DNA of 64,000 bases from an uncultured Lachnospiraceae bacterium (GTDB lineage Bacteria > Bacillota > Clostridia > Lachnospirales > Lachnospiraceae): contig CAMWFQ010000013.1 of the NCBI GenBank assembly GCA_947173495.1, forward strand, positions 1 through 64,000. The letters run 5' to 3'. The position numbers and the translations under genes are program-made. Below the pieces are notes generated by a model. The model was not told where the DNA came from. It did not search any database and saw only the letters and a list, made by a program, of their open reading frames with translations. Below are positions 1 to 64,000 of this stretch, piece after piece; positions within the stretch are counted from its first letter, which is position 1; every line of letters begins with the position of its first letter.

Positions 1-54
1 AAAGGGGCGAAGCAAAAACTCCGGAACATCCCTAGTACTTCGACGGAAGACGGG

Positions 55-232
55 GGGATGCGTAAAGAAAATTGCTGCTGTGTAGCATGTATCCCGCGCG
101 CAGGCAGGGGATAGGAGCATTCCCCCGCTCGATTGCGCGGCCCGCAAGGAGAAGTTTGCCATAGAAGGTAGCATGCGTGCTGCGCGAAAGCAATGAGCAA
201 GACGGCTGCGAAGCAGACATTCATGATGACTC
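55..232 (+). repeat. Bulged-stem structured repeat, locus 1 (two units, second degenerate)
   Basis: Unit 1 has an outer stem (55-63 with 87-95, including G.T wobble pairs), a one-sided 10-nt bulge AAAGAAAATT (64-73), and an inner stem (74-78 with 82-86). A CGCGCG linker and a weaker G-rich/C-rich hairpin to about 131 follow. A second unit begins GATTGCGCGGCCCGCA near 131, matching the start of the second unit at locus 3 (3791). Its 3' half is decayed. The tail (about 200-232) also matches the tail of the decayed copy at 5228-5262. Bases 1-54 show no recognisable gene. Confidence 0.6.
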
Positions 233-637
233 CATAAGCTGACATGCAAAGCATCACAGCGTTTGACTGGGAATAGGCAATTTTTTTACCGAATTTTCTT
301 GAAAATAATCGGTAGATAGCGTATAATAAAAACCTAATTAAATTATTTCACATGTATTCTATCTGGTAAACTCTGAAGATTCTTATGCGAGATTCATTCT
401 GTGATTCATTCATTACCCAAATTTAAATCATTTTTTTATTATTAATCAGTGAAACGGTCTGCGAAATATATCAGTGCTTGAGAGGAAGACTATGTCTTTT
501 TTGAAAGAAATTGATTTAATAAAAAATATTTTTTGACGGATTATAATCGGGAACTTTGATAACTGAATAGACTTTGCACCTTGGCTATGGTATACTTATT
601 TTACTTCGCAATAGAAATACAGAAGGAGCGTGATAAA
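233..637. other. AT-rich intergenic region upstream of the heptad-repeat gene
   Basis: No convincing coding frame. The DNA is distinctly AT-rich from about 280 to 540. Bases 556-586 form one arm of an imperfect inverted repeat whose other arm (1385-1414) lies just past the heptad-repeat gene. A promoter for that gene probably lies here, but no pair of boxes stands out clearly enough to place. Confidence 0.4.
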
Positions 638-1363
638 ATGACATTGACAAATGAAGACTTAAAAGCGATTAGTATATGTATAGATGAAAGGCTGAACCCG
701 ATTAATGAACATCTGATTGAAATGGATGTCCGCCTGGATGGAATGGACAAGAGGTTTGACGGAATGGATGCCCGTCTGGACGGAATGGACAAAAGGTTTG
801 ACGGAATGGACAGGAGGTTTGACGGAATGGATGTCCGTCTGGACGGAATAGACAAGAGGTTTGACGGAATGGATGTCCGTCTGGATGGAATAGACAAGAG
901 GTTTGACGGAATGGATGTCCGTCTGGACGGAATGGACAGGAGGTTTGACGGAATGGATGTCCGCCTGGACGGAATAGACAGGAGGTTTGACGGAATGGAT
1001 GTTCGCCTGGACGGAATGGACAGGAGGTTTGACGGAATGGATGTCCGTCTGGACGGAATGGACAAAAGGTTTGACGGAATGGATGCCCGTCTGGACGGAA
1101 TGGACAAGAGGTTTGATGGAATAGATGTCCGTCTGGACGGAATGGACAAAAGGTTTGACGGAATCGATAAGCGGTTTTCGGGAATTGACAATAGGCTTGA
1201 CCTTATTGGGATTAAGCAGGAGCGCACTGCAAAGAAACTGGATGATCTGCAGCTTAATGTGAAAATTGCTGAAAAAAATATCAGCCACAAAATACATAAA
1301 CTTAATGATGAAATGGAAACAGTTATTGAAATATTAAAACAAAGTGAACTGATACCGCAATAA
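638..1363 (+). CDS. Heptad-repeat coiled-coil protein of unknown function
   Basis: A 241-residue protein. The start at 638 is chosen because AGAAGGAG lies just upstream; a longer reading from a TTG at 581 lacks a ribosome site. Residues about 31-177 are 21 almost perfect heptads of the form xR(L/F)DG(M/I)D, followed by two weaker ones and then a Lys/Glu-rich helical tail. The alternating Leu/Phe and Met/Ile spacing fits a parallel coiled coil with charged flanks. There is no signal peptide or membrane segment. At the DNA level this is a 42-bp (two-heptad) tandem repeat, so copy number is likely to vary between strains. The gene stands alone, is followed by a terminator, and is bracketed by an inverted repeat. 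Function is unknown; similar proteins occur in clostridia as hypotheticals. Confidence 0.75.
   Translation: MTLTNEDLKAISICIDERLNPINEHLIEMDVRLDGMDKRFDGMDARLDGMDKRFDGMDRRFDGMDVRLDGIDKRFDGMDVRLDGIDKRFDGMDVRLDGMDRRFDGMDVRLDGIDRRFDGMDVRLDGMDRRFDGMDVRLDGMDKRFDGMDARLDGMDKRFDGIDVRLDGMDKRFDGIDKRFSGIDNRLDLIGIKQERTAKKLDDLQLNVKIAEKNISHKIHKLNDEMETVIEILKQSELIPQ
728..1168 (+). repeat. Tandem repeat, 21-bp heptad unit in a 42-bp higher-order unit
   Basis: About 21 copies of a 21-nt unit encoding xR(L/F)DG(M/I)D. Alternating types (VRLDGMD and K/RRFDGMD) make a 42-bp period. Copies differ mainly at silent or M/I and K/R positions, consistent with expansion by slippage or unequal exchange while the frame is kept. 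Confidence 0.9.
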
Positions 1364-1392
1364 GGCGGGATACAATAGGAAAGCAGCCAGGT

Positions 1393-1429
1393 GCAAAGTC
1401 TGTTGAGTGATCAAAGACTTTGCCTTTTT
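1393..1429 (+). terminator. Intrinsic terminator after the heptad-repeat gene
   Basis: A perfect 9-bp stem GCAAAGTCT/AGACTTTGC with a 13-nt loop, followed by CTTTTTG. Confidence 0.85.
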
Positions 1430-1498
1430 GTCGGACAGGATAAATATATTACAGCCAGTTGACAGTCAGAAGCAGAAGTGATATATTTATTAAGAAAG

Positions 1499-1517
1499 AT
1501 GTAACAAATTTGTAATA
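1499..1517. promoter_or_regulatory. Dyad upstream of the NlpC/P60 gene
   Basis: GTAACAAATTTGTAAT is a near-perfect palindrome about 60 bp upstream of the start at 1576. It could be an operator, but the regulator is unknown and the role is inferred only from position. Confidence 0.3.
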
Positions 1518-1575
1518 ATTCATAGGATAAATAGAAAGAATTACTGATAGATAAACCAAAGAAATGGAGGAGATC

Positions 1576-2871
1576 ATGCAGAATAAAAATCTGAAAACAA
1601 TCAGCCGAACGGTATTTTATGCAATGTCAGCAGCTCTCTTTTTTACAGGTGCGAGCATGGATATATCAGCAGCGGATACAAATGGACTTCCCTCGGCGGG
1701 GATAGATTTCTTTTTGTCATCTAATGCTACCAGTGTAAAGAGCCTTAAGGATGAGGCTGATTCAGATTCTAAGATAGAAATTGAAGAAAATGAGGAAGAA
1801 GCAGACCCTACAGCAGAACCGACCCAGGAGCCAACGCCAGAACCTAAGTTGGATGAAGAAAAGGTAATAGAAGAGACTGCTACTCCTGTTACGAATAAGA
1901 GCATGAATCAGGTGGAGAGGGAACTGGAAGCCAGAAGAGAGGAAAAGGGCTTCAGATCATTGGTTATTGCCAAGGTAAACGACTATGTAAATGTGAGAAG
2001 TATACCCAGTGAAGAAGGAGAGATCCTGGGAAAGCTGTATGATAAGTCAGTAGGGGAGTTTATATCTGAAGAGGATGGCTGGTACGAAATTACTTCCGGA
2101 AGTGTAACAGGCTATGTGAAAGCCGAATATTGCGTGACAGGTGATGATGCGGTATCTCTCGCCAAGGAAGTGGGGACCAGGATCGCTACAGTTAAGACAA
2201 CAACGCTGAAGGTTCGTGAAGAGCCGGGAATGGATGCAGTGGTTCTGGGACTGATACCCATTGAGGATGAACTCCTTGTCACGGAAGAACTGGGAGACTG
2301 GGTGAAGGTAGATATCGAGGAAGGATTTGGCTATGTATCGGCTGACTATGTGACGCTTTCTACAGAGTTTGTGAAGGCAGAGTCTAAGGCAGAAGAGGAG
2401 GCCCGTCTTGCAAAGGAGGCAGAAGAGAGAAGGGCAGCCCAGGAGGCAGCTAGAAAGGCATCTTCCAGAAAATCTTCTTCTTCATCAGAAGCACCTGCGC
2501 CTGTGATTCCATCCGGTGGTGGAAGCGAATTGGGCGCGGCAGTGGCAAATTATGCATGTCAGTTTGTAGGAAATCCTTATGTATATGGAGGAACCAGTCT
2601 GACAAATGGTGCCGATTGTTCCGGATTTGTAATGAGTGTTTATAATAATTTCGGTGTCAGCCTGCCTCACTCGTCGGCGGCAGATAGAAATGTAGGTTCA
2701 GCAGTGGATGGGCTTTCCAATGCACAGCCGGGCGATATTGTATGTTACTCCGGACATGTGGGTATTTATATCGGAAACGGACAGATTGTTCATGCATCTA
2801 CATCCAAAACCGGTATCATTATTTCCAATGCAGGATATCGTTCCGTACTTTCTGTAAGAAGAATTTTCTAA
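1576..2871 (+). CDS. Secreted SH3-domain NlpC/P60 peptidoglycan endopeptidase
   Basis: A 431-residue exported wall hydrolase. The start at 1576 follows GGAGGAG. A signal peptide occupies about residues 1-33, ending near SAAD. An acidic Glu/Pro/Thr-rich linker follows. Two bacterial SH3 domains come next, each recognisable by a V(N/K)VR motif (VNVRSIPSEEG and LKVREEPGMD). A Lys/Ala/Glu-rich helix and Ser-rich spacer lead to a C-terminal NlpC/P60 domain. The expected catalytic residues are present: Cys348 in NGADCSGF, His394 in SGHVGIYIG and His406 in VHAS. The family cleaves stem-peptide bonds (typically D-Glu to meso-DAP or Lys). The likely role is cell separation or wall turnover. It is a single-gene unit closed by a terminator. 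Confidence 0.93.
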   Translation: MQNKNLKTISRTVFYAMSAALFFTGASMDISAADTNGLPSAGIDFFLSSNATSVKSLKDEADSDSKIEIEENEEEADPTAEPTQEPTPEPKLDEEKVIEETATPVTNKSMNQVERELEARREEKGFRSLVIAKVNDYVNVRSIPSEEGEILGKLYDKSVGEFISEEDGWYEITSGSVTGYVKAEYCVTGDDAVSLAKEVGTRIATVKTTTLKVREEPGMDAVVLGLIPIEDELLVTEELGDWVKVDIEEGFGYVSADYVTLSTEFVKAESKAEEEARLAKEAEERRAAQEAARKASSRKSSSSSEAPAPVIPSGGGSELGAAVANYACQFVGNPYVYGGTSLTNGADCSGFVMSVYNNFGVSLPHSSAADRNVGSAVDGLSNAQPGDIVCYSGHVGIYIGNGQIVHASTSKTGIIISNAGYRSVLSVRRIF

Positions 2872-2893
2872 TATAGAAAGAATTGACTTTAAA

Positions 2894-2924
2894 TGCCGTG
2901 TCTCTACAGATACGGCATTTTTTT
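2894..2924 (+). terminator. Intrinsic terminator of the NlpC/P60 gene
   Basis: ATGCCGTGTCTCTACAGATA is the first part of a hairpin closing with ATACGGCAT, followed by seven T. A bulged-stem element begins immediately downstream. Confidence 0.9.
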
Positions 2925-2990
2925 GGTGCACAGGGGTGTGTATGGAAAATTGCTGCTATGCAGCACACACCCCGCGCGACTTTCACCCGT
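2925..2990 (+). repeat. Bulged-stem structured repeat, locus 2
   Basis: The outer stem is GGGGTGTGT (2933-2941) with ACACACCCC (2965-2973). The one-sided bulge is ATGGAAAATT (2942-2951). The inner stem is GCTGC/GCAGC around TAT. CGCGCG follows. This is the clearest single copy: the 9-bp outer stem is perfect yet differs in sequence from other copies. Confidence 0.75.
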
Positions 2991-3559
2991 TAGAACGCTC
3001 ATTGGTCCGACGTACAGAAATCACATCTGAGGTTCAGAAATAAGGATAAGGCTGCCAGAAGAGATGAAGTCCAAAAGTTGTTGGAAGTATGAGGAGCGCA
3101 TATGTAAAAAGCATGTCAGAAGGTAATGGAACAGACGAAAAATTTGTTTTATTGACAGAAAACTTATCTGGTGGAAAGTAATCAGCAAACCCTGAAACTT
3201 GTACAAGATATACAAATTTGAAACTAAGATATTCAAAAAAGGGGAGATTTCAATGGGGAAGATTTAAATGTTATCCACATAAAAAAGATAATAAAGCTTG
3301 TATTTTCAAGTTATACACGAATTTATCCACATTATCCACCGACGAAATAACGAAATTTTAAGGTGGATAAATGTTGTGGAAAGAACAGATGTTTTGTGAA
3401 TTGTGATGAAAAGTAAAAATTTGAAATAGTTTGTCGAATAAGAGATTTGAGCAAATTGGGTCATATCAGGACTTTTAAAAAGTTTTGCAGAACGCTTGAC
3501 AATAAATTTATATTGTACTACAATACATGGTGTTGCAGATGAAAGCAATGAATGTCAAT
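2991..3559. other. Intergenic region with a DnaA-box-like cluster and possible decayed reading frame
   Basis: Between 3029 and 3236 one frame reads as a plausible helical, Lys/Gln-rich segment (RNKDKAARRDEVQKLLEV, then KACQKVMEQTK) but is broken by several stops. It may be a gene remnant. From 3271 to 3382 there is a cluster of DnaA-like 9-mers (listed separately). The remainder is AT-rich with no other gene seen. Confidence 0.4.
3271..3382. promoter_or_regulatory. Cluster of DnaA-box-like 9-mers
   Basis: Two perfect TTATCCACA sites (3271-3279 and 3323-3331), TTATACACG (3311-3319), TTATCCACC (3332-3340), GGTGGATAA on the opposite strand (3362-3370), and a weaker TGTGGAAA site near 3376. Five close matches in 100 bp of AT-rich DNA is far above chance. 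No dnaA, dnaN or plasmid replication gene is adjacent, so an origin, a DnaA-titration site or a DnaA-regulated region are all possible. Confidence 0.5.
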
Positions 3560-3633
3560 GTGCGTTTAGCTCAGCTGGATAGAGCGTTTGGCTACGGACC
3601 AAAAGGTCGGGGGTTCGAATCCTCTAACGCACG
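3560..3633 (+). tRNA. tRNA-Arg (anticodon ACG)
   Basis: Full cloverleaf: acceptor GTGCGTT with AACGCAC, D-arm GCTC...GAGC, anticodon stem TTTGG/CCAAA with loop CTACGGA (anticodon ACG), T-arm with GTTCGAATC, discriminator G. The 3' CCA is not encoded. A T-stem with G.T pairs is acceptable. Confidence 0.93.
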
Positions 3634-3668
3634 CTGTTTGTGCATATATGCACGCTTGTTATGAATGG

Positions 3669-3704
3669 CGGAAACACTGGTAGATTCAGCGTTTCCGTTT
3701 TTTT
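3669..3704 (+). terminator. Intrinsic terminator after tRNA-Arg
   Basis: The stem CGGAAAC/GTTTCCG is followed by seven T. The T-tract runs directly into ATGCGCAG, the start of a bulged-stem element. Confidence 0.8.
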
Positions 3705-3885
3705 ATGCGCAGCCCCATGCAGAGGAAGTATGCCGCTAAAGCGGCGCATGGGGCGCGCGGCGAGCAGGGAGAAAAAAGCCTCCCCTACTCGATTGCGCAG
3801 GCCCGCACAGAGGAATATGCCGCTAAAGCGGAGTGCGGGCCGTGCGGCCCCGCACGTGAGCAGGGAGAAAATCTGCCCTGTTTTT
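3705..3885 (+). repeat. Bulged-stem structured repeat, locus 3 (two tandem units)
   Basis: Unit 1: outer stem GCCCCATGC (3712-3720) with GCATGGGGC (3746-3754), bulge AGAGGAAGTAT, inner stem GCCGCT/AGCGGC. A GC-rich linker follows, then a second hairpin CGAGCAGGGAG... closing to 3791. Unit 2: outer stem GGCCCGCAC (3800-3808) with GTGCGGGCC (3833-3841), bulge AGAGGAATAT, inner stem GCCGCT/AGCGG. It ends in a hairpin CAGGG...CCCTG plus TTTTT (3861-3885) that can act as a terminator. The two outer stems differ by compensating changes. Confidence 0.75.
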
Positions 3886-3913
3886 AACAGAACTGCCTGC
3901 CTGATTAGCTGAT

Positions 3914-4978
3914 TCAGTCTGTCCGGCCAATCAGGCTGCTGATCAGATCAGGGACAGTGGTCAGTTCCCTGATCTTGCCGACATTTGCACCGCAGAAAAT
4001 GAGACCCTGATCCAGATTCCCTTTGACGGCATTGACCAGCGCCTGTGTAATACAATAGGGAATTTCCTTTGGATTACATTTTCTGATACAGTGGCAGCAG
4101 TGCTTAATTGGAATTGGGGCCTGCTCCATTTTCTGAATGAAAGCATTTCTGATGGCCCGGCCCGGCATACCAACCGGGCTTTTAATGATGACAACATCCT
4201 CCTCGGATGCATCAATATAAGCCTGCTTATAAGCCGGGGAAGCATCGCATTCTCTGGTGGCAACAAAACAGGTAGCGATCTGTACGCCATCGGCGCCAAG
4301 TGAAAGGATATGTTCAATATCGGACGGACCGGAAATGCCGCCGCCCACGACGACAGGGACAGATACGCCGTATTTGTCTTCATAAAGTTTCTTTTCTTCC
4401 AGGATCGCCTGAATTTCTCTGTCGAAATCAAGAGCCTGAATATTTTTCAGCTGTTCAGGAGTAAAGCCCAGATGCCCGCCGGCCAGAGGACCCTCTATCA
4501 CCAGCAGGTCGGCTGTGCGCTTATACTTTTTATCCCACATGCGAAGAATCAGGGAAGCGGCTTTTCTGGAAGAAACAATAGGAGCAATGGCAGTATCTGT
4601 CCCACTTACAAGTGCCGGAAGATCGGTGGGAAGACCGGCTCCGCACACGACCAGGTCCGCGCCTGCGCGGGCAGCAGCCTGTACATGGTCGGCATAATGC
4701 TGAAGAGCGGTCATGACATTGACGCCTACAAGGCCTCCTGCAGCCTGTTGTTTTGCGAGCTTCACATGTTTTTCAATAGCGCGGATATTACAACCCTGAA
4801 CGTCCGCTTCAAAATCCGGCTCATCATATCCGATCTGGGCGGAAGAAATCATTCCCACACCTCCTGCCCTGGCAACTGCGCCGGCCAGACCGGAGCGGCT
4901 TACGCCAACCCCCATACCGCCCTGGATAATGGGAATGCGGGCGTACTTTTTTCCTACTTTTAATGCCTGTAATTTCAT
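3914..4978 (-). CDS. Nitronate monooxygenase / FabK-like NAD(P)H flavin oxidoreductase
   Basis: A 354-residue TIM-barrel FMN protein. The start at 4978 follows GAGGAG and gives MKLQALKVGKKYARIPIIQG; a longer frame to 5047 has no ribosome site. Family hallmarks are visible: IIQGGMGVGVS near the N terminus, the AGGHLG segment carrying the conserved His, a VVVGGGISGP phosphate-binding loop, and GADGVQIATCFVATRE. Members either oxidise nitronates or act as enoyl-ACP reductase II (FabK). No fatty acid genes are adjacent, so the broader nitronate monooxygenase class is the safer call. The C-terminal extension with CCHCIRKCNP is Cys-rich. The gene is monocistronic and convergent with the tRNA-Arg region. 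Confidence 0.88.
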   Translation of the reverse strand: MKLQALKVGKKYARIPIIQGGMGVGVSRSGLAGAVARAGGVGMISSAQIGYDEPDFEADVQGCNIRAIEKHVKLAKQQAAGGLVGVNVMTALQHYADHVQAAARAGADLVVCGAGLPTDLPALVSGTDTAIAPIVSSRKAASLILRMWDKKYKRTADLLVIEGPLAGGHLGFTPEQLKNIQALDFDREIQAILEEKKLYEDKYGVSVPVVVGGGISGPSDIEHILSLGADGVQIATCFVATRECDASPAYKQAYIDASEEDVVIIKSPVGMPGRAIRNAFIQKMEQAPIPIKHCCHCIRKCNPKEIPYCITQALVNAVKGNLDQGLIFCGANVGKIRELTTVPDLISSLIGRTD

Positions 4979-5140
4979 AACGGAACTCCTCTTCTGATAA
5001 GTCTTTTGTTGTTTTTCATAAACCTGGAAATGATTATAAAGTATCAAAGAGATAATGTCAATGAAATGAGGTTATAATTATAATAATATATAGTTTTGAT
5101 AACTATATTGCGGCGAGAGCTGCCATCGATTATACTGAAA

Positions 5141-5172
5141 CTGTCGAACTGTCGAACTGTCGAACTGTCGAA
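5141..5172. repeat. Four tandem copies of CTGTCGAA
   Basis: Exact 8-bp unit repeated four times in the intergenic region between the oxidoreductase and Nudix genes. It is a likely slippage microsatellite; no role is evident. Confidence 0.8.
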
Positions 5173-5189
5173 CAGGAGGGTGGGAGGCT

Positions 5190-5262
5190 TTTTATGCGCA
5201 GGCCCGCATAAGGAAATCTGCCGGGCAATAAGACGGACGGCTGCGAAGCAGATATTAGAGAG
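5190..5262 (+). repeat. Bulged-stem structured repeat, locus 4 (degenerate)
   Basis: Starts with the common boundary CTTTTTATGCGCAG, followed by GCCCGCAT and the bulge-like AAGGAAAT. The 3' half of the outer stem is lost. The tail ACGGCTGCGAAGCAGA matches the tail at locus 1, so the two may have decayed from a shared longer form. It lies directly upstream of the Nudix gene. Confidence 0.45.
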
Positions 5263-5283
5263 TCCATTTGGAAGGAGTACGAT

Positions 5284-5718
5284 ATGCAGATAAAATTTTA
5301 TGAACAGGCCGAAGAGAGTTTACTGAAATTTGCTGTGATTATTTCCAGATCAGGCGGGAAGTGGGTCTTTTGTAAGCACAGAGAAAGGGACAGCTGGGAA
5401 TGCCCCGGAGGACACAGGGAGGAAGGGGAAACGATTCTGCAGACAGCACAAAGAGAGCTGATGGAGGAGACAGGCGCCCTTGTATTTGATCTGAAGCCTG
5501 TATGTGTATATTCTGTTACAGGAAAGACCAGAGTGAACGAAACAGGAGAGGAGTCATATGGAAAGCTTTTTTATGCCGACATTAAAAGCTTTGAGAAAGA
5601 ACTGCACAGTGAAATAGAAAAGATCGGGTTTTTTGATGAATTTCCTGAAAAATGGACCTACCCTCAGATACAGCCCTTTTTGCTTGCGGAGGTTCGGAGA
5701 AGACTGGGAGAGATCTGA
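5284..5718 (+). CDS. Nudix hydrolase
   Basis: A 144-residue protein. The Nudix box runs from Gly43 to Gly64 with the full GX5EX7REUXEEXGU pattern: Gly43, Glu49, Arg57-Glu58-Leu59, Glu61-Glu62 and Gly64. It hydrolyses a nucleoside diphosphate linked to another moiety; the substrate cannot be told from sequence. The short length and the ECPGG lead-in resemble MutT/8-oxo-dGTPase-type and related housecleaning enzymes. The start at 5284 follows AAGGAG. It appears monocistronic and faces the leftward ABC operon tail. Confidence 0.9.
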   Translation: MQIKFYEQAEESLLKFAVIISRSGGKWVFCKHRERDSWECPGGHREEGETILQTAQRELMEETGALVFDLKPVCVYSVTGKTRVNETGEESYGKLFYADIKSFEKELHSEIEKIGFFDEFPEKWTYPQIQPFLLAEVRRRLGEI

Positions 5719-5881
5719 AAGACATGGGAGGATTCTTAAAAAGAGAATTGGCAGCCGCGAAAATCCGGTATTCCAAGATCCTGCATCCAGAACGAAATCC
5801 GGAAACAAAAGGATCCGGCGGCTTTCAGATGCAAAGCTGCCGGATGATGCGTATAAATTCATGTACGGGTTTGGATCTGCT

Positions 5882-6724
5882 CTATATGCGTCTTCTTCCT
5901 CTTCCGGAGGAACGGGAGGGCTTTTTTCTGCCGTTTCCAGCCGTTTCCAGCTTTTCTGACTGAGGTTTATGCGCCTCCTCCGGTACTTTGGCACGATACA
6001 GGAGCAGTGCTGTGAGGGACAGCATAATGCCCAGCGAAAGAACGGCCAGAGGGATGCTGCCTTTCCCAGAGGTTCCGGCACGGGAGGAGGTATCGTAGCC
6101 GATTATGGTAAAAGCAGCTGAAAAAGGATATAGATCCCGGAGAAGCCCATCCTTGAAAAACAGGACACTGTACCCGGTGAGAAAGGCCACCACCGAACCG
6201 CCCATAAACAGTGAGGCACTTCGACTGCAGAAAATAATGATGGGCAGGACCACGATATAGATGCAGAGGGCGAGCCCGGTCATCTGCAGCATCCCTTTCA
6301 GCAGGATAAAGGGGGTTATCCCCGGAAGAGAAGCGCATACAGCCACCACCGCCGTCACGGCAACATTGTAGACGCTCAGAAGAACGGCCAGAAGCCCTAT
6401 GGCGGCGGTTTTGCCCGCCAGAAGCTTTCGGAAGGAAACCGGAACGGTCAGGATATTTTTCAGGGTATCGTCAGTGTATTCCCGGCTGATCAGATAGCCT
6501 CCGATCAGAGTAAGGGTAACCGGCATAAAGATCTGCGTATTTCCCCAGATGGTATCGTCAAGGAGCGCTGCAAAGTCAAAATTGGGGTTTTTAGCGGAGT
6601 CGATTACCATCATCTGTGAAAAAAACTGGAGCAGCGGCGAGCACAGCATTGCCAGCATGCCGATCAGCAGGATCTGGTAACGTCTTATTTTCATGAATTC
6701 TGTTTTTATGATTGCTGACATCAT
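5882..6724 (-). CDS. ABC-2 type permease, antimicrobial peptide export/immunity system
   Basis: A 280-residue membrane protein with six predicted hydrophobic helices in the ABC-2/LanEG pattern: N-terminal helix after a short basic segment, a cytoplasmic SREYTDDTLKNIL coupling motif, then helix pairs. It ends in a basic Ser/Arg-rich tail. The YTDDTLKN motif recurs as HDHDTLKN in the neighbouring permease, showing the two are paralogues. It starts at 6724 after AAGGAGG and is the last gene of the five-gene leftward operon. It probably forms a heterodimeric channel with its neighbour, driven by the upstream ATPase. Confidence 0.85.
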   Translation of the reverse strand: MMSAIIKTEFMKIRRYQILLIGMLAMLCSPLLQFFSQMMVIDSAKNPNFDFAALLDDTIWGNTQIFMPVTLTLIGGYLISREYTDDTLKNILTVPVSFRKLLAGKTAAIGLLAVLLSVYNVAVTAVVAVCASLPGITPFILLKGMLQMTGLALCIYIVVLPIIIFCSRSASLFMGGSVVAFLTGYSVLFFKDGLLRDLYPFSAAFTIIGYDTSSRAGTSGKGSIPLAVLSLGIMLSLTALLLYRAKVPEEAHKPQSEKLETAGNGRKKPSRSSGRGRRRI

Positions 6725-6736
6725 TAATCTGCCTCC

Positions 6737-7525
6737 TTATATGGTTTGTTTCTGATAAACTCTCATGAGCAGTGCGGTACAGACCATGCCTTCCGTAAGA
6801 AGTATGGCAAAAACCACAGGCGTCGGCACAAAGTAAGGGCTTAACTCCTCATAAAAATTCTGAAGAGCCACTTTGCCCTCACCCACACTGTGGAACTGAT
6901 ACAGCCATCGAAAGATCATGGGGACCGGAAGAGCAGTGGCGATATTGAGCCCTAAAGGCACACGCAGGACGGTATCGCTGATATGGAGGATATAGCCCAT
7001 CACCGTGTAGGCAAAGGCAATGACAACGGAAATAATATAAGATCTGTTGCACCAGACCACCAGAAGAATACAAGGTGTTGCCGCCGCCCACAAAAGAATC
7101 CCATCGCAGAAGACCAGATAAAGCTGCAGTCCAAGTCTGGCTGCAGGAATACCTGAAAGGAAAGAGAGAAAAACCGCAGTTCCAAATCCGGCCAGCTCAT
7201 ATGCGATATCAAAAAGCAGAAGAACCAGGAGCTTTGCGGCTGCCAGACGGCTTTTGGAGACAGGGATACACATCAGATTCTTCAGGGTATCATGATCATG
7301 CTCCTCGAAAAAGAGATTGGCGGCGGTCACGACGGTAAGAGGAATCAGAAGCAGAAATCCGTTTTCCTCTGTCACAACGCTGATCAGATCATCAAAATCT
7401 TCATTCTTTAACAGGAAGGAATAAAGAAGCGGCATAATAAAGGTGGTGAGGAAGGCAATCGAAAAAAGTTTTTTCCGTTTCAATTTTCGAAATTCGCATA
7501 AGATCAGTTTAAGCAATTCCCTCAC
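6737..7525 (-). CDS. ABC-2 type permease, partner subunit
   Basis: A 262-residue six-helix ABC-2 permease with coupling motif HDHDTLKNLM. The start is a GTG at 7525 that overlaps the end of the ATPase gene by 17 bases, indicating translational coupling. The order ATPase-permease-permease with a two-component pair upstream matches lantibiotic immunity (LanFEG) and clostridial CprABC-type systems. Confidence 0.83.
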   Translation of the reverse strand: MRELLKLILCEFRKLKRKKLFSIAFLTTFIMPLLYSFLLKNEDFDDLISVVTEENGFLLLIPLTVVTAANLFFEEHDHDTLKNLMCIPVSKSRLAAAKLLVLLLFDIAYELAGFGTAVFLSFLSGIPAARLGLQLYLVFCDGILLWAAATPCILLVVWCNRSYIISVVIAFAYTVMGYILHISDTVLRVPLGLNIATALPVPMIFRWLYQFHSVGEGKVALQNFYEELSPYFVPTPVVFAILLTEGMVCTALLMRVYQKQTI

Positions 7526-8432
7526 CCCCCGTTACCCGTTTGAAGTAATCTTCCAGGCTCTCTTCGCAGGTATGGGCTTCCGATACTTCCAGCCCGCTTT
7601 CCACGAAGGCGGTGACGATTCTGCCTGTGGGCAGCTCCATATTATGGAGCCTCAGATTATGGTCATCCTGTATGGAAAAAGCAGTTTCGTGGAAATCACA
7701 CTCCAGAATTCTGGCCGCCTGGGCCGTATCTGAAAGAATGAAATGAATGTGACGGTGGCTTTTCTGTTCCAGCTGCAAAAGGCTCTCCTCCTCCAGCAGA
7801 ACGCCATGATCAATGATCCCGATATCATCAGCCAGCAGAGAAATTTCCGAAAGAATGTGGCTGGAGATCAGGATCGTTTTTCCGCTTTCATCGCAGAGCT
7901 GCCGGATAAAGGTACGTACCTCTGCGATTCCGATAGGATCCAGTCCGTTGATGGGTTCATCCAGAATCAAAAGTTCCGGATCGTGCATAACTGCCAGTGC
8001 GATGGCCAGCCGCTGCTTCATACCCAGAGAATACTGAGAAAACAGCTTTTTGTCCCCATAGGGAAGGGATACCAGTTCCAGTGCATCCCGGATGGCATTG
8101 CGGCCCGGAACACCCCGCAGGGTGGCAAAAATACGCAGGTTTTCCGTGCCTGTTAAGTTGGGATAAAAGCCCGGGGACTCGATCAGGGATCCGATACGGG
8201 GCAAGAGCTTTTTTTCGTTGCCGTGCAGAGGCTTTCCCCAGATCCGGATGTCGCCGGATGTGGGAGCCGTCAGCCCCAGAAGCATTTTCATGGTGGTGGT
8301 TTTTCCGGCTCCGTTTCTGCCCAACAGGCCATAGATCCGTCCTTTCTGTACATGGATATTCAGCCCGGCGACACTTTTCTGGGAACCATACTTTTTGGTC
8401 AGATTTTTCGTTTCAATGATATAGGGACTCAT
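7509..8432 (-). CDS. ABC transporter ATPase, CprA/LanF-type
   Basis: A 307-residue nucleotide-binding subunit. The start at 8432 follows AGGAGG; an upstream extension in frame lacks a site. Motifs: Walker A GRNGAGKTT, a Q-loop region in SLIESPGFYPNLT, signature YSLGMKQRLAIA, Walker B LLILDEPINGLDP and switch His in SSHILSE. The SLGMKQR signature and ESPGFYPNLT segment are typical of bacitracin/lantibiotic-resistance ATPases. The C-terminal about 90 residues form the usual extra domain of this class. Confidence 0.9.
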   Translation of the reverse strand: MSPYIIETKNLTKKYGSQKSVAGLNIHVQKGRIYGLLGRNGAGKTTTMKMLLGLTAPTSGDIRIWGKPLHGNEKKLLPRIGSLIESPGFYPNLTGTENLRIFATLRGVPGRNAIRDALELVSLPYGDKKLFSQYSLGMKQRLAIALAVMHDPELLILDEPINGLDPIGIAEVRTFIRQLCDESGKTILISSHILSEISLLADDIGIIDHGVLLEEESLLQLEQKSHRHIHFILSDTAQAARILECDFHETAFSIQDDHNLRLHNMELPTGRIVTAFVESGLEVSEAHTCEESLEDYFKRVTGGEGIA

Positions 8433-8511
8433 ATTTAAACCTCCTTTTGTATGGTATCTTATCACGCCCATCTTGCAGAAACCTTGCCGGAACCTTGCAA
8501 AAACCTTGCAT

Positions 8512-9432
8512 TTACTCCAGAGGAAAAAACAGGGTAAAGACCGTGCCTTTTTGCGGAGTACTTTCAGCGGTTATTCTGCCGTTCATTTTTTCTGTCAACT
8601 GATGAGCAATGGATAATCCCAGACCGCTGCCTTTCCCGGAACGACCCTTGTCACATTTGTAGAGACGCTCGAAAATATGCTTCAGATCTTCCTTTTCAAT
8701 TCCGACCCCGTTGTCAGCCAGAAGAAGCTTCAGATAATGCTGCTGGGAGGATAAGGTAAGGGTGATCCTGTCGGCATGGCTGTGGGCGACGATATTTTGT
8801 ATGAGGTTATTCAGGATCCGCATGTAGCTGTCCGGATCCAGCATTGCCCGGAGAGGCTTTTGAGGAATCTCAATTTCATAGGCGATCTGTGTTTCCTCTA
8901 ATATGGGAATCCAGCCGATCAGGATGTTTCTGGTCAGCTCCCCGGCTTCAACGGTATGAATATTCAGGGTAAACTCATTGGAGTTCAATTTGAACCAGTC
9001 AAAAAGGATATCGATGTATTCTTTCAGATCGTGGGCTTTTCTGCGGGAGATTTCCATATAATTGTCACGGTCTTCTCCGGTTACGGCCCTTCTGTGCACG
9101 GCATCCAGATACCCGATCAGGGTGGTGAGAGGGGTACGCACGTCGTGGGAAAGGCTTGTCATCAGCTGTCGATTGGTCTCCTCCATGCGGCGGCAGCCGG
9201 CCAGCTTTTTTTCATAGGAGATTACAATATCGTTGATCTGATAGGCAAGAGGAGCGGTAAGCTCGCCGCAGGCGGACAAAATGCGCCGGTTCCCGTTTCC
9301 GCTCCGGACATCGGCCAGAGCCTCGCACATGTCGGCCAGCTGCTTTTTAACATGCCGGATTAAAAGAAGAGAAGTGATGAGAAAAGCCGCCGAGAGAGCC
9401 AGCGGCAGGATCAGGAACAGTTTCGGATACAA
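8512..9432 (-). CDS. Sensor histidine kinase, short intramembrane type
   Basis: A 306-residue kinase. The start codon is TTG at 9432, placed by a strong GGGAGGTG site. Only one N-terminal transmembrane helix (about residues 5-25) is seen, with no extracellular sensor domain. A HAMP-like linker follows, then the H-box SLSHDVRTPL with His96, N-box RILNNLIQN, and G-boxes DNGVGIEKED and GKGSGLGLSIA. Kinases of this build usually sense through the partner ABC transporter or the membrane. It is separated by three bases from the regulator gene upstream and pairs with it. Confidence 0.88.
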   Translation of the reverse strand: MYPKLFLILPLALSAAFLITSLLLIRHVKKQLADMCEALADVRSGNGNRRILSACGELTAPLAYQINDIVISYEKKLAGCRRMEETNRQLMTSLSHDVRTPLTTLIGYLDAVHRRAVTGEDRDNYMEISRRKAHDLKEYIDILFDWFKLNSNEFTLNIHTVEAGELTRNILIGWIPILEETQIAYEIEIPQKPLRAMLDPDSYMRILNNLIQNIVAHSHADRITLTLSSQQHYLKLLLADNGVGIEKEDLKHIFERLYKCDKGRSGKGSGLGLSIAHQLTEKMNGRITAESTPQKGTVFTLFFPLE

Positions 9433-9435
9433 TGT

Positions 9436-10128
9436 TTACACCTCCCTGTTAAAACGATAGCCGATGCCCTTGACTGTCTGGATATATCTGGGATTGCCGG
9501 GATCGGTCTCAAGTTTTTTGCGCAGCCGGCTGATAATGGCCATAATGTTGCTGTCATCATAGAAATATTCCTCCCCCCAGACAGCTTCATAGATCTGCTG
9601 CTTGGTCAGAATTCTCCCCTGATTCTCGGCGCAGTACAAAAGCAGATCAAATTCCTTGGGAGGAAGCGCAAAGGTTTCCTCTCCGGCAGTGACCAGGCGG
9701 CTGCCGGGATCGATGGTAAGGCCATCAAAGGAGAGAGCCTTCGTCCGGCCCTCCTGCCGGTTAAAGCGGGTATAGCGCCTGATCAGAGAAAGGATACGGG
9801 CGATCAGCTCATCCATATCAAAGGGCTTGGTCAGGTAATCATCCGCCCCGGCCCGAAGACCGCGGACTTTTGAGATGCTGTCGTCTTTGGAGGTGAACAT
9901 CAGAACAGGCAGACTGCTTTCCGCCCGGATCTGCTCCAGGGTCTCGAAGCCATCCATACCGGGCATCATCACGTCCAGTATGACAAGCTGGTATTCGTTT
10001 GCCCTTAATTTGTTCAGACCGTCGCTGCCGCGGCAGCAGCAGTCCGCATCAATATTTTCCGTCAGGATGCTCTGACGGATCAAAGCGCACAATTCTTTGT
10101 CGTCGTCTATGATCAGAATCTTATTCAT
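9436..10128 (-). CDS. OmpR-family response regulator
   Basis: A 230-residue regulator. The start at 10128 follows AAAGGA. The receiver domain has acidic cluster Asp8-Asp9-Asp10, phosphoacceptor Asp52 in VILDVMMPG, Thr in LMFTSKDD and Lys in LTKPFD. The C-terminal winged-helix domain ends with the typical YIQTVKGIGYRF. It is the first gene of the operon and most likely controls the operon itself in response to a cell-envelope peptide antibiotic. Confidence 0.93.
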   Translation of the reverse strand: MNKILIIDDDKELCALIRQSILTENIDADCCCRGSDGLNKLRANEYQLVILDVMMPGMDGFETLEQIRAESSLPVLMFTSKDDSISKVRGLRAGADDYLTKPFDMDELIARILSLIRRYTRFNRQEGRTKALSFDGLTIDPGSRLVTAGEETFALPPKEFDLLLYCAENQGRILTKQQIYEAVWGEEYFYDDSNIMAIISRLRKKLETDPGNPRYIQTVKGIGYRFNREV

Positions 10129-10640
10129 GGAAATATCCTTTCTGTATTCGTGGTATAAGCACTGCAAACGGAATATTTATCTGCCGCTTATGATAAGAGT
10201 AGTGTGGGAGCTCCCTTTTTGGAAAAATACGGATGAAAAGCAAAAAATAACCGCATTTCCCCGGTTAAAAGGGACTGCGGCATCTGGATTCCTGCGGGAG
10301 AAATTAATCTGAATTTTACCCACACTTCAGTATTCAGTATATAATAAAAATAAATACAAGTCTATACTTTTTTTGAAAAATGTTTTAAATTAAACAGGTC
10401 AGAGATTACTATTCATAGATTGGACAGAGTGTAGCCCGGACAGGTGTAAATTTCTGCGTCGTCCCGCTTTCGCTCGATAAAAAGCGTAGCAGTGCTAAAC
10501 TCGAAAATACCTCGTTAAGCACTGACGCTTTTTAACGGACTCCTTCCGAAAATTACACCTGTCCGGGTTGCAGTTTTGGCAAGCCGATGAAAAGTAACAG
10601 ATCAAGTTACAGCGGAAAGTTGAAAGAAAGGAGATGGGAC
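10129..10640. other. Divergent intergenic region between the regulator operon and helicase gene
   Basis: This 512-bp region must hold both divergent promoters. The AT-rich block at 10315-10400 is the best candidate for promoter DNA. It also holds the long nested palindrome described separately. No gene is seen. Confidence 0.4.
10435..10567. repeat. Long nested palindrome (about 133 bp)
   Basis: The outer arms CCCGGACAGGTGTAA (from 10435) and TTACACCTGTCCGGG (ending 10567) are perfect. An inner pair, AAAAAGCGT...AGTGCT (10479-10496) and AGCACTGACGCTTTTT (about 10518-10533), forms a second stem. It lies between divergent genes, so it is not a shared terminator. No target duplication was found next to the arms. 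Confidence 0.75.
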
Positions 10641-13600
10641 ATGACAGAGCGGGAAGAAAGGCTGGCGGAAGCCCCCCAGAGGGAAACTTCCTTCCGGGAA
10701 GAGGAGGAGCATCTGAAAAGGACGCTGGAGGTGGTTCACAGAAATGTGGAGGCTTACGGCAGAGAAGTGAGTAAAATGAAAGCGGATATCGATGAGATGC
10801 TGGAGCATTATCATGATAATGACATGGAAGTTCTCACGATCCTGAATAATACCATCACGCTGCATGATCATATGAAGCGGGCGCTGGCCAGAAACGAAAA
10901 GGCCAGAAGCAAGCCCTATTTTGGCCGGATCGTATTCTGGGACAAAGCCTTTGGGAAAGAGGAATCCATCTATATCGGCAAAGGGGGAATTGCGGAGGAT
11001 ACCACCCATCAGATCGTGACGGACTGGCGGGCGCCGGTGGCAAATGCTTATTATGAGAGTTCGCTGGGAGAATGCAGTTATCCCTCGCCGGAGGGAGGGT
11101 TCATTGAGATCGACCTGAGACTGAAGAGGACCTATGAAATCGAGGAGGGGAAGCTCTGTGATTTTTATGATACGGAGGTAATCGCCAACGATGATCTGCT
11201 GACCAGATATCTGGCGAAGAATAAGCAGGCAGTGCTGGGAGAGATCATAGCAACCATTCAGAAGGAACAGAATGACATTATCAGAAAGTCCCCCTATCAC
11301 AATATCATCGTGCAGGGCGTGGCCGGATCGGGTAAGACGACGGTTGCCATGCACCGGATCTCCTTTATTCTGTATAATTATCAGGAACGGTTTAAACCCG
11401 AGGACTTTTATATTGTGGGCAGTAACCGTATTCTGCTGAACTATATCACAGGCGTGCTTCCGGATCTGGATGTATACGGTGTCAGACAGATGACCATGGA
11501 GCAGCTTTTCGTGCGGCTTCTGTATGAGGACTGGGATGACAAAAGGTACAGGATCCGGGAAGCAGGACAAATGAGCTCCGGTGAAAGTGTCAAGGGAACG
11601 CTCAGATGGTTCCGTGATCTGGAACGTTACTGCAACATTCTGGAATGGAGGACAATCTCCAGAGAATCAATCTATCTGGACCGAAGGCAGTTTGTAGAAG
11701 GAATACAGGATGGCAAAGCGGGTGTCTTTGACCAGAGAGGGCAGAGAGAGGCGGGACCGAAGGACCTGGTCTGCCTGCTTTCCCAGGAGGCGATAGAGGA
11801 TTATATCCGCCAGAATCCGGCGGTTTCCATACAAAGTAAGATTAATATGCTTAATGAGCGGCTGCTGGTTAAAATGAAGGATGAATTTCTGGGAAAAAAT
11901 GTGTCTTACACAGAAAGCGAGAGAAAGGCCATTCTGAAAGCTTATCGGGGAGGCTTCGGAAGCAGAATATGGAAGAAGTCCATTTTTGAGATGTATCGGG
12001 ATTTCCTTGAAAAACAGAATCGAAGGATGCATGACGACGGAATTTCAGAAGAAAAAGGATCCGCAGATAAAATCCCGGAGCATAAAGGATACGGGACGAA
12101 GATCCCCATGACAGAATTTGACGTGTATGATCTGGCAGCTCTTGCTTATCTTTATAAGCGGGTAAAAGAAACAGAAGTGATCAGCGAGGCGCATCATGTG
12201 GTCATTGACGAGGCCCAGGATTTTGGTATGATGGCGTACAGCGTACTGAAATTCTGTATCAAAGACTGTACTTATACCATTATGGGGGATGTTTCCCAGA
12301 ACATCCATTTCGGCTATGGCTTAAATGACTGGGAGGAGCTGAAGGAGCTGATCCTGTCGGGGGAGAGGGACAGCTTTGGAGTACTGAAAAAGAGTTATCG
12401 GAATACAGTGGAAATCTCTGAGTTTGCCACCCATATTCTGCATCATGGCCGGTTTTCGGTTTATCCGGTAGAGCCGATCATCCGTCATGGGGATCCGGTG
12501 CGCCTCCTGGAGATTCCGGGAAGAGAGGCATTGCTGCAAAAAGCGGCCGGGATATGCAGAAGCTGGCAGGAAAAAGGGCTGGAGACCATTGCAGTGGTCT
12601 GCCGGGGGAGGAAAGATGCGGAAACAGCGGCAAAGGAGCTGGGCAGATATATGGAGGTGATGGAGAGCGATCTGGAGAAAGCGGTTTTTGGGAACGGGAT
12701 TATGGTACTTCCCGTGGAATACACCAAGGGGCTGGAATTCGATGCGGTTCTGATCCTGGATCCCACAAGGGAGGAATATCCTGTGGATGACGGACATGCA
12801 AAGCTTCTGTATGTGGCGGCAACCCGGGCGCTTCATGAATTGTGCGTGCTGCATGAGGGGAACCTGACAGGGTTGATTGCAGATCCTCTACCCGAAGAAA
12901 AGGGAGAAAGCAGCCGGGTGTCTGGAGAAGAGGAGCCTGCAGAGCTGTTGCCGCCGAAGAAGGCAGTGGCAGAGCAGCCGAAGCAGCCGTCACAGAAGGA
13001 GGCGGTGGCAGAGCAGTCGAAGCAGCCGCTGCAGAAGAAGGCGGTGACAGAGCAGCCGAAGCAGCCGTCACAGAAGAAGGCGGTGGCAGAGCAGCCGAAG
13101 CAGCCGTCACAGAAGAAGGCAGTGGCAGAGCAGCCGAAGCAGCTACTGCAGGAGAAGACAGCGGCAGAATGGCGGCAGCCGAAAGTCCGGCAGCAGATGC
13201 GGGAAGAAGACGTGCAGGAAGGGAAGGACATCATAGAGCCACGGGCCTCCGTCCCTGCCGGAAGGAAAAAGATATCCCTCCTTCAGGTACAGAATAAGAA
13301 GAAAGAGGAACAGGATCCGGGGAGCGATAAAATCAGTTACGGTTATCTCACGGACAGGTGCCGGAACATTGGTGACAACAGCCTGAAAAAGACAAAACCG
13401 CCGGCAAAACCGGTCAGAGAAAATCCTGGATTTGCCTTCGGGGATATGCCGGCAACGGAAACGCTCCGCCCTGCCGGGCATGGAAAAATCGATCTGTCTG
13501 TGCGCTGGGTAATGCGGGAGCCAGATGGACTGTATCTGCAGAGCCGGTATGGCGTACTTCGCCTGAGCCCTGTAAGCAGCAATATCATCAGGGTTACGTT

Positions 13601-14180
13601 TGCAAAGGAGCAGGAAGCTCTGGCAGAGGTTCATCCCCGGATTGCACTCCGGGGGACGGAAAGAATGTGGATGTACAGGGAAAGCGGAGGAAATCCCGAG
13701 CTGACTACAGATGACCTCTGTCTGCAGGCAGACCGTGCAAGCGGCGCCCTCCGCTATATGACCAGAGATAAAAAACTGCTTCTTTCGGAGCGGGGAAAAG
13801 AAAGCCGCCAGCTGGAAGCCGGTCAGGGAAAGGGAGGAAAAGCATGGGTATTTTTTGACTGGCAGAAGGGTGAAAAGCTTTACGGAATGGGGATCCGGGA
13901 AACCGGCGGACTGCCGCTTCGCGGGTCGGCACGGTATATTTCTCATGGAAGCGGTGAAAAGGATCTGCCCTTTCTTATTTCCGACAGAGGTTATGGAATT
14001 CTCGTGGCAACAGAAGACGAGGCTGTCTGCTGTGATATTCCGGCCTACGGATCCTATCTTATGACACAGGGACAGCCCCGGATCGATTATTACTTCATTT
14101 CGGGAAAGAGGCAGGGCGATATCATGGAAGCATATGCACGGCTGTGTATATGCGCCGATGTACAGTCCCCGGAGGGATGA
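10641..14180 (+). CDS. HelD-like superfamily 1 helicase fused to a truncated GH31 N-terminal domain
   Basis: A 1179-residue protein. The start at 10641 follows AAAGGAG. Residues about 1-745 are HelD-like: an N-terminal coiled coil, Walker A VAGSGKTT near 226-231, Walker B VIDEAQDFG near 522-526, motif IV KSYRNTVEI, motif V EYTKGLEFDAVLI near 690, and motif VI YVAATRALHEL near 725. HelD releases stalled RNA polymerase from DNA. Residues about 746-930 are a charged linker with five 13-residue repeats of the type KKAVAEQPKQPSQ. Residues about 945-1179 match the beta-sandwich that precedes the barrel in GH31 glycosidases: IIRVTF, GEKLYGMG, FLISDRGYGILV, DYYFI and IMEAYARLC. The reading frame then breaks and stops, so no GH31 catalytic barrel is present. 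The helicase should be active; the glycosidase part cannot be. Confidence 0.8.
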   Translation: MTEREERLAEAPQRETSFREEEEHLKRTLEVVHRNVEAYGREVSKMKADIDEMLEHYHDNDMEVLTILNNTITLHDHMKRALARNEKARSKPYFGRIVFWDKAFGKEESIYIGKGGIAEDTTHQIVTDWRAPVANAYYESSLGECSYPSPEGGFIEIDLRLKRTYEIEEGKLCDFYDTEVIANDDLLTRYLAKNKQAVLGEIIATIQKEQNDIIRKSPYHNIIVQGVAGSGKTTVAMHRISFILYNYQERFKPEDFYIVGSNRILLNYITGVLPDLDVYGVRQMTMEQLFVRLLYEDWDDKRYRIREAGQMSSGESVKGTLRWFRDLERYCNILEWRTISRESIYLDRRQFVEGIQDGKAGVFDQRGQREAGPKDLVCLLSQEAIEDYIRQNPAVSIQSKINMLNERLLVKMKDEFLGKNVSYTESERKAILKAYRGGFGSRIWKKSIFEMYRDFLEKQNRRMHDDGISEEKGSADKIPEHKGYGTKIPMTEFDVYDLAALAYLYKRVKETEVISEAHHVVIDEAQDFGMMAYSVLKFCIKDCTYTIMGDVSQNIHFGYGLNDWEELKELILSGERDSFGVLKKSYRNTVEISEFATHILHHGRFSVYPVEPIIRHGDPVRLLEIPGREALLQKAAGICRSWQEKGLETIAVVCRGRKDAETAAKELGRYMEVMESDLEKAVFGNGIMVLPVEYTKGLEFDAVLILDPTREEYPVDDGHAKLLYVAATRALHELCVLHEGNLTGLIADPLPEEKGESSRVSGEEEPAELLPPKKAVAEQPKQPSQKEAVAEQSKQPLQKKAVTEQPKQPSQKKAVAEQPKQPSQKKAVAEQPKQLLQEKTAAEWRQPKVRQQMREEDVQEGKDIIEPRASVPAGRKKISLLQVQNKKKEEQDPGSDKISYGYLTDRCRNIGDNSLKKTKPPAKPVRENPGFAFGDMPATETLRPAGHGKIDLSVRWVMREPDGLYLQSRYGVLRLSPVSSNIIRVTFAKEQEALAEVHPRIALRGTERMWMYRESGGNPELTTDDLCLQADRASGALRYMTRDKKLLLSERGKESRQLEAGQGKGGKAWVFFDWQKGEKLYGMGIRETGGLPLRGSARYISHGSGEKDLPFLISDRGYGILVATEDEAVCCDIPAYGSYLMTQGQPRIDYYFISGKRQGDIMEAYARLCICADVQSPEG
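12955..13146 (+). repeat. 39-bp tandem repeats in the helicase linker
   Basis: About five copies of a 39-nt unit encoding KKAVAEQPKQPSQ and close variants (the second has EAVAEQSKQPLQ). In frame, so repeat-number change would only lengthen the linker. Confidence 0.85.
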
Positions 14181-14186
14181 TGAAAG

Positions 14187-14292
14187 TCAAAGCCCCCGCA
14201 GCAAGCTGTGGAGGCTTTGCCATCGCGGTAGTCGCCATATAACAGAAAGCAGACTTTCTGTTGTCATGAATGGACATGCAGGCATGTCCGTT
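14187..14292 (+). other. Three consecutive hairpins after the helicase-GH31 gene
   Basis: AAAGCC...GCAGC/GCTGT...GGCTTT (from about 14190), AACAGAAAG/CTTTCTGTT (about 14238-14261), and a perfect GGACATGC/GCATGTCC (about 14271-14289). The second hairpin and the following TCATGAAT resemble the second hairpin of the element at 18264. The region may be terminator plus element debris. Confidence 0.5.
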
Positions 14293-14343
14293 TGGCTCGT
14301 TGTGCGCGGGAAAAAAGTTCGATATGCAGAAAGAAGGGACAAC

Positions 14344-14781
14344 ATGAATATTGTAATAAGAGAAATTAAAAGTAAAGATTATAAGTTTGTAGCAATACTC
14401 TGGCGTGATGTGATTGGAGCTTTGTCGGTAACTGATAAAATGGTAACTGAAACTTGTGAAAAAATGAAAGACGATAACCGTTATGAAACATATGTTGCTG
14501 ATGTGGACGGCAAGATTGTCGGATTTGTTACAACTGTTGAAACTTTAGCGATGGATCAGGCAAATGGATACATTAAGGTAAATGGGCTTGCTGTTTTGCC
14601 TGAGTTTCAGCACCATGGTATCGGAAAAATGTTGATGGAACGTGTTGAGAAACTGGCACATGAGCGAAAAATTTCGCTGATTGGCCTTGCATCAGGTGTT
14701 CAACGGAGGGGCGCGCATGAATTTTATGAACATTTAGGCTATCAAAAATTATCGTTCTGGTTTCGCAAAGGAATGCAGTAA
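14344..14781 (+). CDS. GNAT-family N-acetyltransferase
   Basis: A 145-residue acetyltransferase. The start at 14344 follows AGAAGGG; an in-frame extension to 14134 crosses hairpins and is rejected. The acetyl-CoA loop is visible as VLPEFQHHGIGKMLMERVE (the Q/R-x-x-G-x-G/A motif), preceded by the conserved beta-strand VNGLAV. The C-terminal EFYEHLGYQ is the usual GNAT end. The substrate is unknown. Codon use is clearly more AT-rich than the flanking helicase and SPFH genes, which suggests separate acquisition. Confidence 0.88.
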   Translation: MNIVIREIKSKDYKFVAILWRDVIGALSVTDKMVTETCEKMKDDNRYETYVADVDGKIVGFVTTVETLAMDQANGYIKVNGLAVLPEFQHHGIGKMLMERVEKLAHERKISLIGLASGVQRRGAHEFYEHLGYQKLSFWFRKGMQ

Positions 14782-14963
14782 GAACACATTTCCGGAAAAG
14801 GAATAAATTGTAGAAAATAATCTGAAAATCGGATGCTCGTTTCATCTGAAGAACAACAGAATTGACAGATTCCTGTTTCGTTTTTCTAAAAAGGTTTTTA
14901 CGCTTTCGATCTGATTCCCTTCCTGTTCGTAGAAAAATCTCCCAATCATTACAGCAGTGTTTA

Positions 14964-14992
14964 TTGTCATTTCTTATTCCATGTATTATAAT
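14964..14992 (+). promoter_or_regulatory. Sigma-A-type promoter of the SPFH operon
   Basis: -35 TTGTCA (14964-14969), 17-bp spacer, -10 TATAAT (14987-14992). About 80 bp upstream of the SPFH start. Confidence 0.75.
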
Positions 14993-15072
14993 GTGAATGA
15001 CCGCGGATTGTGGAGAATGCTGTCGGCAGAGGACGGAAATCGCGGCAGACTAATACAGAGGGGGAAAGAGTC

Positions 15073-16350
15073 ATGCCTGTTATGAATGTAATCAAGAATG
15101 ACGCTTATGGCAATATGCTGTGCGCCAAGATTCCCTGCGAGGATTTTAACATCGGATCGCAGCTGATTGTGGCAGAGTATGAAGAAGCGTTATTTGTGAA
15201 GGACGGTGTCATAGAGGAAATCTTCGGGCCGGGGAAATATACCCTGACCACAGAGAATTATCCGTTTCTGACAAAGCTGGTGTCAAAGCTCCTGACAGGC
15301 GGAGTGAGTGCATACAGCTGCAAGGTATATTATATCAACAAGTCTCACCATCTGGAGCTGAAATGGGGGACACCCATGCCCATCCGGTGTATTGATCCGG
15401 TATGGGGAATAGAGGCGCATGTCCAGGGACGCGGAGCCTATTCGGTGGTGGTAAAGGATGGAAAGAAATTCTTCATTAAAATGGTGGGCGCCAATGAGGC
15501 GGCTGCGGAATCAGATATTATCAAGCAGTTTAAGACAGCCTTTCTTCAGAATATCACAGACCAGCTTTTTGAATACCTGAACGGGGCGGAGTCGGAGATC
15601 ATCGTCACCTGCAACCGCAAGAATGCGCTGGCAAAGACGCTGGCTCCTATCCTGAACGATGTGCTGGATGAATATGGGCTGGAGCTGGTTAACTTCTATA
15701 TTGAGAATCTGGAGATCCCGGAGCATGACGATTCCATGAAACGGATCCGTGAGATGCGTATCCAGCGGCAGGAGCGGCAGTTTGCCCGTGAGCAGAGCAT
15801 GGCTGATCAGAGAGTGGAATTCGGGATGCGGCAGGAGGGCGCAGTGGCTGACCGGTTTGTGTCAGGACAGAAGGCACAGTCCGATTATGAGCGGATGAAG
15901 ATCCGGGATCAGGACGGAAACAACGGCTGGGCAAGGCAGGAAGCCGCCGAAATTATGAAAACTATGGCCAATAATCCGGATGGAAGCAGCAACCTTATGG
16001 CGGAGATCGGTATGGGCCTTGGAATGGGACGTGCCATCGGGAACGCGGCGGAGGATATGTTTGCCAATCTGAACGCGCCGGGGGGAGCGGGAAATCAAAA
16101 GACGCTGATCTGTCCCGCCTGCAATGCTGTCAATCCGGAGGGTACTAAATTCTGCGGAAACTGTGGGGAACCGCTGGCCAGGAAGGTCAATACCTGTACC
16201 AACTGCGGGGCGGAAGTCCCGGCAGGGATGAAGTTTTGCGGAAACTGCGGAACACCTGTAGCGCCTGTGATCAGGCATTGTACCAACTGTGGGGCGGAGA
16301 TTCCGGCGGGAATGAAGTTCTGTGGAAACTGTGGAACGAAGGCAGAGTAG
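15073..16350 (+). CDS. SPFH (band 7) protein of the YdjI/virion-core-like type with three zinc ribbons
   Basis: A 425-residue protein. The start at 15073 follows GGGGGAAAGAG. The N-terminal two thirds is an SPFH domain of the YdjI type (KYTLTTENYPFL, LKWGTPMPIRC, GRGAYSVVVKDG). An Arg/Gln/Glu-rich helix carrying the IRIQ(R/Q)QE-like assembly segment follows. The C terminus has three zinc ribbons in tandem (CPACNAV...CGNCG, CTNCGAEV...CGNCG, CTNCGAEI...CGNCG). SPFH proteins oligomerise on membranes; the Bacillus YdjI relative acts with PspA-like membrane stress proteins. Here it leads a four-gene rightward operon. Confidence 0.85.
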   Translation: MPVMNVIKNDAYGNMLCAKIPCEDFNIGSQLIVAEYEEALFVKDGVIEEIFGPGKYTLTTENYPFLTKLVSKLLTGGVSAYSCKVYYINKSHHLELKWGTPMPIRCIDPVWGIEAHVQGRGAYSVVVKDGKKFFIKMVGANEAAAESDIIKQFKTAFLQNITDQLFEYLNGAESEIIVTCNRKNALAKTLAPILNDVLDEYGLELVNFYIENLEIPEHDDSMKRIREMRIQRQERQFAREQSMADQRVEFGMRQEGAVADRFVSGQKAQSDYERMKIRDQDGNNGWARQEAAEIMKTMANNPDGSSNLMAEIGMGLGMGRAIGNAAEDMFANLNAPGGAGNQKTLICPACNAVNPEGTKFCGNCGEPLARKVNTCTNCGAEVPAGMKFCGNCGTPVAPVIRHCTNCGAEIPAGMKFCGNCGTKAE

Positions 16351-16358
16351 GAGGGAAG

Positions 16359-17036
16359 ATGAGCAGAAAAATGATAAAACTGGCGGGAGCCGTCCTATTC
16401 CTGATTGTACTCAATGTGGGATTGTTTTCCATGGCGGCCATAAAGCTGGCATCCTTCTGGATCAGCTGGATTTTTATGCATATAGCCTTTGTTATTTTTG
16501 TATGTATTTTTGTTTTCAGTGTTCCGGAGCAGAGAAAGTTGAAGTTTGCTTACTCCGAGACGGCAGTTGCCGCCTATTACTTTATCATAGAGATGGCGGC
16601 AGGCTTTGTCCTGATGGGTTCTTTCGCCTTTTTCCCGATGGTATCCTTTGTAATACAGACGGCGCTTCTGGCGGTCTTCCTCGTTGTTTTCTTTACACTG
16701 AAGAAAACAAACCGGAGCATCGATCTCAGGGAGGATGCGGCGAAGGCGGATTTGCGTCAGTTTCAGATGATTCTGGAAGCAATGAGGGATGTACAGAGCC
16801 GGGTGGCTTACGATGCGCCGTATAAGAAGGCCATTCAGCATGCCTGTGATGCTGTCAGCGGATCGCAGGTAAGATCTTCGGAAAATGTATATGAAATCGA
16901 AAAGGAGATCTGGGACCTGGCCGGGCAGCTGGGGCAGGAGGTAGATGCAGGAAATGAGGAGCGCATTTATACGGTCTGCAAAAAGATAGAAAGCCGGACA
17001 GCCGAGAGGACAAGACGCCTTCGTCTGGAGCAGTAA
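16359..17036 (+). CDS. Four-helix membrane protein of the SPFH operon
   Basis: A 225-residue protein starting 9 bases after the SPFH stop, with GGAGGGAAG as ribosome site. Four hydrophobic helices occupy about residues 7-120. A soluble helical domain of about 100 residues follows, ending in a run of Arg. No family motif is recognised. Its tight spacing suggests that it works with the SPFH protein at the membrane. Confidence 0.75.
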   Translation: MSRKMIKLAGAVLFLIVLNVGLFSMAAIKLASFWISWIFMHIAFVIFVCIFVFSVPEQRKLKFAYSETAVAAYYFIIEMAAGFVLMGSFAFFPMVSFVIQTALLAVFLVVFFTLKKTNRSIDLREDAAKADLRQFQMILEAMRDVQSRVAYDAPYKKAIQHACDAVSGSQVRSSENVYEIEKEIWDLAGQLGQEVDAGNEERIYTVCKKIESRTAERTRRLRLEQ

Positions 17037-17092
17037 AAGGAATAGAATCAACTTATCAACTATAGTTACATATACTTTAAGGAGGAACTGTC

Positions 17093-17755
17093 ATGAATCA
17101 TACATATCCCTGGTATTTAACCTGGCCTGTGATTATCGTCGCTTTCATTTTTTTCTGGCCCGCGGGGCTTGTACTGATCTATCTGAGGACGCAAAGCGGA
17201 AAAAATGGCGCTTTTGCGGCCGCTTCCAATAAAAAGGTCTATATCGTTCTTGGGATAGTCCTGCTTCTCTTTGGCCTGACGAGATTTAAGCATTCCGTTC
17301 CCATGGCGCTGTTTATGATTGTCGGCGGGTGTGCGCTGATTTATTTTGCCAATACCATAGCAAAGAAAGCGGACCGCAATAAGAGCTATATCGACCTTCT
17401 TGTGAATCAGGGAGAGACCAGCATTGATAAGGTCGCCAATAAGCTGAATGTAAAATATGATGTTGCGCTGAAGGAACTACAGACCATGAAGTCCCTTGGC
17501 ATTTTAAAGGGAGCGGTCATCGATGAGCAGACACGCAGCATTTCCATGTCAACGGTGCAGAATACGGCAGGAGAAATTTCCAATATGGTAAATTCCGTTA
17601 CTGGTGCGATTCTTGGAAATGCCTCCACTGATGAGGCCTCCGGCACAGCCCAGGCAGCAGAAAGCCCATGTCCGGGATGCGGCGCAAAATATGCAGGCGC
17701 GAAAGGTACTACCATCACATGCAGCTATTGTGATACGACATTTGTATTAAAGTAA
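17093..17755 (+). CDS. Membrane protein with winged-helix-like segment and C-terminal zinc ribbon
   Basis: A 220-residue protein with a ribosome site at AAGGAGGA. Three hydrophobic helices lie in about residues 8-90. A segment LLVNQGETSIDKVANKLNVK then reads like a PCI/winged-helix fold. The protein ends with a zinc ribbon CPGCGAKY...CSYCDTTF. Similar TM-helix-turn-helix-zinc-ribbon proteins accompany SPFH genes in Firmicutes. The exact function is unknown. Confidence 0.75.
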   Translation: MNHTYPWYLTWPVIIVAFIFFWPAGLVLIYLRTQSGKNGAFAAASNKKVYIVLGIVLLLFGLTRFKHSVPMALFMIVGGCALIYFANTIAKKADRNKSYIDLLVNQGETSIDKVANKLNVKYDVALKELQTMKSLGILKGAVIDEQTRSISMSTVQNTAGEISNMVNSVTGAILGNASTDEASGTAQAAESPCPGCGAKYAGAKGTTITCSYCDTTFVLK

Positions 17756-17811
17756 AATAACTTGTGATTTTAGAACAGAAGCCGTTTTATGCGGCTGAGA
17801 GAGGGAAAAGA

Positions 17812-18267
17812 ATGGATATTTTGAATAAGGCAAAGGAGTCCTTTGCAGCGGCGGGAAAGGGCTTTACACAGAAAGCCAGCGATGTCTCAGGACTGGCGAA
17901 AGTGACTATGAAGATTAAAGAGGAAGAAAAGCAGCTGGAGCAGTCCCTGCGCGAACTGGGAGAGCTTTTGTTCAATCAGTACAATGCGGAAGCGGTTCAG
18001 CTCTTCCCTGAACAGACGGAAAGCATCAGGCAGCTGTATGCCGCTGTTAAGGCAGACAAAGAAGAGATGGCATATCTGAAAGGGAATAAGATATGCCCTA
18101 ACTGCGGCGAGGAGCTGGACAAAGACGTGCAGCGCTGCACCAGCTGCGGGATGAATGTGGAAAATGTGGTAAGACCCGGCACAGTCCCGGCCTTCTGTCA
18201 GAACTGTGGCAGCCAGCTGACGCCGGGCGCTAAGTTTTGTCCCAACTGTGGAGCTAAGCTATCGTAA
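17812..18267 (+). CDS. Helical zinc-ribbon protein of the SPFH operon
   Basis: A 151-residue protein starting at 17812 after GAGAGGG. The N-terminal about 90 residues form amphipathic helices. Two zinc ribbons follow: CPNCGEELDKDVQRCTSCG and CQNCGSQLTPGAKFCPNCG. The second closely resembles the ribbons of the SPFH protein, so the operon products may share a binding mode. The stop codon falls inside the terminal repeat of the small element at 18264. Confidence 0.8.
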   Translation: MDILNKAKESFAAAGKGFTQKASDVSGLAKVTMKIKEEEKQLEQSLRELGELLFNQYNAEAVQLFPEQTESIRQLYAAVKADKEEMAYLKGNKICPNCGEELDKDVQRCTSCGMNVENVVRPGTVPAFCQNCGSQLTPGAKFCPNCGAKLS

Positions 18268-18493
18268 CTATTCAGCCAGGACTTTGCACTTGCTGCGAAG
18301 TCCGTGAGAACACGCAAATTGAGCCAAGAGGGAATCGGAATTACCCCTTGACAGCCTGCTGACGGTCCTTTATACTTGCTACCAGAACAACAGAATTCAC
18401 GCTTCGTGAAAATTCTATTATCATGAATTAAGAAAGGAGAAAATCTATGTTAAGCTTGGTGAGTGAGGAGAAATCGGACAACTGAATAGTTGC
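18264..18493 (+). mobile_element. Small non-coding element with terminal inverted repeats (diverged copy)
   Basis: The left end GTAACTATTCAGCC (18264-18277) is identical to the left end of the element at 62376. The first hairpin, GGACTTTGCA/TGCGAAGTCC (18279-18303), is the same fold as GGTCTGCGCA/TGCGCAGACC in the other copy but with compensating base changes. A second hairpin AGAATT...AATTCT follows. The right end AACTGAATAGTTGC (18480-18493) is a diverged terminal repeat. No target duplication is visible here. Confidence 0.6.
18447..18485 (+). CDS. Possible 12-residue open reading frame upstream of the exporter genes
   Basis: ATG at 18447 follows AGAAAGGAG with good spacing and encodes MLSLVSEEKSDN before a TGA that lies in the right terminal repeat of the small element. 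It may be a leader peptide, a gene start truncated by the element, or chance. No leader or pheromone motif is evident. Confidence 0.3.
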   Translation: MLSLVSEEKSDN

Positions 18494-18596
18494 AGGGGAT
18501 AGCTGGGAACCTTTTGGGGACAGCTGTGCCCGTCTTTTTGCCTTGTAGGAGCTTAGCATAGACGTTTTCTGAAAATATTATTAACAGTAAATGAAA

Positions 18597-18627
18597 GCAT
18601 AGCCTTATATTAGGTTATGCTTTTTTT
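18597..18627 (+). terminator. Intrinsic terminator upstream of the exporter pair
   Basis: GCATAGCC/GGTTATGC stem with G.T pairs and seven T. Directly followed by GCGCACGGGAAAA, the same boundary seen at bulged-stem elements, but no stem-loop follows. It lies only 24 bases before the exporter start, so it may attenuate. Confidence 0.7.
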
Positions 18628-18650
18628 GCGCACGGGAAAAGGAGATTTTC

Positions 18651-20471
18651 ATGAATAAAGAAGGAAAAGTAAAAGAATATTCTGCCTGGAATAATCTGGT
18701 TTATTTGTTAAGAGGAATCTGGGGCAGCGATAAGAAGCTTATGCTGCTGATGGTGCTGGAGACCTTATGCATGGTGATTGCTCCGTATATTGCGGTGTAT
18801 CTGCCGAAGCTTGGGGTAGATCTGGTAATGGAGCATGCAGATATCGGAAGGATTATCTGTATCCTGGGAGGAGTGATGGGCATGCTGATGCTGTTCCAGG
18901 CAATTGGAAATATGGCCCTGCGGGGGAAGAATGTCAGGCAGGACAGACTCAGGAGCTATTACAGGATCCTGCTGTTCCGTAAGACGCTGGAATGCGATTA
19001 TGAGCATGTGGAAAGTGCGAAATGGCAGGACAAGTATAACGAGGCAAAGGAAATGAGCGTAAACTGGGGGCCATGGTCTGCAACAACCCTTATGTCGGAA
19101 GGGGCGGTAAAGGTGTGCGGCGCAGCGATCAGCTTTGGGCTTTACGGGCATATTATAGGAGCGTTGAATCCATGGATGCTTGTGCTGATCATCCTTTTGT
19201 CTGCGCTGAACTTTGCGGCCCTGCGGAGGGCGCAGAGGTATGAAATGAAAAGGATCGCGGAGCGAAGCGGACTGCAGAGACGCCGATGGTATATAAAGGA
19301 GTGCAGCTCTGATGTAAAATTTGGAAAGGACATCCGTCTCTATGGAATGGCGGACTGGATCAGATCGTGCTTTTCAGGTTACAATGACGCCCACTTCCGC
19401 CTCCGGCAGGCAGTCCAGCGCAGATATTTTTATGCCGGCTTTACAGAAGCCCTTTCCGCGTTTGTGAGAGACAGTGCCGCCTATTTATATTTCCTGTGGA
19501 TGGCAGTGTCGGGGAGGATTACGGTGGGGGATTTTGTACTGGTGAGCAGTGCCGTGGCGTCCTTTTCCGCACTGGTGACACAGACCTCGGACAGCATCGG
19601 TCAGATGCTGCAGGCTTCTCCTCCCTTAAGCCGTATGAGGGATTACCTGGATGCGGAGGATGAAGAGGAGAGCGGGATTCCTGCGGCATATGTCATGGGG
19701 GAACCGGTTTCGGTGGTATTTGAGGATGTAAGCTTTGCCTACGAAGGCAGGCATCAGGTACTGGATCACTTTAACCTGCAGATCAGCGGAGGGGAAAAGA
19801 TCGCACTGGTGGGTGTAAACGGAGCCGGGAAAACAACTATTATTAAATTACTCTGTGGATTCTACAGACCGGATAAAGGAAGAATCCTCATAAACGGCAG
19901 AGACATAAAGGATTTCCGGAAGGACGATCTCTACTCTCTTATGGCGCCGGTTTTTCAGGAGGCAGTGATTCTGCCCTTTACAGTGGCGGAGAATATATCT
20001 CTTAAGGTGAGCGGAACGGACAGGGAGAAGGTGAAAGCGTGCCTTGGCAAGGCAGGCCTGTGGGAGAGAGTAAGCAGGCTTCCCCAGGGCATTGACAGCA
20101 TGATGATGAATCTGGATGAGGAAGGAGGGATTGTCTTTTCAGGAGGAGAACAGCAGAAGCTGCTGATGGCGAGAGCATTGTATAAAGATGCAGGGCTGCT
20201 GCTGTTTGACGAGCCCACTGCCGCGCTGGATCCTATTGCAGAGAGCGAGACCTATGAAATGTTCCATGATCTGTCAAAAGAGAAGACGGCAGTATTCATT
20301 TCCCACAGACTGGCCAGCACCCATTTCTGTGACCGGGTGATCTTTTTGGAGCAGGGACGGGTAAAGGCGGAGGGAAGCCATAAGAAGCTGCTGGAAACAT
20401 GTCCCGAATACCAAAGGATGTACAGAGTCCAGAGCCACTATTATATGTCAGGGGAGGAGGCAGTAGTGTGA
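18651..20471 (+). CDS. ABC exporter half-transporter (permease-ATPase fusion), subunit 1
   Basis: A 606-residue type IV exporter subunit. The start at 18651 follows AAAAGGAG. The N-terminal about 320 residues hold six membrane helices. The ATPase domain has Walker A GVNGAGKTTIIK, Q-loop APVFQEAVILPF, signature FSGGEQQKLLMARAL, Walker B LLLFDEPTAALDP and switch His in FISHRLAS. It is followed by a homologous subunit, so a heterodimeric exporter is likely. The substrate is unknown; peptide or drug export is typical. Both ATP sites look intact. Confidence 0.9.
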   Translation: MNKEGKVKEYSAWNNLVYLLRGIWGSDKKLMLLMVLETLCMVIAPYIAVYLPKLGVDLVMEHADIGRIICILGGVMGMLMLFQAIGNMALRGKNVRQDRLRSYYRILLFRKTLECDYEHVESAKWQDKYNEAKEMSVNWGPWSATTLMSEGAVKVCGAAISFGLYGHIIGALNPWMLVLIILLSALNFAALRRAQRYEMKRIAERSGLQRRRWYIKECSSDVKFGKDIRLYGMADWIRSCFSGYNDAHFRLRQAVQRRYFYAGFTEALSAFVRDSAAYLYFLWMAVSGRITVGDFVLVSSAVASFSALVTQTSDSIGQMLQASPPLSRMRDYLDAEDEEESGIPAAYVMGEPVSVVFEDVSFAYEGRHQVLDHFNLQISGGEKIALVGVNGAGKTTIIKLLCGFYRPDKGRILINGRDIKDFRKDDLYSLMAPVFQEAVILPFTVAENISLKVSGTDREKVKACLGKAGLWERVSRLPQGIDSMMMNLDEEGGIVFSGGEQQKLLMARALYKDAGLLLFDEPTAALDPIAESETYEMFHDLSKEKTAVFISHRLASTHFCDRVIFLEQGRVKAEGSHKKLLETCPEYQRMYRVQSHYYMSGEEAVV

Positions 20472-20561
20472 AAAATGAATTTGTTACAAACGAACCTGTT
20501 CGTTTTGCAAATATTGTGCTGACGCCCAAATTTGCGGGTGTTGGCGGCATGGAGGATTATT

Positions 20562-22385
20562 ATGAAAAAGAAATCTGAGAAAGCGCTCTTGAAAAGGTGT
20601 CTGTACGAAATACAGAAATGTGAGCCGCAGGCGTTGAGAATGGCTTTTGGGCTTGCGGTAATGGAGGCGCTCCTTCCGCTGGGACCATCATTTCTTGCTT
20701 CGATTCTGGTGAGCGGTCTGGAGGAGGGAGAAGGGTACGAAAGGCTGGTCATTACGGCGGCCGTAGGCGTGGTGCTCCTGCTTTTTATGAACGCCTTCAG
20801 GAGCTGGACCTGGCGCTGTGGACTGCCACATTCGGAATACGCCAATGATCTGGTAGAATGGAAATTTGACAATAAAAATATGGAGATGGATTATTCCCGG
20901 CTTGACAGTTCCGAGGCGGCCGGGATCAGAGCAAGGATAGAGAATGATTATGACTGGGGATGCGGAGCCTACTATATGATTCCCCAGTTCCAGCGCTGCT
21001 GCAGCGGTATTCTGGGAATTGCCGCGTCCCTGGTATTGCTGGTGCCGATCCTGCTTAAGGGGAGCTTCTGGCGGCACTGGTCAACCTTAGTGTTTGCAGT
21101 CTGCGTATTGACACTCACCTTTCTTACAACAGTGCTTGAGCGGTATACCTGCAGGGAGAAGGAAAAGAAAAAAGAGCAGTATGATATCAGCAGCGCCAGG
21201 AGCAATTATCTGATGCGTGGCGGAATTACGTACCGGGAGGGAAAGGACATCAGGATTTATAAGGCGCAGCCGCTGATCCGGAGCGGATTGAATGAGAAGG
21301 AAAGAGATGAGATGGTGGAAGTCGAAAGCCGGTTGGAGCAGCGCGCCGGTATATGGGATGGCGCGGCATCGGGAATTTTGATGGGAGGAGCATACTTTTT
21401 CATCGTTCTGCGCGCGGCCGGCGGCGCTTTAGAGGCAGGATCCGTTGTGCTGTTTGCATCGGCCATATACCGTCTTGCGGAAAATATGAAAATATTTTCC
21501 CGCAGCAGAAGCGAAATTATGATGAATGCCGGACGTATGGAGAGCTCGTTTGCCTATCTGGAGCTGCCGGATGAGATGCCAAAGGGAAGAAGAAAGGTGG
21601 AGAGAAGGCATGAAGAAATGGAAATCGAGGTGAGGAACGTTTCCTTCCGGTATCCCGGGGCGGACCATAAGGCCCTGGAGAATGTTTCTTTCCGCTTTAC
21701 TCCGGGCAGAAAGCTGGCCGTTGTGGGGATGAACGGGAGCGGGAAGACCACGCTGGTAAAGCTGCTCTGCCGTATGTATGATCCGGATGAGGGGCAGATT
21801 CTTCTGAATGGAGTGGATATCAGGGAATATGACCTGGCCGAATATATGAAGCAGTTTTCGGTGGTATTTCAGGATTTCAGACTGCTTGCCCGCTCTCTGG
21901 GAGAAAATGTGGCCGCATCCCAGCTGTTCGAGGCGGACAGGGTGCATGCATGCCTTGAAAAAGCCGGCTTTGGCGAGCGGCTGATGAAGCTGCCGGAAGG
22001 GATCAATACCAGCCTTTACCGGAATACGGAAGAGGAAGGCGTGGAGGTTTCCGGAGGGGAAGCACAGAAGATCGCTCTGGCAAGAGCCTTATATAAGGAT
22101 GCGCCCTTTGTGGTGCTGGATGAGCCTACGGCAGCTTTAGATCCGGTCTCGGAGCATGAAATCTACAGCGGATTTCACAGGCTGGTGGGAGAAAAGGCGG
22201 CGCTCTTTATTTCTCACCGTCTTTCATCCTGCCGCTTTTGTGACGAAATACTGGTTTTTCATGAAGGAAGACTGGTGCAGAAGGGATCACACACGGCATT
22301 GCTGAAGGAGGAGTCCGGACAGTATTGCCGGATGTGGCGGGCACAGGCCAGGTATTATGAGGATACGGGAGCCTTTATAGCGTAA
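20562..22385 (+). CDS. ABC exporter half-transporter, subunit 2
   Basis: A 607-residue partner of the preceding gene. The start at 20562 follows GGAGG; the 30-residue longer frame lacks a site. It has six membrane helices, then Walker A GMNGSGKTTLVK, Q-loop VVFQDFRLLARS, signature VSGGEAQKIALARAL, Walker B FVVLDEPTAALDP and FISHRLSS. The 90-bp gap before it contains an ACAAACGAA...TTCGTTTTG hairpin that may adjust expression of the second subunit. Confidence 0.9.
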   Translation: MKKKSEKALLKRCLYEIQKCEPQALRMAFGLAVMEALLPLGPSFLASILVSGLEEGEGYERLVITAAVGVVLLLFMNAFRSWTWRCGLPHSEYANDLVEWKFDNKNMEMDYSRLDSSEAAGIRARIENDYDWGCGAYYMIPQFQRCCSGILGIAASLVLLVPILLKGSFWRHWSTLVFAVCVLTLTFLTTVLERYTCREKEKKKEQYDISSARSNYLMRGGITYREGKDIRIYKAQPLIRSGLNEKERDEMVEVESRLEQRAGIWDGAASGILMGGAYFFIVLRAAGGALEAGSVVLFASAIYRLAENMKIFSRSRSEIMMNAGRMESSFAYLELPDEMPKGRRKVERRHEEMEIEVRNVSFRYPGADHKALENVSFRFTPGRKLAVVGMNGSGKTTLVKLLCRMYDPDEGQILLNGVDIREYDLAEYMKQFSVVFQDFRLLARSLGENVAASQLFEADRVHACLEKAGFGERLMKLPEGINTSLYRNTEEEGVEVSGGEAQKIALARALYKDAPFVVLDEPTAALDPVSEHEIYSGFHRLVGEKAALFISHRLSSCRFCDEILVFHEGRLVQKGSHTALLKEESGQYCRMWRAQARYYEDTGAFIA

Positions 22386-22479
22386 GCCGGAGAAACTTAT
22401 TTCGGAACGGTTCTTTTCCGTGTGCAGGAAGTATTATACGATAACAGTACTATGCACTTGCCGTGTGGAAAGGAGAAAA

Positions 22480-22902
22480 ATGGGAACAACAATACCAATC
22501 AGAAATCAGAAGGATATTGAGACAATAAAAAAATATTATCTGGAAAAGAATACGATATTTTTAAACCGAAATGCCAGAGAGGCATTGGAGATGTACAGAA
22601 GCAGAAGCGGCGCCGTAAAGAGCGGGGATAAAATCTTTTGCAATAACCGGGATCGGAAGCAGGCGATCACACGCACACAGGCATATGCCGTGATTCGAAG
22701 AGCATGTCTGGCAAATGGAATAGAGGGAAAAATCAGCTGTCATTCTCTGCGGAAAACCTTCGGGTATCATGCATGGAAAAGAAACGTTCCTGAGGTGATG
22801 CTCATGAACATATTTAACCACTCGTCCTTTGCAATTACACGATGCTATCTGGGAATTGAACAGGAGGATAAAGATGAGGTCTTCCGGAAACTGAATCTGT
22901 AG
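22480..22902 (+). pseudogene. Tyrosine recombinase (phage-type integrase) with internal deletion
   Basis: A 140-residue frame from 22480 (site GGAAAGGAG). The C-terminal half is a good recombinase end: CHSLRKTFGYHAW (box II His and Arg), FNHSSFAITRCYLGI (catalytic Tyr). The N terminus jumps from IETIKKYYLEK straight to NTIFLNRNAREALEMY, a region that in small stand-alone integrases follows a segment of about 45 residues. That missing segment would carry the box I Arg and the conserved Lys. The frame is kept, but the enzyme should be inactive, so it is called a pseudogene by in-frame deletion. Confidence 0.7.
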
Positions 22903-22980
22903 TTTCGCGTAAAAGCAAAAATTCCTGATGTAAATTGTAACAAATGGGCTGAATGCTAATGTGACTCCGGAATGTGTTTT

Positions 22981-23020
22981 TTGCGAAACGCTTGCATTTC
23001 GCAAGCAAAATGGATATACT
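22981..23020 (+). promoter_or_regulatory. Promoter and operator of the toxin-antitoxin pair
   Basis: -35 TTGCAT (22992-22997), 17-bp spacer, -10 TATACT (23015-23020). The -35 region is covered by a dyad TTGCGAAA/TTTCGCAA (22981-22988 and 22997-23004) with an overlapping GCTTGC/GCAAGC dyad. This is the expected layout for autorepression by an antitoxin. Confidence 0.7.
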
Positions 23021-23042
23021 AATAATAAAGGAGGCGATTGTT

Positions 23043-23348
23043 ATGGCACGAACATCAAATGTATTTGCACGAGTGGAGCCTGAAATCAAAGAGCAGGCGG
23101 AACAGGTGCTTGAACGTTTAGGAATCCCAATGTCGAATGCGGTGAGTATGTTTCTGAGACAGGTGGTGCTACAGAGAGGTATTCCGTTTGAAATGAAGCT
23201 GCCGCAGACAGAACTGTTGAATTACGGCTCTCTTACCAAAGAACAGTTTGATGCGGAAATGGAAAAAGGCATGGCTGATGTTAAAGCGGGCAGGGTTTAT
23301 TCGGCAGATACCATTGAAGCAGAAATGAGGAGAGATTTTGGCGTATGA
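23043..23348 (+). CDS. RelB/DinJ-family antitoxin
   Basis: A 101-residue protein starting at 23043 after AAGGAGG. The N-terminal ribbon-helix-helix is clear: a beta-strand TSNVFARVEPEIKEQAE followed by helices and LGIPMSNAVSMFLRQVV, the classic RelB/DinJ sequence. The C-terminal part (about residues 60-101) is the toxin-binding tail. It probably represses its own promoter through the dyad at 22981. Confidence 0.92.
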   Translation: MARTSNVFARVEPEIKEQAEQVLERLGIPMSNAVSMFLRQVVLQRGIPFEMKLPQTELLNYGSLTKEQFDAEMEKGMADVKAGRVYSADTIEAEMRRDFGV

Positions 23349-23671
23349 GCTGGGATATTGTATATACAGCACAGGCAAGACAAGACTTGCGTGATATTTA
23401 TGAATATATAGCATTAGAGTTGCTTGCGCCGGAAACGGCAACCGGGCAAACTCAACGGATTATAAAAATGATTCGTTCCCTTGGAGAAATGCCCATGCGC
23501 CATCAACTTTATGGAGAAGAACCGTGGCATAGTCGGGGAATCCGCTTTTTGCCTATAGATAATTATCTGATATTCTATCTGCCGGAAGAACCTGAAAATA
23601 TAGTAAATATTATTCGAATTATGTATGGCGGCAGGGATGTACGTAGGCAGTTAAGCGAAATGGTTTTATGA
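23345..23671 (+). CDS. RelE/ParE-family toxin
   Basis: A 108-residue protein overlapping the antitoxin by ATGA, so translation is coupled. The N terminus WDIVYTAQARQDLRDIYEYIA and C-terminal VNIIRIMYGGRDV match the RelE/ParE fold. RelE members cut mRNA in the ribosomal A site; ParE members poison gyrase. The ARQDLRDI helix favours the ParE side, but this is not decisive. Confidence 0.9.
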   Translation: MSWDIVYTAQARQDLRDIYEYIALELLAPETATGQTQRIIKMIRSLGEMPMRHQLYGEEPWHSRGIRFLPIDNYLIFYLPEEPENIVNIIRIMYGGRDVRRQLSEMVL

Positions 23672-23781
23672 TTTCCTGATTGAGTTGATCTGCCGGAGAA
23701 AAGTATTTAAGAGATTGAGAGAGGGCAGAAGGCGGGATTTATGGCTTTTATTACAATTGCTGCCTGAGTTATAAAAATAAA

Positions 23782-23810
23782 TTGACATTTCGTCAATTTT
23801 CGACTATGAT
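23782..23810 (+). promoter_or_regulatory. Promoter of the lysine riboswitch
   Basis: -35 TTGACA (23782-23787), 17-bp spacer, -10 TATGAT (23805-23810). Positioned just upstream of the aptamer. Confidence 0.8.
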
Positions 23811-23821
23811 TACTCCATTGA

Positions 23822-23992
23822 CATGATAGAGGCGCGGAAGACAAGAGTACGCTTGCACGTTATCTCCGGCAGGAGAGGCAGCGGAAAGGGGATTTCGCCG
23901 AGGTGGGAAGAGCTCTGCCGGGCTTTCTCCGCCGGGCCGTGGGAGAATATTTCACGGACTGTCGCCCCTTATGGGGCGGAGCGCTGTTGTGA
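23822..23992 (+). ncRNA. Lysine riboswitch (L-box)
   Basis: Conserved L-box blocks appear in order: GATAGAGGCGCG, CAAGAGTA, GGAAAGGGGATTTCGCCGA, GCCGGGC, GGACTGTC and GGAGCGCTGTTGT. The P1 strands CATGATAG and CTGTTGTG pair with several wobbles. The first blocks match the Bacillus lysC leader closely. It precedes a terminator and an NhaC-type transporter, a known LYS-element target. High lysine should favour the terminator and lower transporter expression. Confidence 0.93.
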
Positions 23993-24012
23993 TCCGTCGA
24001 GTATGTTTACGA

Positions 24013-24042
24013 AGTCATGACAGAGTATGTCATGGCTTTTTT
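24013..24042 (+). terminator. Riboswitch expression-platform terminator
   Basis: Stem CATGACA/TGTCATG, extended to about 10 bp with flanking bases, loop GAGTA, then six T. The T-tract runs straight into ATGCGCAGG, the start of a bulged-stem element. Confidence 0.8.
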
Positions 24043-24211
24043 ATGCGCAGGGGCGCATATGGTAAATTGCTGCTGAAGCAGCATGCGCCCCGCGCGCGAG
24101 TAGAGGGAAAAGCGTCCTCTACTCGATTGCACACGGGCACCCAGAGGAAAAATGTCAGCAAAAGCTGACGGGTGCCCCGCGCGCGAGTAGGGAGAAAACC
24201 TTCCCTACTCG
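24041..24211 (+). repeat. Bulged-stem structured repeat, locus 5 (two tandem units)
   Basis: Unit 1: outer stem GGGGCGCAT (24050-24058) with ATGCGCCCC (24083-24091), bulge ATGGTAAATT, inner stem GCTGCT/AGCAGC. A CGCGCG linker and hairpin CGAGTAGAGG/CCTCTACTCG follow. Unit 2: outer stem GGGCACCC (24135-24142) with GGGTGCCC (24070-register partner at 24170-24177), bulge AGAGGAAAAAT, inner stem GTCAGC/GCTGAC. CGCGCG and hairpin CGAGTAGGG/CCCTACTCG follow. This is the best-preserved locus. It sits inside the lysine transporter leader between terminator and start codon. Confidence 0.8.
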
Positions 24212-24242
24212 ATTTTGGGACCGTAAACATGAAAGGAGACGG

Positions 24243-25874
24243 ATGCAAAAGATGAAAAAATCAAATGTAATCAGAGGCGTTTTGCTGGCAGTGATTCTGG
24301 TTGGGGCGTTTGCAGCGCCGCTGCTGGCCGGTAACAATGTGAGTGCCGCAGAGGGCGGCGGATTTTATGGTACGGCGTGGGCGTTGCTGCCGCCGGTGAT
24401 TGCCATTGGACTGGCTTTGATCACCAAGGAAGTGTATTCTTCCCTGTTTGTGGGAATTCTGATGGGCGGACTGCTCTACTCTGCCTATTCCTTTGAGGGA
24501 ACAGTGCTCCATGTATTCCAGGATGGGATCGTGAGCGTGCTTTCAGACGGGTATAACATTGGTATTCTGGTATTTCTGGTGATTCTGGGGGCGATGGTTT
24601 CCCTGATGAACAGAGCCGGAGGCTCCGCCGCATTCGGACGCTGGGCGGCGCAGCATATCAAAAACCGGGTGGGAGCCCAGCTTGCCACGGTGGCTCTTGG
24701 GGTACTGATTTTTATTGACGACTATTTTAACTGTCTTACCGTGGGTTCGGTGATGCGTCCGGTGACGGACAAGCATAAGGTCTCCAGAGCAAAGCTTGCT
24801 TACCTGATCGATGCCACGGCGGCGCCGGTATGTATCATTGCGCCTATTTCTTCCTGGGCGGCCGCCGTTGCCAGCTATGTGGAGGATGGCAATGGACTGA
24901 CGCTGTTTATCCGCGCGATTCCCTTTAACTTTTATGCAATCCTTACCATCGTGATGATGATCGCTATGGCTGTGATGAAACTGGAATTTGGTCCTATGGA
25001 GAAATTCGAGAAGAAAGCCAGGGTCAGCGGAGATCTGTTTAACGGCAAGAATCCTTATGCGGGAATGGCTGCTGCCGAAGAAGAGAAAAGGGGAAGCGTG
25101 CCGGATCTGGTACTGCCCATTGTAGTGCTGATTCTCTGTTGTGTGATCGGTATGATTTATTCCGGCGGCTTCTTTGAGGGAGCTTCCTTTGTGGAGGCGT
25201 TTTCTAATTCCGACGCATCTGTGGGACTGATGCTGGGGTCTGTGTTTGCGCTTTTCTTTACGGTGATCTATTACTGTCTGCGAAGGACCATGACTTTCCG
25301 GGAGACCATGGAATGTATTCCTGAAGGGTTTCGCGCCATGGTGCCGGCGATCCTGATCCTGACTTTTGCCTGGTCGCTGAAGGCTATGACGGATTCTCTT
25401 GGAGCAGGGGAATTTGTAGCGGGAGTGGTTAAGGGCTCCGCAGGGACGTTCCAGGCATTCCTGCCTGCAGTGGTATTCCTGATCGGATGTTTTCTGGCGT
25501 TTGCTACAGGTACCAGCTGGGGGACCTTCGGTATTCTGATTCCCATTACCCTGAACGTATTCCCGCTTACGGATCCCCTTGGCGTGGTATGCGTCTCCGC
25601 CTGCATGGCCGGCGCTGTCTGTGGCGATCACTGCTCGCCGATTTCCGATACCACTATTATGGCGTCTGCGGGAGCACAGTGTGACCATGTGGATCATGTC
25701 TCCACCCAGCTTCCCTATGCGGTAGTTGCTGCGGCAGTGAGCTTTGTGTCCTATCTGATTGCCGGTTTTGTACCCAACGCGCTGATCATGCTTCCGGTTG
25801 CGGTTCTGTTGATGGCAGCTACGCTGTTCGGAATCAGGATGGTGCAGAGACAGAAGCCGGGTGAAAAAAACTGA
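24243..25874 (+). CDS. NhaC-family Na+/H+ antiporter-type transporter, probable lysine transporter (LysW-type)
   Basis: A 543-residue membrane protein with about 12 helices. The start at 24243 follows GAAAGGAG. NhaC features include ALITKEVYSSLFVGILMGGLLY, FIDDYFNCLTVGSVMRPVTD, PVCIIAPISSWAA, FATGTSWGTFGILIPI and GDHCSPISDTTIMAS. NhaC members exchange Na+ and H+ or carry amino acids. The lysine riboswitch directly upstream makes lysine uptake (the group named LysW) the best inference. It is monocistronic. Confidence 0.85.
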   Translation: MQKMKKSNVIRGVLLAVILVGAFAAPLLAGNNVSAAEGGGFYGTAWALLPPVIAIGLALITKEVYSSLFVGILMGGLLYSAYSFEGTVLHVFQDGIVSVLSDGYNIGILVFLVILGAMVSLMNRAGGSAAFGRWAAQHIKNRVGAQLATVALGVLIFIDDYFNCLTVGSVMRPVTDKHKVSRAKLAYLIDATAAPVCIIAPISSWAAAVASYVEDGNGLTLFIRAIPFNFYAILTIVMMIAMAVMKLEFGPMEKFEKKARVSGDLFNGKNPYAGMAAAEEEKRGSVPDLVLPIVVLILCCVIGMIYSGGFFEGASFVEAFSNSDASVGLMLGSVFALFFTVIYYCLRRTMTFRETMECIPEGFRAMVPAILILTFAWSLKAMTDSLGAGEFVAGVVKGSAGTFQAFLPAVVFLIGCFLAFATGTSWGTFGILIPITLNVFPLTDPLGVVCVSACMAGAVCGDHCSPISDTTIMASAGAQCDHVDHVSTQLPYAVVAAAVSFVSYLIAGFVPNALIMLPVAVLLMAATLFGIRMVQRQKPGEKN

Positions 25875-26009
25875 TATTTGTTCATACCATCTGCAGAGTT
25901 TTTTATAAAAGCGATCCAAAAGAAATTTTAAAATCCTGCCGATTGTTGCACAAGGGATACAAGCTGTGGTATAATATGGACATTAAAATCCAAGGAAAGG
26001 ATGATGAGT

Positions 26010-26537
26010 ATGAAATTTGTGATCGTTGGTAAGAACATTGAAGTTACGCCCGGCCTGCGCAGTGCAGTAGAGGAAAAGATAGGCAAGCTTGAAAGGTATT
26101 TTACAGCAGATGCCGAGGCGCACGTGACCTTGAGCGTAGAAAAGGAAAGACAGAAGATTGAAGTCACCATACCGGTAAAGGGAAGTATCATCCGTTCTGA
26201 ACAGGTGAGCAACGATATGTATGTGTCCATAGATCTGGTGGAGGAGATTATTGAGAGACAGCTGAAGAAATACAAGAATAAGCTGGTGGATCAGAAGCAG
26301 TCGGCGGGCTTTTTCAAACAGGAGTTCATCGAGAAAGAGTATATGGAGGATGAGGAGATCAAGATCATCCGCACCAAGAAGTTTGATATCAAACCCATGT
26401 ATGCAGAGGATGCCTGTATTCAAATGGAGCTTTTGGGGCATAGTTTCTTTGTGTTCTGTAATGCGGAAACAGATCAGATCAATGTGGTATATAAGAGAAA
26501 GGGAAATACTTACGGACTGATTGAACCGGAGTTCTAA
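26010..26537 (+). CDS. hpf: Ribosome hibernation promoting factor, long form
   Basis: A 175-residue protein. Start 26010 (MKFVIVGKNIEVTPGL) matches the family N terminus and is spaced well from AAGGA; ATG codons at 26001 and 26004 are in frame but less likely. The N-terminal domain (about 1-95) has the S30AE/YfiA fold (KIGKLERYF, VTLSVEKERQKIEVTI). The C-terminal domain (about 115-175) carries the dimerising segment (VRTKKFDIKPM-like, then FFVFCNAETDQINVVYKRK, YGLIEP). Long HPF joins 70S ribosomes into inactive 100S dimers in stationary phase. No raiA RNA is seen upstream. Confidence 0.95.
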   Translation: MKFVIVGKNIEVTPGLRSAVEEKIGKLERYFTADAEAHVTLSVEKERQKIEVTIPVKGSIIRSEQVSNDMYVSIDLVEEIIERQLKKYKNKLVDQKQSAGFFKQEFIEKEYMEDEEIKIIRTKKFDIKPMYAEDACIQMELLGHSFFVFCNAETDQINVVYKRKGNTYGLIEPEF

Positions 26538-26590
26538 AAGTCAAATTCGGATAATGGCCGGTAGTATTACATAAAACAGGAAAAGAAAAA

Positions 26591-26618
26591 GATGTGTGGC
26601 ATGCCGCGCATCTTTTTT
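26591..26618 (+). terminator. Intrinsic terminator of hpf
   Basis: GATGTGTGGC/GCCGCGCATC stem with G.T pairs, followed by six T. Confidence 0.85.
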
Positions 26619-26620
26619 AC

Positions 26621-26673
26621 AGTAAACCCCATATCGGCATTGCAGATACCACCATGAATGAAAGGGGTTTACT
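26621..26673. repeat. Inverted repeat AGTAAACCCC/GGGGTTTACT
   Basis: Perfect 10-bp arms (26621-26630 and 26664-26673) separated by 33 bases, immediately after the hpf terminator. It may be the ends of a very small element or a regulatory stem; nothing else marks it. Confidence 0.6.
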
Positions 26674-26679
26674 TTGAGC

Positions 26680-26755
26680 CTCCGGCGGATGCGCAGAAAA
26701 TGGGAGAAGAAGATGTCACTTCGTGACCCCATTTTCGCGCAGTTCAGCGCCGGAG
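26680..26755. repeat. 76-bp nested hairpin upstream of the GT-C-like gene
   Basis: Three nested stems: CTCCGGCG (26680-26687) with CGCCGGAG (26748-26755); GCGCAGAAAATGGG (26691-26704) with CCCATTTTCGCGC (26728-26740); GTCAC/GTGAC around TTC at the tip. It ends about 30 bases before the start at 26786, so it may be part of that mRNA leader. Confidence 0.75.
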
Positions 26756-26785
26756 CGCTGAACTTTCATAGTAAGGAAGCAGACA

Positions 26786-28759
26786 ATGTTTATCATTCAG
26801 ATTACGGCTTTTTTGGTTCTTATAATGGCGATAGGGTGGAAATTCAGGATTCATCTGGTGGAAGCAGTTCCGGTAGGATGCGGGATTCTGATTCTGATGC
26901 TGTATCTGCTTGCTTTTTTCCGGAGGCTTTCTTTTTCTGATGGAATTGCGCTTCTGTGGCTGGGCGGCGCTGTGATCTGCGTGGCGCGGCTCTCCGGAGA
27001 AAAGAGAAAATTACTGTTGGATTTTGTGCGGCAGGAGCTGCTCGGTGCCAGTACATTGACGGCTCTTTTCCTTATAGTGTCGGTCTGTATCTGTGTAAGC
27101 GCCAAGGTGGTGAGCTGGTGGGATGATTATAATTTCTGGGCAACGGATGTGAAATCCCTTTTTTATCTGGATGGCTTTGCCGGGAAATATGCCAATGCAG
27201 CGCCGGAATTCGGAGACTATCCACCAGGCACACAGCTGATGAAATGGTGGTTTCTGCATTTTTCTCCGGCAGAATTCAGGGAAGGGCTGATGTTTGCGGG
27301 ATACTATTTTATGAATCTTGCCTTCCTGTGCCCTCTGCTTAAGGTAATCAGAAAGAGAAATGTGTTTGCAATGGCAGCGGGGGCGGCAGTGCTCTGGTTT
27401 TTTCCGGCGGTGGCGGAGGCTTTCTGGTGCGACGGATGCTGTGCGGATCTTACCATGGCAGTGGTATACGGGGCTTTTCTGGTGTCTGTGGCGGACAAAA
27501 AAAATCATGAAAGGCTGTTTTATTACGGGCGGCAGGCGCTGTTTCTGATGATTTTGGTATTGTGCAAGAACACCGGTGTGATCTGGGCCGCCTTTGGTAT
27601 TTTGTTTGACGTCGGTTACCATTTTCTGGTGCTCCGGAGGGAAAAAAACGGGGACGAACAGAAGTCAGGTACAGCCGTTGGAAAGCAGCCTTTATCCTGG
27701 CGCTGCCTGCTGGGGGTGATTCTGGCGCCTGTTCTGGCAGAAGGATCCTGGCTGGGATTTTGCCTTTTCAACAGGCGAGTAGCTAAGCTCACAGGCACAG
27801 CGATTCAGATGGCGACGGGTGCCATGCATATTCCGGTGTATCAGGAGGAAATGGTACGGGCTTTTGTGGAAGCGTTTTTCAAATGGCCTCTTCACAGATA
27901 CAAGACGCCGGCCGTGGACTTAAGTCCATTGGGATTATATCTGCTGATTCTGCTGACAGTTTTCCTGCTCTGGCACTTTCGGCTGCTGGAGCGCAGACGG
28001 GCGATTTATCTGGGAGTCTTTTTTGCGGTCACAGGAGTTATATTTTACAGTTTTAATCTGATAAGCCACCTGACAATTTTTTCAGTGGAAACACAGTACC
28101 TGGAACCCTTTGGAATGGTGTCTTCGATTGAAAGATACGGGGCGCCTTTTACCATAGGAGGATTATATCTGCTGGCATTTCTGATTATGAACGGACAGAA
28201 GACGGTGCGGGGGGCGCTTCTGTGTGCTGTATTTGTGCTCCTCACGACAGATCATGCCAGTGCCTGCAGAGCCCTTGCGGGATACCGGGGAACGGTGGAT
28301 GAGGTTCTGGATCAGAGGAGAGAGATTGTAGATGAGGCGGCGGAAAGATTTCTGGATGCGGTGGGTGCAGGAGAGCACGGCAGAATGGGACGTGTGCTGT
28401 ATCTGAGGGACAGCTCGGATGTGAGCTGGGTCAGGAATACTTATATCGGATTTGAGGCGGCGCCTGTGTCGGTTATGTACGGGAATATAGATACTGAGGC
28501 CACGGAGAGCGCAGAGATTGTGAGAGCCATTGAAGATACCCATGCAGGATATCTGTATGTGGACAGGCTGGAAGGACCGGGAGAAGAATTATTTACCCCA
28601 TTCCTGGACGTTTCTGAGGTGCAGAAGGGTGCTGTGTTTGAGTATGAATGTCTGTACAGAGTAGATGAGACGGCGGATGGAATCCGCCTTGTGAAGACAG
28701 AAAAAGCAGGACTCTCCGAAAGCAGGAGAAAATTAGAACAGATTTGTAACAAAGCATAG
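26786..28759 (+). CDS. Large multi-pass membrane protein, probable GT-C-type glycosyltransferase
   Basis: A 657-residue protein with about 12 hydrophobic helices and a soluble C-terminal domain (about residues 510-657). The start at 26786 follows AAGGAAG. The first large loop after helix 4 has WWDDYNFWATDVKSLFY and later YPPGTQLMKWWF, a pattern seen in GT-C enzymes that use lipid-phosphate sugar donors. No exact family is recognised. The next gene is a GT2-GtrA protein, the class that makes such lipid-linked donors, so the pair may glycosylate a surface component. Confidence 0.65.
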   Translation: MFIIQITAFLVLIMAIGWKFRIHLVEAVPVGCGILILMLYLLAFFRRLSFSDGIALLWLGGAVICVARLSGEKRKLLLDFVRQELLGASTLTALFLIVSVCICVSAKVVSWWDDYNFWATDVKSLFYLDGFAGKYANAAPEFGDYPPGTQLMKWWFLHFSPAEFREGLMFAGYYFMNLAFLCPLLKVIRKRNVFAMAAGAAVLWFFPAVAEAFWCDGCCADLTMAVVYGAFLVSVADKKNHERLFYYGRQALFLMILVLCKNTGVIWAAFGILFDVGYHFLVLRREKNGDEQKSGTAVGKQPLSWRCLLGVILAPVLAEGSWLGFCLFNRRVAKLTGTAIQMATGAMHIPVYQEEMVRAFVEAFFKWPLHRYKTPAVDLSPLGLYLLILLTVFLLWHFRLLERRRAIYLGVFFAVTGVIFYSFNLISHLTIFSVETQYLEPFGMVSSIERYGAPFTIGGLYLLAFLIMNGQKTVRGALLCAVFVLLTTDHASACRALAGYRGTVDEVLDQRREIVDEAAERFLDAVGAGEHGRMGRVLYLRDSSDVSWVRNTYIGFEAAPVSVMYGNIDTEATESAEIVRAIEDTHAGYLYVDRLEGPGEELFTPFLDVSEVQKGAVFEYECLYRVDETADGIRLVKTEKAGLSESRRKLEQICNKA

Positions 28760-28816
28760 CTGTAGATATCGCTTAGGCGCATTTGACTGCAGGTAAGAGA
28801 AAGGCGTGGTCATTTT

Positions 28817-29908
28817 ATGGGGCAGAGCAGTGCGAAATGGAAGGTTCCGATCGTGATTCCTTCCTACGAGCCGGATGAAAAGCTGACAGAGCTGTTGAAA
28901 AAGTTAAGAGAAACAGGTTTTCAGACGATCATTCTGGTGGATGATGGGAGCGGAGAAGAGTATGAAAGTATTTTCCGCGGTGCCAGAGATCACTATGGGT
29001 GCCAGGTTCTGCGTCATGCGGTGAACCAGGGAAAAGGGCGGGCTCTGAAAGACGCGTTTAATTATTGTCTGCAGGAATTTCCCGATGCGCCGGGAGTGAT
29101 AACGGCCGATTCTGACGGTCAGCACTCGCCGGAATGTATTCTGGTCTGTGCGGAGGCGCTGCTTGCGCATCCAGGAGCGCTGATTCTGGGCTGCAGATGC
29201 TTTGAAGGAGAGGATGTCCCGGCACGTTCGGAGTTCGGGAACAAATGCACCAGGGTAGTGATGAAATATCTGACAGGCATCACCGTTTCCGATACACAGA
29301 CCGGTCTGCGGGGGATCTCCAGGAGCTTTATGAAACAGCTCCTGACGGTAAAAGGCGAAAGATTTGAGTTTGAGACAAATATGCTCCTGGAAACCAAAAG
29401 CAGAAATATCCCTATCGTGGAAGTGCCCATTCGTACGATCTATATTGAGGAGAACAGGACGAGCCATTTTAATCCGGTGAAGGATTCTGTCAGGATCTAC
29501 ATGATCTTCGGGAAATTCCTTTTTTCTTCCATATCCTCCAGCGTGGTAGATTTGGCGTTGTTTTCCCTCTTCTGTTTTCTTCTGCGGGATATGCAGTGGG
29601 GCAGGGTAAGCTATATTACCATGGCAACGATAGCCGCGCGGATCATTTCGGCCTTATACAATTATTTTTTGAATCTGAAGGTAGTGTTTCAAAGCAGCGG
29701 GAGTATTACTTCTACGCTGCCCCGGTATATTCTGCTGGCGGTGGTGCAGATGTCTCTGAGCGCTTTTCTGGTAAGCAGACTGTATCCTCTTTTCGGCGGA
29801 TTGGAGGTACTGGTGAAGATCCCTGTGGATGTGCTTTTATTCTTCTTAAGCTTTGTCATTCAGCGGGAATTTGTATATAGAGACACAAACATGCCAAAGG
29901 AGTCCTGA
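28817..29908 (+). CDS. GT2 glycosyltransferase fused to a GtrA-like membrane domain
   Basis: A 363-residue protein. Residues about 8-235 form a GT-A fold of family 2: VIPSYEPDEKL, ILVDDGSGEE, NQGKGRALKDA, ADSDGQHSPE (metal-binding DxD-type), and TQTGLRGISRSF as in dolichyl-phosphate-mannose-synthase-like enzymes. Residues about 240-355 are a GtrA domain of four helices. Such fusions make polyprenyl-phosphate sugars and may flip them. It probably supplies the preceding gene product. The ribosome site is weak (GAGAAAGG, long spacing). Confidence 0.87.
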   Translation: MGQSSAKWKVPIVIPSYEPDEKLTELLKKLRETGFQTIILVDDGSGEEYESIFRGARDHYGCQVLRHAVNQGKGRALKDAFNYCLQEFPDAPGVITADSDGQHSPECILVCAEALLAHPGALILGCRCFEGEDVPARSEFGNKCTRVVMKYLTGITVSDTQTGLRGISRSFMKQLLTVKGERFEFETNMLLETKSRNIPIVEVPIRTIYIEENRTSHFNPVKDSVRIYMIFGKFLFSSISSSVVDLALFSLFCFLLRDMQWGRVSYITMATIAARIISALYNYFLNLKVVFQSSGSITSTLPRYILLAVVQMSLSAFLVSRLYPLFGGLEVLVKIPVDVLLFFLSFVIQREFVYRDTNMPKES

Positions 29909-29927
29909 CAGGGAAGATCACGCAGAG

Positions 29928-31058
29928 TTAAACCGGATTGCTGGGAGAGGGAGATGGGACGGCGGGAGAGGGTGTATCCTGCCGGCTCTGCTCATATTCC
30001 TCCACAGACGGGTCCTTCATTTGAAAATGCCGGAACCACTCTTTGGTTTCTGTGTTTTTCTCAGTGAGGGATCTGTTTTTGTATAAGAAACGGGTCAGTG
30101 CATAGCAGTCGATCCAGATCTCATTGTTCCCTTCTTTCTGGGATTCGTCGAAAATGAGCTGCAGTCCCCAGTGGAGGTGGACAGTTTTAATATTGTTTAC
30201 ATTTTCTTTGGCGCTGTAGCCTGTGTGTCCCATGTAGCCGATCACATCCCCGGCAGTGACCACACTGCCCTCTTTCAGATCCAGTGCATAGGGAAAATTC
30301 TGGCGCAGGTGCGCGTAATAGTAATACCGTCTGCCGTCAAAGCTGCGGATACCGATGCGCCAGCCGCCGTACTGGTTCCAGCCCAGAGCTTCTACATAGC
30401 CGGATTCTATGGCGATAATCGGCGTACCGATCTGCCCCATCATATCGTGCCCTAAATGGGGCCTTTTGTAGCCATAGCTCCGTGAGGAGCCGAAATCATC
30501 ATAATCGCTGTACTCAAAGCCTTTTGCAATAGGAGAAAAGGCTTTGAGCCCATAGACTTTTTTCCAGCTTTTTCCGCCGCTTTCGTTTTCCTGTTCTATT
30601 TCGTATTCGCCTACCATACCGCCCAGTACGGCTTCGTAGGCTTCATAGTAATAATCATAGTATTTCATGTCTTTTGTCAGTTCTTCCATAGTGGTTTTCT
30701 GATCGGATAATTCGGATGCCAGCTTTTGAATCAGCGGGATACTTTCTTTTCCGAAAGAGCCGCCGCTTTTGGCGCCGGCATAAGAGAGAAGCTCGATCCA
30801 GTTTAAATGGACCGGGCTGTCGTAGCTTTCCACATCCAGATTATAGGCAGTGTTTAAGGCATCGTAGGTTACATTGAAATCCACCCATTTAATGTAATTG
30901 CCGCTGCCGCCTGCGGCCACCTCGATTGCCTGTTCCTGCGGGCCGAGCCTGAGCAGCCTGCCTTCAGAGTGGTCAGCCTGACTGCTTTTGAGAAAGCAGA
31001 CAAGGACCAGGAGAAGACCCATGATCAGGATAGAGAGGACATAACATATTTTTTTCAT
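29928..31058 (-). CDS. M23-family peptidoglycan metallopeptidase, membrane-anchored
   Basis: A 376-residue protein. The start at 31058 gives MKKICYVLSILIMGLLLVLV, a signal anchor; frames extending to 31232 add a non-conserved leader. The catalytic domain is complete: HLGHDMMG (HxxxD, about residue 200), AHLRQ, and HLHWG (HxH, about residue 293). The region before it (about 45-170) is probably a substrate-positioning or inhibitory domain. M23 enzymes cut peptide cross-links. A Thr/Pro/Ser-rich tail ends the protein. It converges with the GT2 gene. Confidence 0.9.
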   Translation of the reverse strand: MKKICYVLSILIMGLLLVLVCFLKSSQADHSEGRLLRLGPQEQAIEVAAGGSGNYIKWVDFNVTYDALNTAYNLDVESYDSPVHLNWIELLSYAGAKSGGSFGKESIPLIQKLASELSDQKTTMEELTKDMKYYDYYYEAYEAVLGGMVGEYEIEQENESGGKSWKKVYGLKAFSPIAKGFEYSDYDDFGSSRSYGYKRPHLGHDMMGQIGTPIIAIESGYVEALGWNQYGGWRIGIRSFDGRRYYYYAHLRQNFPYALDLKEGSVVTAGDVIGYMGHTGYSAKENVNNIKTVHLHWGLQLIFDESQKEGNNEIWIDCYALTRFLYKNRSLTEKNTETKEWFRHFQMKDPSVEEYEQSRQDTPSPAVPSPSPSNPV

Positions 31059-31122
31059 AATGGTACCTACCACAAACAGGTTACCAAATTTTATGAAAAA
31101 AGTAAGAAAGATATTCGATTTT

Positions 31123-31896
31123 TCACGACCCACTGGAGGTATAATGCCGTACCCCTGCCCGCCACAGCAGAAGGCAGGGAATGATAAACAGGCAGGCTGC
31201 CAGCGGCAGCAGGCTGTAGGAGGGCTTTCCACGGTCTAACAGGTAAAGCAGGGGATAATACTGGATCAGCGCATAGGGAACCACAAAAGTACACAGCTGC
31301 AGCACTCTTTTTCCGTAGATACTGACAGGATATTTCCCGTATTCCCTGGCGCCGTCCGTAAAAATATTCATAAATTCAAGTCCCTCTATGGTAAAGAAGC
31401 AGACGGAGGCATAGATCAGGAAAAGTCCGCTGAAGACCACAGTGCCGCCCAGGAGCATCAGCAGTATGGAAAAAACCTTCCAGGGAGTCCAGCGCACATC
31501 ACTTACGGCAAGGCCATAGGCAAACACGACGATGGCCTGCAGAAGCCGGCCAATGCGGGTAAACTCAATACGGCTTCCCAGGACCTGAAGAATAATTCCT
31601 CTGGGGCGGGCCAGGATCCGGTCAAACTCTCCGTGATTTATGATAGAACCGAAGGTATCAAAGCCCCGGGCAAAGGCTTCCGCCAGCGTGAATTCCATAA
31701 GAGTGATTCCGAAGCTTAAGAGCACCTCAGGGTAGGTAAACCCCTCCACCTTTGAAAAACGCTGAAACATGAAGTAAATACCAAGAAAGATATTGAAGGA
31801 TACGAAAAACTGGCTGATGCAGGTGAGAAGAAAGGATGTTTTGTACTCCATAACGCTTTTTAAATGCATAACAAAATATTTTCCATATAATTTCAT
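31123..31896 (-). CDS. ABC-2 type permease (COG3694-like)
   Basis: A 257-residue six-helix permease. The start at 31896 follows GGAGGG. The segment FARGFDTFGSIINHGEFDRILARPRG is typical of the COG3694 half of a three-gene exporter. The DRILARPRG loop probably contacts the ATPase. It is the third gene of the leftward ATPase-permease-permease operon. The substrate is unknown. Confidence 0.85.
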   Translation of the reverse strand: MKLYGKYFVMHLKSVMEYKTSFLLTCISQFFVSFNIFLGIYFMFQRFSKVEGFTYPEVLLSFGITLMEFTLAEAFARGFDTFGSIINHGEFDRILARPRGIILQVLGSRIEFTRIGRLLQAIVVFAYGLAVSDVRWTPWKVFSILLMLLGGTVVFSGLFLIYASVCFFTIEGLEFMNIFTDGAREYGKYPVSIYGKRVLQLCTFVVPYALIQYYPLLYLLDRGKPSYSLLPLAACLFIIPCLLLWRAGVRHYTSSGS

Positions 31897-31942
31897 TGAC
31901 AGGTTCCCTCCGGTATGAAAATATGACGGTAAGCGGCAGGGG

Positions 31943-32746
31943 CTATCCGCCCTGTACGGTAACTTTCTTCATGGCAATGGCGTTTATTGCTCTGCCGGTG
32001 CCGGCCATGATCAGGAACCAGAAGCACTGCAGGAAAAGCGCCTGCCACATGGCGGATCCCGACAGATCGCCGCTGTAAATCCTCAGAGGAACATTCTGCA
32101 TGGCGGCAAAGGGAAGAAGCTCAAAAATCTGCCGGATCCGGTCCGGGAAAAAGGGCAGCGGGATCACGGCGCCTGAAAAGAAGTCCACCGCACAGAAGGC
32201 TGCCATACGGATCCCGGCATGGGATATGGTAAAAAAGGAAGCCATATAAATCAGCATACAAAAAGAAACGGTTACCAGTATCCACAGCAGCAGGGAAAAG
32301 AGAAAAAGCAAAAAAACAGGAAAGCTTACCGGTGGCATCAGCCCGTAGGGTGCGGGAAGAAAAACCGCGATCAGCAGGATGGGCATACAGCGCAGCGCAG
32401 CCGAGGAAACCCGTTTGGCAAGATTTCTTGAAAACCACATATTGTAGATATTGACAGGCCGGCACAGTTCATAGACGATATTTCCGTTGGAAATGGATTC
32501 AAAGATTTCATTTTCCATAAACATGGCCGCGTGAAAGGCAAGGAATGCCTGCTGTAGCCATACATAAGCGCTGGTAGCCTCAAGGCTCATGGGAAAAGCG
32601 GACGCATCCGCGCGGTAAAAAGCACGGAACATAAGAATTTCCATAATACCCCATACCAGCTGCGTACTCATCCCTGCCAGAGCCGCAGCCCGGTATTGAA
32701 GCCCCATGGAGAAGCGCAGCCTGAAAAAAGCAAGATATTTTCGCAT
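31943..32746 (-). CDS. ABC-2 type permease (COG4587-like)
   Basis: A 267-residue six-helix permease starting at 32746 after GGGAGG. The segment ENEIFESISNGNIVYELCRPVN corresponds to the interaction loop in the sister permease, so they form a heterodimer. It lies 11 bases downstream of the ATPase gene. Confidence 0.85.
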   Translation of the reverse strand: MRKYLAFFRLRFSMGLQYRAAALAGMSTQLVWGIMEILMFRAFYRADASAFPMSLEATSAYVWLQQAFLAFHAAMFMENEIFESISNGNIVYELCRPVNIYNMWFSRNLAKRVSSAALRCMPILLIAVFLPAPYGLMPPVSFPVFLLFLFSLLLWILVTVSFCMLIYMASFFTISHAGIRMAAFCAVDFFSGAVIPLPFFPDRIRQIFELLPFAAMQNVPLRIYSGDLSGSAMWQALFLQCFWFLIMAGTGRAINAIAMKKVTVQGG

Positions 32747-32757
32747 GGTGACCTCCC

Positions 32758-33546
32758 TTAAATATGATGACTCTTGTAGAAAGAGGCAAGGCCTTCTTCG
32801 GTACTGTCAAAGCCTTCTTTGATCTGATGGATATGACCATCCAGGAGGATCTGTCCTTTTCCGATCAGGATGATCCGGCTGGTGAGAGCTTCGATATCCT
32901 GCATATCGTGAGTGGTCAGGATGACAGTGGTCTTTTTTTCTGCGTTCAGTTTCAGGATAAAATCGCGTACGGCCAGCTTGGATACCGCGTCAAGACCGAT
33001 GGTGGGCTCATCCAGAAACAGGATCTTCGGACTGTGCAGAAGAGAACCTGCCAGCTCGCATCGCATCCGCTGTCCCAGGGACAATTGTCTTGCAGGGGTT
33101 TTTAAGAGTGCCGAAAGATCCAGCATTTCGGTGAGCTGCTCGAGGTTCTGCCGGTACAGAGGCGTACTGATCTGATAGATTTCTTTCAGAAGCTCGAAAG
33201 AATCCAGGATGGGCACATCCCACCACAGCTGAGTACGCTGTCCAAAGACCACGCCGATATTTTTGACATGTTCGATCCGGTTTTTCCAGGGAATCAATCC
33301 GTTTACGAGACAGGTGCCCGCATCCGGAACAAGAATACCGCTTAAGATTTTAATGGTGGAGCTCTTACCGGCGCCGTTGGGACCGATATATCCCACCATT
33401 TCACCGTCGGATATGGTAAAGGAGACGTCGTCGAGAGCGGAGATGCGTTCATATTCTCTGTGAAAGAGAGCTTTTAATGCCGAAGAAAATCCGGCATCAC
33501 GTTTAGAGACCTTATAGGTCTTGCATACATGGGTGAGTGTGATCAT
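32758..33546 (-). CDS. ABC transporter ATPase (COG4586-like)
   Basis: A 262-residue ATPase starting at 33546 after AGGAGG. Motifs: Walker A GPNGAGKSSTIK, VFGQRTQLWWDVP (a Q-loop hallmark of the COG4586 group), signature LSLGQRMRCELAGSLL, Walker B ILFLDEPTIGLD and switch His in LTTHDMQD. The N-terminal ALFHREYERISALDDVSF insert is also typical. It leads the three-gene exporter operon. Confidence 0.92.
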   Translation of the reverse strand: MITLTHVCKTYKVSKRDAGFSSALKALFHREYERISALDDVSFTISDGEMVGYIGPNGAGKSSTIKILSGILVPDAGTCLVNGLIPWKNRIEHVKNIGVVFGQRTQLWWDVPILDSFELLKEIYQISTPLYRQNLEQLTEMLDLSALLKTPARQLSLGQRMRCELAGSLLHSPKILFLDEPTIGLDAVSKLAVRDFILKLNAEKKTTVILTTHDMQDIEALTSRIILIGKGQILLDGHIHQIKEGFDSTEEGLASFYKSHHI

Positions 33547-33826
33547 ATGCTTCCTCCTGGTAGTATTATAGGGTTTATAACTTGCCAAGCCAGTTTGCTG
33601 TTTTCAAAAGGAATATTAGAATAACATATTCCTGCTTTACTGTCAATCCCCTGATTTATGTCGAAACAGATACATTTGATTACATTTATTCTGTCGGGGC
33701 TAATCAATATCTTCTGGAACGCCGATAAAAGATACAGAGATCTTTTGTCAGAAAAATCAGAGCAGAGTTCTCGGCGGACACACAAAAAGGATAAAGGATT
33801 ATCCGTATCAGGAGGTAGAAGGATCT

Positions 33827-34768
33827 ATGAATGTGAAAAATACAACCATTTTTATGGGGGACGTTGCCAGGGGAGGCGACCGCCTTGGCGGTATGCCGGA
33901 GAAAAAGGAAAACCGCAATACGATTTTTGGCGGCGATTTTGGAAGGAAAAATGATCCTGTGGCACAGAAGATGCAGCAGGCAAGGAAGCAGGCCATGAAA
34001 ATCGTGGGAGACGCCTGGAACAGCGATCAGGCGATGATGGATGGCCTGAACGATGTGAGAAATAAAATGCAGGAGTATAAAAAGGAGATTGGAGAGGCCA
34101 ACGCAGAGCTGAAGTGGATCAGGGACGAGCGCAGCTCTCTGCAGGAGGGATACGGTGTAGCGGAGGATTCCCAGGAGCAGCAGGACTTAAAGCTTCTGGA
34201 GAAGGAGCAGGACAAACAGTTCCTTACAAAGGAAGAACGGGAAAGGCTGGCTCAGATCCATGAGGAAGGCCTCACGGATTATCAGAAGCGCTCTCTGGAG
34301 CTGAAAGCGAGCGGCGCATATTATGAAGACCAAAAGGCCCAGGCCGAGAGAGGAATGAAGGCGGCAAACGAGGCGGTTTCCAGTTACCAGAGAGAGATGG
34401 AGAAATCTCAGACGATGATAAAGGCTGAAAAGAGCGCGGAAAATATCCTTGAGGCCGCCATGGAAGAAGTCAGGGGGATGCTCTGGGAAGAGGCAAAAGA
34501 CCACATCGACGAGGAGATGGAAGAGAAGAAGGAAGAAGCGCTTGAGAAGGCTGAAGAGGAAAAGGAAAAAGAAGAGCAGATAGAGGAAGCCAGGGAGAAA
34601 AAAGACGAGAAAGAGGAATTTGCGGAACAGGTGGCGGATTCTACCAAGCTTATGACCGAGGCGGACAGTGTTATGGAGGATGTTCAGAGGGAGATTAAGA
34701 AAATCCTGGATGATCAGAAGCTGCTCGAGGAGGATCTTAAGGGGGCGGCGGTAGACGCTTCTCTGTAG
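33827..34768 (+). CDS. Coiled-coil protein of unknown function
   Basis: A 313-residue soluble protein with start 33827 after AGGAGG. A short N-terminal region has repeated T(I)F.G motifs (TTIFMGDV and NTIFGGDFG) and Gly-rich turns. The rest is almost entirely long charged helix, with a Glu/Lys-dense part near residues 215-270. No signal peptide, membrane helix or enzyme motif is present. The repeated TIFxGD motif resembles a short docking or self-assembly tag. I do not recognise the family. Confidence 0.7.
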   Translation: MNVKNTTIFMGDVARGGDRLGGMPEKKENRNTIFGGDFGRKNDPVAQKMQQARKQAMKIVGDAWNSDQAMMDGLNDVRNKMQEYKKEIGEANAELKWIRDERSSLQEGYGVAEDSQEQQDLKLLEKEQDKQFLTKEERERLAQIHEEGLTDYQKRSLELKASGAYYEDQKAQAERGMKAANEAVSSYQREMEKSQTMIKAEKSAENILEAAMEEVRGMLWEEAKDHIDEEMEEKKEEALEKAEEEKEKEEQIEEAREKKDEKEEFAEQVADSTKLMTEADSVMEDVQREIKKILDDQKLLEEDLKGAAVDASL

Positions 34769-34843
34769 CGGGAAACCTTTTCCGGCGGATGCGGCTCATG
34801 GGATGCATGAGCGGAATGTGAAAGGCACGGGCTTTGGAAAATC

Positions 34844-35344
34844 TCAGGACGTCTCGAAGGAAACGCCTGTCTCATTCAGAAAATGAGAAAAATAATTGTC
34901 CCAGAGTTTGTCCGGGGTTTTATCTGGAAGAAAGGTATAAAAAGCGGTGGCAGTGATGCAGGTGAGCGCACTGCCATCGTATTTTATGTTCAGAACAAAA
35001 GCCTTGATATCGGACAAAGCAACACCAGAGCCGCCCTCCGAAAGAACCTGTCCGGTAATCTCCGGTTTCAGATGCAGTACAAATTTAAAACCGGCGGGCG
35101 TGCGTTTCCCTTTGATCAGATCGAAGCAAAGAGAACGCATATCTTTCCACTGAGAGAAATCATAGGGAGGCAGACCTTCATCATTGACGTCACCGGTAAA
35201 AAATTCCCGGACGATGTGACCGTCAATGACAAAGGTATTGTAAGTGGTAATGGCGGCTTCCGCCAGCAGAAAGGAATCAAAGCTGTCGGAGCCGAGAAGC
35301 TTTCCCATAAAATTTTTAACCTCTTTTATCAGATAGGCTTTCAT
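34844..35344 (-). CDS. DUF5721-like protein
   Basis: A 166-residue cytosolic protein. Conserved-looking stretches: VKNFMGKLLGSDSFDSFLLAEAAI near the N terminus, then FVIDGHIVREFF and FDLIKGKRTPAGFKFVL. This matches my memory of the DUF5721 family, which is confined mainly to Lachnospiraceae. The function is unknown. It lies 24 bases downstream of trpS on the same strand, so it is likely co-transcribed. Confidence 0.75.
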   Translation of the reverse strand: MKAYLIKEVKNFMGKLLGSDSFDSFLLAEAAITTYNTFVIDGHIVREFFTGDVNDEGLPPYDFSQWKDMRSLCFDLIKGKRTPAGFKFVLHLKPEITGQVLSEGGSGVALSDIKAFVLNIKYDGSALTCITATAFYTFLPDKTPDKLWDNYFSHFLNETGVSFETS

Positions 35345-35368
35345 AGATCGTTTGCTCCCATTCCGGTG

Positions 35369-36460
35369 TCAAGATTTCTGAGCATATTTTTTTGCCTGTT
35401 CGCTGATCAGGGCGTGGTCGTCAAAATAGTTGATCTGCATGGAATTTTTGACGGCATCCAGTGTTCTGGCAGCCGTCTGCCTTGCCTCCATACTGCCGTG
35501 ACGCAGGATCTCATACACGGCCGGAATATCCTTTTCCCACTCCCGGCGTCTGGCACGGATAGGAGAGAGCACCTCCTGAAGCACCTGATTCAAAAACTTC
35601 TTTACCTTTACGTCGCCAAGGCCGCCCCGGGTGTAATGGGCTTTCAGTTCTTCCAGGTTCGCGTATTCGGGAAGATATTCCGCAAACATGTCATCCTTGC
35701 AGAAGGCATCCAGATAAATGAACACAGGATTCCCCTCCACGTTACCGGGATCTGAAACCTGCAGGTGATTAGGGTCTGTGAACATGGACATGACTTTTTT
35801 GCGTACATCCTCCTCGGAGTCAGAGAGATAGATGCAGTTGTTCAGGGATTTACTCATCTTTGCCTTGCCATCCGTGCCCGGAAGGCGCAGGCAGGCTTTG
35901 TTGTCAGGAAGCAGGGCGTCAGGCTCTGTCAGCGTATCGCCATAAACGGAATTGAATTTTCGAACAATCTCTTTTGTCTGCTCTAACATGGGAAGCTGAT
36001 CCTCCCCTACCGGAACGGTAGTGGCGTTAAAGGCAGTGATGTCGGCTGCCTGACTGATGGGATAAGTGAAGAACCCCACAGGAATGCTGGCTTCGAAATT
36101 GCGCATCTGGATCTCAGATTTCACGGTGGGATTCCTCTGCAGTCTGGAAACGGTCACAAGATTCATGTAATAAAAAGAGAGCTCGCAGAGCTCGGGAATC
36201 TGCGACTGGATCAGAAGAGTGGACCTGGCAGGATCAAGTCCGCCGGATAAATAATCCAGCGCTACCTCAATGATATTCTGCCGCACCTTTTCAGGATGCT
36301 CGGCATTGTCCGTAAGCGCCTGAGCATCAGCAATCATGATAAATATTTTATCGTATACACCGGAGTTCTGCAGTTCGACTCTGCGCATCAGGGAACCAGC
36401 ATAATGTCCCACATGAAGCGGGCCGGTAGGTCTGTCGCCGGTCAGGATAATTTTTGACAT
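35369..36460 (-). CDS. trpS: Tryptophanyl-tRNA synthetase
   Basis: A 363-residue class I synthetase. The start at 36460 follows AAGGAG; an extension to 36658 overlaps the divergent gene. The HIGH motif is [12 protein letters not shown], and the KMSKS motif is [10 protein letters not shown]. Also visible: [11 protein letters not shown], and [15 protein letters not shown]. It charges tRNA-Trp. No T-box leader is present in the short divergent spacer. It is followed by the DUF5721-like gene. Confidence 0.96.
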
Positions 36461-36605
36461 ATCGGATACTCCTTTTTCTTTCATAGTATATGACGAAGGG
36501 TCATCTGAGTTATTATACACCATTGGAGAGAGATTTCCTATTATTTTTTTCAGGCTTTTGCTATAATCATAATAAATGCATGGGAAAGGAAACGGATAAA
36601 GTATC

Positions 36606-37100
36606 ATGAAAAGAAGCGGAAATCTCAGAGAAGCGGGACGCAGGATCATACGGGACATCAGGCAGTATATCTGGGTGGCGGCAGTTTTTCTGATTTACTA
36701 TCAGATTCTGCATTCACTGTATAATGCTTTCTGCCCGTTCCTGATTGTGACAGGGATTCCCTGCGCAGGGTGCGGGCTCACCCGGGCAGGACTTTATCTG
36801 CTGAGAGGACAGTTTGTGAGGGCAGCATTCATGAATCCGTCGATTTATCCAACGGCGGCTTTTCTGGTGTACTGCGGTTATTTCCGCTATATCAGAGGGG
36901 AGGCGGTAAAGGGGATCAGAGCCGCTATTCCGCTGCTGGTGGTCAGCATGCTTGTAATCTATGGCGTCAGAATGTATCTCTATTTTCCTGACAGAGCTCC
37001 TTATGTCTATCAAAGCCGGAATTTTCTGGCTGAGCAGGTGCCGGGATACCGCGGATGGATGCAAAAGCTCCTGGAACAGATCCGCCTCCTGAGACAGTGA
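36606..37100 (+). CDS. DUF2752 membrane protein
   Basis: A 164-residue membrane protein with three hydrophobic segments. The defining motif CAGCGLTRA is present (family consensus CPxCGxTRA), placed just after the first helix, along with [13 protein letters not shown]2752 proteins are small integral membrane proteins of unknown role. The ribosome site is weak (AAAGGAAA with long spacing). It is divergent from trpS. Confidence 0.85.
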
Positions 37101-37120
37101 AGGGATGGATCTGACATCTT

Positions 37121-38836
37121 TCACTGTGCCCAGGAAAGGGCTTCCTCAAGATCCTTTGCACCCAGGATATTCAACATGAATTTTGTATGGCTTTCAGCCT
37201 CATCGGTGTCGATGTATTTAAAGGTGTCAAAGATATATTTTGGAGTCTTGGCCAGATCATAGATACCGAAGGCAAGCCCCTGCCTGACCTCTTCCATGGC
37301 ATCTGTCTGGCGGTTCATGATAAAAGCGTCTATGTAAGGATTGGCTTCAATAATATAATAGCAGTAAGCAAAAGCCGCCGCCTGCAGTTTTTCGCCGGAA
37401 GCTGAGGAAAAGCCAAGTTCGGTCACGGTAACACTGCGGACATCGCCGCTTCTGTCAAGAAATTCCTCCCGGGTCAGAATATCCGTCAGCGTACTTAAAT
37501 TCATCAGCGTGAGAAGAGGGGCGTCCGGTGTTTTGTCATAGATCTCCGTCCAGTAATTGACCTTTGTGAGAGGCTGCGGATAAGGGTGAATGGCCAGCCC
37601 CCAGTCATAGTTGCCCTTTTGACATGCAATATCGTTGATAGTCTCCAGGAGCTCTTTCGCATTAAAATGGGACTTATTGCTGCCGCCATTGTTATTCCAG
37701 TCATGGTCAATACTGAAGTAGACATTGGCGTCCGCATAATTACTTTTGGCCGCATTATAAAAGATGCGCATCGCTTTTTCAAACTCGGCACAGTAGAGTC
37801 GAATGTCTTCCGTGTCCATATAATTCCAGATCTTATGCTGATTGATCTCGTTGGCAATTACCCAGTTTGACACAAGGCCATGCTCCTTTCCGGAATACCG
37901 CTCCGCCAGAAAACTGGCGATGGCTTCCAGATACAGACATCCTTCCTGATCAGCAGTATTGAAAGCATAATAGTTGGCTTTTGCATCTTCATTTTTGGAG
38001 AGCGGGTGGATCAGCTCGGGATAAGCTTCGTTCCAGTCATTCAAAATGATGGCGGTGGAATTCATTCCGCTCTCAGTCAGATAGGAAAAAAGATAGTCGT
38101 AGCCGTTGATACTGGCCCCGTTAAACTTGTAGGTTCTGCCCTGATACTCATAGAAAATCGTGGGAAAAGCTTCATTTTCAGTCTCGCCCATAATATGAGA
38201 GAGAGGGATGTTATAAATGGCGTATTTCACGTCCAGATCAGTCAGCTGAGTCGTTTCCAGCATCTGCGGATCCAGCAGGAGTCCCTTTTTGGATTCCGGT
38301 TCTTCTGCGATTTTGGAATTGTCGGCCAGCATTTCCGGATTACCGATGCATACGCCTCCGGAAAGTGGAACATAGTTTCCATTCAGAAGCAGGGCGGGAA
38401 CAAACTGCTGAAACAGCTGACGTCCCTGACAGGTCCATTTCAATTCGCTGTTGGCGGCCTTGCGTGTGCTTGCAACGGGCTTGCGGTTAAAGTCGTCAGA
38501 AAAGCTGCAGGTTTCGCACAGGTCAAAAGCAAACAGATAAATCATCGGATCATCACTTTTGGGAATCGCCGGCATATGGAGTGTCAGACAGAGTGTCTTT
38601 TTATCATCCTGAAAAAGGCAGTCCGTTACCTTGCCGTAGGAGGACAGCTGCGAGGCGGAAAGAGAAACGGTCCCTTCCGTGAGTTTCTGGTCAACATCAT
38701 CCTCAGCGCTTGGAGCGGGCTGAGAAACGGCGGGAGCGGCGCTCCCGCATCCGGAAAGAAAAAAGGCGGCGCCGAGAATCATCAGGGTGATGAATATGAA
38801 AATAGAACGTGTTGTTTTCTGTTTTTCTGTGCTCAA
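37121..38836 (-). CDS. DUF5722-type lipoprotein with glycosidase-like barrel
   Basis: A 571-residue lipoprotein. The start codon is TTG at 38836, placed by CAGGAGGAG and overlapping the upstream stop as TTGA. Lipobox FLSGC gives lipidation at Cys30. Residues about 200-560 look like a TIM barrel of glycosidase type: LNDWNEAYPELIHPL, SNWVIANEINQHKIWNYM (a putative acid/base Glu after Asn), AIHPYPQPL, and VTELGFSSA (a possible nucleophile Glu). This matches the DUF5722 family. The substrate is unknown. Tight coupling to a BMP-type binding lipoprotein suggests a shared ligand. Confidence 0.75.
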   Translation of the reverse strand: MSTEKQKTTRSIFIFITLMILGAAFFLSGCGSAAPAVSQPAPSAEDDVDQKLTEGTVSLSASQLSSYGKVTDCLFQDDKKTLCLTLHMPAIPKSDDPMIYLFAFDLCETCSFSDDFNRKPVASTRKAANSELKWTCQGRQLFQQFVPALLLNGNYVPLSGGVCIGNPEMLADNSKIAEEPESKKGLLLDPQMLETTQLTDLDVKYAIYNIPLSHIMGETENEAFPTIFYEYQGRTYKFNGASINGYDYLFSYLTESGMNSTAIILNDWNEAYPELIHPLSKNEDAKANYYAFNTADQEGCLYLEAIASFLAERYSGKEHGLVSNWVIANEINQHKIWNYMDTEDIRLYCAEFEKAMRIFYNAAKSNYADANVYFSIDHDWNNNGGSNKSHFNAKELLETINDIACQKGNYDWGLAIHPYPQPLTKVNYWTEIYDKTPDAPLLTLMNLSTLTDILTREEFLDRSGDVRSVTVTELGFSSASGEKLQAAAFAYCYYIIEANPYIDAFIMNRQTDAMEEVRQGLAFGIYDLAKTPKYIFDTFKYIDTDEAESHTKFMLNILGAKDLEEALSWAQ

Positions 38837-39969
38837 GAGTTCTCCTCCTGTTGATCGTGATAGGTAACTGCAATGTCTGTTTCGGGCGGAGTATCCGTAT
38901 CAACAGGAATTTTAACAGCGCCGGATTTTAAACGGGCAAGGACCTGAGAATAGTCCTCTGAGGTGGCGGTTTTAAAGCGCCATGCCTGATCCCGTACAGG
39001 CAGGCTGATGCAGTTTTCTTTTGCACCATAGGAGACCGCCTTTCCTGCAAGGGTATCGGGCCATTGTTTGCCGCTGGCGAAAAAATCGTCTAACGCAACG
39101 ATAATGGAGGAATCGATCCCTTTCATGGCGGAGGTGAGAAAACGGTCGGAAATATCGCTCTGGTCCACATCTGCTCCGATCAGCATGCCATCGCAGGCCT
39201 GGGCAGAAGACAAGACTGACTGATACAGCGCGCCGCCGCATGCAAAAATGATCTCTGTGCCCTTCTGATACCAGTCAAAGGATACCTTTTCGATCTGCTC
39301 ATTTGGAGAAAAAGTTTCAGCATACCAGTATTCTACATGAACATCGCCGCTGACAGCCAGAGCGGAGGCGGCGTCATTGATGCCAAGGAGAAATCCGTAT
39401 CCATATCGTTCCACGGAGGAAAGCTTTTCTCCGCCAATAAATCCGAGATTCCGGTATCCCTCCAGAACAGCCATATAACCGGCAAGATATCCGGCCTCCT
39501 CCTCCCGGTAGGTGATACAGTGGACATTGGACGCAGGCTCAATGACATTACCCGAGGAATCTCTGGGAACCCCATCCAGCAAAAGAAAGAAAATATTGCT
39601 GTAATCCTCCTGCAGACTGCCCACTGCCTGTTCAAAGTGAGCGCCTGTGCAGATAATAAGCTCCGCATGATCCTGAATGGCAGCCAAAACGGCATTTTTG
39701 CAGGAATCGGGAGTGGAATCGGAAGAATTGTAGCACTTATAAGTAACGCCCGCAGCCTCAGAGTAGATTTTGAGTCCACTGAGGGCCGCCTGGTTGAATC
39801 CGTTCTCTGTGCCGGAGCTGTCATCAATGATAAGAGCTGCCGGACTGTTTGCGTGCGGCGCTTTTCCGGAAGAAGGATCAAAGTGTTCTTTCGGAGAGCG
39901 GCCGCTGCAGCCTGAGACTGAAAGCAGAAACAGGGAAACTAAAAATATTTTTTTTATTGGAAGCTTCAT
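38833..39969 (-). CDS. BMP-family (PnrA/Med-like) substrate-binding lipoprotein
   Basis: A 378-residue lipoprotein; lipobox SVSGC gives lipid-modified Cys21. Basic-membrane-protein family features: ALIIDDSSGTENGFNQAALSGL near the N terminus, LIICTGAHFEQAV, YREEEAGYLAGYMA and GFIGGEKLSSVERYGYGFLLG. BMP proteins bind nucleosides and related ligands for ABC import. No BMP permease or ATPase is nearby, so it may serve a transporter elsewhere or act with the adjacent DUF5722 lipoprotein. Its stop overlaps the next start (TTGA). Confidence 0.87.
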   Translation of the reverse strand: MKLPIKKIFLVSLFLLSVSGCSGRSPKEHFDPSSGKAPHANSPAALIIDDSSGTENGFNQAALSGLKIYSEAAGVTYKCYNSSDSTPDSCKNAVLAAIQDHAELIICTGAHFEQAVGSLQEDYSNIFFLLLDGVPRDSSGNVIEPASNVHCITYREEEAGYLAGYMAVLEGYRNLGFIGGEKLSSVERYGYGFLLGINDAASALAVSGDVHVEYWYAETFSPNEQIEKVSFDWYQKGTEIIFACGGALYQSVLSSAQACDGMLIGADVDQSDISDRFLTSAMKGIDSSIIVALDDFFASGKQWPDTLAGKAVSYGAKENCISLPVRDQAWRFKTATSEDYSQVLARLKSGAVKIPVDTDTPPETDIAVTYHDQQEENS

Positions 39970-39997
39970 TTATCATTTTCCGCCTTTCCGAGGTATA

Positions 39998-40118
39998 GGA
40001 AACGACATTAGTCGTTTCCGTTTGCGCCGTCCACATGCTGCGAATGCAGCGAATCTCCCTGTGCGGACGTGTGCATCCATTTATAGCAAACGGCAAATAT
40101 TTTTGTCGTTTGCTATAA
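39998..40118 (-). repeat. Bulged-stem repeat, locus 8 (minus strand), with two flanking hairpins
   Basis: Read on the minus strand: a perfect 12-bp hairpin TTATAGCAAACG/CGTTTGCTATAA (40118-40081); then outer stem GTCCGCA/TGTGGAC (40068-40062 with 40035-40029, one G.T pair), bulge CAGGGAGATTC (11 nt) and inner stem GCTGC/GCAGC around ATTC; then a perfect hairpin GGAAACGAC/GTCGTTTCC (40019-39998). It lies after the methyltransferase gene and before the BMP gene, both on this strand. The T-tract typical of terminators is absent here. Confidence 0.6.
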
Positions 40119-40125
40119 ATATCGA

Positions 40126-40989
40126 TTAATTCCTGACCCATCGGCCGCTGGCGCCGCAGGGAAGGATTTGTCCGTTGCAGGAAACAGGGAGTCCGATCTC
40201 GGAAGAGATAACACGCCCGCCGTGTTTTTCTGCGATGGTAGAATGTAACAGGTAGGTGAGCACAGAGCTCTGAAGGCCTGTCGTATAGGAATTGATCAGG
40301 AAAAAAAGCGCGTCCGGGCCGAGAAGCCTGGAGGTCTGACAGAGCAGGGAATATATGTTTTCTTCCATTTTCCAGATTTCGCCCTTAGGCCCCCTTCCAT
40401 AAGAGGGGGGATCCATGATAATACCATCATAAGTATTGCCCCGGCGGATCTCACGCTCCACAAATTTCACACAATCATCCACCAGATAGCGCACTGGTCT
40501 GTCCGCCAGCGAGGAAGCGGCGGCATTTTCTTTCGCCCAGGCCACCATTCCTTTGGAGGCGTCCACATGCGTGACGCTTGCGCCTGCTGCTGCTGCGGCT
40601 AAAGTGGCGCCCCCGGTGTAGGCAAACAGATTTAAAACCTTTACCGGACGCTTCGCATTCCGGATGATCTGAGAAAACCAGTCCCAGTTGACCGCCTGTT
40701 CAGGAAACAGGCCGGTGTGCTTGAAGCTGAAAGGCTTTAAGCGGAAGGTAAGGGTTTTATAATGAATCGTCCATTCCTGGGGAAGATCAAAAAATTCCCA
40801 TTCACCGCCGCCTTTTGCACTGCGATGGTAATGGCCGTTCAGGCTATTCCATTCTGCAGCCTTTCTGGGTGTATGCCAGATTACCTGGGGATCCGGACGC
40901 AGAAGGATATAGCGCCCCCAGCGTTCCAGCTTTTCGCCGCCGGAGGCATCCAGTACCTCATATTCTTTCCACTGATCTGCGATCCACAT
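40126..40989 (-). CDS. Class I SAM-dependent rRNA methyltransferase, RlmI/COG1092-like
   Basis: A 287-residue enzyme. The start at 40989 follows GGAGG. The SAM loop is VLNLFAYTGGATLAAAAAG, followed by VTHVDASKGMVAWAKENA. The catalytic motif for base methylation is IIMDPPSYGRGPKG. This fits the COG1092 group, which methylates cytosine C5 or guanine in 23S rRNA. The N-terminal PUA domain of RlmI is missing, as in several Firmicute members. The exact target is uncertain. Confidence 0.87.
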   Translation of the reverse strand: MWIADQWKEYEVLDASGGEKLERWGRYILLRPDPQVIWHTPRKAAEWNSLNGHYHRSAKGGGEWEFFDLPQEWTIHYKTLTFRLKPFSFKHTGLFPEQAVNWDWFSQIIRNAKRPVKVLNLFAYTGGATLAAAAAGASVTHVDASKGMVAWAKENAAASSLADRPVRYLVDDCVKFVEREIRRGNTYDGIIMDPPSYGRGPKGEIWKMEENIYSLLCQTSRLLGPDALFFLINSYTTGLQSSVLTYLLHSTIAEKHGGRVISSEIGLPVSCNGQILPCGASGRWVRN

Positions 40990-41212
40990 AGTAATCCTCC
41001 ATGCTGCCGACACACTGTGAAAATTTATTTTTCACAGTATCCCTCACCTCTGCACTGATTATGGCTTCTGATTAATAATAGAAAAATTCTGTTAAAAATG
41101 CAAGGATTTTATGGTATTCTGTTTGAAGGGAAACGTCATAAGTTTTTCATTTGCGCTGCAGGTCTGATGCCCCATCAGCTTGCCGCGTGATTTTTGGCTT
41201 CAGATGACAGGG

Positions 41213-41350
41213 AGTGAAGATTGAAAATTAAAATTTTCAATCGCGAGATTTGTGTCTGCGCGTTGCTTGTCACAAACTCGTTAATCCATTTTATGGATTT
41301 AGCCATATTATGGCTTTGCGCAATAAAGCAGCGCAGAAATGGGGATAAGT
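41213..41350 (+). repeat. Structured leader repeat, copy A
   Basis: Contains hairpin GAAAATTAAAATTTTC, then ATTTGTGTCTGCGCGTTGC with CACAAACT, an insert with two small hairpins (about 41281-41314), and the conserved end GCGCAATAAAGCAGCGCAG leading to AAATGGGGATA. The last part provides the ribosome site of the corrinoid-activator-like gene at 41351. Confidence 0.65.
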
Positions 41351-42808
41351 ATGGAACAGATAAGAAACAGGTGTCCCGGGTGCAGGCGCGCGGTATGCGA
41401 CGGATGCGGAATATACCGGGAAGCAATGCTTTCGCAGGAACCGGGCAGTAAGGAAACGTTCAAAAGGTTACATACAAATAAATACAAACAGCCGGGGTTC
41501 CCAAAGGCATTTAAAGCCGAAATGCAGGAAGGGCTGGGAATTTCCTTTGATGCGGGAACTACCACGCTGGCGGGAATGCTGTGGGATCTGGAAGAAGGGC
41601 GTCTCCTGGATGCGGAAACGGCTTCCAATCCCCAGGCGATTTTCGGAGCGGATGTGATCAGTAGAATCCGGGCGGCGGAGGAAGAGAAGAACCGGAAGAA
41701 GCTGCAGAAGCTTCTGGTGGGTCAGCTGGATGAGATGGCGGATAAGATGATGAACCGGATGGAAAAGAGGGGAGAAGGCAGTGGGATTCGCCGGGTCACT
41801 GTGGCGGGTAATACGGCCATATGCGAACTTCTTCTGGGAATAAAGCCGGAGGGACTCTTTGCGGCGCCTTTCACGCCGGACTACAACAGCACGGTCTGTG
41901 TGGAGGGAAAGAAACTGGGATTTACATTTTTGGCGAATGCGCAGTTCCTGATTCTTCCGCCCATAGGCGGATATGTAGGGGCGGATGCCCTGGCAGTGTA
42001 TGGATATGTGGCCATGCAGGAGCAGGGGAAAACGATTCTGGCGGTGGATATCGGAACCAACGGGGAAATTCTTCTGATGTGCGGAGAGAAGAAATATGCC
42101 TGTTCTGCCGCGGCAGGCCCGGCGCTTGAAGGAGGGACTGTCCGCCAGGGGATGCGCGCTGCAGAAGGAGCGATCGATAAATGCCTGTCGGGAGGGAGAT
42201 TCCCGGTGGAGGATCTTGTGTGCAGGGTGGCAGGCGGCGGAGAACCAAAGGGAATCTGCGGTTCTGGACTGGTGGATGTCCTGGCGCTGCTCTGGAAAAG
42301 GGGGATACTGGATCCGTCCGGCTATATGCGGAGTCCTCTGGAGGCCAGAGCGGCGGGAGCGCCGGAAAGGCTCTGCAGGCGGATCAGGGAAGAAAAAGGA
42401 CGCCGCTTTCTTCTGACGGATGAGAAAACGCCTGTTTTTCTCACGGCAGATGATGTGCGGCAGCTCCAGCTCTCTGTCAGTGCGCTGCGTTCGGGTATGG
42501 AGATTCTGCTGAGAAAAGCAAAGCTGAAGGCTTCTGAGCTTGACAGAATCTACCTTGCAGGCGCCTTTGGGTGCTATATTGGAGTGGAAAGCGCAGTCAC
42601 AGCAGGACTTCTCCCCCCTGTTGAAAGAGAAAAGATCGTACAGGCGGGTAATCTGGCAGGCGTGGGGGCGGCAATGGCGCTGCTTTCCCCTGAAGCGCTT
42701 GCGTATATGGAGGCGGAGAGCGCCGGATTTGAACATGTGGAGCTGGCACAGGAGGAAGACTTTAAGACGCTTTTCCTAACCCATATGAATTATGATGAGA
42801 AGAGATGA
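41351..42808 (+). CDS. ASKHA-type ATPase related to reductive activators of corrinoid proteins (RACo/DUF4445)
   Basis: A 485-residue protein starting at 41351. The ASKHA ATPase core is visible: GISFDAGTTTLAG (phosphate 1), FGADVISRI, VTVAGNTAICELLLG, ILPPIGGYVGADAL, LAVDIGTNGEILL (phosphate 2), CSAAAGPALEGG, GICGSGLVDVLA and LAGAFGCYIGVE. RACo proteins use ATP to reduce the cobalt of corrinoid proteins and normally have a [2Fe-2S] ferredoxin domain first. Here that domain is replaced by a short CxxCxxxxCxxC motif (Cys8, Cys11, Cys16, Cys19). No corrinoid protein gene is adjacent, so its partner is unknown. Confidence 0.82.
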   Translation: MEQIRNRCPGCRRAVCDGCGIYREAMLSQEPGSKETFKRLHTNKYKQPGFPKAFKAEMQEGLGISFDAGTTTLAGMLWDLEEGRLLDAETASNPQAIFGADVISRIRAAEEEKNRKKLQKLLVGQLDEMADKMMNRMEKRGEGSGIRRVTVAGNTAICELLLGIKPEGLFAAPFTPDYNSTVCVEGKKLGFTFLANAQFLILPPIGGYVGADALAVYGYVAMQEQGKTILAVDIGTNGEILLMCGEKKYACSAAAGPALEGGTVRQGMRAAEGAIDKCLSGGRFPVEDLVCRVAGGGEPKGICGSGLVDVLALLWKRGILDPSGYMRSPLEARAAGAPERLCRRIREEKGRRFLLTDEKTPVFLTADDVRQLQLSVSALRSGMEILLRKAKLKASELDRIYLAGAFGCYIGVESAVTAGLLPPVEREKIVQAGNLAGVGAAMALLSPEALAYMEAESAGFEHVELAQEEDFKTLFLTHMNYDEKR

Positions 42809-42905
42809 AGAGTGAAAATTAAAATTTTCAATCGCGGGATTTGTGTCAGCGCGTTGCCAGCCACAAACTTGAGATGCGCAACAAAGCAGCGCAGAAATGG
42901 AGTAA
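42809..42905 (+). repeat. Structured leader repeat, copy B
   Basis: Same order as copy A without the insert: hairpin GAAAATTAAAATTTTC, TTTGTG...CACAAACTTGAG, TGCGCAACAAAGCAGCGCAG, AAATGGAGTAAA. It begins one base after the corrinoid-activator-like stop. Confidence 0.75.
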
Positions 42906-43006
42906 AGAGTGAAAGATTTTTCAAATCTTTCCTCTGCAAGTTTGTGTCTGCGCTGCATCCACAAACTTGAGATGCGCAACAAAGCAGCGCAGAAATGGAG
43001 TAAAAA
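42906..43006 (+). repeat. Structured leader repeat, copy C
   Basis: Directly tandem to copy B. The first hairpin is GAAAGATTT/AAATCTTTC instead of GAAAATT/AATTTTC, so the stem is kept with a different sequence. The block TTTGTGTC...CACAAACTTGAG and the end block TGCGCAACAAAGCAGCGCAG are almost identical to copy B. Its final AAATGGAG is the ribosome site of proB. Confidence 0.75.
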
Positions 43007-43816
43007 ATGAACAGAGATTTCATGAAAGAGAAAAAGAGGATCGTTGTGAAGATCGGTACTACGACGATCACCCATGTGGATACAGGGCATTTAAACCTGC
43101 TTAAAATGGAGAAGCTGGCCAGAGTCCTGACGGATATCAGAAATCAGAACAGAGAGATCGTAATTGTTTCCTCAGGAGCCATTGGAGCCGGAAGAAAGGC
43201 TCTGGGCATCAAGGAAAAACCCCGCAGCCTTTCGGAAAAACAGGCGTGTGCAGCGGTAGGGCAGGCAAGACTTATGATGATCTATCAGAAGCTGTTTGCG
43301 GAATATAACCAGACTATTGCCCAGATTCTGATCACCAAAAGGACCATGACCAATGAGATCAGCAGACGAAATGCGCAAAATACATTCCGGGAGCTGCTTC
43401 ATATGGGCGTTATCCCCATTGTAAACGAAAATGACACGGTTTCCACTGATCAGATCCAGGATGAAAATTTCGGAGACAATGATACCCTTTCAGCGACGGT
43501 AGCCCAGATGGTGGGGGCGGATATGCTGATTCTTCTGTCCGATATCGATGGTCTTTATACAGACGATCCCCGGAGCAACCGGGAAGCGGAGTTCATCAGC
43601 TGCGTAGAGAAAGTGGGGGAACAGCTTGCGCAGCTTTCTTCCTGTGCCAAAGGCGCAGATACCACATTTGGCACAGGAGGAATGATCACCAAGCTGACAG
43701 CCGCCCATCTTGCCAATGCGGCGGGAATTGATATGGTCATCGCCAATGGGGCTGACGTGATCAATATCAGCAGAATCCTGGAGGGGAAAGAAGTGGGGAC
43801 GCTGTTTAAGGCGTAG
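43007..43816 (+). CDS. proB: Glutamate 5-kinase
   Basis: A 269-residue amino acid kinase without the C-terminal PUA domain, as in many Firmicutes. Features: RIVVKIGTTTIT, VSSGAIGAGRKALG, ACAAVGQARLM, PIVNENDTVSTDQI, FGDNDTLSATVA, LLSDIDGLYTDDPR and FGTGGMITKL. It phosphorylates glutamate in the first step of proline synthesis. proA does not follow. Start 43007 uses the GGAG supplied by leader repeat C; an internal ATG six codons on is also possible. Confidence 0.95.
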   Translation: MNRDFMKEKKRIVVKIGTTTITHVDTGHLNLLKMEKLARVLTDIRNQNREIVIVSSGAIGAGRKALGIKEKPRSLSEKQACAAVGQARLMMIYQKLFAEYNQTIAQILITKRTMTNEISRRNAQNTFRELLHMGVIPIVNENDTVSTDQIQDENFGDNDTLSATVAQMVGADMLILLSDIDGLYTDDPRSNREAEFISCVEKVGEQLAQLSSCAKGADTTFGTGGMITKLTAAHLANAAGIDMVIANGADVINISRILEGKEVGTLFKA

Positions 43817-43873
43817 GCATGCGCGGGGACAGACAGAACGCAATGCAGTATTTGGGAATTTCTGACGCAGCCG

Positions 43874-45115
43874 TCAGAAAAGCCTGTGTATGAACAGTCC
43901 GCTTCGCAGCTTTGGCTCGAACCAGGTGGATTTGGGCGGCATTAAAAGCCCTGCGTCGGCCACGGAGAGCAGCTCCGGGACAGAAGTGGCGTACAGAGAA
44001 AATGCGGCGCTCATATCTTCCGATACCCGGCGCTCAAGTTCCTGAAGTCCCCGGATACCTCCCACGAAATCGATCCTGTTGTCTGTCCGTGGGTCTGTGA
44101 TATTTAAAACAGGCGCAAGCAGATGATCCTGCAGCACGGATACGTCCAGCCCTTTTACCGGATCAGAGGAGAGAAGCGCATCGGTCGCTCTCAGAAGATA
44201 CCACTCATCTGGCAGATACAGTCCGAAGGACCCCTTTTCGGCAGGAGCCACAGGCAGGCTTCCTTTGGCTTCCACAAAAAATCCGGCATGTTCTATCGCC
44301 TTCAGAAACTCTTTGGGAGAGAGGCCGTTTAAGTCTCTGACAACTCTGTTGTAAGGCAGAATGGCAAGCTGGTCATCGGGAAACAACACCGAGAGAAAGC
44401 GGTTGAACTCTTCCCTGCCGGTATAGCCGGGATGCTCCCTGCGGCGCTTTAAGCCCACCTTTACGGCAGAGGCGCAGCGGTGATGGCCGTCGGCTATGTA
44501 GGTACAGGGAATCTGTTCAAAAAGAGCCTGCAGCCGGAGGATGGTTTCTGTCTCTGAAATACGCCATACCCGGTGGGCAATCTGATCCCGGGAGACAAAA
44601 TCGTACAGTGGCGCCTGCCGTTTGGCCGTGTCCACAAGAACATTGATCTCCTGCTTTGAGCGGTATGCCAGAAAAATAGGGCCGGTATGAGCATCTGTGA
44701 CATCCACATGACGGATACGGTCGAGCTCTTTGTCTTCCCGTGTGTTTTCATGCTTTCTGATCAGCTGATTCTGGTAATCGTCTATGGAGGAGCAGGCGAC
44801 AATTCCGGTCTGAGACCGCCCGTTCATCGTCAGCTCATAAATATAATAGCATGGCATTTCTTCTATAATAAAAATGCCATCGGCGATCCAGGCATCTAAA
44901 AGAGACCTTGCCTTGGCATATACCCTGGAATCGTAAGTGTCAATCTCATCGGGAAACTGGGTCTCCGCCCGGTCGATCTTTAAAAAAGAGAGCGGCTCTT
45001 TTATGACTTCAGCCACTGCCTCCCGGCGGTTATATACATCATAGGGCAGGGCGGCCACCCTCTCTGCCAGGGCGGGAACGGGCCTGATGCCCTGAAAAGG
45101 GGTTACTTTTGGCAT
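43874..45115 (-). CDS. DUF1015 family protein (SerK-like)
   Basis: A 413-residue protein. The start at 45115 follows GGAGGAA. Recognisable blocks: PFQGIRPVPALAERVAALPYDV, DRIRHVDVTDAHTGPIFLAYRS, YIADGHHRCASAVKVG, FLSVLFPDDQLAILPYNRVVRD and GGIRGLQELERR. DUF1015 includes a free serine kinase (SerK) in archaea. The YIADGHHR motif fits a ParB/sulfiredoxin-type kinase fold. Clostridial members often sit by serA/serC, but those genes are not in view. Confidence 0.85.
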   Translation of the reverse strand: MPKVTPFQGIRPVPALAERVAALPYDVYNRREAVAEVIKEPLSFLKIDRAETQFPDEIDTYDSRVYAKARSLLDAWIADGIFIIEEMPCYYIYELTMNGRSQTGIVACSSIDDYQNQLIRKHENTREDKELDRIRHVDVTDAHTGPIFLAYRSKQEINVLVDTAKRQAPLYDFVSRDQIAHRVWRISETETILRLQALFEQIPCTYIADGHHRCASAVKVGLKRRREHPGYTGREEFNRFLSVLFPDDQLAILPYNRVVRDLNGLSPKEFLKAIEHAGFFVEAKGSLPVAPAEKGSFGLYLPDEWYLLRATDALLSSDPVKGLDVSVLQDHLLAPVLNITDPRTDNRIDFVGGIRGLQELERRVSEDMSAAFSLYATSVPELLSVADAGLLMPPKSTWFEPKLRSGLFIHRLF

Positions 45116-45310
45116 GAAATTTCCTCCGTGGTATGTTTTGTTTCATAGATTATATGCGATGGACGGCAGGAATGTCAAACAACAGTTGCAAACAACAGAT
45201 ATGGCAGATACGGCTAAGGAAAATTAATTAAAAAATCTGTTGACAAAGTGCAAGGTGTATTTTATAATATTAATTGCGTTGTGAGGAAGCAGACGGCAGG
45301 AGATGGTCAG

Positions 45311-45385
45311 CGGGGTGTGGCTCAGCTTGGCTAGAGCGCCTGGTTTGGGACCAGGAGGTCGCAGGTTCGAATCCTGTCACCCCGA
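45311..45385 (+). tRNA. tRNA-Pro (anticodon TGG)
   Basis: Acceptor CGGGGTG/CACCCCG, D-arm GCTC...GAGC, anticodon stem CCTGG/CCAGG with loop TTTGGGA (TGG), T-arm GCAGGTTCGAATCCTGT, discriminator A. No encoded CCA. Confidence 0.95.
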
Positions 45386-45407
45386 CGCTGCTTTTTAATA
45401 ATGACAT

Positions 45408-45478
45408 GCGGGTGTAGTTCAATGGTAGAACACCAGCCTTCCAAGCTGGACACGTGGGTTCGATTCCCATCACCCGCT
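45408..45478 (+). tRNA. tRNA-Gly (anticodon TCC)
   Basis: Acceptor GCGGGTG/CACCCGC, short D-arm GTTC...GAAC, anticodon stem CCAGC/GCTGG with loop CTTCCAA (TCC), T-arm GTGGGTTCGATTCCCAT, discriminator T. It is 22 bases downstream of tRNA-Pro, so they are co-transcribed. Confidence 0.95.
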
Positions 45479-45479
45479 T

Positions 45480-45560
45480 CTTTTTATGCGCAGGGGCGCA
45501 CAGATGAAATTGCTGCTTGCGCAGCGTGCGCCACGCGCGTGCAGGGAGAAAGTCTTCCCC
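45480..45560 (+). repeat. Bulged-stem structured repeat, locus 6
   Basis: Begins two bases after tRNA-Gly with CTTTTTATGCGCAGG. Outer stem GGCGCAC (45495-45501) with GTGCGCC (45526-45532), bulge AGATGAAATT (45502-45511), inner stem GCTGC/GCAGC around TTGC. A CGCGCG-like linker and a weak GGGAG...TTCCC hairpin follow. Confidence 0.75.
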
Positions 45561-45573
45561 GTTTAATTATGTT

Positions 45574-45605
45574 AAAAAGAGCATGTCGTTTCCGGCATGC
45601 TCTTT
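45574..45605. terminator. Bidirectional terminator between the tRNAs and carD-like gene
   Basis: Perfect 10-bp stem AAAGAGCATG/CATGCTCTTT with A-rich and T-rich flanks, placed between convergent units. Confidence 0.8.
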
Positions 45606-45718
45606 TGATGCTCCGGGCCATGAACCGTGACAGGCCATCCCCGCCCGATTCAGATTCCCTTATTGTTTCATTGAATTTTCGGCAGTTTTGTAGTAAACTT
45701 GAAAATAAGGATATTACT

Positions 45719-46234
45719 TTAAGCTTCAGTAGGACTGGTATTGAAACGGGAGGCAATATAGGATTTCACCTCATCCCTTGTTTTATCAAGGGCGATGGCC
45801 AGTTCCCCGCAAAGAGAGGTCTCGGCGAGGTTAAAGTAACGGCTGTCAAGGGCAGTCACCTTATAACCTTTCATGATTCTCTTTTCTTTTCGAAGATAAA
45901 TGGTTTTGATGAGCATGACCCAGGCTTTACTGTTGTTGGACCGCATATATTCCTTGTAGGTTTTTTCCAGTGTTTTTTCATCGGAAATAGGAATAAGAGG
46001 AATATCAGGAATGGAGCTGATCAGATTGTCAGCTTCCTCTCTGGACAGAGCAGGGCGTAGAAGCGTATCTGCTGTGTCAACAGGAGTGTAAACCGTACTT
46101 CCGGACGTATATACAGGCTTTAAGAGATAGTAGATTCTTTTTTTGTCAACGCCGGGAATATTCAGCGTGGTGATATCCTGTACGCTGCATATTCCATTAT
46201 TACCATAAATTACGTAATCTCCTTTTTCATACAT
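45719..46234 (-). CDS. CarD-family RNA polymerase-binding regulator
   Basis: A 171-residue protein starting at 46234 after GGAAGGAGG. The N-terminal CarD/TRCF RNAP-interacting domain is visible: MYEKGDYVIYGNNGICSVQDI and YYLLKPVYTSGSTVYTPVD. The C-terminal half (about 80-171) is helical, with WVMLIKTIYLRKEKRI. CarD proteins bind the beta subunit and stabilise promoter complexes, for example at rRNA promoters. It stands alone, divergent from the phosphatase operon. Confidence 0.9.
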   Translation of the reverse strand: MYEKGDYVIYGNNGICSVQDITTLNIPGVDKKRIYYLLKPVYTSGSTVYTPVDTADTLLRPALSREEADNLISSIPDIPLIPISDEKTLEKTYKEYMRSNNSKAWVMLIKTIYLRKEKRIMKGYKVTALDSRYFNLAETSLCGELAIALDKTRDEVKSYIASRFNTSPTEA

Positions 46235-46475
46235 ATTGAAACCTCCTTCCAGGCAGGGATCTGTAAATAATTTTACTATTTCTAATTGTTGTTGACAGTT
46301 CCAGAGTTATGTATACCAGTATACCAAAATTTTGAGGAAAATGTTAGTAAAAAATTGAAAATAGTTATGATTTTGGTAGAAATGTGCAAGAAACCTGCCA
46401 TATTTATTGTTCAAAATGACTAAGATATTTGAAAAAATCTGACTGGAAGGATACCCACACAGAAATGGAGAGACA

Positions 46476-47084
46476 ATGAAGCTTTATTTGGTCAGACACG
46501 GCGAAACAGACTGGAATACCCTGAGCAGAATCCAGGGGAATACAGACACGGTATTGAATGAAAAAGGCAGGCAGCAGGCGGCGGAGCTTGCCGATAAACT
46601 AAAAGAGGGGTATCAGATCAGGAGAATCTATACCAGCGACAGAAGGCGGGCGAGGGATACGGCCGGTATCATTGGAGAACGGCTGGGAATTATGCCGAAG
46701 GTGGAGAAGGGGCTGGAGGAAATTAATTTCGGCAGATGGGAGGGGTGTACCTGGCAGCAGGTGAAAGAAAAATTCCCGGAGGAATATCAAATCTGGCACC
46801 GTAACCGCCGGTATCATGTTCCGCCCTCAGGGGAATCCTATCAGCAGCTTCTGGAGCGTCTTTTACCCACAATAGATGATATTATAAATGAAAATGAACA
46901 GGAGGAAGAGGATCTGTTGGTAGTGACGCACAGCGCTGTGATCATGACGCTGATGTCCTATCTTTATGATACGCCTTTCGAAGATATGGCGAAGAACTAC
47001 AGAACCGGTAATACGGGGATCGTGGAGCTGGATCAGAAACTATTTTATCAGAGATATCAGGAAATGATGAAGGAGAATAAGTGA
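46476..47084 (+). CDS. Histidine phosphatase family protein (phosphoglycerate mutase/CobC-like)
   Basis: A 202-residue enzyme. The catalytic LVRHGETDWN holds the phospho-accepting His8. Arg in YTSDRRRARDTA, Glu in GLEEINFGRWEG and the second His in VVTHSAVI complete the site. The family ranges from phosphoglycerate mutases to broad phosphatases and alpha-ribazole phosphatase. The substrate is unclear. It begins a three-gene operon with a ROK kinase and a ribosomal GTPase. Confidence 0.92.
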   Translation: MKLYLVRHGETDWNTLSRIQGNTDTVLNEKGRQQAAELADKLKEGYQIRRIYTSDRRRARDTAGIIGERLGIMPKVEKGLEEINFGRWEGCTWQQVKEKFPEEYQIWHRNRRYHVPPSGESYQQLLERLLPTIDDIINENEQEEEDLLVVTHSAVIMTLMSYLYDTPFEDMAKNYRTGNTGIVELDQKLFYQRYQEMMKENK

Positions 47085-47085
47085 G

Positions 47086-47973
47086 ATGAAACTGGGTGCA
47101 CTTGAAGCAGGCGGTACAAAAATGGTATGCGCTGTTGGAGATGAAACAGGAAAGATTTTGGAGCAGATTTCGATACCGACCGAAACGCCGGAGATTACGG
47201 TACCGAAAATGATTGCATATTTTCGGAAGGCGGGGATTGAAGGACTGGGAATCGGATGCTTTGGTCCCATAGACCCGGACCCGGCATCGGAGACATATGG
47301 ATACATTACCAGTACTCCCAAGCTTGCATGGCAGAATTATAATATAGCCGGCGCTTTCAGGGAGGCTCTCTGCTGCCCGGTGGGGTTTGATACGGATGTA
47401 AACGGTTCTGTACTGGGGGAAGTTACCTTTGGCCAGGCAAAGGGAAAAAACTGTGTAATCTATGTTACTATTGGAACCGGCGTGGGGGCAGGAGTCTATA
47501 TAGAAGGCAGACTTCTGCATGGAATGCTTCATCCTGAGGCAGGACATGTGCTGATCCAGAAACGATCCGATGATCCTTATGGGGGGAAATGTCCCTACCA
47601 TAAAAACTGCCTGGAGGGTCTTGCCGCAGGACCGGCGATTGAAGCGCGCTGGGGACAGAAAGCGGTAGATTTAAAAGACAGGGAGGAGGTCTGGGATCTG
47701 GAGGCATGGTATATTGCCCAGGCGCTCAGCGGATATATTTTAACGCTGTCGCCGCAGATGATTATTCTGGGGGGAGGGGTGATGCACCAGGAGCAGCTGT
47801 TCCCGAAAATCCGCACTTATGTGAAGGAGATGCTGAACGGTTATATCAAGACAAGTCAGATGGACCATATGGAGAGTTACATTGTGCCAGCGAGCCTGAA
47901 GGATGATCAGGGGATTATGGGGGCGCTGGAGCTTGGCAGAAGAGCGGTTGCAGAAAGCAGGAACCAGGCATGA
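47086..47973 (+). CDS. ROK-family sugar kinase (fructokinase-like)
   Basis: A 295-residue kinase starting one base after the previous stop. Motifs: LGALEAGGTKMVCAV (phosphate 1), GIGCFGPID, DTDVNGSVLGE (catalytic Asp), YVTIGTGVGAG (phosphate 2) and a zinc motif with HPEAGH and GKCPYHKNCLEG. The layout matches Bacillus-type fructokinase (GmuE/ScrK). It phosphorylates a hexose, probably fructose. Its last four bases overlap the next start (ATGA). Confidence 0.9.
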   Translation: MKLGALEAGGTKMVCAVGDETGKILEQISIPTETPEITVPKMIAYFRKAGIEGLGIGCFGPIDPDPASETYGYITSTPKLAWQNYNIAGAFREALCCPVGFDTDVNGSVLGEVTFGQAKGKNCVIYVTIGTGVGAGVYIEGRLLHGMLHPEAGHVLIQKRSDDPYGGKCPYHKNCLEGLAAGPAIEARWGQKAVDLKDREEVWDLEAWYIAQALSGYILTLSPQMIILGGGVMHQEQLFPKIRTYVKEMLNGYIKTSQMDHMESYIVPASLKDDQGIMGALELGRRAVAESRNQA

Positions 47974-50798
47974 AGCAGCTTGTGGCGGGAATAGTGGCCC
48001 ATGTGGATGCCGGTAAGACAACGCTGTCGGAAGCAATGCTCTATGAGAGTGGCAGTATCCGTAAGCTGGGCAGAGTGGACAGGAAGGACGCGTTTCTGGA
48101 TCACTATGCCCAGGAGAGGGCGCGGGGAATTACGATTTTTTCCAAACAGGCCCGTATTTTGCATGGGGATACGGAGATTACACTGCTTGATACGCCTGGA
48201 CACGTAGATTTTTCGGCGGAGATGGAGAGGACCCTGTGGGTGCTGGATGCCGCAGTTCTGGTTATCAGTGCAAGCGCCGGGATACAGGGACATACCCGGA
48301 CTTTGTGGAAGCTGCTGAAGAGCTGTGGGATTCCTGTTTTCATTTTTGTAAATAAGATGGATCAGCCGGATACCGACAGGGAAGCGATTCTGGAGAGTCT
48401 GAAGGCCGGACTGAGCGAATACTGCATTGATTTTACCTGCCAGGAATCGGAGGCCTTTTATGAAAACATTGCATGCAGCGATGAAACGGTGCTGGATGCG
48501 TTTTTGGATACCGGAAAAATCACAACAGAACAGATACAGAGACTGACAGGGGAAAGAAAAATCTTTCCCTGCTTTTTTGGTTCCGCGCTGAAGTTGTCCG
48601 GAGTGGAGGAGCTGCTGGATGGCCTCACAGTCTATACAGGACAAAGGAAGTATCCCGAGACATTCGGCGCAAGAATTTTTAAAATCACCCGGGATGATCA
48701 GAAAAACCGTCTGACTCATATGAAGATTACGGGCGGCAGGCTCAGAGCGAGGGAAATACTTTCTGTAGAAGGACAGTGGGAGGAAAAGGTTAATCAGATC
48801 AGAGTATATTCGGGAGAAAAATATGAGACTCTGCCGGAAGCAGGCGCCGGCAGGATCTGTGCGGTCACCGGGCTGACCAGGACCCGGGCGGGGGAAAGAC
48901 TGGGGTTTGAGGCAGAGTCCGGTCAGGTGTACAGGAAAAAGACCGGGGAAGGACAACCGGACGGTCTGCCCGGAAGCCGGATGTCTCTGCTTTCTCCTGT
49001 CTTATCCTATCGTGTAATTCTGCCCGATGAATGCGACCCGGCTCTTATGCTTCCGAAGCTCAGGCAGCTGGAAGAGGAAGATCCTCAGCTTCATATTGTA
49101 TGGGAGGGAAAGAGCCGGGAAATTCATGCGCAGCTTATGGGGAAGGTGCAGATGGAAGTGCTGGGAGAGCTGATCCGGGAGAGATTCGGGGTTAGTGTCT
49201 CGTTTGGGCAGGGGAGCATTGTTTACAGAGAAACCATTGCAGACAGGGTGGAAGGAGTAGGACATTTCGAACCCCTGCGCCACTACGCGGAGGTGCATCT
49301 TCTGCTGGAGCCGGGCGAAGAGGGGAGCGGTCTGCAGATTACTTCTGACTGCAGTGTGGATGAGCTGGATCTGAACTGGCAGAGGCTGATCCTGACCCAC
49401 TTGGAAGAAAAAGAGCATCAGGGAGTACTGACAGGAGCCGGTATCACAGATATGAAGATTACATTGAAATCGGGCCGGGCTCATTTAAAGCATACGGAAG
49501 GGGGAGATTTCAGGCAGGCAACCTACCGTGCGCTGCGCCAGGGACTGATGCAGGCAAAAAGTATTCTTCTGGAGCCCTGGTATGAGTTTCGTCTGGAGGT
49601 GCCATTGCAGACAGTGGGCCGCGCCATGGCGGATCTGGATAAAATGCAGGGAAGCTTTACGCTGGAACAGAGAGATGAGAGCGCAGTATTGAAAGGGACT
49701 GTCCCTGTGGCAGCGATGCAGGATTACCCCGGGGAGGTGGCAGCCTACACCAAAGGACTGGGACAGCTCTGGCTGGGGGTGAAGGGATATTACCCCTGCC
49801 ATAACACAGAAGAGGTGCTGGAAGAGACAGGATATGATCCTCTGCGGGATGCGGAAAATCCTGCGGGCTCTATCTTCTGCTCCCACGGAGCGGGATTTTA
49901 TGTGGAGTGGGACCAGGTGGCGGATTATATGCATCTGGAAAGCTGCCTGAAGGAGACGGGACAGAGCGGAGAAAGCCTGGACGTGAGCTTGAACGAGACG
50001 GGTAGAGCAGGAGCGCTGACAGTAAATGCCGGAAGGCGTATCAGAGAAAAAGAGCAGGAAGCGGCCGGGGATACGTGGATCGGGACAGAAGAGGTGGATG
50101 AGATTTTAAGCCGGGCCGTTCATGCCAACAAAAAGCAGGACAGAGCGGAACGCAGAGGCTGGCAAAAGCCCCGGAGGGAAGGGGAGAAGGAATGGTCCTG
50201 TAAGACAGAGCCGGACGGCAGGAAGGCAGGAAGATCTGTTCCGCTGAAAGAGAGCTATCTTCTGGTGGACGGATATAATGTGATTTTTGCATGGGAGGAG
50301 CTGAAAGAACTGGCGGAGCGGAATCTGGATGGGGCCAGAGGAGCGCTTCTGGATCTTCTCTGTAATTATCAGGCGTTAAAGGGCTGCAGTGTCATTGCCG
50401 TTTTTGACGCTTACCGTCTTGCGGGCCATGCAACGGAAGTACTGGATTATCACAACATTCATGTAGTGTTTACAAGGGAAGCGGAAACGGCGGATCAATA
50501 TATTGAGAAGTTTGCCCATGAAAACAGTCATAAGTATGATGTCATAGTAGCCACATCAGACGGTCTTGAGCAGATTATTATTGTGGGAGAAGGCTGCAGA
50601 CTGCTCTCATCACGGGAACTGAAGGAGGAAATTGAGCAGATTTGTACCCGCAGTGTACAGGATTTCAGGCAGGCGCATCCAGGAGAGAGGCTTTTTATGG
50701 AAGGCGTCTTATCTCAGGGGGCCGTAGAGGAGATAGAGTGGTTCAGGGATCATTATGAGCAGGAAGAGCAGGCCGGCGGCAGAGAATCCGGCATTTAA
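47970..50798 (+). CDS. TetM/EF-G-like ribosomal GTPase fused to a YacP/Rae1-type NYN nuclease domain
   Basis: A 942-residue fusion. Residues 1-about 640 match ribosomal protection GTPases: G1 AHVDAGKTT (10-18), G2 RGIT, G3 DTPGHVDF, G4 NKMD (about 129), then domains II, III, IV and V (VEGVGHFEPLRHYAEVHL, GSFTLEQRDESAV). A charged linker follows. Residues about 763-920 match YacP/Rae1: LLVDGYNVIFAWEEL, VIAVFDAYR, VVFTREAETADQYIEK and VATSDGLEQIIIVG, with the acidic residues of the NYN active site. Rae1 cuts mRNA in the ribosomal A site; the GTPase part would bind next to that site. Tetracycline resistance is possible, but a ribosome-rescue or quality-control role is equally plausible. Confidence 0.85.
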   Translation: MKQLVAGIVAHVDAGKTTLSEAMLYESGSIRKLGRVDRKDAFLDHYAQERARGITIFSKQARILHGDTEITLLDTPGHVDFSAEMERTLWVLDAAVLVISASAGIQGHTRTLWKLLKSCGIPVFIFVNKMDQPDTDREAILESLKAGLSEYCIDFTCQESEAFYENIACSDETVLDAFLDTGKITTEQIQRLTGERKIFPCFFGSALKLSGVEELLDGLTVYTGQRKYPETFGARIFKITRDDQKNRLTHMKITGGRLRAREILSVEGQWEEKVNQIRVYSGEKYETLPEAGAGRICAVTGLTRTRAGERLGFEAESGQVYRKKTGEGQPDGLPGSRMSLLSPVLSYRVILPDECDPALMLPKLRQLEEEDPQLHIVWEGKSREIHAQLMGKVQMEVLGELIRERFGVSVSFGQGSIVYRETIADRVEGVGHFEPLRHYAEVHLLLEPGEEGSGLQITSDCSVDELDLNWQRLILTHLEEKEHQGVLTGAGITDMKITLKSGRAHLKHTEGGDFRQATYRALRQGLMQAKSILLEPWYEFRLEVPLQTVGRAMADLDKMQGSFTLEQRDESAVLKGTVPVAAMQDYPGEVAAYTKGLGQLWLGVKGYYPCHNTEEVLEETGYDPLRDAENPAGSIFCSHGAGFYVEWDQVADYMHLESCLKETGQSGESLDVSLNETGRAGALTVNAGRRIREKEQEAAGDTWIGTEEVDEILSRAVHANKKQDRAERRGWQKPRREGEKEWSCKTEPDGRKAGRSVPLKESYLLVDGYNVIFAWEELKELAERNLDGARGALLDLLCNYQALKGCSVIAVFDAYRLAGHATEVLDYHNIHVVFTREAETADQYIEKFAHENSHKYDVIVATSDGLEQIIIVGEGCRLLSSRELKEEIEQICTRSVQDFRQAHPGERLFMEGVLSQGAVEEIEWFRDHYEQEEQAGGRESGI

Positions 50799-51925
50799 AA
50801 GCGGGAAAAAACAGGAAGCAGTCTGCGCAGCATGGAGCCGGCTTTGCGCTGAAGCCAGGCGATCCCCAGAGAGAGGCCGATTCCCACAAACAGATAAATC
50901 CATTTGCTGGCTTCCGACCCGCCGATAAGATAGACAAAGCCGATCTCGCTAAAGAACATTTCACGGTCGAATTCGCGGCAGAAAGGGGTATACAGGCTGC
51001 AAAGATAGAAAAAGCTCTTTACCAGCATGAAGCCGGCAATGTGATGCATCATGATAGAGTAGGTATTCCTTCCGATGTAGGTCATCTTGTCCGACAGATA
51101 GGGAATTTTGCTCATAATCCGTGCCACTCTGAGCCAGAAAGCGATTCCGGTTATTACGGTCAGATAGGGAACCAGGGGGCCGTTGGCAAAGCTGCTGACC
51201 CATACGGCGCTGAAATTCAGTCCGGCGCATAGAATGGTGATCAGAATCTGGATGCCCATAACGATCAGAAAATAGGGACCGTCTGTCATCCGGTCATAAG
51301 GCTCCAGCCTGGTACGATAAATTCTTCCCATCTGAAATCCCGGCATCATAAACAGGAGTCTTCCCGGAAGCTTATACCATCCCCATACGTGTCCTGTGGC
51401 GGCAAGCCAGACGGTGAGAACCCCTGCCAGCAGACAGCCGAAGAAGATCAGCCACTCAAAATCCAGCTTAAAAAGAGAGAGTATTTTGCGCATCAGCACA
51501 TTCAGAACCTCCAGCATGAAAAGAACCGGGACAAACCAGGCCGGAAAATTATACATAAACTGATGCCCATCCAGAAAGGGCGAGAGGAAAAGGGTCTTGA
51601 GGGAGAGCGATTCTCCTATGGAAAATCCTGCTCCATGAAGCAGCTCGGCGAGTACTCCATAAAAAAGGTTCCAGGCAAAATACGGAAGGAGAAGGGTGAA
51701 GCATTTTCCCATCAGGTATCCGCCGATCCGCTCCTGAGATTCCTCCTTATAGAAATAGCCGGATACAAACAGAAAAATAAATACATGAAAGGAATAGTAG
51801 GGGAATAATTCTCCCAGATCAAAAAGGTTATATCCCAGATGGCCTGCTGCAACAAAAATAATCCCAATGGCGGATAAAATGCGCAGCTCTCTGTTTTCCC
51901 TGAAGAGGGCAGTGTTCTTTTCCAT
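50795..51925 (-). CDS. Acyltransferase 3 family membrane protein
   Basis: A 376-residue protein with about ten membrane helices. N-terminal RELRILSAIGIIFVAAGHLGYN holds the family His; FHVFIFLFVSGYFY follows, as in O-acyltransferases that modify wall polymers, exopolysaccharides or lipids. The target is unknown. It converges with the GTPase gene and overlaps it by four bases at the stops. The start at 51925 follows AAAGGTGA. Confidence 0.87.
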   Translation of the reverse strand: MEKNTALFRENRELRILSAIGIIFVAAGHLGYNLFDLGELFPYYSFHVFIFLFVSGYFYKEESQERIGGYLMGKCFTLLLPYFAWNLFYGVLAELLHGAGFSIGESLSLKTLFLSPFLDGHQFMYNFPAWFVPVLFMLEVLNVLMRKILSLFKLDFEWLIFFGCLLAGVLTVWLAATGHVWGWYKLPGRLLFMMPGFQMGRIYRTRLEPYDRMTDGPYFLIVMGIQILITILCAGLNFSAVWVSSFANGPLVPYLTVITGIAFWLRVARIMSKIPYLSDKMTYIGRNTYSIMMHHIAGFMLVKSFFYLCSLYTPFCREFDREMFFSEIGFVYLIGGSEASKWIYLFVGIGLSLGIAWLQRKAGSMLRRLLPVFSRF

Positions 51926-52050
51926 AATGCTTCACCTTTGTATTTTTTATGTGACAGGAGTGATTTCGTCTGATTCTGTATAATCTTAAGCCTGTTTCCA
52001 GTATACAAAAAAATGTTGAACAATAAAAGCAAAAAAATTATAATAATGAT

Positions 52051-53106
52051 ATGAATACCACAGAAAAAATTCTTTTTATGCCTGTAAAAAAAATACTGCT
52101 TCTGTTAATTGCAGCTGCCTCGGGGTTTTTCCTTGCTTCCTGCGCATTTGGCGGCCGCGCTCCGGAGAGCGCTTACAGGGCGGAGGATTATCTGAAGGAG
52201 TCCTCCCTGATCGAATTTGACAGGTCTTTGCTGGATACGGTTCCAGCCAATACCTGTCAGACCTTAAGCGTTCCCACCTATATTACCAGAGTGGAGGAGC
52301 TCTATTTTATTGTGGACTGTTATAACAATCAGGTGATCTATCATGAAAATCTTTCAGACCCGCTGTATGAATGGCAGGTGATGACAGATGATATTTCCAT
52401 GGGGCATACGCTGGCCAGCGATGGAAAGGTTTATCTGATTGATGACACGGAAAACAACAGGATCCTGGTCATGGAAAAAGGCGAGAACAGCAGCGGTCAG
52501 CCGGTATTTATTCCTACCCAGGAGTTCAGGGAGATCGGCGAGAGGCCTCATTATATAATTTATGACGAATACACGGACACCTTTTATGCGTGGAGCTCCT
52601 TAAGCGGAGAAATGTACCTGTTCCGCCATCCGGAGGACAGCACCCGGATGTATCTTACGGAGATCCGTTCTGTCGAGTCTCTGAATCATGTGTATGTGAG
52701 ATCCTTCACGATTGTGGAGGACAGCATTTACTTTGTGTCCGGTAATTCCAGTATTATTGAGGCGGATCTCTACAGCTTCAGGATTAAAAAGGAATATCCG
52801 GTTCCGCCGGAAATGGCGGGGATGATCCAGATAACCCCCATAGGAGATTACTTCTATATCACCATATCCACTGACAGCACCGGCAGTCAGGACTATGCGA
52901 CCATACTCCGGACGCAAAGACTGGAAGATCTGATGTCCGGCCATTATGAAGATGTATATGAGCACTTTATAGGAGGAGGGACGCCGTATTACATTACAAA
53001 AATAGATGACGCATGGTATCTTACGGAGCATCGCGTCCCCGGACACTCGATATGGAGCTTCCAGGTGGAAGATGATAAAATAACCAATGTTATATCTATA
53101 TACTGA
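52051..53106 (+). CDS. Lipoprotein of unknown function, beta-propeller-like
   Basis: A 351-residue lipoprotein; lipobox FLASC gives lipidated Cys31 (or Cys22 if translation starts at the internal ATG 52078; neither start has a clear ribosome site). The mature part shows repeating short beta blades such as VYLIDDTENNRILVMEK, FYAWSSLSGEMYLFR and SIYFVSGNSSIIEADLYSF. This suggests a beta-propeller. No family is recognised. It precedes a GT-C-like membrane protein by 27 bases, so the two are probably in one operon. Confidence 0.65.
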   Translation: MNTTEKILFMPVKKILLLLIAAASGFFLASCAFGGRAPESAYRAEDYLKESSLIEFDRSLLDTVPANTCQTLSVPTYITRVEELYFIVDCYNNQVIYHENLSDPLYEWQVMTDDISMGHTLASDGKVYLIDDTENNRILVMEKGENSSGQPVFIPTQEFREIGERPHYIIYDEYTDTFYAWSSLSGEMYLFRHPEDSTRMYLTEIRSVESLNHVYVRSFTIVEDSIYFVSGNSSIIEADLYSFRIKKEYPVPPEMAGMIQITPIGDYFYITISTDSTGSQDYATILRTQRLEDLMSGHYEDVYEHFIGGGTPYYITKIDDAWYLTEHRVPGHSIWSFQVEDDKITNVISIY

Positions 53107-53133
53107 TGACGATCTGCGTGAAAGGATAAACCA

Positions 53134-54732
53134 ATGAAGAAGCTGTGTTTAAAAACGACTTCCCTGTTGAAGGAGAAAGGCCAAAAGAAAACAGAGATGA
53201 GCCTGGTTCTGATGACCCTGCTGAGCTGTATGGTCACGGCTCTGGCCCAGGGCAGCAGTTTCTTTTATGTTTCTCATTACACAAAGGTTTTGGTCATTAC
53301 CTGTATTTTCTGCGTCTATGCCGGTTGCTTCCTGTTCCTGAGACAGGCGGGAGCTCTCACAGAAGACAGGGGCGTGTTTCTGATCGTCCTGCTGGGAGTG
53401 CTTTTCCGGTGCAGCTATGTGCTTCTGTCCGGACTTTATGAGCGTCAGCACGATGCGGGCGCCTATACGGGTATGGGGACGGAATTTATCAATCCCGGTC
53501 ATATCGGTTATATTGAATATATTTACAAGTTTCATCATCTGCCCGATCTGAACCCCTATGAACTCTTTGCCTACTATCATCCGCCGCTGCACCACATTCT
53601 TTCCGTGATATGGCTGCGTCTGAATATTCTTCTGGGGGTAAGCGAAGAGTTGGCGTTTGAAAATCTGCAGATCCTTCCGCTGCTTTATTCCAGCCTCTGT
53701 ATGACAGTTACCTGGAAGATCCTGAAGGTTCTTCAGATACAGGGAAAAGGGTTGTTGACAGGCGTTGCCTTTATGGCTTTTCATCCGGCAACGGTCATTA
53801 TGGCGGGAAGTGTCAATAATGATATGCTGACCATTCTTTTCATGTGTCTGATCATTCTGGAATCGCTCAGGTGGATTCGCAATAAGGATCTGCCGGGGCT
53901 GATCCGTCTGGCGCTGTACATAGGATTCGGGATGATTACCAAGCTCAACAGTGCTGTTTTAGCGCTTCCCATCGGCCTGATATTCCTGATGCATTTTGTT
54001 TCGGTAATCCGCAGCAAAGAGAGGCCGCTTCTGTTGAAGTGGATCAGACATTACTGCCTATTCGGACTGACAGCCGCGCCTGTGGGCCTGAGCTGGATTG
54101 TGAGAAATCTGGTGCGGTTTAAAGAAAAGCCCGGCGTTCCCGTTCCGGGGGAGTCTTCTCCCATGTATACGGCAGGCTACAGTATCTGGAGCAGGCTGGG
54201 GATTCCGGCATTTTCGGACTGGCATTTTGACTTTCCCTTCCATCCGATCAGTGCCGGCGCGTGCAATAATACCTGGGTGATTATGTTCCATACGTCTCTG
54301 TTTGCGGAAGAATACCCTGCCGATTTACCGGATATCCTGCTGGTACTGTGTCAGATTACATTTGTCCTGGCTGTGAGTCTTGCAATAGCAACAGTTATTT
54401 TACTGGCAGCAGTTCTTCTGGACAAAGAAACAGGGAAAGAAGACAGAGTGTTTTTAATGACGGGTTACGTGGTCATGCTGATCTCCTTCGCAGCTTTTGT
54501 GGTCATTTATCCTTATACCTGCAGCAGTGATTTCCGTTATGTTGCAATCTGTCTTGTCTACATCGCTATTGCGCTGGGACTGGGGAACAAGTATTATCTT
54601 TCGCCAACAGTTATGCGTGGATCCGGTGGCAAGGGCCGGATAAAATCCTGGTGTATGCGCGCTGTGAACGGAGGAATTATACTGTTTCTGACATTTATTA
54701 CGCTGATTTATATATTTTGGGAACGTTGGTAA
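53134..54732 (+). CDS. GT-C-type membrane glycosyltransferase (GT39/ArnT-like)
   Basis: A 532-residue protein with about 11 helices, starting at 53134 after AAAGGA. The first outer loop has YERQHDAGAYTG, with the Asp expected of GT-C enzymes, then YYHPPLHHILSVIW. GSVNNDMLTILFM is also typical of the mannosyltransferase/ArnT-like superfamily. It would move a sugar from a polyprenyl phosphate to an outside acceptor. It is linked to the preceding lipoprotein gene. Confidence 0.75.
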   Translation: MKKLCLKTTSLLKEKGQKKTEMSLVLMTLLSCMVTALAQGSSFFYVSHYTKVLVITCIFCVYAGCFLFLRQAGALTEDRGVFLIVLLGVLFRCSYVLLSGLYERQHDAGAYTGMGTEFINPGHIGYIEYIYKFHHLPDLNPYELFAYYHPPLHHILSVIWLRLNILLGVSEELAFENLQILPLLYSSLCMTVTWKILKVLQIQGKGLLTGVAFMAFHPATVIMAGSVNNDMLTILFMCLIILESLRWIRNKDLPGLIRLALYIGFGMITKLNSAVLALPIGLIFLMHFVSVIRSKERPLLLKWIRHYCLFGLTAAPVGLSWIVRNLVRFKEKPGVPVPGESSPMYTAGYSIWSRLGIPAFSDWHFDFPFHPISAGACNNTWVIMFHTSLFAEEYPADLPDILLVLCQITFVLAVSLAIATVILLAAVLLDKETGKEDRVFLMTGYVVMLISFAAFVVIYPYTCSSDFRYVAICLVYIAIALGLGNKYYLSPTVMRGSGGKGRIKSWCMRAVNGGIILFLTFITLIYIFWERW

Positions 54733-54812
54733 AAAGTAATTGACAAGCCCTGGAACATGTGATACGCTAAACCCACTTACCGCTGAAAACTCCAATTGAA
54801 TGAAACAGATGA

Positions 54813-54847
54813 CCTGTCTATGGAAAATTCCATGGGCAGGTTTTTTT
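54813..54847 (+). terminator. Intrinsic terminator after the GT-C-like gene
   Basis: CCTGTCTATGGA pairs with TCCATGGGCAGG (one G.T) around AAAT, followed by seven T and then GCGCAG of a bulged-stem element. Confidence 0.85.
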
Positions 54848-54916
54848 GCGCAGAGACATACAGGGAAATTGTATGCTCTACTATGCTCTGCGCGGGCAGG
54901 GAGAATTTTCCCGGCC
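54848..54916 (+). repeat. Bulged-stem structured repeat, locus 7 (variant)
   Basis: Starts at the T-tract/GCGCAG boundary. Outer stem GCGCAGAG with CTCTGCGC plus CATA/TATG; bulge region CAGGGAAATT. The inner stem is poorly formed. It is followed by GGGCAGGGAGAATTTTCCCG, the second hairpin. It sits in the leader of the His/Cys-repeat gene. Confidence 0.55.
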
Positions 54917-54944
54917 GGTCGCCGGAAATGGCAGAAAGGGATAA

Positions 54945-56861
54945 ATGAGAAAAAGAGTATTTAAGCGGAAAAAAGAGATAAAAACACATAAAATAATAGT
55001 ATTTGCAGGCAGGGCTGCAGTGCTGGCGGCATCTGTCGCTTTGCTGATTCAGACGCCGCTGGCAGTCTGCGGACGGGAGGCGGCAGACGATCCTGCCGGC
55101 ACAGCCAGCCAGCCGCGCCAGGTGGTTACCAGTATCTACCACCGGCATCTGGGACAGGCCGATGTGCAGGGAGGATGCTATCAGCAGGCTGCCGCCCATG
55201 AACATAAAGGAGATGAAAAAACAGGAGGCGGATGTTATACGCTGCCGGTTTATCATCAGCATGTGGGAAGTACTGCCGGAGGCGGATGCTATACACAGGA
55301 GGTTTTACATGAGCATCGCGGAGATGAGACCTCAGGAGGAGACTGCTATGAACCGGTGTATCATGAGCATGAAGACGGATGCTATCAGGAGCAGAGATGC
55401 AATATTACCAATGTGGGAGGAGAGGTAATCTCCACCAGGCAGGATAATTGCCTTCAGCATGGAACGACCACCTTTGATACGGCAAATGGGACCTCCTATC
55501 ACGACAGCTGTGGGATCGGAAGCGAGCCGGCTCAGCTGTATTACTGCCATCAGTGCGGTTTCCTGCCCAATCTGAATCACAAATATCAGGCATTAATCTG
55601 TAGCAGAGAGGGAGAAATTACCGGATACAGGAAAAACTGTGACCGGGAGGGAGAGATAGAAGGGTATGAGACAGGCTGCGGATATGCGGAGAATGAAATC
55701 GAACGGTACCGGCCGGATTGCGGGATTACGACGGACGGTTATGCATTGAGCTGCGGACTGAAAGAAGATCAACCATGCGGAAGGCTGATCCTGACCAGCG
55801 AGATTGCAGAAGGAGGAAACAGAGGAACGATCAGCGTGAGGCTGGAAGATCTGTCCGGCGGTCATCTTCGCCTGGAGGATGATCCTTTCTCCTGGAGCGA
55901 TGAGAAAGGCAATGTCCTGGGAGAAGGAGAAAGTCTGGAGGTAGGAGAGAATGGAAATTATCAGGTATCTGTCCGGCTGAAAAACAAGGATGTGGATGAA
56001 GCGGGATTAAGAAGCAGCATTCTGGTAGATGGAATCGGAAAAGGAGGGAATCCTTCAGCCGCTCCGACAGGCCAGCCCTCCGCCCGGCCTTCTTCCAAAC
56101 CATCCCCGGTATCCACGGCAAAGCCGACCCCCTCAAAGGATAAACCCACAGAAGCGCCGGGAACAGGAGGAAACGATGAATCCGGGGATCAGCAAGAGGA
56201 CGATAAGGAACCGGATGATCCGGGGGCGACGCCATCTGTAAGCCCTGGAAACGGCGGAGGGGCCTCTCTGCCGCTCCGTAAGCCGGAAAATGGAAAGACA
56301 GATGCCGGAACCGGCACGGATACAAAGAACGGAACTGGACGTTTAAAGGGAAAAGATTCTCAGAATCGGGGTACGGAAGATGGCGCTGTGAGTCCTTCCC
56401 CCAGGGTGACTCCGGTGGTGACGGAAAGACAGAGCGGCGAGGTTAAGGCCAGAGAAAACATGAGTGCGCAAAAGGGTCGGCGTAATGCCGCTCAGGTAGT
56501 GAAAAGGAATACCCTGTTTGACTCTCCTGCAGTCCGTATGATTACGCTGACGGCGGGCACCCTGTTTTTACTTGGAGGAATTCTGGCTGTTCTGCTGTAT
56601 TTGCGGCGCAGCGTAGCACTCTACAATGACGACGGAGAGGGAAGAATGGTATATTTGGGACGCTGCCCTGTGCGGCTGGAGGAAGAAGGTTACTGTATTA
56701 TCATTACAGATGCCATGATCGAGAAATCCTGCACCAACAGATACAGGATCAGGCCGGGGATCTTCCGATTCGGAAGGGATGAAGAGCAGGAAATGATCGT
56801 ATACAAAGAGGGAAAGAAAGCGGTGGTCTGCTTCAGTAAAGAAATGATCGTTACTATATAG
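54945..56861 (+). CDS. Single-pass membrane protein with extracellular HxH...GCY repeats
   Basis: A 638-residue protein starting at 54945 after GAAAGGG. A signal peptide/anchor lies at about residues 22-43. Residues about 64-150 hold five repeats of the form (Y/H)HxHxG...GGxCY (YHRHLG, HEHKGD, YHQHVG, HEHRGD, YHEHED). Residues about 215-275 hold repeated Y...CG units (CSREGEITGY, CDREGEIEGY, CGYAENEIERY). A beta domain, a long Pro/Ser/Thr/Gly-rich stalk (about 365-510), one membrane helix (about 530-552) and a cytosolic domain of about 85 residues follow. The His/Cys repeats could bind metal or form disulfides. The family is not recognised. Confidence 0.7.
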   Translation: MRKRVFKRKKEIKTHKIIVFAGRAAVLAASVALLIQTPLAVCGREAADDPAGTASQPRQVVTSIYHRHLGQADVQGGCYQQAAAHEHKGDEKTGGGCYTLPVYHQHVGSTAGGGCYTQEVLHEHRGDETSGGDCYEPVYHEHEDGCYQEQRCNITNVGGEVISTRQDNCLQHGTTTFDTANGTSYHDSCGIGSEPAQLYYCHQCGFLPNLNHKYQALICSREGEITGYRKNCDREGEIEGYETGCGYAENEIERYRPDCGITTDGYALSCGLKEDQPCGRLILTSEIAEGGNRGTISVRLEDLSGGHLRLEDDPFSWSDEKGNVLGEGESLEVGENGNYQVSVRLKNKDVDEAGLRSSILVDGIGKGGNPSAAPTGQPSARPSSKPSPVSTAKPTPSKDKPTEAPGTGGNDESGDQQEDDKEPDDPGATPSVSPGNGGGASLPLRKPENGKTDAGTGTDTKNGTGRLKGKDSQNRGTEDGAVSPSPRVTPVVTERQSGEVKARENMSAQKGRRNAAQVVKRNTLFDSPAVRMITLTAGTLFLLGGILAVLLYLRRSVALYNDDGEGRMVYLGRCPVRLEEEGYCIIITDAMIEKSCTNRYRIRPGIFRFGRDEEQEMIVYKEGKKAVVCFSKEMIVTI

Positions 56862-56989
56862 AAAGTTTGAAAGCTTTGTAATTTCAAAGCTTTGTAATTT
56901 CTGTGAAAAGCCTTGATTTTCCCAGATGAACGTGATAGACTCGTATTGCTTGTAAAAAAGTGTATATTTATGCAAAAGGAGGAGATTTT

Positions 56990-57901
56990 ATGAAAAAATG
57001 TTTGGCACTCATGCTGACGGGCGTTATGGCGATGAGTCTTTTGACCGCCTGCGGAAAGGATAATGCAGCCGAGACCACAGGAGATGCTGTAGCAGAGGAA
57101 ACAGAGACAGAGTCCCAGGAGGAAGAATCTGCCGAAGCAGAGGATGCATCAGCTGAAAATGCTGAAACAGAATCTGCCGGAGAAGAGGACGGCAGCACGG
57201 ATGCGGATGTTGCATCCGGCGTACTTTCTGACGGAGTACTTACGGTAGGCACCAACGCGGAATTCCCGCCCTTTGAGTATGTGGGAGATGATGGAGAGCC
57301 GGATGGATTTGATGTGGCGCTGATTAAGGCCATCGGAGAGAAGCTGGGTGTTGAGGTCCGGGTTGAGAATATGGAGTTTGAAGCTCTGGTAGCGGCCATC
57401 GGTAATAAGATCGATGTGGCAATCGCCGGTATGACCATTACAGAAGAAAGGCAGAAGGTCGTTGACTTTTCCGATCCGTATTATGATGCCCTTCAGTATG
57501 TGATTGTTCCCGAAGGGTCGGCCATTGCATCCATGGATGATCTTGCAGGCAAAAATATCGGTGTTCAGCTGGGAACAACAGGCGATTTCATTGCGTCAGA
57601 TGATGTGGAAGGCGCCAACGTATCTCAGTACAACAAAGGCGTGGATGCTGTGAACGATCTGATTAACGGAAAGGTGGACTGCGTGATTATTGATAAGAAC
57701 CCCGCGCAGGTTTTTGCCGAGAAGTTTGAGGGTCAGGTAACGGCAGTTGACGGTGCACAGTTCGGATTTGAAGTTGAGAAGTATGCCATCGCGATTCCCA
57801 AGGGCGATACGGCGCTTGCCGATCAGATCAACGCAGCGTTGAAGGAGCTGAAGGATGATGGGACCTTCGATGAACTGGTAAGTCAATATATTGAAAACTA
57901 G
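56990..57901 (+). CDS. Amino acid ABC transporter substrate-binding lipoprotein
   Basis: A 303-residue lipoprotein. The start at 56990 follows AAGGAGGAG. Lipobox SLLTAC gives lipidated Cys21. A very acidic linker (about 25-75) follows. The family 3 binding domain has VGTNAEFPPFEYVGDDGEPDGFD, IAGMTITEERQKVVDFSDPYY and GVQLGTTGD. It binds a polar amino acid; the exact one is not determined. A stem-loop after it probably raises its level over the permease and ATPase genes downstream. Confidence 0.93.
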   Translation: MKKCLALMLTGVMAMSLLTACGKDNAAETTGDAVAEETETESQEEESAEAEDASAENAETESAGEEDGSTDADVASGVLSDGVLTVGTNAEFPPFEYVGDDGEPDGFDVALIKAIGEKLGVEVRVENMEFEALVAAIGNKIDVAIAGMTITEERQKVVDFSDPYYDALQYVIVPEGSAIASMDDLAGKNIGVQLGTTGDFIASDDVEGANVSQYNKGVDAVNDLINGKVDCVIIDKNPAQVFAEKFEGQVTAVDGAQFGFEVEKYAIAIPKGDTALADQINAALKELKDDGTFDELVSQYIEN

Positions 57902-57961
57902 TACTCCGTACTTGAGAAAGCGCAAGTGAAAGCGCTCTGGCAGCAGCCGGTTGTGAATGAT

Positions 57962-57993
57962 AAGAGGATAGCATAAATATGCTGTCCTCTTTT
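57962..57993 (+). terminator. Stem-loop between binding protein and permease genes
   Basis: AAGAGGAtAGCATA/TATGCTgTCCTCTT stem with AA loop and a short T-run. The weak T-tract suggests partial termination or mRNA protection. Confidence 0.7.
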
Positions 57994-58012
57994 AGGGAAA
58001 GGAAAGAATACG

Positions 58013-58714
58013 ATGCAGGCATGGTTGGAAAAAGCAGGTGGGATGTTTGAGGCGGCATTTATCACCGGTGAGAGGTGGAAGCTTTACCTGAATGGTCTGG
58101 GAATTACCCTGGAAGTCGCCTTTTTTGCAGCAGTTCTGGGATTGGCGATTGGTACGGTTACAGCGCTGATGAAGCTTTCTGTCAGAAAAAACGGGAAAAA
58201 GACGATTTGGGCGAGAATAGCAAATGCCTACATAGATGTGATCAGAGGAACGCCTTCCGTATTACAGCTGATGATTATGTGGTTCATTATCATGAAGAGC
58301 AACACCAATGGAATACTGGTAGCCAGCCTGTCCTTTGGCATCAACAGCGGAGCCTATGTGGCAGAGATTGTGCGGGCCGGAATCCTGGCAGTGGATAAGG
58401 GACAGACAGAGGCAGGCCGTTCGCTGGGACTCTCCAAAACACAGACCATGCTGTACATCGTAATTCCCCAGGCCATTAAAAATGTCCTTCCGCCTATAGG
58501 CAATGAGTTCATCGTCCTTCTGAAAGAAACCGCTATTGTGGGATATGTGGGGCTGACGGACCTGACCAGGGCGGCCAATCAGGTATCCTCCAGAACCTAT
58601 GAAGCGTTTATGCCGCTGATCGGCGCTGCAGTCATTTATTTCGTTATCATCAAGATACTGACCATTCTACTGGACCGGCTGGAAAGGAGGCTGCGCAGAA
58701 GTGATAATCGTTAA
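58013..58714 (+). CDS. Amino acid ABC transporter permease
   Basis: A 233-residue His/Glu/Gln-type permease. Start 58013 follows AAAGGAAAG. Five helices. The coupling EAA loop is [22 protein letters not shown]. The [14 protein letters not shown] segment is typical. It works with the binding protein and the ATPase on either side. Confidence 0.94.
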
Positions 58715-59423
58715 AAACCTTCACAAAGAATTTGAAAAAAATCACGTGCTCCGGGGAATAGACTATCATATTCACCAGGGAGAGAAGATTGTGATCGTGG
58801 GCCCTTCCGGATCAGGAAAAAGCACATTTCTGCGTTGTCTGAATCTTCTGGAAACGCCAAGCAGCGGTGAAATCTGGTTCGACGGCCAGCTGATCACAGA
58901 TCCGAAAACCAACATTGATCAGGTCAGAACTCATATGGGGATGGTATTCCAGAACTTTAATCTGTTTCATAATCTTTCGATCATGGATAATATTACTTTG
59001 GCTCCCGTGAAACTAAAGAAAATGAGCAGGGAGGAGGCTTCTGAAAAGGCTTTGAACCTTCTTGCAAGAGTAGGACTTAAGGAAAAGGCGGATGCCTTTC
59101 CCAGCCAGCTCTCCGGCGGTCAGAAGCAGCGGATCGCCATTGTAAGATCTCTTGCCATGAATCCGCGGGTAATGCTTTTTGACGAACCGACCTCCGCGCT
59201 GGATCCGGAGATGGTGGGGGAAGTTCTAGATGTCATGAAAGAGCTGGCGGAATCAGGAATGACGATGGTGGTGGTAACTCACGAAATGGGATTTGCCAGA
59301 GAAGTGGGAACAAAGGTGCTGTTCATGGACGAGGGAATCATCATGGAAGAAAATGCGCCTGAAGGCTTTTTCAACCACCCTCAGTGCGAACGGCTGCAGG
59401 ATTTCCTTTCCAAGGTTTTGTAG
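58701..59423 (+). CDS. Amino acid ABC transporter ATPase (GlnQ-like)
   Basis: A 240-residue ATPase with a GTG start at 58701, overlapping the permease by 14 bases after GGAAAGGAGG. Motifs: Walker [14 protein letters not shown]-loop [11 protein letters not shown], signature [15 protein letters not shown], Walker [14 protein letters not shown] and switch His in VTHEMGFA. It energises polar amino acid uptake. Confidence 0.95.
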
Positions 59424-59441
59424 AAGTTCAGAGACGGTCAA

Positions 59442-61268
59442 CTATACCTCTCCGGGCAGAATCAATAAAGCGCTCATCAGATAAAAAGGAAGCGAAAATA
59501 CCATAAAATATACATAGCGGAATTCAGTGGCCACAGGAGTGGCGATGAGTACCGTAAAAAGCAGGGCAAGGCTTGGCAGATAGAGAATGAGCTTTTGCTC
59601 TTCTTTTCTCACAAAAGCGCAGCCCACGCAGAAAATCAGCACCCAGGCAGCCACGCCCATACTCCATAAGGTGCCGTAGAGGGGAAGCATGCCTCCCATT
59701 TTTATGGCAATTTCTTTGGCCTTAATCACCAGAGGACCGCGGATCAGCGGCGTATGGGATACCCCCAGGGAAGTAGCGCTTACGCCTTCTGCTTCCGCCA
59801 CATGATAAAAGGAATCCGGATACCAGTATCCGTAGGTCTGCCGGATATGGGCCGTAAGATAATCTGCGGGATAACGCAGCCCCAGTCTGATCCAGAGTTT
59901 CAGAAATTCGCGCTTATGTCCGGCGAGATAATTTTGATGTCCGGCTCTCACAAGTTCTTTGATATTATCCGCATAATAGGGATCGTACAGATCTTTAATG
60001 TAGGTCAGATCGACAACCTTTTCGATCAATGCAAGCTCGTCGTCCGATAAGGAACGGTCATTACAGATCACTGCGGCGATCTGCTGAACAGGAATGGAGA
60101 GAGATTCCACCAGGTCCGGCTGTGTCACATGAAATGCATTCATGACAGGATATTTGATAATAACAGAAGTTATCAATATGCCCAGTATAGCAGGAAACAT
60201 GATCTTTCCGGCTTTCCTGAAGTAAACAAGCAGGAAGGGAAGGCAGAGGAGAAAAGCATACCAGCCGTTGGAACGGAACAGACAGAGCATGAACCCTGAA
60301 AGGATAAAGACGCACAGGGATGAAACATTTTTAAAAGTCATATTGCGGATCAGCCGAAGGAGAGAGCAGCCAAAACACAGGACTGCGGCGGCAAAAGGAA
60401 TATCCTTCCACAGGGTGACGGAAAATACGGCATGATAGGGAATCAATGCGTAGAACAGAGTGATAAGGAAACAGATGCCGGGACGAATGTGAAACAGCCG
60501 CAGCGTATTGATAAAATAACATATGCTATACGCGAGGAGAGCCATTTGAAAAACGGTGTAAAAGGAGAGCGCAACCAGCATACTTCCTGTCAGCTTCAGA
60601 CCTATGGAATAGAACAGTTTGATCAGCAGGGTGTGGACCCAGGGGTGGTGGTTGCTGTAAGGAATTACATGCAGTACCTGTTCGAACTGATTAAGGCTGT
60701 CAGGCGTCATGACCCCCGGATATTGATAGAGAAAATAGGGGAGCCAGCAAACGATACAGAGTAAAAAGGCGCTCAGGCCTGCGTGCCTGAGATAAAAGTC
60801 AGAAAGCATTTTGAAATGGCATTTGACGGAAATCCTGCAAAATGATTGACTGTAGTGGTCGGAAAAAATCAGGGTATTTAATCGTGATTTATCTCCTGTC
60901 AGCAGATAAAACCATTTCAGCAGATGATAAAAAAGGAGTACAAAGCCGCAGAGAATAAATGTGATAATTCCAAAGCGGAACAGAGGACTGGTAAGGGTGC
61001 TGATATAAAAAGGATAGTCCACAGCCATATAAAGCGCGGAGAAGATCAGGGCGATGACGGCGGAGACGCGATACAGATTCCGGTTATTTTTCAGAGGGGA
61101 GAGGGAAAGTTTCTGATCTACATAAAGGTAAAATACCAGACTGAACAGAAAGAGAACAATGGTGAGAATATTTCCCGGTTCCATACGTCCTGCTTTCATC
61201 AGTGCCCAGGTGGTGAAAAAACTTTCGACGGCCTTCATGGCCGCTTTGCGCTTGGATAAGGACTCCAT
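59442..61268 (-). CDS. DUF6020-like multi-pass membrane protein
   Basis: A 608-residue protein with about 13 helices. The start at 61268 follows CAGGAG; the longer frame to 61463 overlaps the divergent gene leader. Visible blocks: YQYPGVMTPDSLNQFEQVLH, YSNHHPWVHTLLIKLFYSIG, FRSNGWYAFLLCLPF and YWYPDSFYHVAEAEG. TPDSLNQF and NHHPWVHT are hallmarks of the DUF6020 group, which resembles GT-C enzymes. It faces a GT2 gene, so a joint role in surface glycans is possible. Confidence 0.75.
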   Translation of the reverse strand: MESLSKRKAAMKAVESFFTTWALMKAGRMEPGNILTIVLFLFSLVFYLYVDQKLSLSPLKNNRNLYRVSAVIALIFSALYMAVDYPFYISTLTSPLFRFGIITFILCGFVLLFYHLLKWFYLLTGDKSRLNTLIFSDHYSQSFCRISVKCHFKMLSDFYLRHAGLSAFLLCIVCWLPYFLYQYPGVMTPDSLNQFEQVLHVIPYSNHHPWVHTLLIKLFYSIGLKLTGSMLVALSFYTVFQMALLAYSICYFINTLRLFHIRPGICFLITLFYALIPYHAVFSVTLWKDIPFAAAVLCFGCSLLRLIRNMTFKNVSSLCVFILSGFMLCLFRSNGWYAFLLCLPFLLVYFRKAGKIMFPAILGILITSVIIKYPVMNAFHVTQPDLVESLSIPVQQIAAVICNDRSLSDDELALIEKVVDLTYIKDLYDPYYADNIKELVRAGHQNYLAGHKREFLKLWIRLGLRYPADYLTAHIRQTYGYWYPDSFYHVAEAEGVSATSLGVSHTPLIRGPLVIKAKEIAIKMGGMLPLYGTLWSMGVAAWVLIFCVGCAFVRKEEQKLILYLPSLALLFTVLIATPVATEFRYVYFMVFSLPFYLMSALLILPGEV

Positions 61269-61365
61269 AAGGTAAACTCCTGTACGAAAAGAATAGATTA
61301 TGATATAAATATAGTAGTTGATGTGGAAAACGCTGTCAAGGTTAAGATGATGGGAAGGAGAGGTT

Positions 61366-62379
61366 ATGGTCACAGTCAGTTTGTGTATGATCGTGAAGAA
61401 TGAGGAGAAGGTGCTGGCCAGGTGCCTGGAAAGCCTCGCAGGGCTGATGGATGAGATTATCATTGTGGATACCGGATCCGGGGACAGGACGAAGGAAATA
61501 GTAGCGGAATATACAGATCAGGTTTATGATTTTGTCTGGACGAATGATTTTTCCGCCGCCAGGAACTTTGCTTTTTCCAAAGCAAAATGTGATTATATCT
61601 ATTCGGCGGATGCGGACGAAGTGATTGATGAGGAGAACAGAGCAAAATTCCGGCATCTGAAGGAGACGCTTATCCCCGATGTGGAGGTGGTGCAGATGCT
61701 TTACGGGAACCAGCTCTCCAATGGTACCGTCTATAATTTTGACAGAGAACTGCGTCCCAAGCTGTTTAAGAGGATCAGGTCTTTTCGGTGGATCGAGCCG
61801 GTACATGAGACGGTGAGGCTGTTTCCGGTGGTTTTTGACAGTGAGATAGAGATTACGCATCTGCCGGAAAAAGCGCATGCGGACAGGGATTTCAGGATTT
61901 TCGTCCAGATGACAGAGAAGGGATCAGCCCTGTCGGACCGTCTGATCAATATGTATGCCAGAGAGCTCATGATTGCAGGCGGACCGGAGGATTTAAAGAG
62001 GGCGGAGAACTATTTTACTGCGCTGGCGGATGGAGAACAGACAGAGCCGGACCGGCTCAAGGAAGCCTTGAGCGTGACGGTGCGGGCGGCCAGAGTGCGG
62101 GGAGATTACCTTAAGATGTACCGCTATGCCATGAAGGATGTGGCCAGTGAAGCTGTAAGCGAGGTATGCTTTGAGCTGGGCGAATTTTATTATGAACAGA
62201 AGCAGTATCAGGAGGCGGCTCTCTGGTATTATAATGCTGCCTTTGAGACTCAGGCGGTATTGAATATCCGTGCCGGCGGCGATATGCCCTTAGGACGCCT
62301 TGCCGACTGCTATGAATATTTAAAGATGCCGGAACTGGCGGAAGAATACCGCACAGCGGCCCGGAACTGGCAGCCGTAA
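61366..62379 (+). CDS. GT2-family glycosyltransferase with C-terminal helical repeats
   Basis: A 337-residue protein. The start at 61366 follows GGAAGGAG. The GT-A domain (about 1-190) has VSLCMIVKNEEKVLARCLES, IIIVDTGSGDRTKEIV, NDFSAARNFA, SADADEVID (metal-binding DxD) and RIRSFRWIEPVHE. This is the SunS/TPR-containing GT2 subclass. The C-terminal part (about 195-337) is tetratricopeptide-like helices. The last codons WQP plus the stop are re-created by a mobile element inserted exactly at the stop. Confidence 0.88.
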   Translation: MVTVSLCMIVKNEEKVLARCLESLAGLMDEIIIVDTGSGDRTKEIVAEYTDQVYDFVWTNDFSAARNFAFSKAKCDYIYSADADEVIDEENRAKFRHLKETLIPDVEVVQMLYGNQLSNGTVYNFDRELRPKLFKRIRSFRWIEPVHETVRLFPVVFDSEIEITHLPEKAHADRDFRIFVQMTEKGSALSDRLINMYARELMIAGGPEDLKRAENYFTALADGEQTEPDRLKEALSVTVRAARVRGDYLKMYRYAMKDVASEAVSEVCFELGEFYYEQKQYQEAALWYYNAAFETQAVLNIRAGGDMPLGRLADCYEYLKMPELAEEYRTAARNWQP

Positions 62380-62527
62380 CTATTCAGCCAGGTCTGCGCA
62401 TTGACTGCGCAGACCGTAAGAAAGCGTTTATTCTGTCAAGAGTGAATCCGGCTCTTCGCCGAAGGCGAACTCTAATAGCCGGATTCAGTAACTGTGAAGC
62501 CGAAGGCTGAATAGTTACCTGGCAGCC
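62367..62527 (+). mobile_element. 143-bp non-coding mobile element (MITE-like) with 9-bp target duplication
   Basis: The element is 62376-62518. Terminal inverted repeats are GTAACTATTCAGCC (62376-62389) and GGCTGAATAGTTAC (62505-62518), perfect over 14 bp. CTGGCAGCC flanks it on both sides (62367-62375 and 62519-62527). Inside are two strong hairpins: GGTCTGCGCA/TGCGCAGACC (62391-62415) and TGAATCCGGCT/AGCCGGATTCA (62443-62487). It has no coding capacity, so it must move with a transposase encoded elsewhere. Confidence 0.85.
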
Positions 62528-62699
62528 GTAAGTATGGCGGATACCCCTTGCACGCGCCGACCAATAATGCTATAGTAAGGAACTGTCAAAGAATGAATCT
62601 CATCTGTGACTTGCGGTCCCTGCAGGGATGCGCACAGAAGTGAAAATCAGATAAAAGAGAGTCAGATAAGAGTCAGATCAAAGAAAGAAAGGAACATCC
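62528..62699. other. Leader region of hisC-like gene
   Basis: No gene is seen. AAAGAAAGGAAC before 62700 is the ribosome site. AGTCAGATAAGAGTCAGATC is a short direct repeat of AGTCAGAT. Confidence 0.4.
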
Positions 62700-63758
62700 A
62701 TGAGCTGGGAAGAGAATGTGAGAAGAGTGACGCCCTATACGGCAGGGGAGCAGCCCGGGCAGAAGAATGTCATTAAATTAAACACCAATGAATGCCCTTA
62801 TCCCCCGGCGCCGGGAGTAGAGAAGGCCGCTGCGGAACTGGACTGCGAGAGGCTGCGTCTTTATCCGGATATGAATGCGGAAAAGCTGGTGAACGCACTT
62901 GCCGGTTATTATCATGTAAAGCCGGAACAGATTTTTGTGGGGGTGGGATCGGATGATGTCCTGGCGATGTCTTTTATGACCTTTTTTAATGGGGACAAAC
63001 CGATTTTGTTCCCGGATATTACCTATTCCTTTTATGATGTGTGGGCGGATGTGTTTCGGATCCCTTATCAGACCTGTGCGCTGGACACACGTTTCCGCAT
63101 CAGGATGGAGGATTACCTGCAGCCCAATGGAGGAATCGTGATCCCCAATCCCAATGCGCCCACGGGTGTGCTGGAGGATGTGGAGATGTTTGAGGAGATT
63201 CTGAAAAAAAATCCGGATTCTGTGGTGATCGTTGACGAAGCTTACGTAGATTTCGGGGGCAGGAGCATGATCCCTCTGATCGGGAAGTATGAGAATCTGA
63301 TGGTGGTACAGACCTTTTCCAAATCCCGCGCCCTGGCAGGACTCAGGATCGGATTTGCCGTGGCGGATGAAAAGCTGATCAGATATCTGAAGGATGTGAA
63401 ATTTTCTTTCAATTCATATACGATGAATATGCCCGCCATCGAGCTGGCGACAGCTGCGATTCTGGATGATGCTTATTTTAAGGAAATTGTGGGGAAGATC
63501 ATAAGGACGAGAGAGTGGACGAAGGAGCAGCTCAGAAGGCTGGGGTTTTCTTTTGAGGATTCCCGGAGCAACTTTGTGTTTGCCACCCATCCGGAGGTTC
63601 CCGCGCAGGAACTGTTTGCGGCGCTCAGGGCCGGTAATATTTATGTGAGATACTGGAAAAAACCCAGAATTGACAATTATCTGCGCATTACCATAGGAAC
63701 GGATGAGCAGATGCGTACTCTGGTTTTATTTTTAGAAAATTACTTAAAGGAGAGGTAA
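62700..63758 (+). CDS. hisC: Histidinol-phosphate aminotransferase
   Basis: A 352-residue fold-type I PLP enzyme. Motifs: IKLNTNECPYPPAPGV at the N terminus, NPNAPTGV, VIVDEAYVDFGG, and TFSKSRALAGLRIG with PLP-binding Lys208. RSNFVFATHP and YVRYWKKPRIDNYLRITIG complete the C-terminal domain. It makes histidinol phosphate in histidine synthesis; some homologues also act on aromatic amino acids. No other his genes are in view. Confidence 0.93.
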   Translation: MSWEENVRRVTPYTAGEQPGQKNVIKLNTNECPYPPAPGVEKAAAELDCERLRLYPDMNAEKLVNALAGYYHVKPEQIFVGVGSDDVLAMSFMTFFNGDKPILFPDITYSFYDVWADVFRIPYQTCALDTRFRIRMEDYLQPNGGIVIPNPNAPTGVLEDVEMFEEILKKNPDSVVIVDEAYVDFGGRSMIPLIGKYENLMVVQTFSKSRALAGLRIGFAVADEKLIRYLKDVKFSFNSYTMNMPAIELATAAILDDAYFKEIVGKIIRTREWTKEQLRRLGFSFEDSRSNFVFATHPEVPAQELFAALRAGNIYVRYWKKPRIDNYLRITIGTDEQMRTLVLFLENYLKER

Positions 63759-63761
63759 AAA

Positions 63762-64000
63762 ATGATCAAAAATCTGTTTAAAGGTATGGTAATGGGGGTG
63801 GCAAACATCATCCCCGGTGTGAGCGGAGGAACTATGGCAGTCTCCATGGGAATTTATGACAGACTGATCCATTGTCTTACCCATTTGTTTAAGGAATTCA
63901 AAGAGAGCATGAAATTCCTGATTCCGATTTTTCTTGGGATCGGGATTGCGCTGGTAGGATTGTCTTTTATCATTGAACCGGCCTTCGAGCATTTTCCTCT
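63762..64000 (+). CDS. DUF368 (PopT-type) membrane protein, 5' part only
   Basis: The first 79 residues are visible; the gene runs off the window. The start at 63762 follows GGAGAGG and is three bases after hisC, so the two are coupled. The N terminus FKGMVMGVANIIPGVSGGTMAVSMGIYDRLI is the DUF368 signature. DUF368 proteins (PopT) recycle undecaprenyl phosphate across the membrane for wall synthesis. Confidence 0.9.
   Translation, partial: MIKNLFKGMVMGVANIIPGVSGGTMAVSMGIYDRLIHCLTHLFKEFKESMKFLIPIFLGIGIALVGLSFIIEPAFEHFP

Follow-up and report, generated by a model that had tools for sequence, protein, structure and literature searches.

The window analysed here, a whole 64-kb stretch of Lachnospiraceae DNA, carries a dispersed repeat whose unit is ~88 nt long, runs from a hairpin A to a hairpin B and frequently occurs in tandem copies. 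Hairpin A consists of a GCGC clamp, a 9-bp outer stem, a bulge of 10-11 nt on the 5' side and a 5-bp inner stem; of 89 units, 85 had a bulge of 10 or 11 nt. Pairing joins the GCGC on the 5' side to that on the 3' side and leaves one A unpaired, so what a first-pass annotation had called a CGCGCG linker is actually a clamp. Hairpin B is formed by CGAGTAGGG...CCCTACTCG and terminates in ATT. The nucleotides before hairpin A were mostly TAT, with GAT, AAT or CAT in some units.

Window loci were scored with the covariance model R2, run unfiltered; these scores are partly due to construction, because eight of the window units sit in the source alignment of R2. Six of the eight loci listed by the first-pass annotation were clear (47, 2925, 3704, 24042 and 45485 on the plus strand, and 40077-39994 on the minus strand), one was marginal (54848) and one a fragment (5190). 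All the units described below are on the plus strand unless stated. At 47-134 lies a decayed unit with both hairpins that has lost its 5' clamp (49.1 bits); its outer arms can still pair through G.T wobbles, as had been claimed, although the 47-134 sequence taken as a whole has a different minimum-energy fold. It is followed by a probable but weak second tandem unit, truncated at its 3' end, at 134-186 (blast against the unit library, query 2-54 of 89, 39.7 bits; R2 9.2 bits at 135-185). Right after a terminator T7, 2925-2980 holds hairpin A only, the second hairpin being missing and the match ending at query position 53 (49.6 bits over 2925-3003; fold z -3.7). A full unit lies behind the terminator downstream of tRNA-Arg (3704-3794; 90.2 bits; fold z -4.8), and directly after it, in tandem, comes hairpin A of a second unit (3795-3845; 43.1 bits). 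The lysine riboswitch at 23819-23994 (plus strand; RF00168, 98.7 bits) has a terminator T-tract ending at ~24041 that precedes an array of two full units, the first at 24042-24128 (92.7 bits; fold z -6.1) and the second, of another subfamily with a GGGCACCC stem, at 24129-24214 (59.0 bits; fold z -6.7). Just behind tRNA-Gly (45408-45478) and a CTTCTTTTT tract, a full-length unit with a decayed hairpin B occupies 45485-45568 (66.6 bits; fold z -2.1).

The remaining window copies were more divergent or incomplete. A unit overlooked in the first listing, at 26688-26767, starts with GGATGCGCA, has a different hairpin B and has no terminator T-tract directly before it (55.3 bits; fold z -6.3). The divergent unit or subtype on the minus strand (39994-40077) starts with GGATGCACA and also has a different hairpin B (54.2 bits; fold z -5.9), and a marginal decayed relative lies behind a terminator T7 at 54845-54919 (16.6 bits, E 0.11; fold z -4.3). 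At 5194-5221 a unit is cut off after its first ~28 nt (query 1-28 of 90). Each outer stem had been said to keep its complement, which is wrong at this locus, since the stems and 3' arms are absent and the fold is no better than that of shuffled sequences (z 0.19). The T(n)ATGCGCA start that had been given for most loci held at 3705, 5190, 24041 and 45480. Scanning without a model for the architecture alone (outer stem of at least 7, 5' bulge of 9-12, inner stem of at least 5) gave six matches in the window, all on the plus strand, while six Markov sequences gave 1, 0, 0, 2, 0 and 1.

The repeat family is real and is more extensive than was first described. The host genome contains at least 150 unit copies, and TTTATGCGCA occurs 106 times in it, against three occurrences of the reversed pattern. 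Far from being confined to the window, units turned up by model search in 101 of 397 Lachnospiraceae genomes, while a phylum-wide sample of 398 genomes gave only two with units, both Lachnospiraceae. Within the genus, 23 of 36 genomes were positive, with counts per genome ranging from 0 to at least 72. Two matches were seen in a genome from another family of the order. As the first-pass annotation had supposed, no named family was recovered from Rfam: the window units matched none in Rfam 15 at the gathering cut-off, and 24030-24230 gave only chance-level scores at a relaxed E-value. In eight loci of other genera the units were likewise unmatched, the matches elsewhere in these loci being T-box, tRNA and one sub-threshold PreQ1. 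A known RNA family was therefore rejected. Of the 334 genera sampled in this major gut family, 90 carry the repeat, which is absent from Rfam. Viral contigs, searched with one exact gapped pattern, and phage and plasmid records, searched with one array, contained no match; phage or plasmid cargo was rejected on these searches, and thus no vehicle was seen. The open-access literature searched held no description of the repeat, and a text search for four stretches of the unit sequence found no paper with two or more co-occurring. None of the stem-loop families in the accessible part of PMC2267715 matched the unit. The candidates of PMC8040213, a comparative screen for structured RNAs of the human microbiome, include palindromic ones, some of them thought to be terminators or REPs; none in its accessible text, as distinct from its supplementary models, fitted the description of the unit.

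The placement of the units was closely related to transcription terminators. A terminator hairpin with a T-rich tract was found at most 14 nt upstream of 54 of 79 host-genome arrays, compared with 3.2 at random places. When the count was repeated with the unit's own letters excluded and hairpin loops of up to 25 nt, and 3 of the 82 arrays were left out for lying too close to a stretch end, the figure was 69 of 79 against 6.1; among the arrays not fetched by TTTATGCGCA, 52 of 60 had a terminator upstream against 4.7. At 80 other loci found with a pattern that fixes TATGCGCA and leaves the upstream sequence free, a terminator hairpin and T-tract preceded 74 of 84 array-first units, against 5.4 expected. 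The earlier suggestion of terminator targeting thus gains support throughout the host genome and across genera. The terminators followed include those of lysine riboswitch and T-box leaders, in which the attenuator precedes the unit and the start codon comes after it, and the T-tract behind a tRNA is another such place; the repeat thereby shapes such leaders as well as the DNA that follows many terminators. Of 75 classed downstream genes (82 arrays), 36 were codirectional, 18 convergent, 12 divergent and 9 antisense according to a crude ORF caller, and many of the divergent and antisense rows are suspected miscalls. Because the next gene may be codirectional or convergent, the unit seems to be tied to the terminator upstream and not to the gene downstream.

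Fixed orientation behind terminators, including those of riboswitch and T-box leaders, would also suit a cis-acting RNA made only upon terminator read-through, which could stop transcription a second time, mark a processing site or stabilise the 5' end of the mRNA downstream. Covariation, which had been predicted, was strong in two cross-species unit sets (assessed without R-scape) and agrees with such an RNA, as does hairpin B, whose sequence was strongly conserved among the best 28 loci from other genera and could hint at a function. However, strong covariation alone is no proof of a functional RNA, and the pairing here seems tied to the spread of the element. Selection on pairing, as proposed in the first-pass annotation, is borne out by the stem changes between lineages, which are compensated pairs, but not by the resident copies. 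In the host genome, G.T and A.C mismatches numbered 20 and 21 in hairpin A and 17 and 16 in hairpin B without its closing pair, after 7 of 68 rows with less than 85% pairing or too few cells had been dropped. The G.T:A.C counts were 24:30 for the outer stem across genomes and 14:9 for the inner stem in the 89-unit set. In the 63-unit set they were 32:19 for hairpin B, where the closing pair supplies 13 of the 32, and 19:38 for unfiltered hairpin A, where one clamp pair gives up to 17. The acceptor stems of a small control of 21 tRNAs gave 12:2 (Fisher p 0.018 against the unit stems). Judged from the sequences, this near equality seems to be the neutral decay expected of a once-perfect hairpin, and the resident hairpin A stems show no G.T excess, which counts against a cis-acting RNA. 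Units also lie between convergent genes, if the crude ORF calls are trusted, and truncated, chimeric and broken copies exist. At rpmB and thrS (below), the two orthologous places compared, the repeat also lacks conservation, so we regard the cis-acting RNA as unlikely. A mobile repeat is more likely than a conserved read-through RNA, and the idea of an RNA processed from read-through transcripts draws no support from these sequence data.

The presence of units was specific to lineages at two orthologous sites. At the orthologous rpmB terminator, the unit was found in the host genome only, among 30 genomes inspected by eye of 37 matching. At the thrS T-box one species carried a unit and a close one was without it: it was present in G009 and absent from G034, G008, G003 and G019, with a possible relic in G013. 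The lysine-riboswitch locus of G012 had a different unit in surroundings ~90% identical, and the close species L064 and L087 had a unit in common at one place. These differences may reflect gains by transposition. No clean empty site with exact alignable junctions was obtained in the G031, rpmB or thrS comparisons, because the intergenic DNA of the relatives was too diverged or replaced by other sequence. Partial copies in the host genome comprised 28 truncated at the 3' end and 8 on the 5' side; the corresponding numbers in a set of 107 loci were 12 and 6 (the reversed-sequence control gave no matches), and in both sets several were halves of internally deleted units. The commoner 3' truncation, together with 5' junctions adjoining T-tracts, is what retroposition would produce, in which an antisense RNA ending in ...UGCGCAUAAAA would anneal to the DNA 3' end of a T-tract and be reverse transcribed, so that the 5' junction would be fixed and the 3' end ragged. 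We consider this quite improbable, given that the host genome has no group II maturase, that the loci of 19 of the 82 arrays had been picked by their 5' sequence, and that the 3' side may erode more freely than the terminator side.

The unit was then compared with known systems. Like the REP, BIME and REPIN sequences associated with RAYT (PMC2817692, PMC6006769), it is short, high-copy, intergenic and GC-rich, with imperfect palindromes, mosaic tandem arrays and genome-specific subfamilies. Movement of REP-like palindromes by a Y1 (RAYT/IS200-type) transposase, since lost by the host or supplied externally, was considered on this basis. REPs are defined in PMC6006769, as far as its accessible text goes, by a GTAG/GTGG head and by long hairpins having a basal stem and a bulge of 1-3 nt. 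In contrast, our units have two different hairpins and a one-sided bulge of 10-11 nt, lack a GT(A/G)G head at 0-2 nt on the 5' side of the hairpin foot, and form tandems that are direct instead of inverted and lie behind terminators. A GTAG does occur within the hairpin B stem; its T pairs with A, and 13 of 63 sequences have C-G in place of this pair, so that the base acts as part of a stem and not of a head. PF01797 (Y1 transposase) was not found in the host genome, which is 97.4% complete. It was present in 9 of 17 copy-rich genomes (among them G028 and G060, the latter classed as copy-rich by blast matches) and thus missing from 8, including the host, and it was equally common, at 9 of 16, in genomes classed as copy-free for having no R1 match in capped, strictly filtered searches. 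REP/RAYT identity was rejected on these grounds, and the absence of Y1 also speaks against an IS200/IS605-derived element; a Y1-moved origin therefore appears very improbable.

The Bacterial-C (group IIC) introns insert immediately 3' of Rho-independent terminators and thereby spare host genes (PMC8919778, accessible part). The unit too lies right after intrinsic terminators and occupies the same niche, of which it would be a second, much smaller case. Unlike these introns, it is too small at ~88 nt for a maturase gene, and neither intron RNA domains nor a maturase was found. Group II maturases (PF08388) were absent from the host genome and present in 4 of 17 copy-rich and 5 of 16 copy-free genomes, and no Rfam intron match occurred in the window, so group II intron identity was rejected. 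The presence of Y1 transposases does not follow copy number, nor does that of group II maturases. MITEs such as RUP and Correia have inverted-repeat ends, whereas the start (TATGCGCA) and end (CTACTCGATT) of our unit in alignments are not inverted copies of one another and form no terminal inverted repeats. The likeness to these two elements, named as MITEs in the accessible part of PMC2817692, lies in being small, non-coding and dispersed, and presumably in relying on an enzyme acting in trans. The unit fits no repeat family tested.

We therefore hypothesized that the repeat is probably a Lachnospiraceae family of mobile, non-autonomous DNA elements, inserted behind terminators, dependent on its hairpins and mobilised by an enzyme acting in trans. 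The 88-nt unit would insert directly 3' to an intrinsic terminator's T-tract, always in the same orientation, and the neighbouring genes would be spared. If the mobilising enzyme requires the hairpins, source copies would keep their pairing and resident copies would decay. A new class of terminator-reading mobile elements, with polar T-tract insertion, a fixed 5' and a ragged 3' end, its own terminator-like landing hairpin and a Lachnospiraceae enzyme, possibly a T-tract-primed reverse transcriptase, is a more speculative extension that we hold only tentatively. The mobilising gene is a concrete and searchable question. Since hairpin B with its ATT resembles a terminator, it may serve as the target of the next unit, and insertion there would yield in-phase tandem arrays. 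In-phase tandem arrays were observed, as were chimeric ones, and some had broken stems.

The repeat is real and widespread within Lachnospiraceae, and the searches made here turned up no name for it. Two covariance models of its unit of about 88 nt were used: R1, derived from 14 units typed from the sequence of this genome (4.58 Mb in 52 contigs, the window lying on contig 13), and R2, derived from 63 units of the window, the genus and the family. At least 150 R1 matches were found in this genome, where 150 candidates were scored. A search through 60 genomes found the unit in 24. Of the 36 members of the genus, 23 were positive, this genome counted; the 24 genomes that represent other families of the same order yielded one positive, G042, with two matches. 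Matches per genome ranged from 0 to at least 72. When the best 11 candidates per genome were scored, 101 of 397 Lachnospiraceae genomes, in 90 of 334 genera, were positive. Under the same scoring with R2, the positives among 398 genomes of the phylum, Lachnospiraceae included, were this genome and one other Lachnospiraceae. A gapped exact pattern matched at least 107 stretches in named species genomes; most of the 80 titles listed for them name Lachnospiraceae or genera assigned to this family, and the remainder read bacterium, Clostridia, Clostridiales, Clostridium, Eubacterium and, once, Clostridiaceae. No viral contig matched this pattern, and no plasmid or phage record matched the array at 24042-24214.

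The covariance models recovered six of the eight loci listed in the first-pass annotation (55, 2925, 3705, 24041, 45480 and, on the minus strand, 40118), together with a unit at 26688 that it had overlooked; the locus at 54848 was marginal, and a scan for partial copies reduced 5190 to a truncated unit start. The drawn structure lies near the minimum free energy fold of the intact units 24042, 24129 and 3704 (z-scores of -6.1, -6.7 and -4.8); 47-134 and 5190 fold differently. This structure consists of a GCGC clamp with one unpaired A, an outer stem of 8-9 bp, a bulge of 10-11 nt on one side, an inner stem of 5-6 bp and, last, a second hairpin (hairpin B); in 24129 the clamp is imperfect, as is hairpin B in 3704. 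Divergent relatives, alike in clamp and hairpin A but with a very different hairpin B, were also seen, at 26688-26767 and 39994-40077 of the window, in the compared loci L079, L080, L082, L083 and L393, and on the minus strand of L159 (about 11033) and L276 (about 2320). Most of them start with GGATGCRCA or a near-identical sequence, and several carry, immediately upstream, an extra hairpin together with a stretch of the CGCTCC or GCCTCCGGC type, which in some copies (L082 and L276) could pair with the left arm of the outer stem, a possible switch.

The stems covary. Both sides had changed in 15 of 28 pairs among 14 units of this genome, in 27 of 28 among the 63 units behind R2, and in 24 of 28 among 88 distinct units from 80 pattern-found loci, and in each set the covariation score was reached by none of 500 shuffles. 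The alignment of the 88 units was itself fitted to the structure; this set carries weight because its search pattern specified nothing beyond TATGCGCA, GCGC and hairpin B's left arm, leaving the outer and inner stems free. If RNA pairing upheld every resident copy, G.T mismatches should outnumber A.C mismatches. In this genome (61 of 68 units, seven rows being dropped), hairpin A had a G.T:A.C ratio of 20:21; that of hairpin B was 35:18, or 17:16 with its closing pair left out. Across genomes the ratio was 5:3 in the clamp, 24:30 in the outer stem and 14:9 in the inner stem; the 57:11 of hairpin B is biased, since the pattern used for the search had already set the bases of its left arm. For the unfiltered set of 63 units, hairpin A stood at 19:38 and hairpin B at 32:19. 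The acceptor stems of 21 tRNAs in the same sequences gave 12:2, against 37:37 for the repeat (Fisher p 0.018). We read the lineage-level covariation as a requirement of propagation rather than of host function.

A terminator-like hairpin and T-rich tract ended within 14 nt of the unit in 54 of 79 arrays of this genome, against 3.2 at random places, 19 of 82 arrays having been fetched with the pattern TTTATGCGCA; one of the failures is a unit 3' of tRNA-Gly and its T-tract. With those arrays excluded and T's counted only upstream of the unit's GCGC start, 42, 50 and 52 of 60 passed with hairpin loops of up to 9, 15 and 25 nt (2.0, 2.8 and 4.7 expected at random). In the pattern-found loci, 74 of the 84 units standing first in an array passed, where 5.4 were expected. 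A lysine riboswitch precedes the 24042 array, and a T-box leader lies directly 5' of units in loci L191 and L184 (E 7.5e-18 and 1.2e-15, under the Rfam gathering score) and in genome G009, whose T-box and thrS were assigned by motif.

Comparable sites differ in occupancy. Behind the rpmB terminator, the unit occurs in this genome alone of 30 genus genomes inspected by eye over 240 nt, out of 37 with a match. The unit at the thrS T-box of G009 is absent from G034, G008, G003 and G019, the two sides in G034 matching at 90 and 83%; G013 holds an apparent relic, and the five other genomes searched showed no T-box within the stretch read. The lysine-riboswitch locus of G012 carries a unit of another subfamily between flanks of 88.9 and 91.1% identity. 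Arrays include tandem identical units and chimeras with mismatched arms. Partial copies were cut more often on the 3' side, 28 versus 8 in this genome and 12 versus 6 in the named-genome loci (none in a reversed-sequence control). Internally deleted units contribute halves to both classes, and some loci behind the 28:8 count were selected by 5' sequence, so the excess is at most suggestive of polarity. It agrees with insertion in which the 5' end is fixed at the T-tract, and erosion on the side distal to the terminator would produce the same picture. The repeat is probably a non-autonomous mobile element occupying a post-terminator niche. It resembles group IIC introns in placement and REPs in lifestyle, but fails defining tests of both classes. 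Neither Y1 transposases nor group II maturases were found in this genome, and neither tracked copy number across 33 genomes, of which 17 were picked as copy-rich and 16 as copy-free.

Other repeats were also seen. A second dispersed repeat, approximately ACAATAAGCYG...GCGTTYGTT, also lies immediately after terminators, downstream of rpmB and thrS in relatives (e.g., loci L207, L222, L223, L248 and L249), and at times occupies the exact site of the hairpin unit in other species. Possibly a third is GACGGCTGCGAAGCAGA, shared by 201-217 and 5236-5252 of the window, immediately 3' of two decayed units. An ORF at 581-1363 with many GACGGAATGGA-type repeats is predicted to encode a repetitive protein. 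A stretch of about 34 nt close to the thrS start (locus L062, minus strand; about 849-883 of the thrS-site query) is likewise dispersed, being found at many places in G009, G034, G003, G008 and G013.
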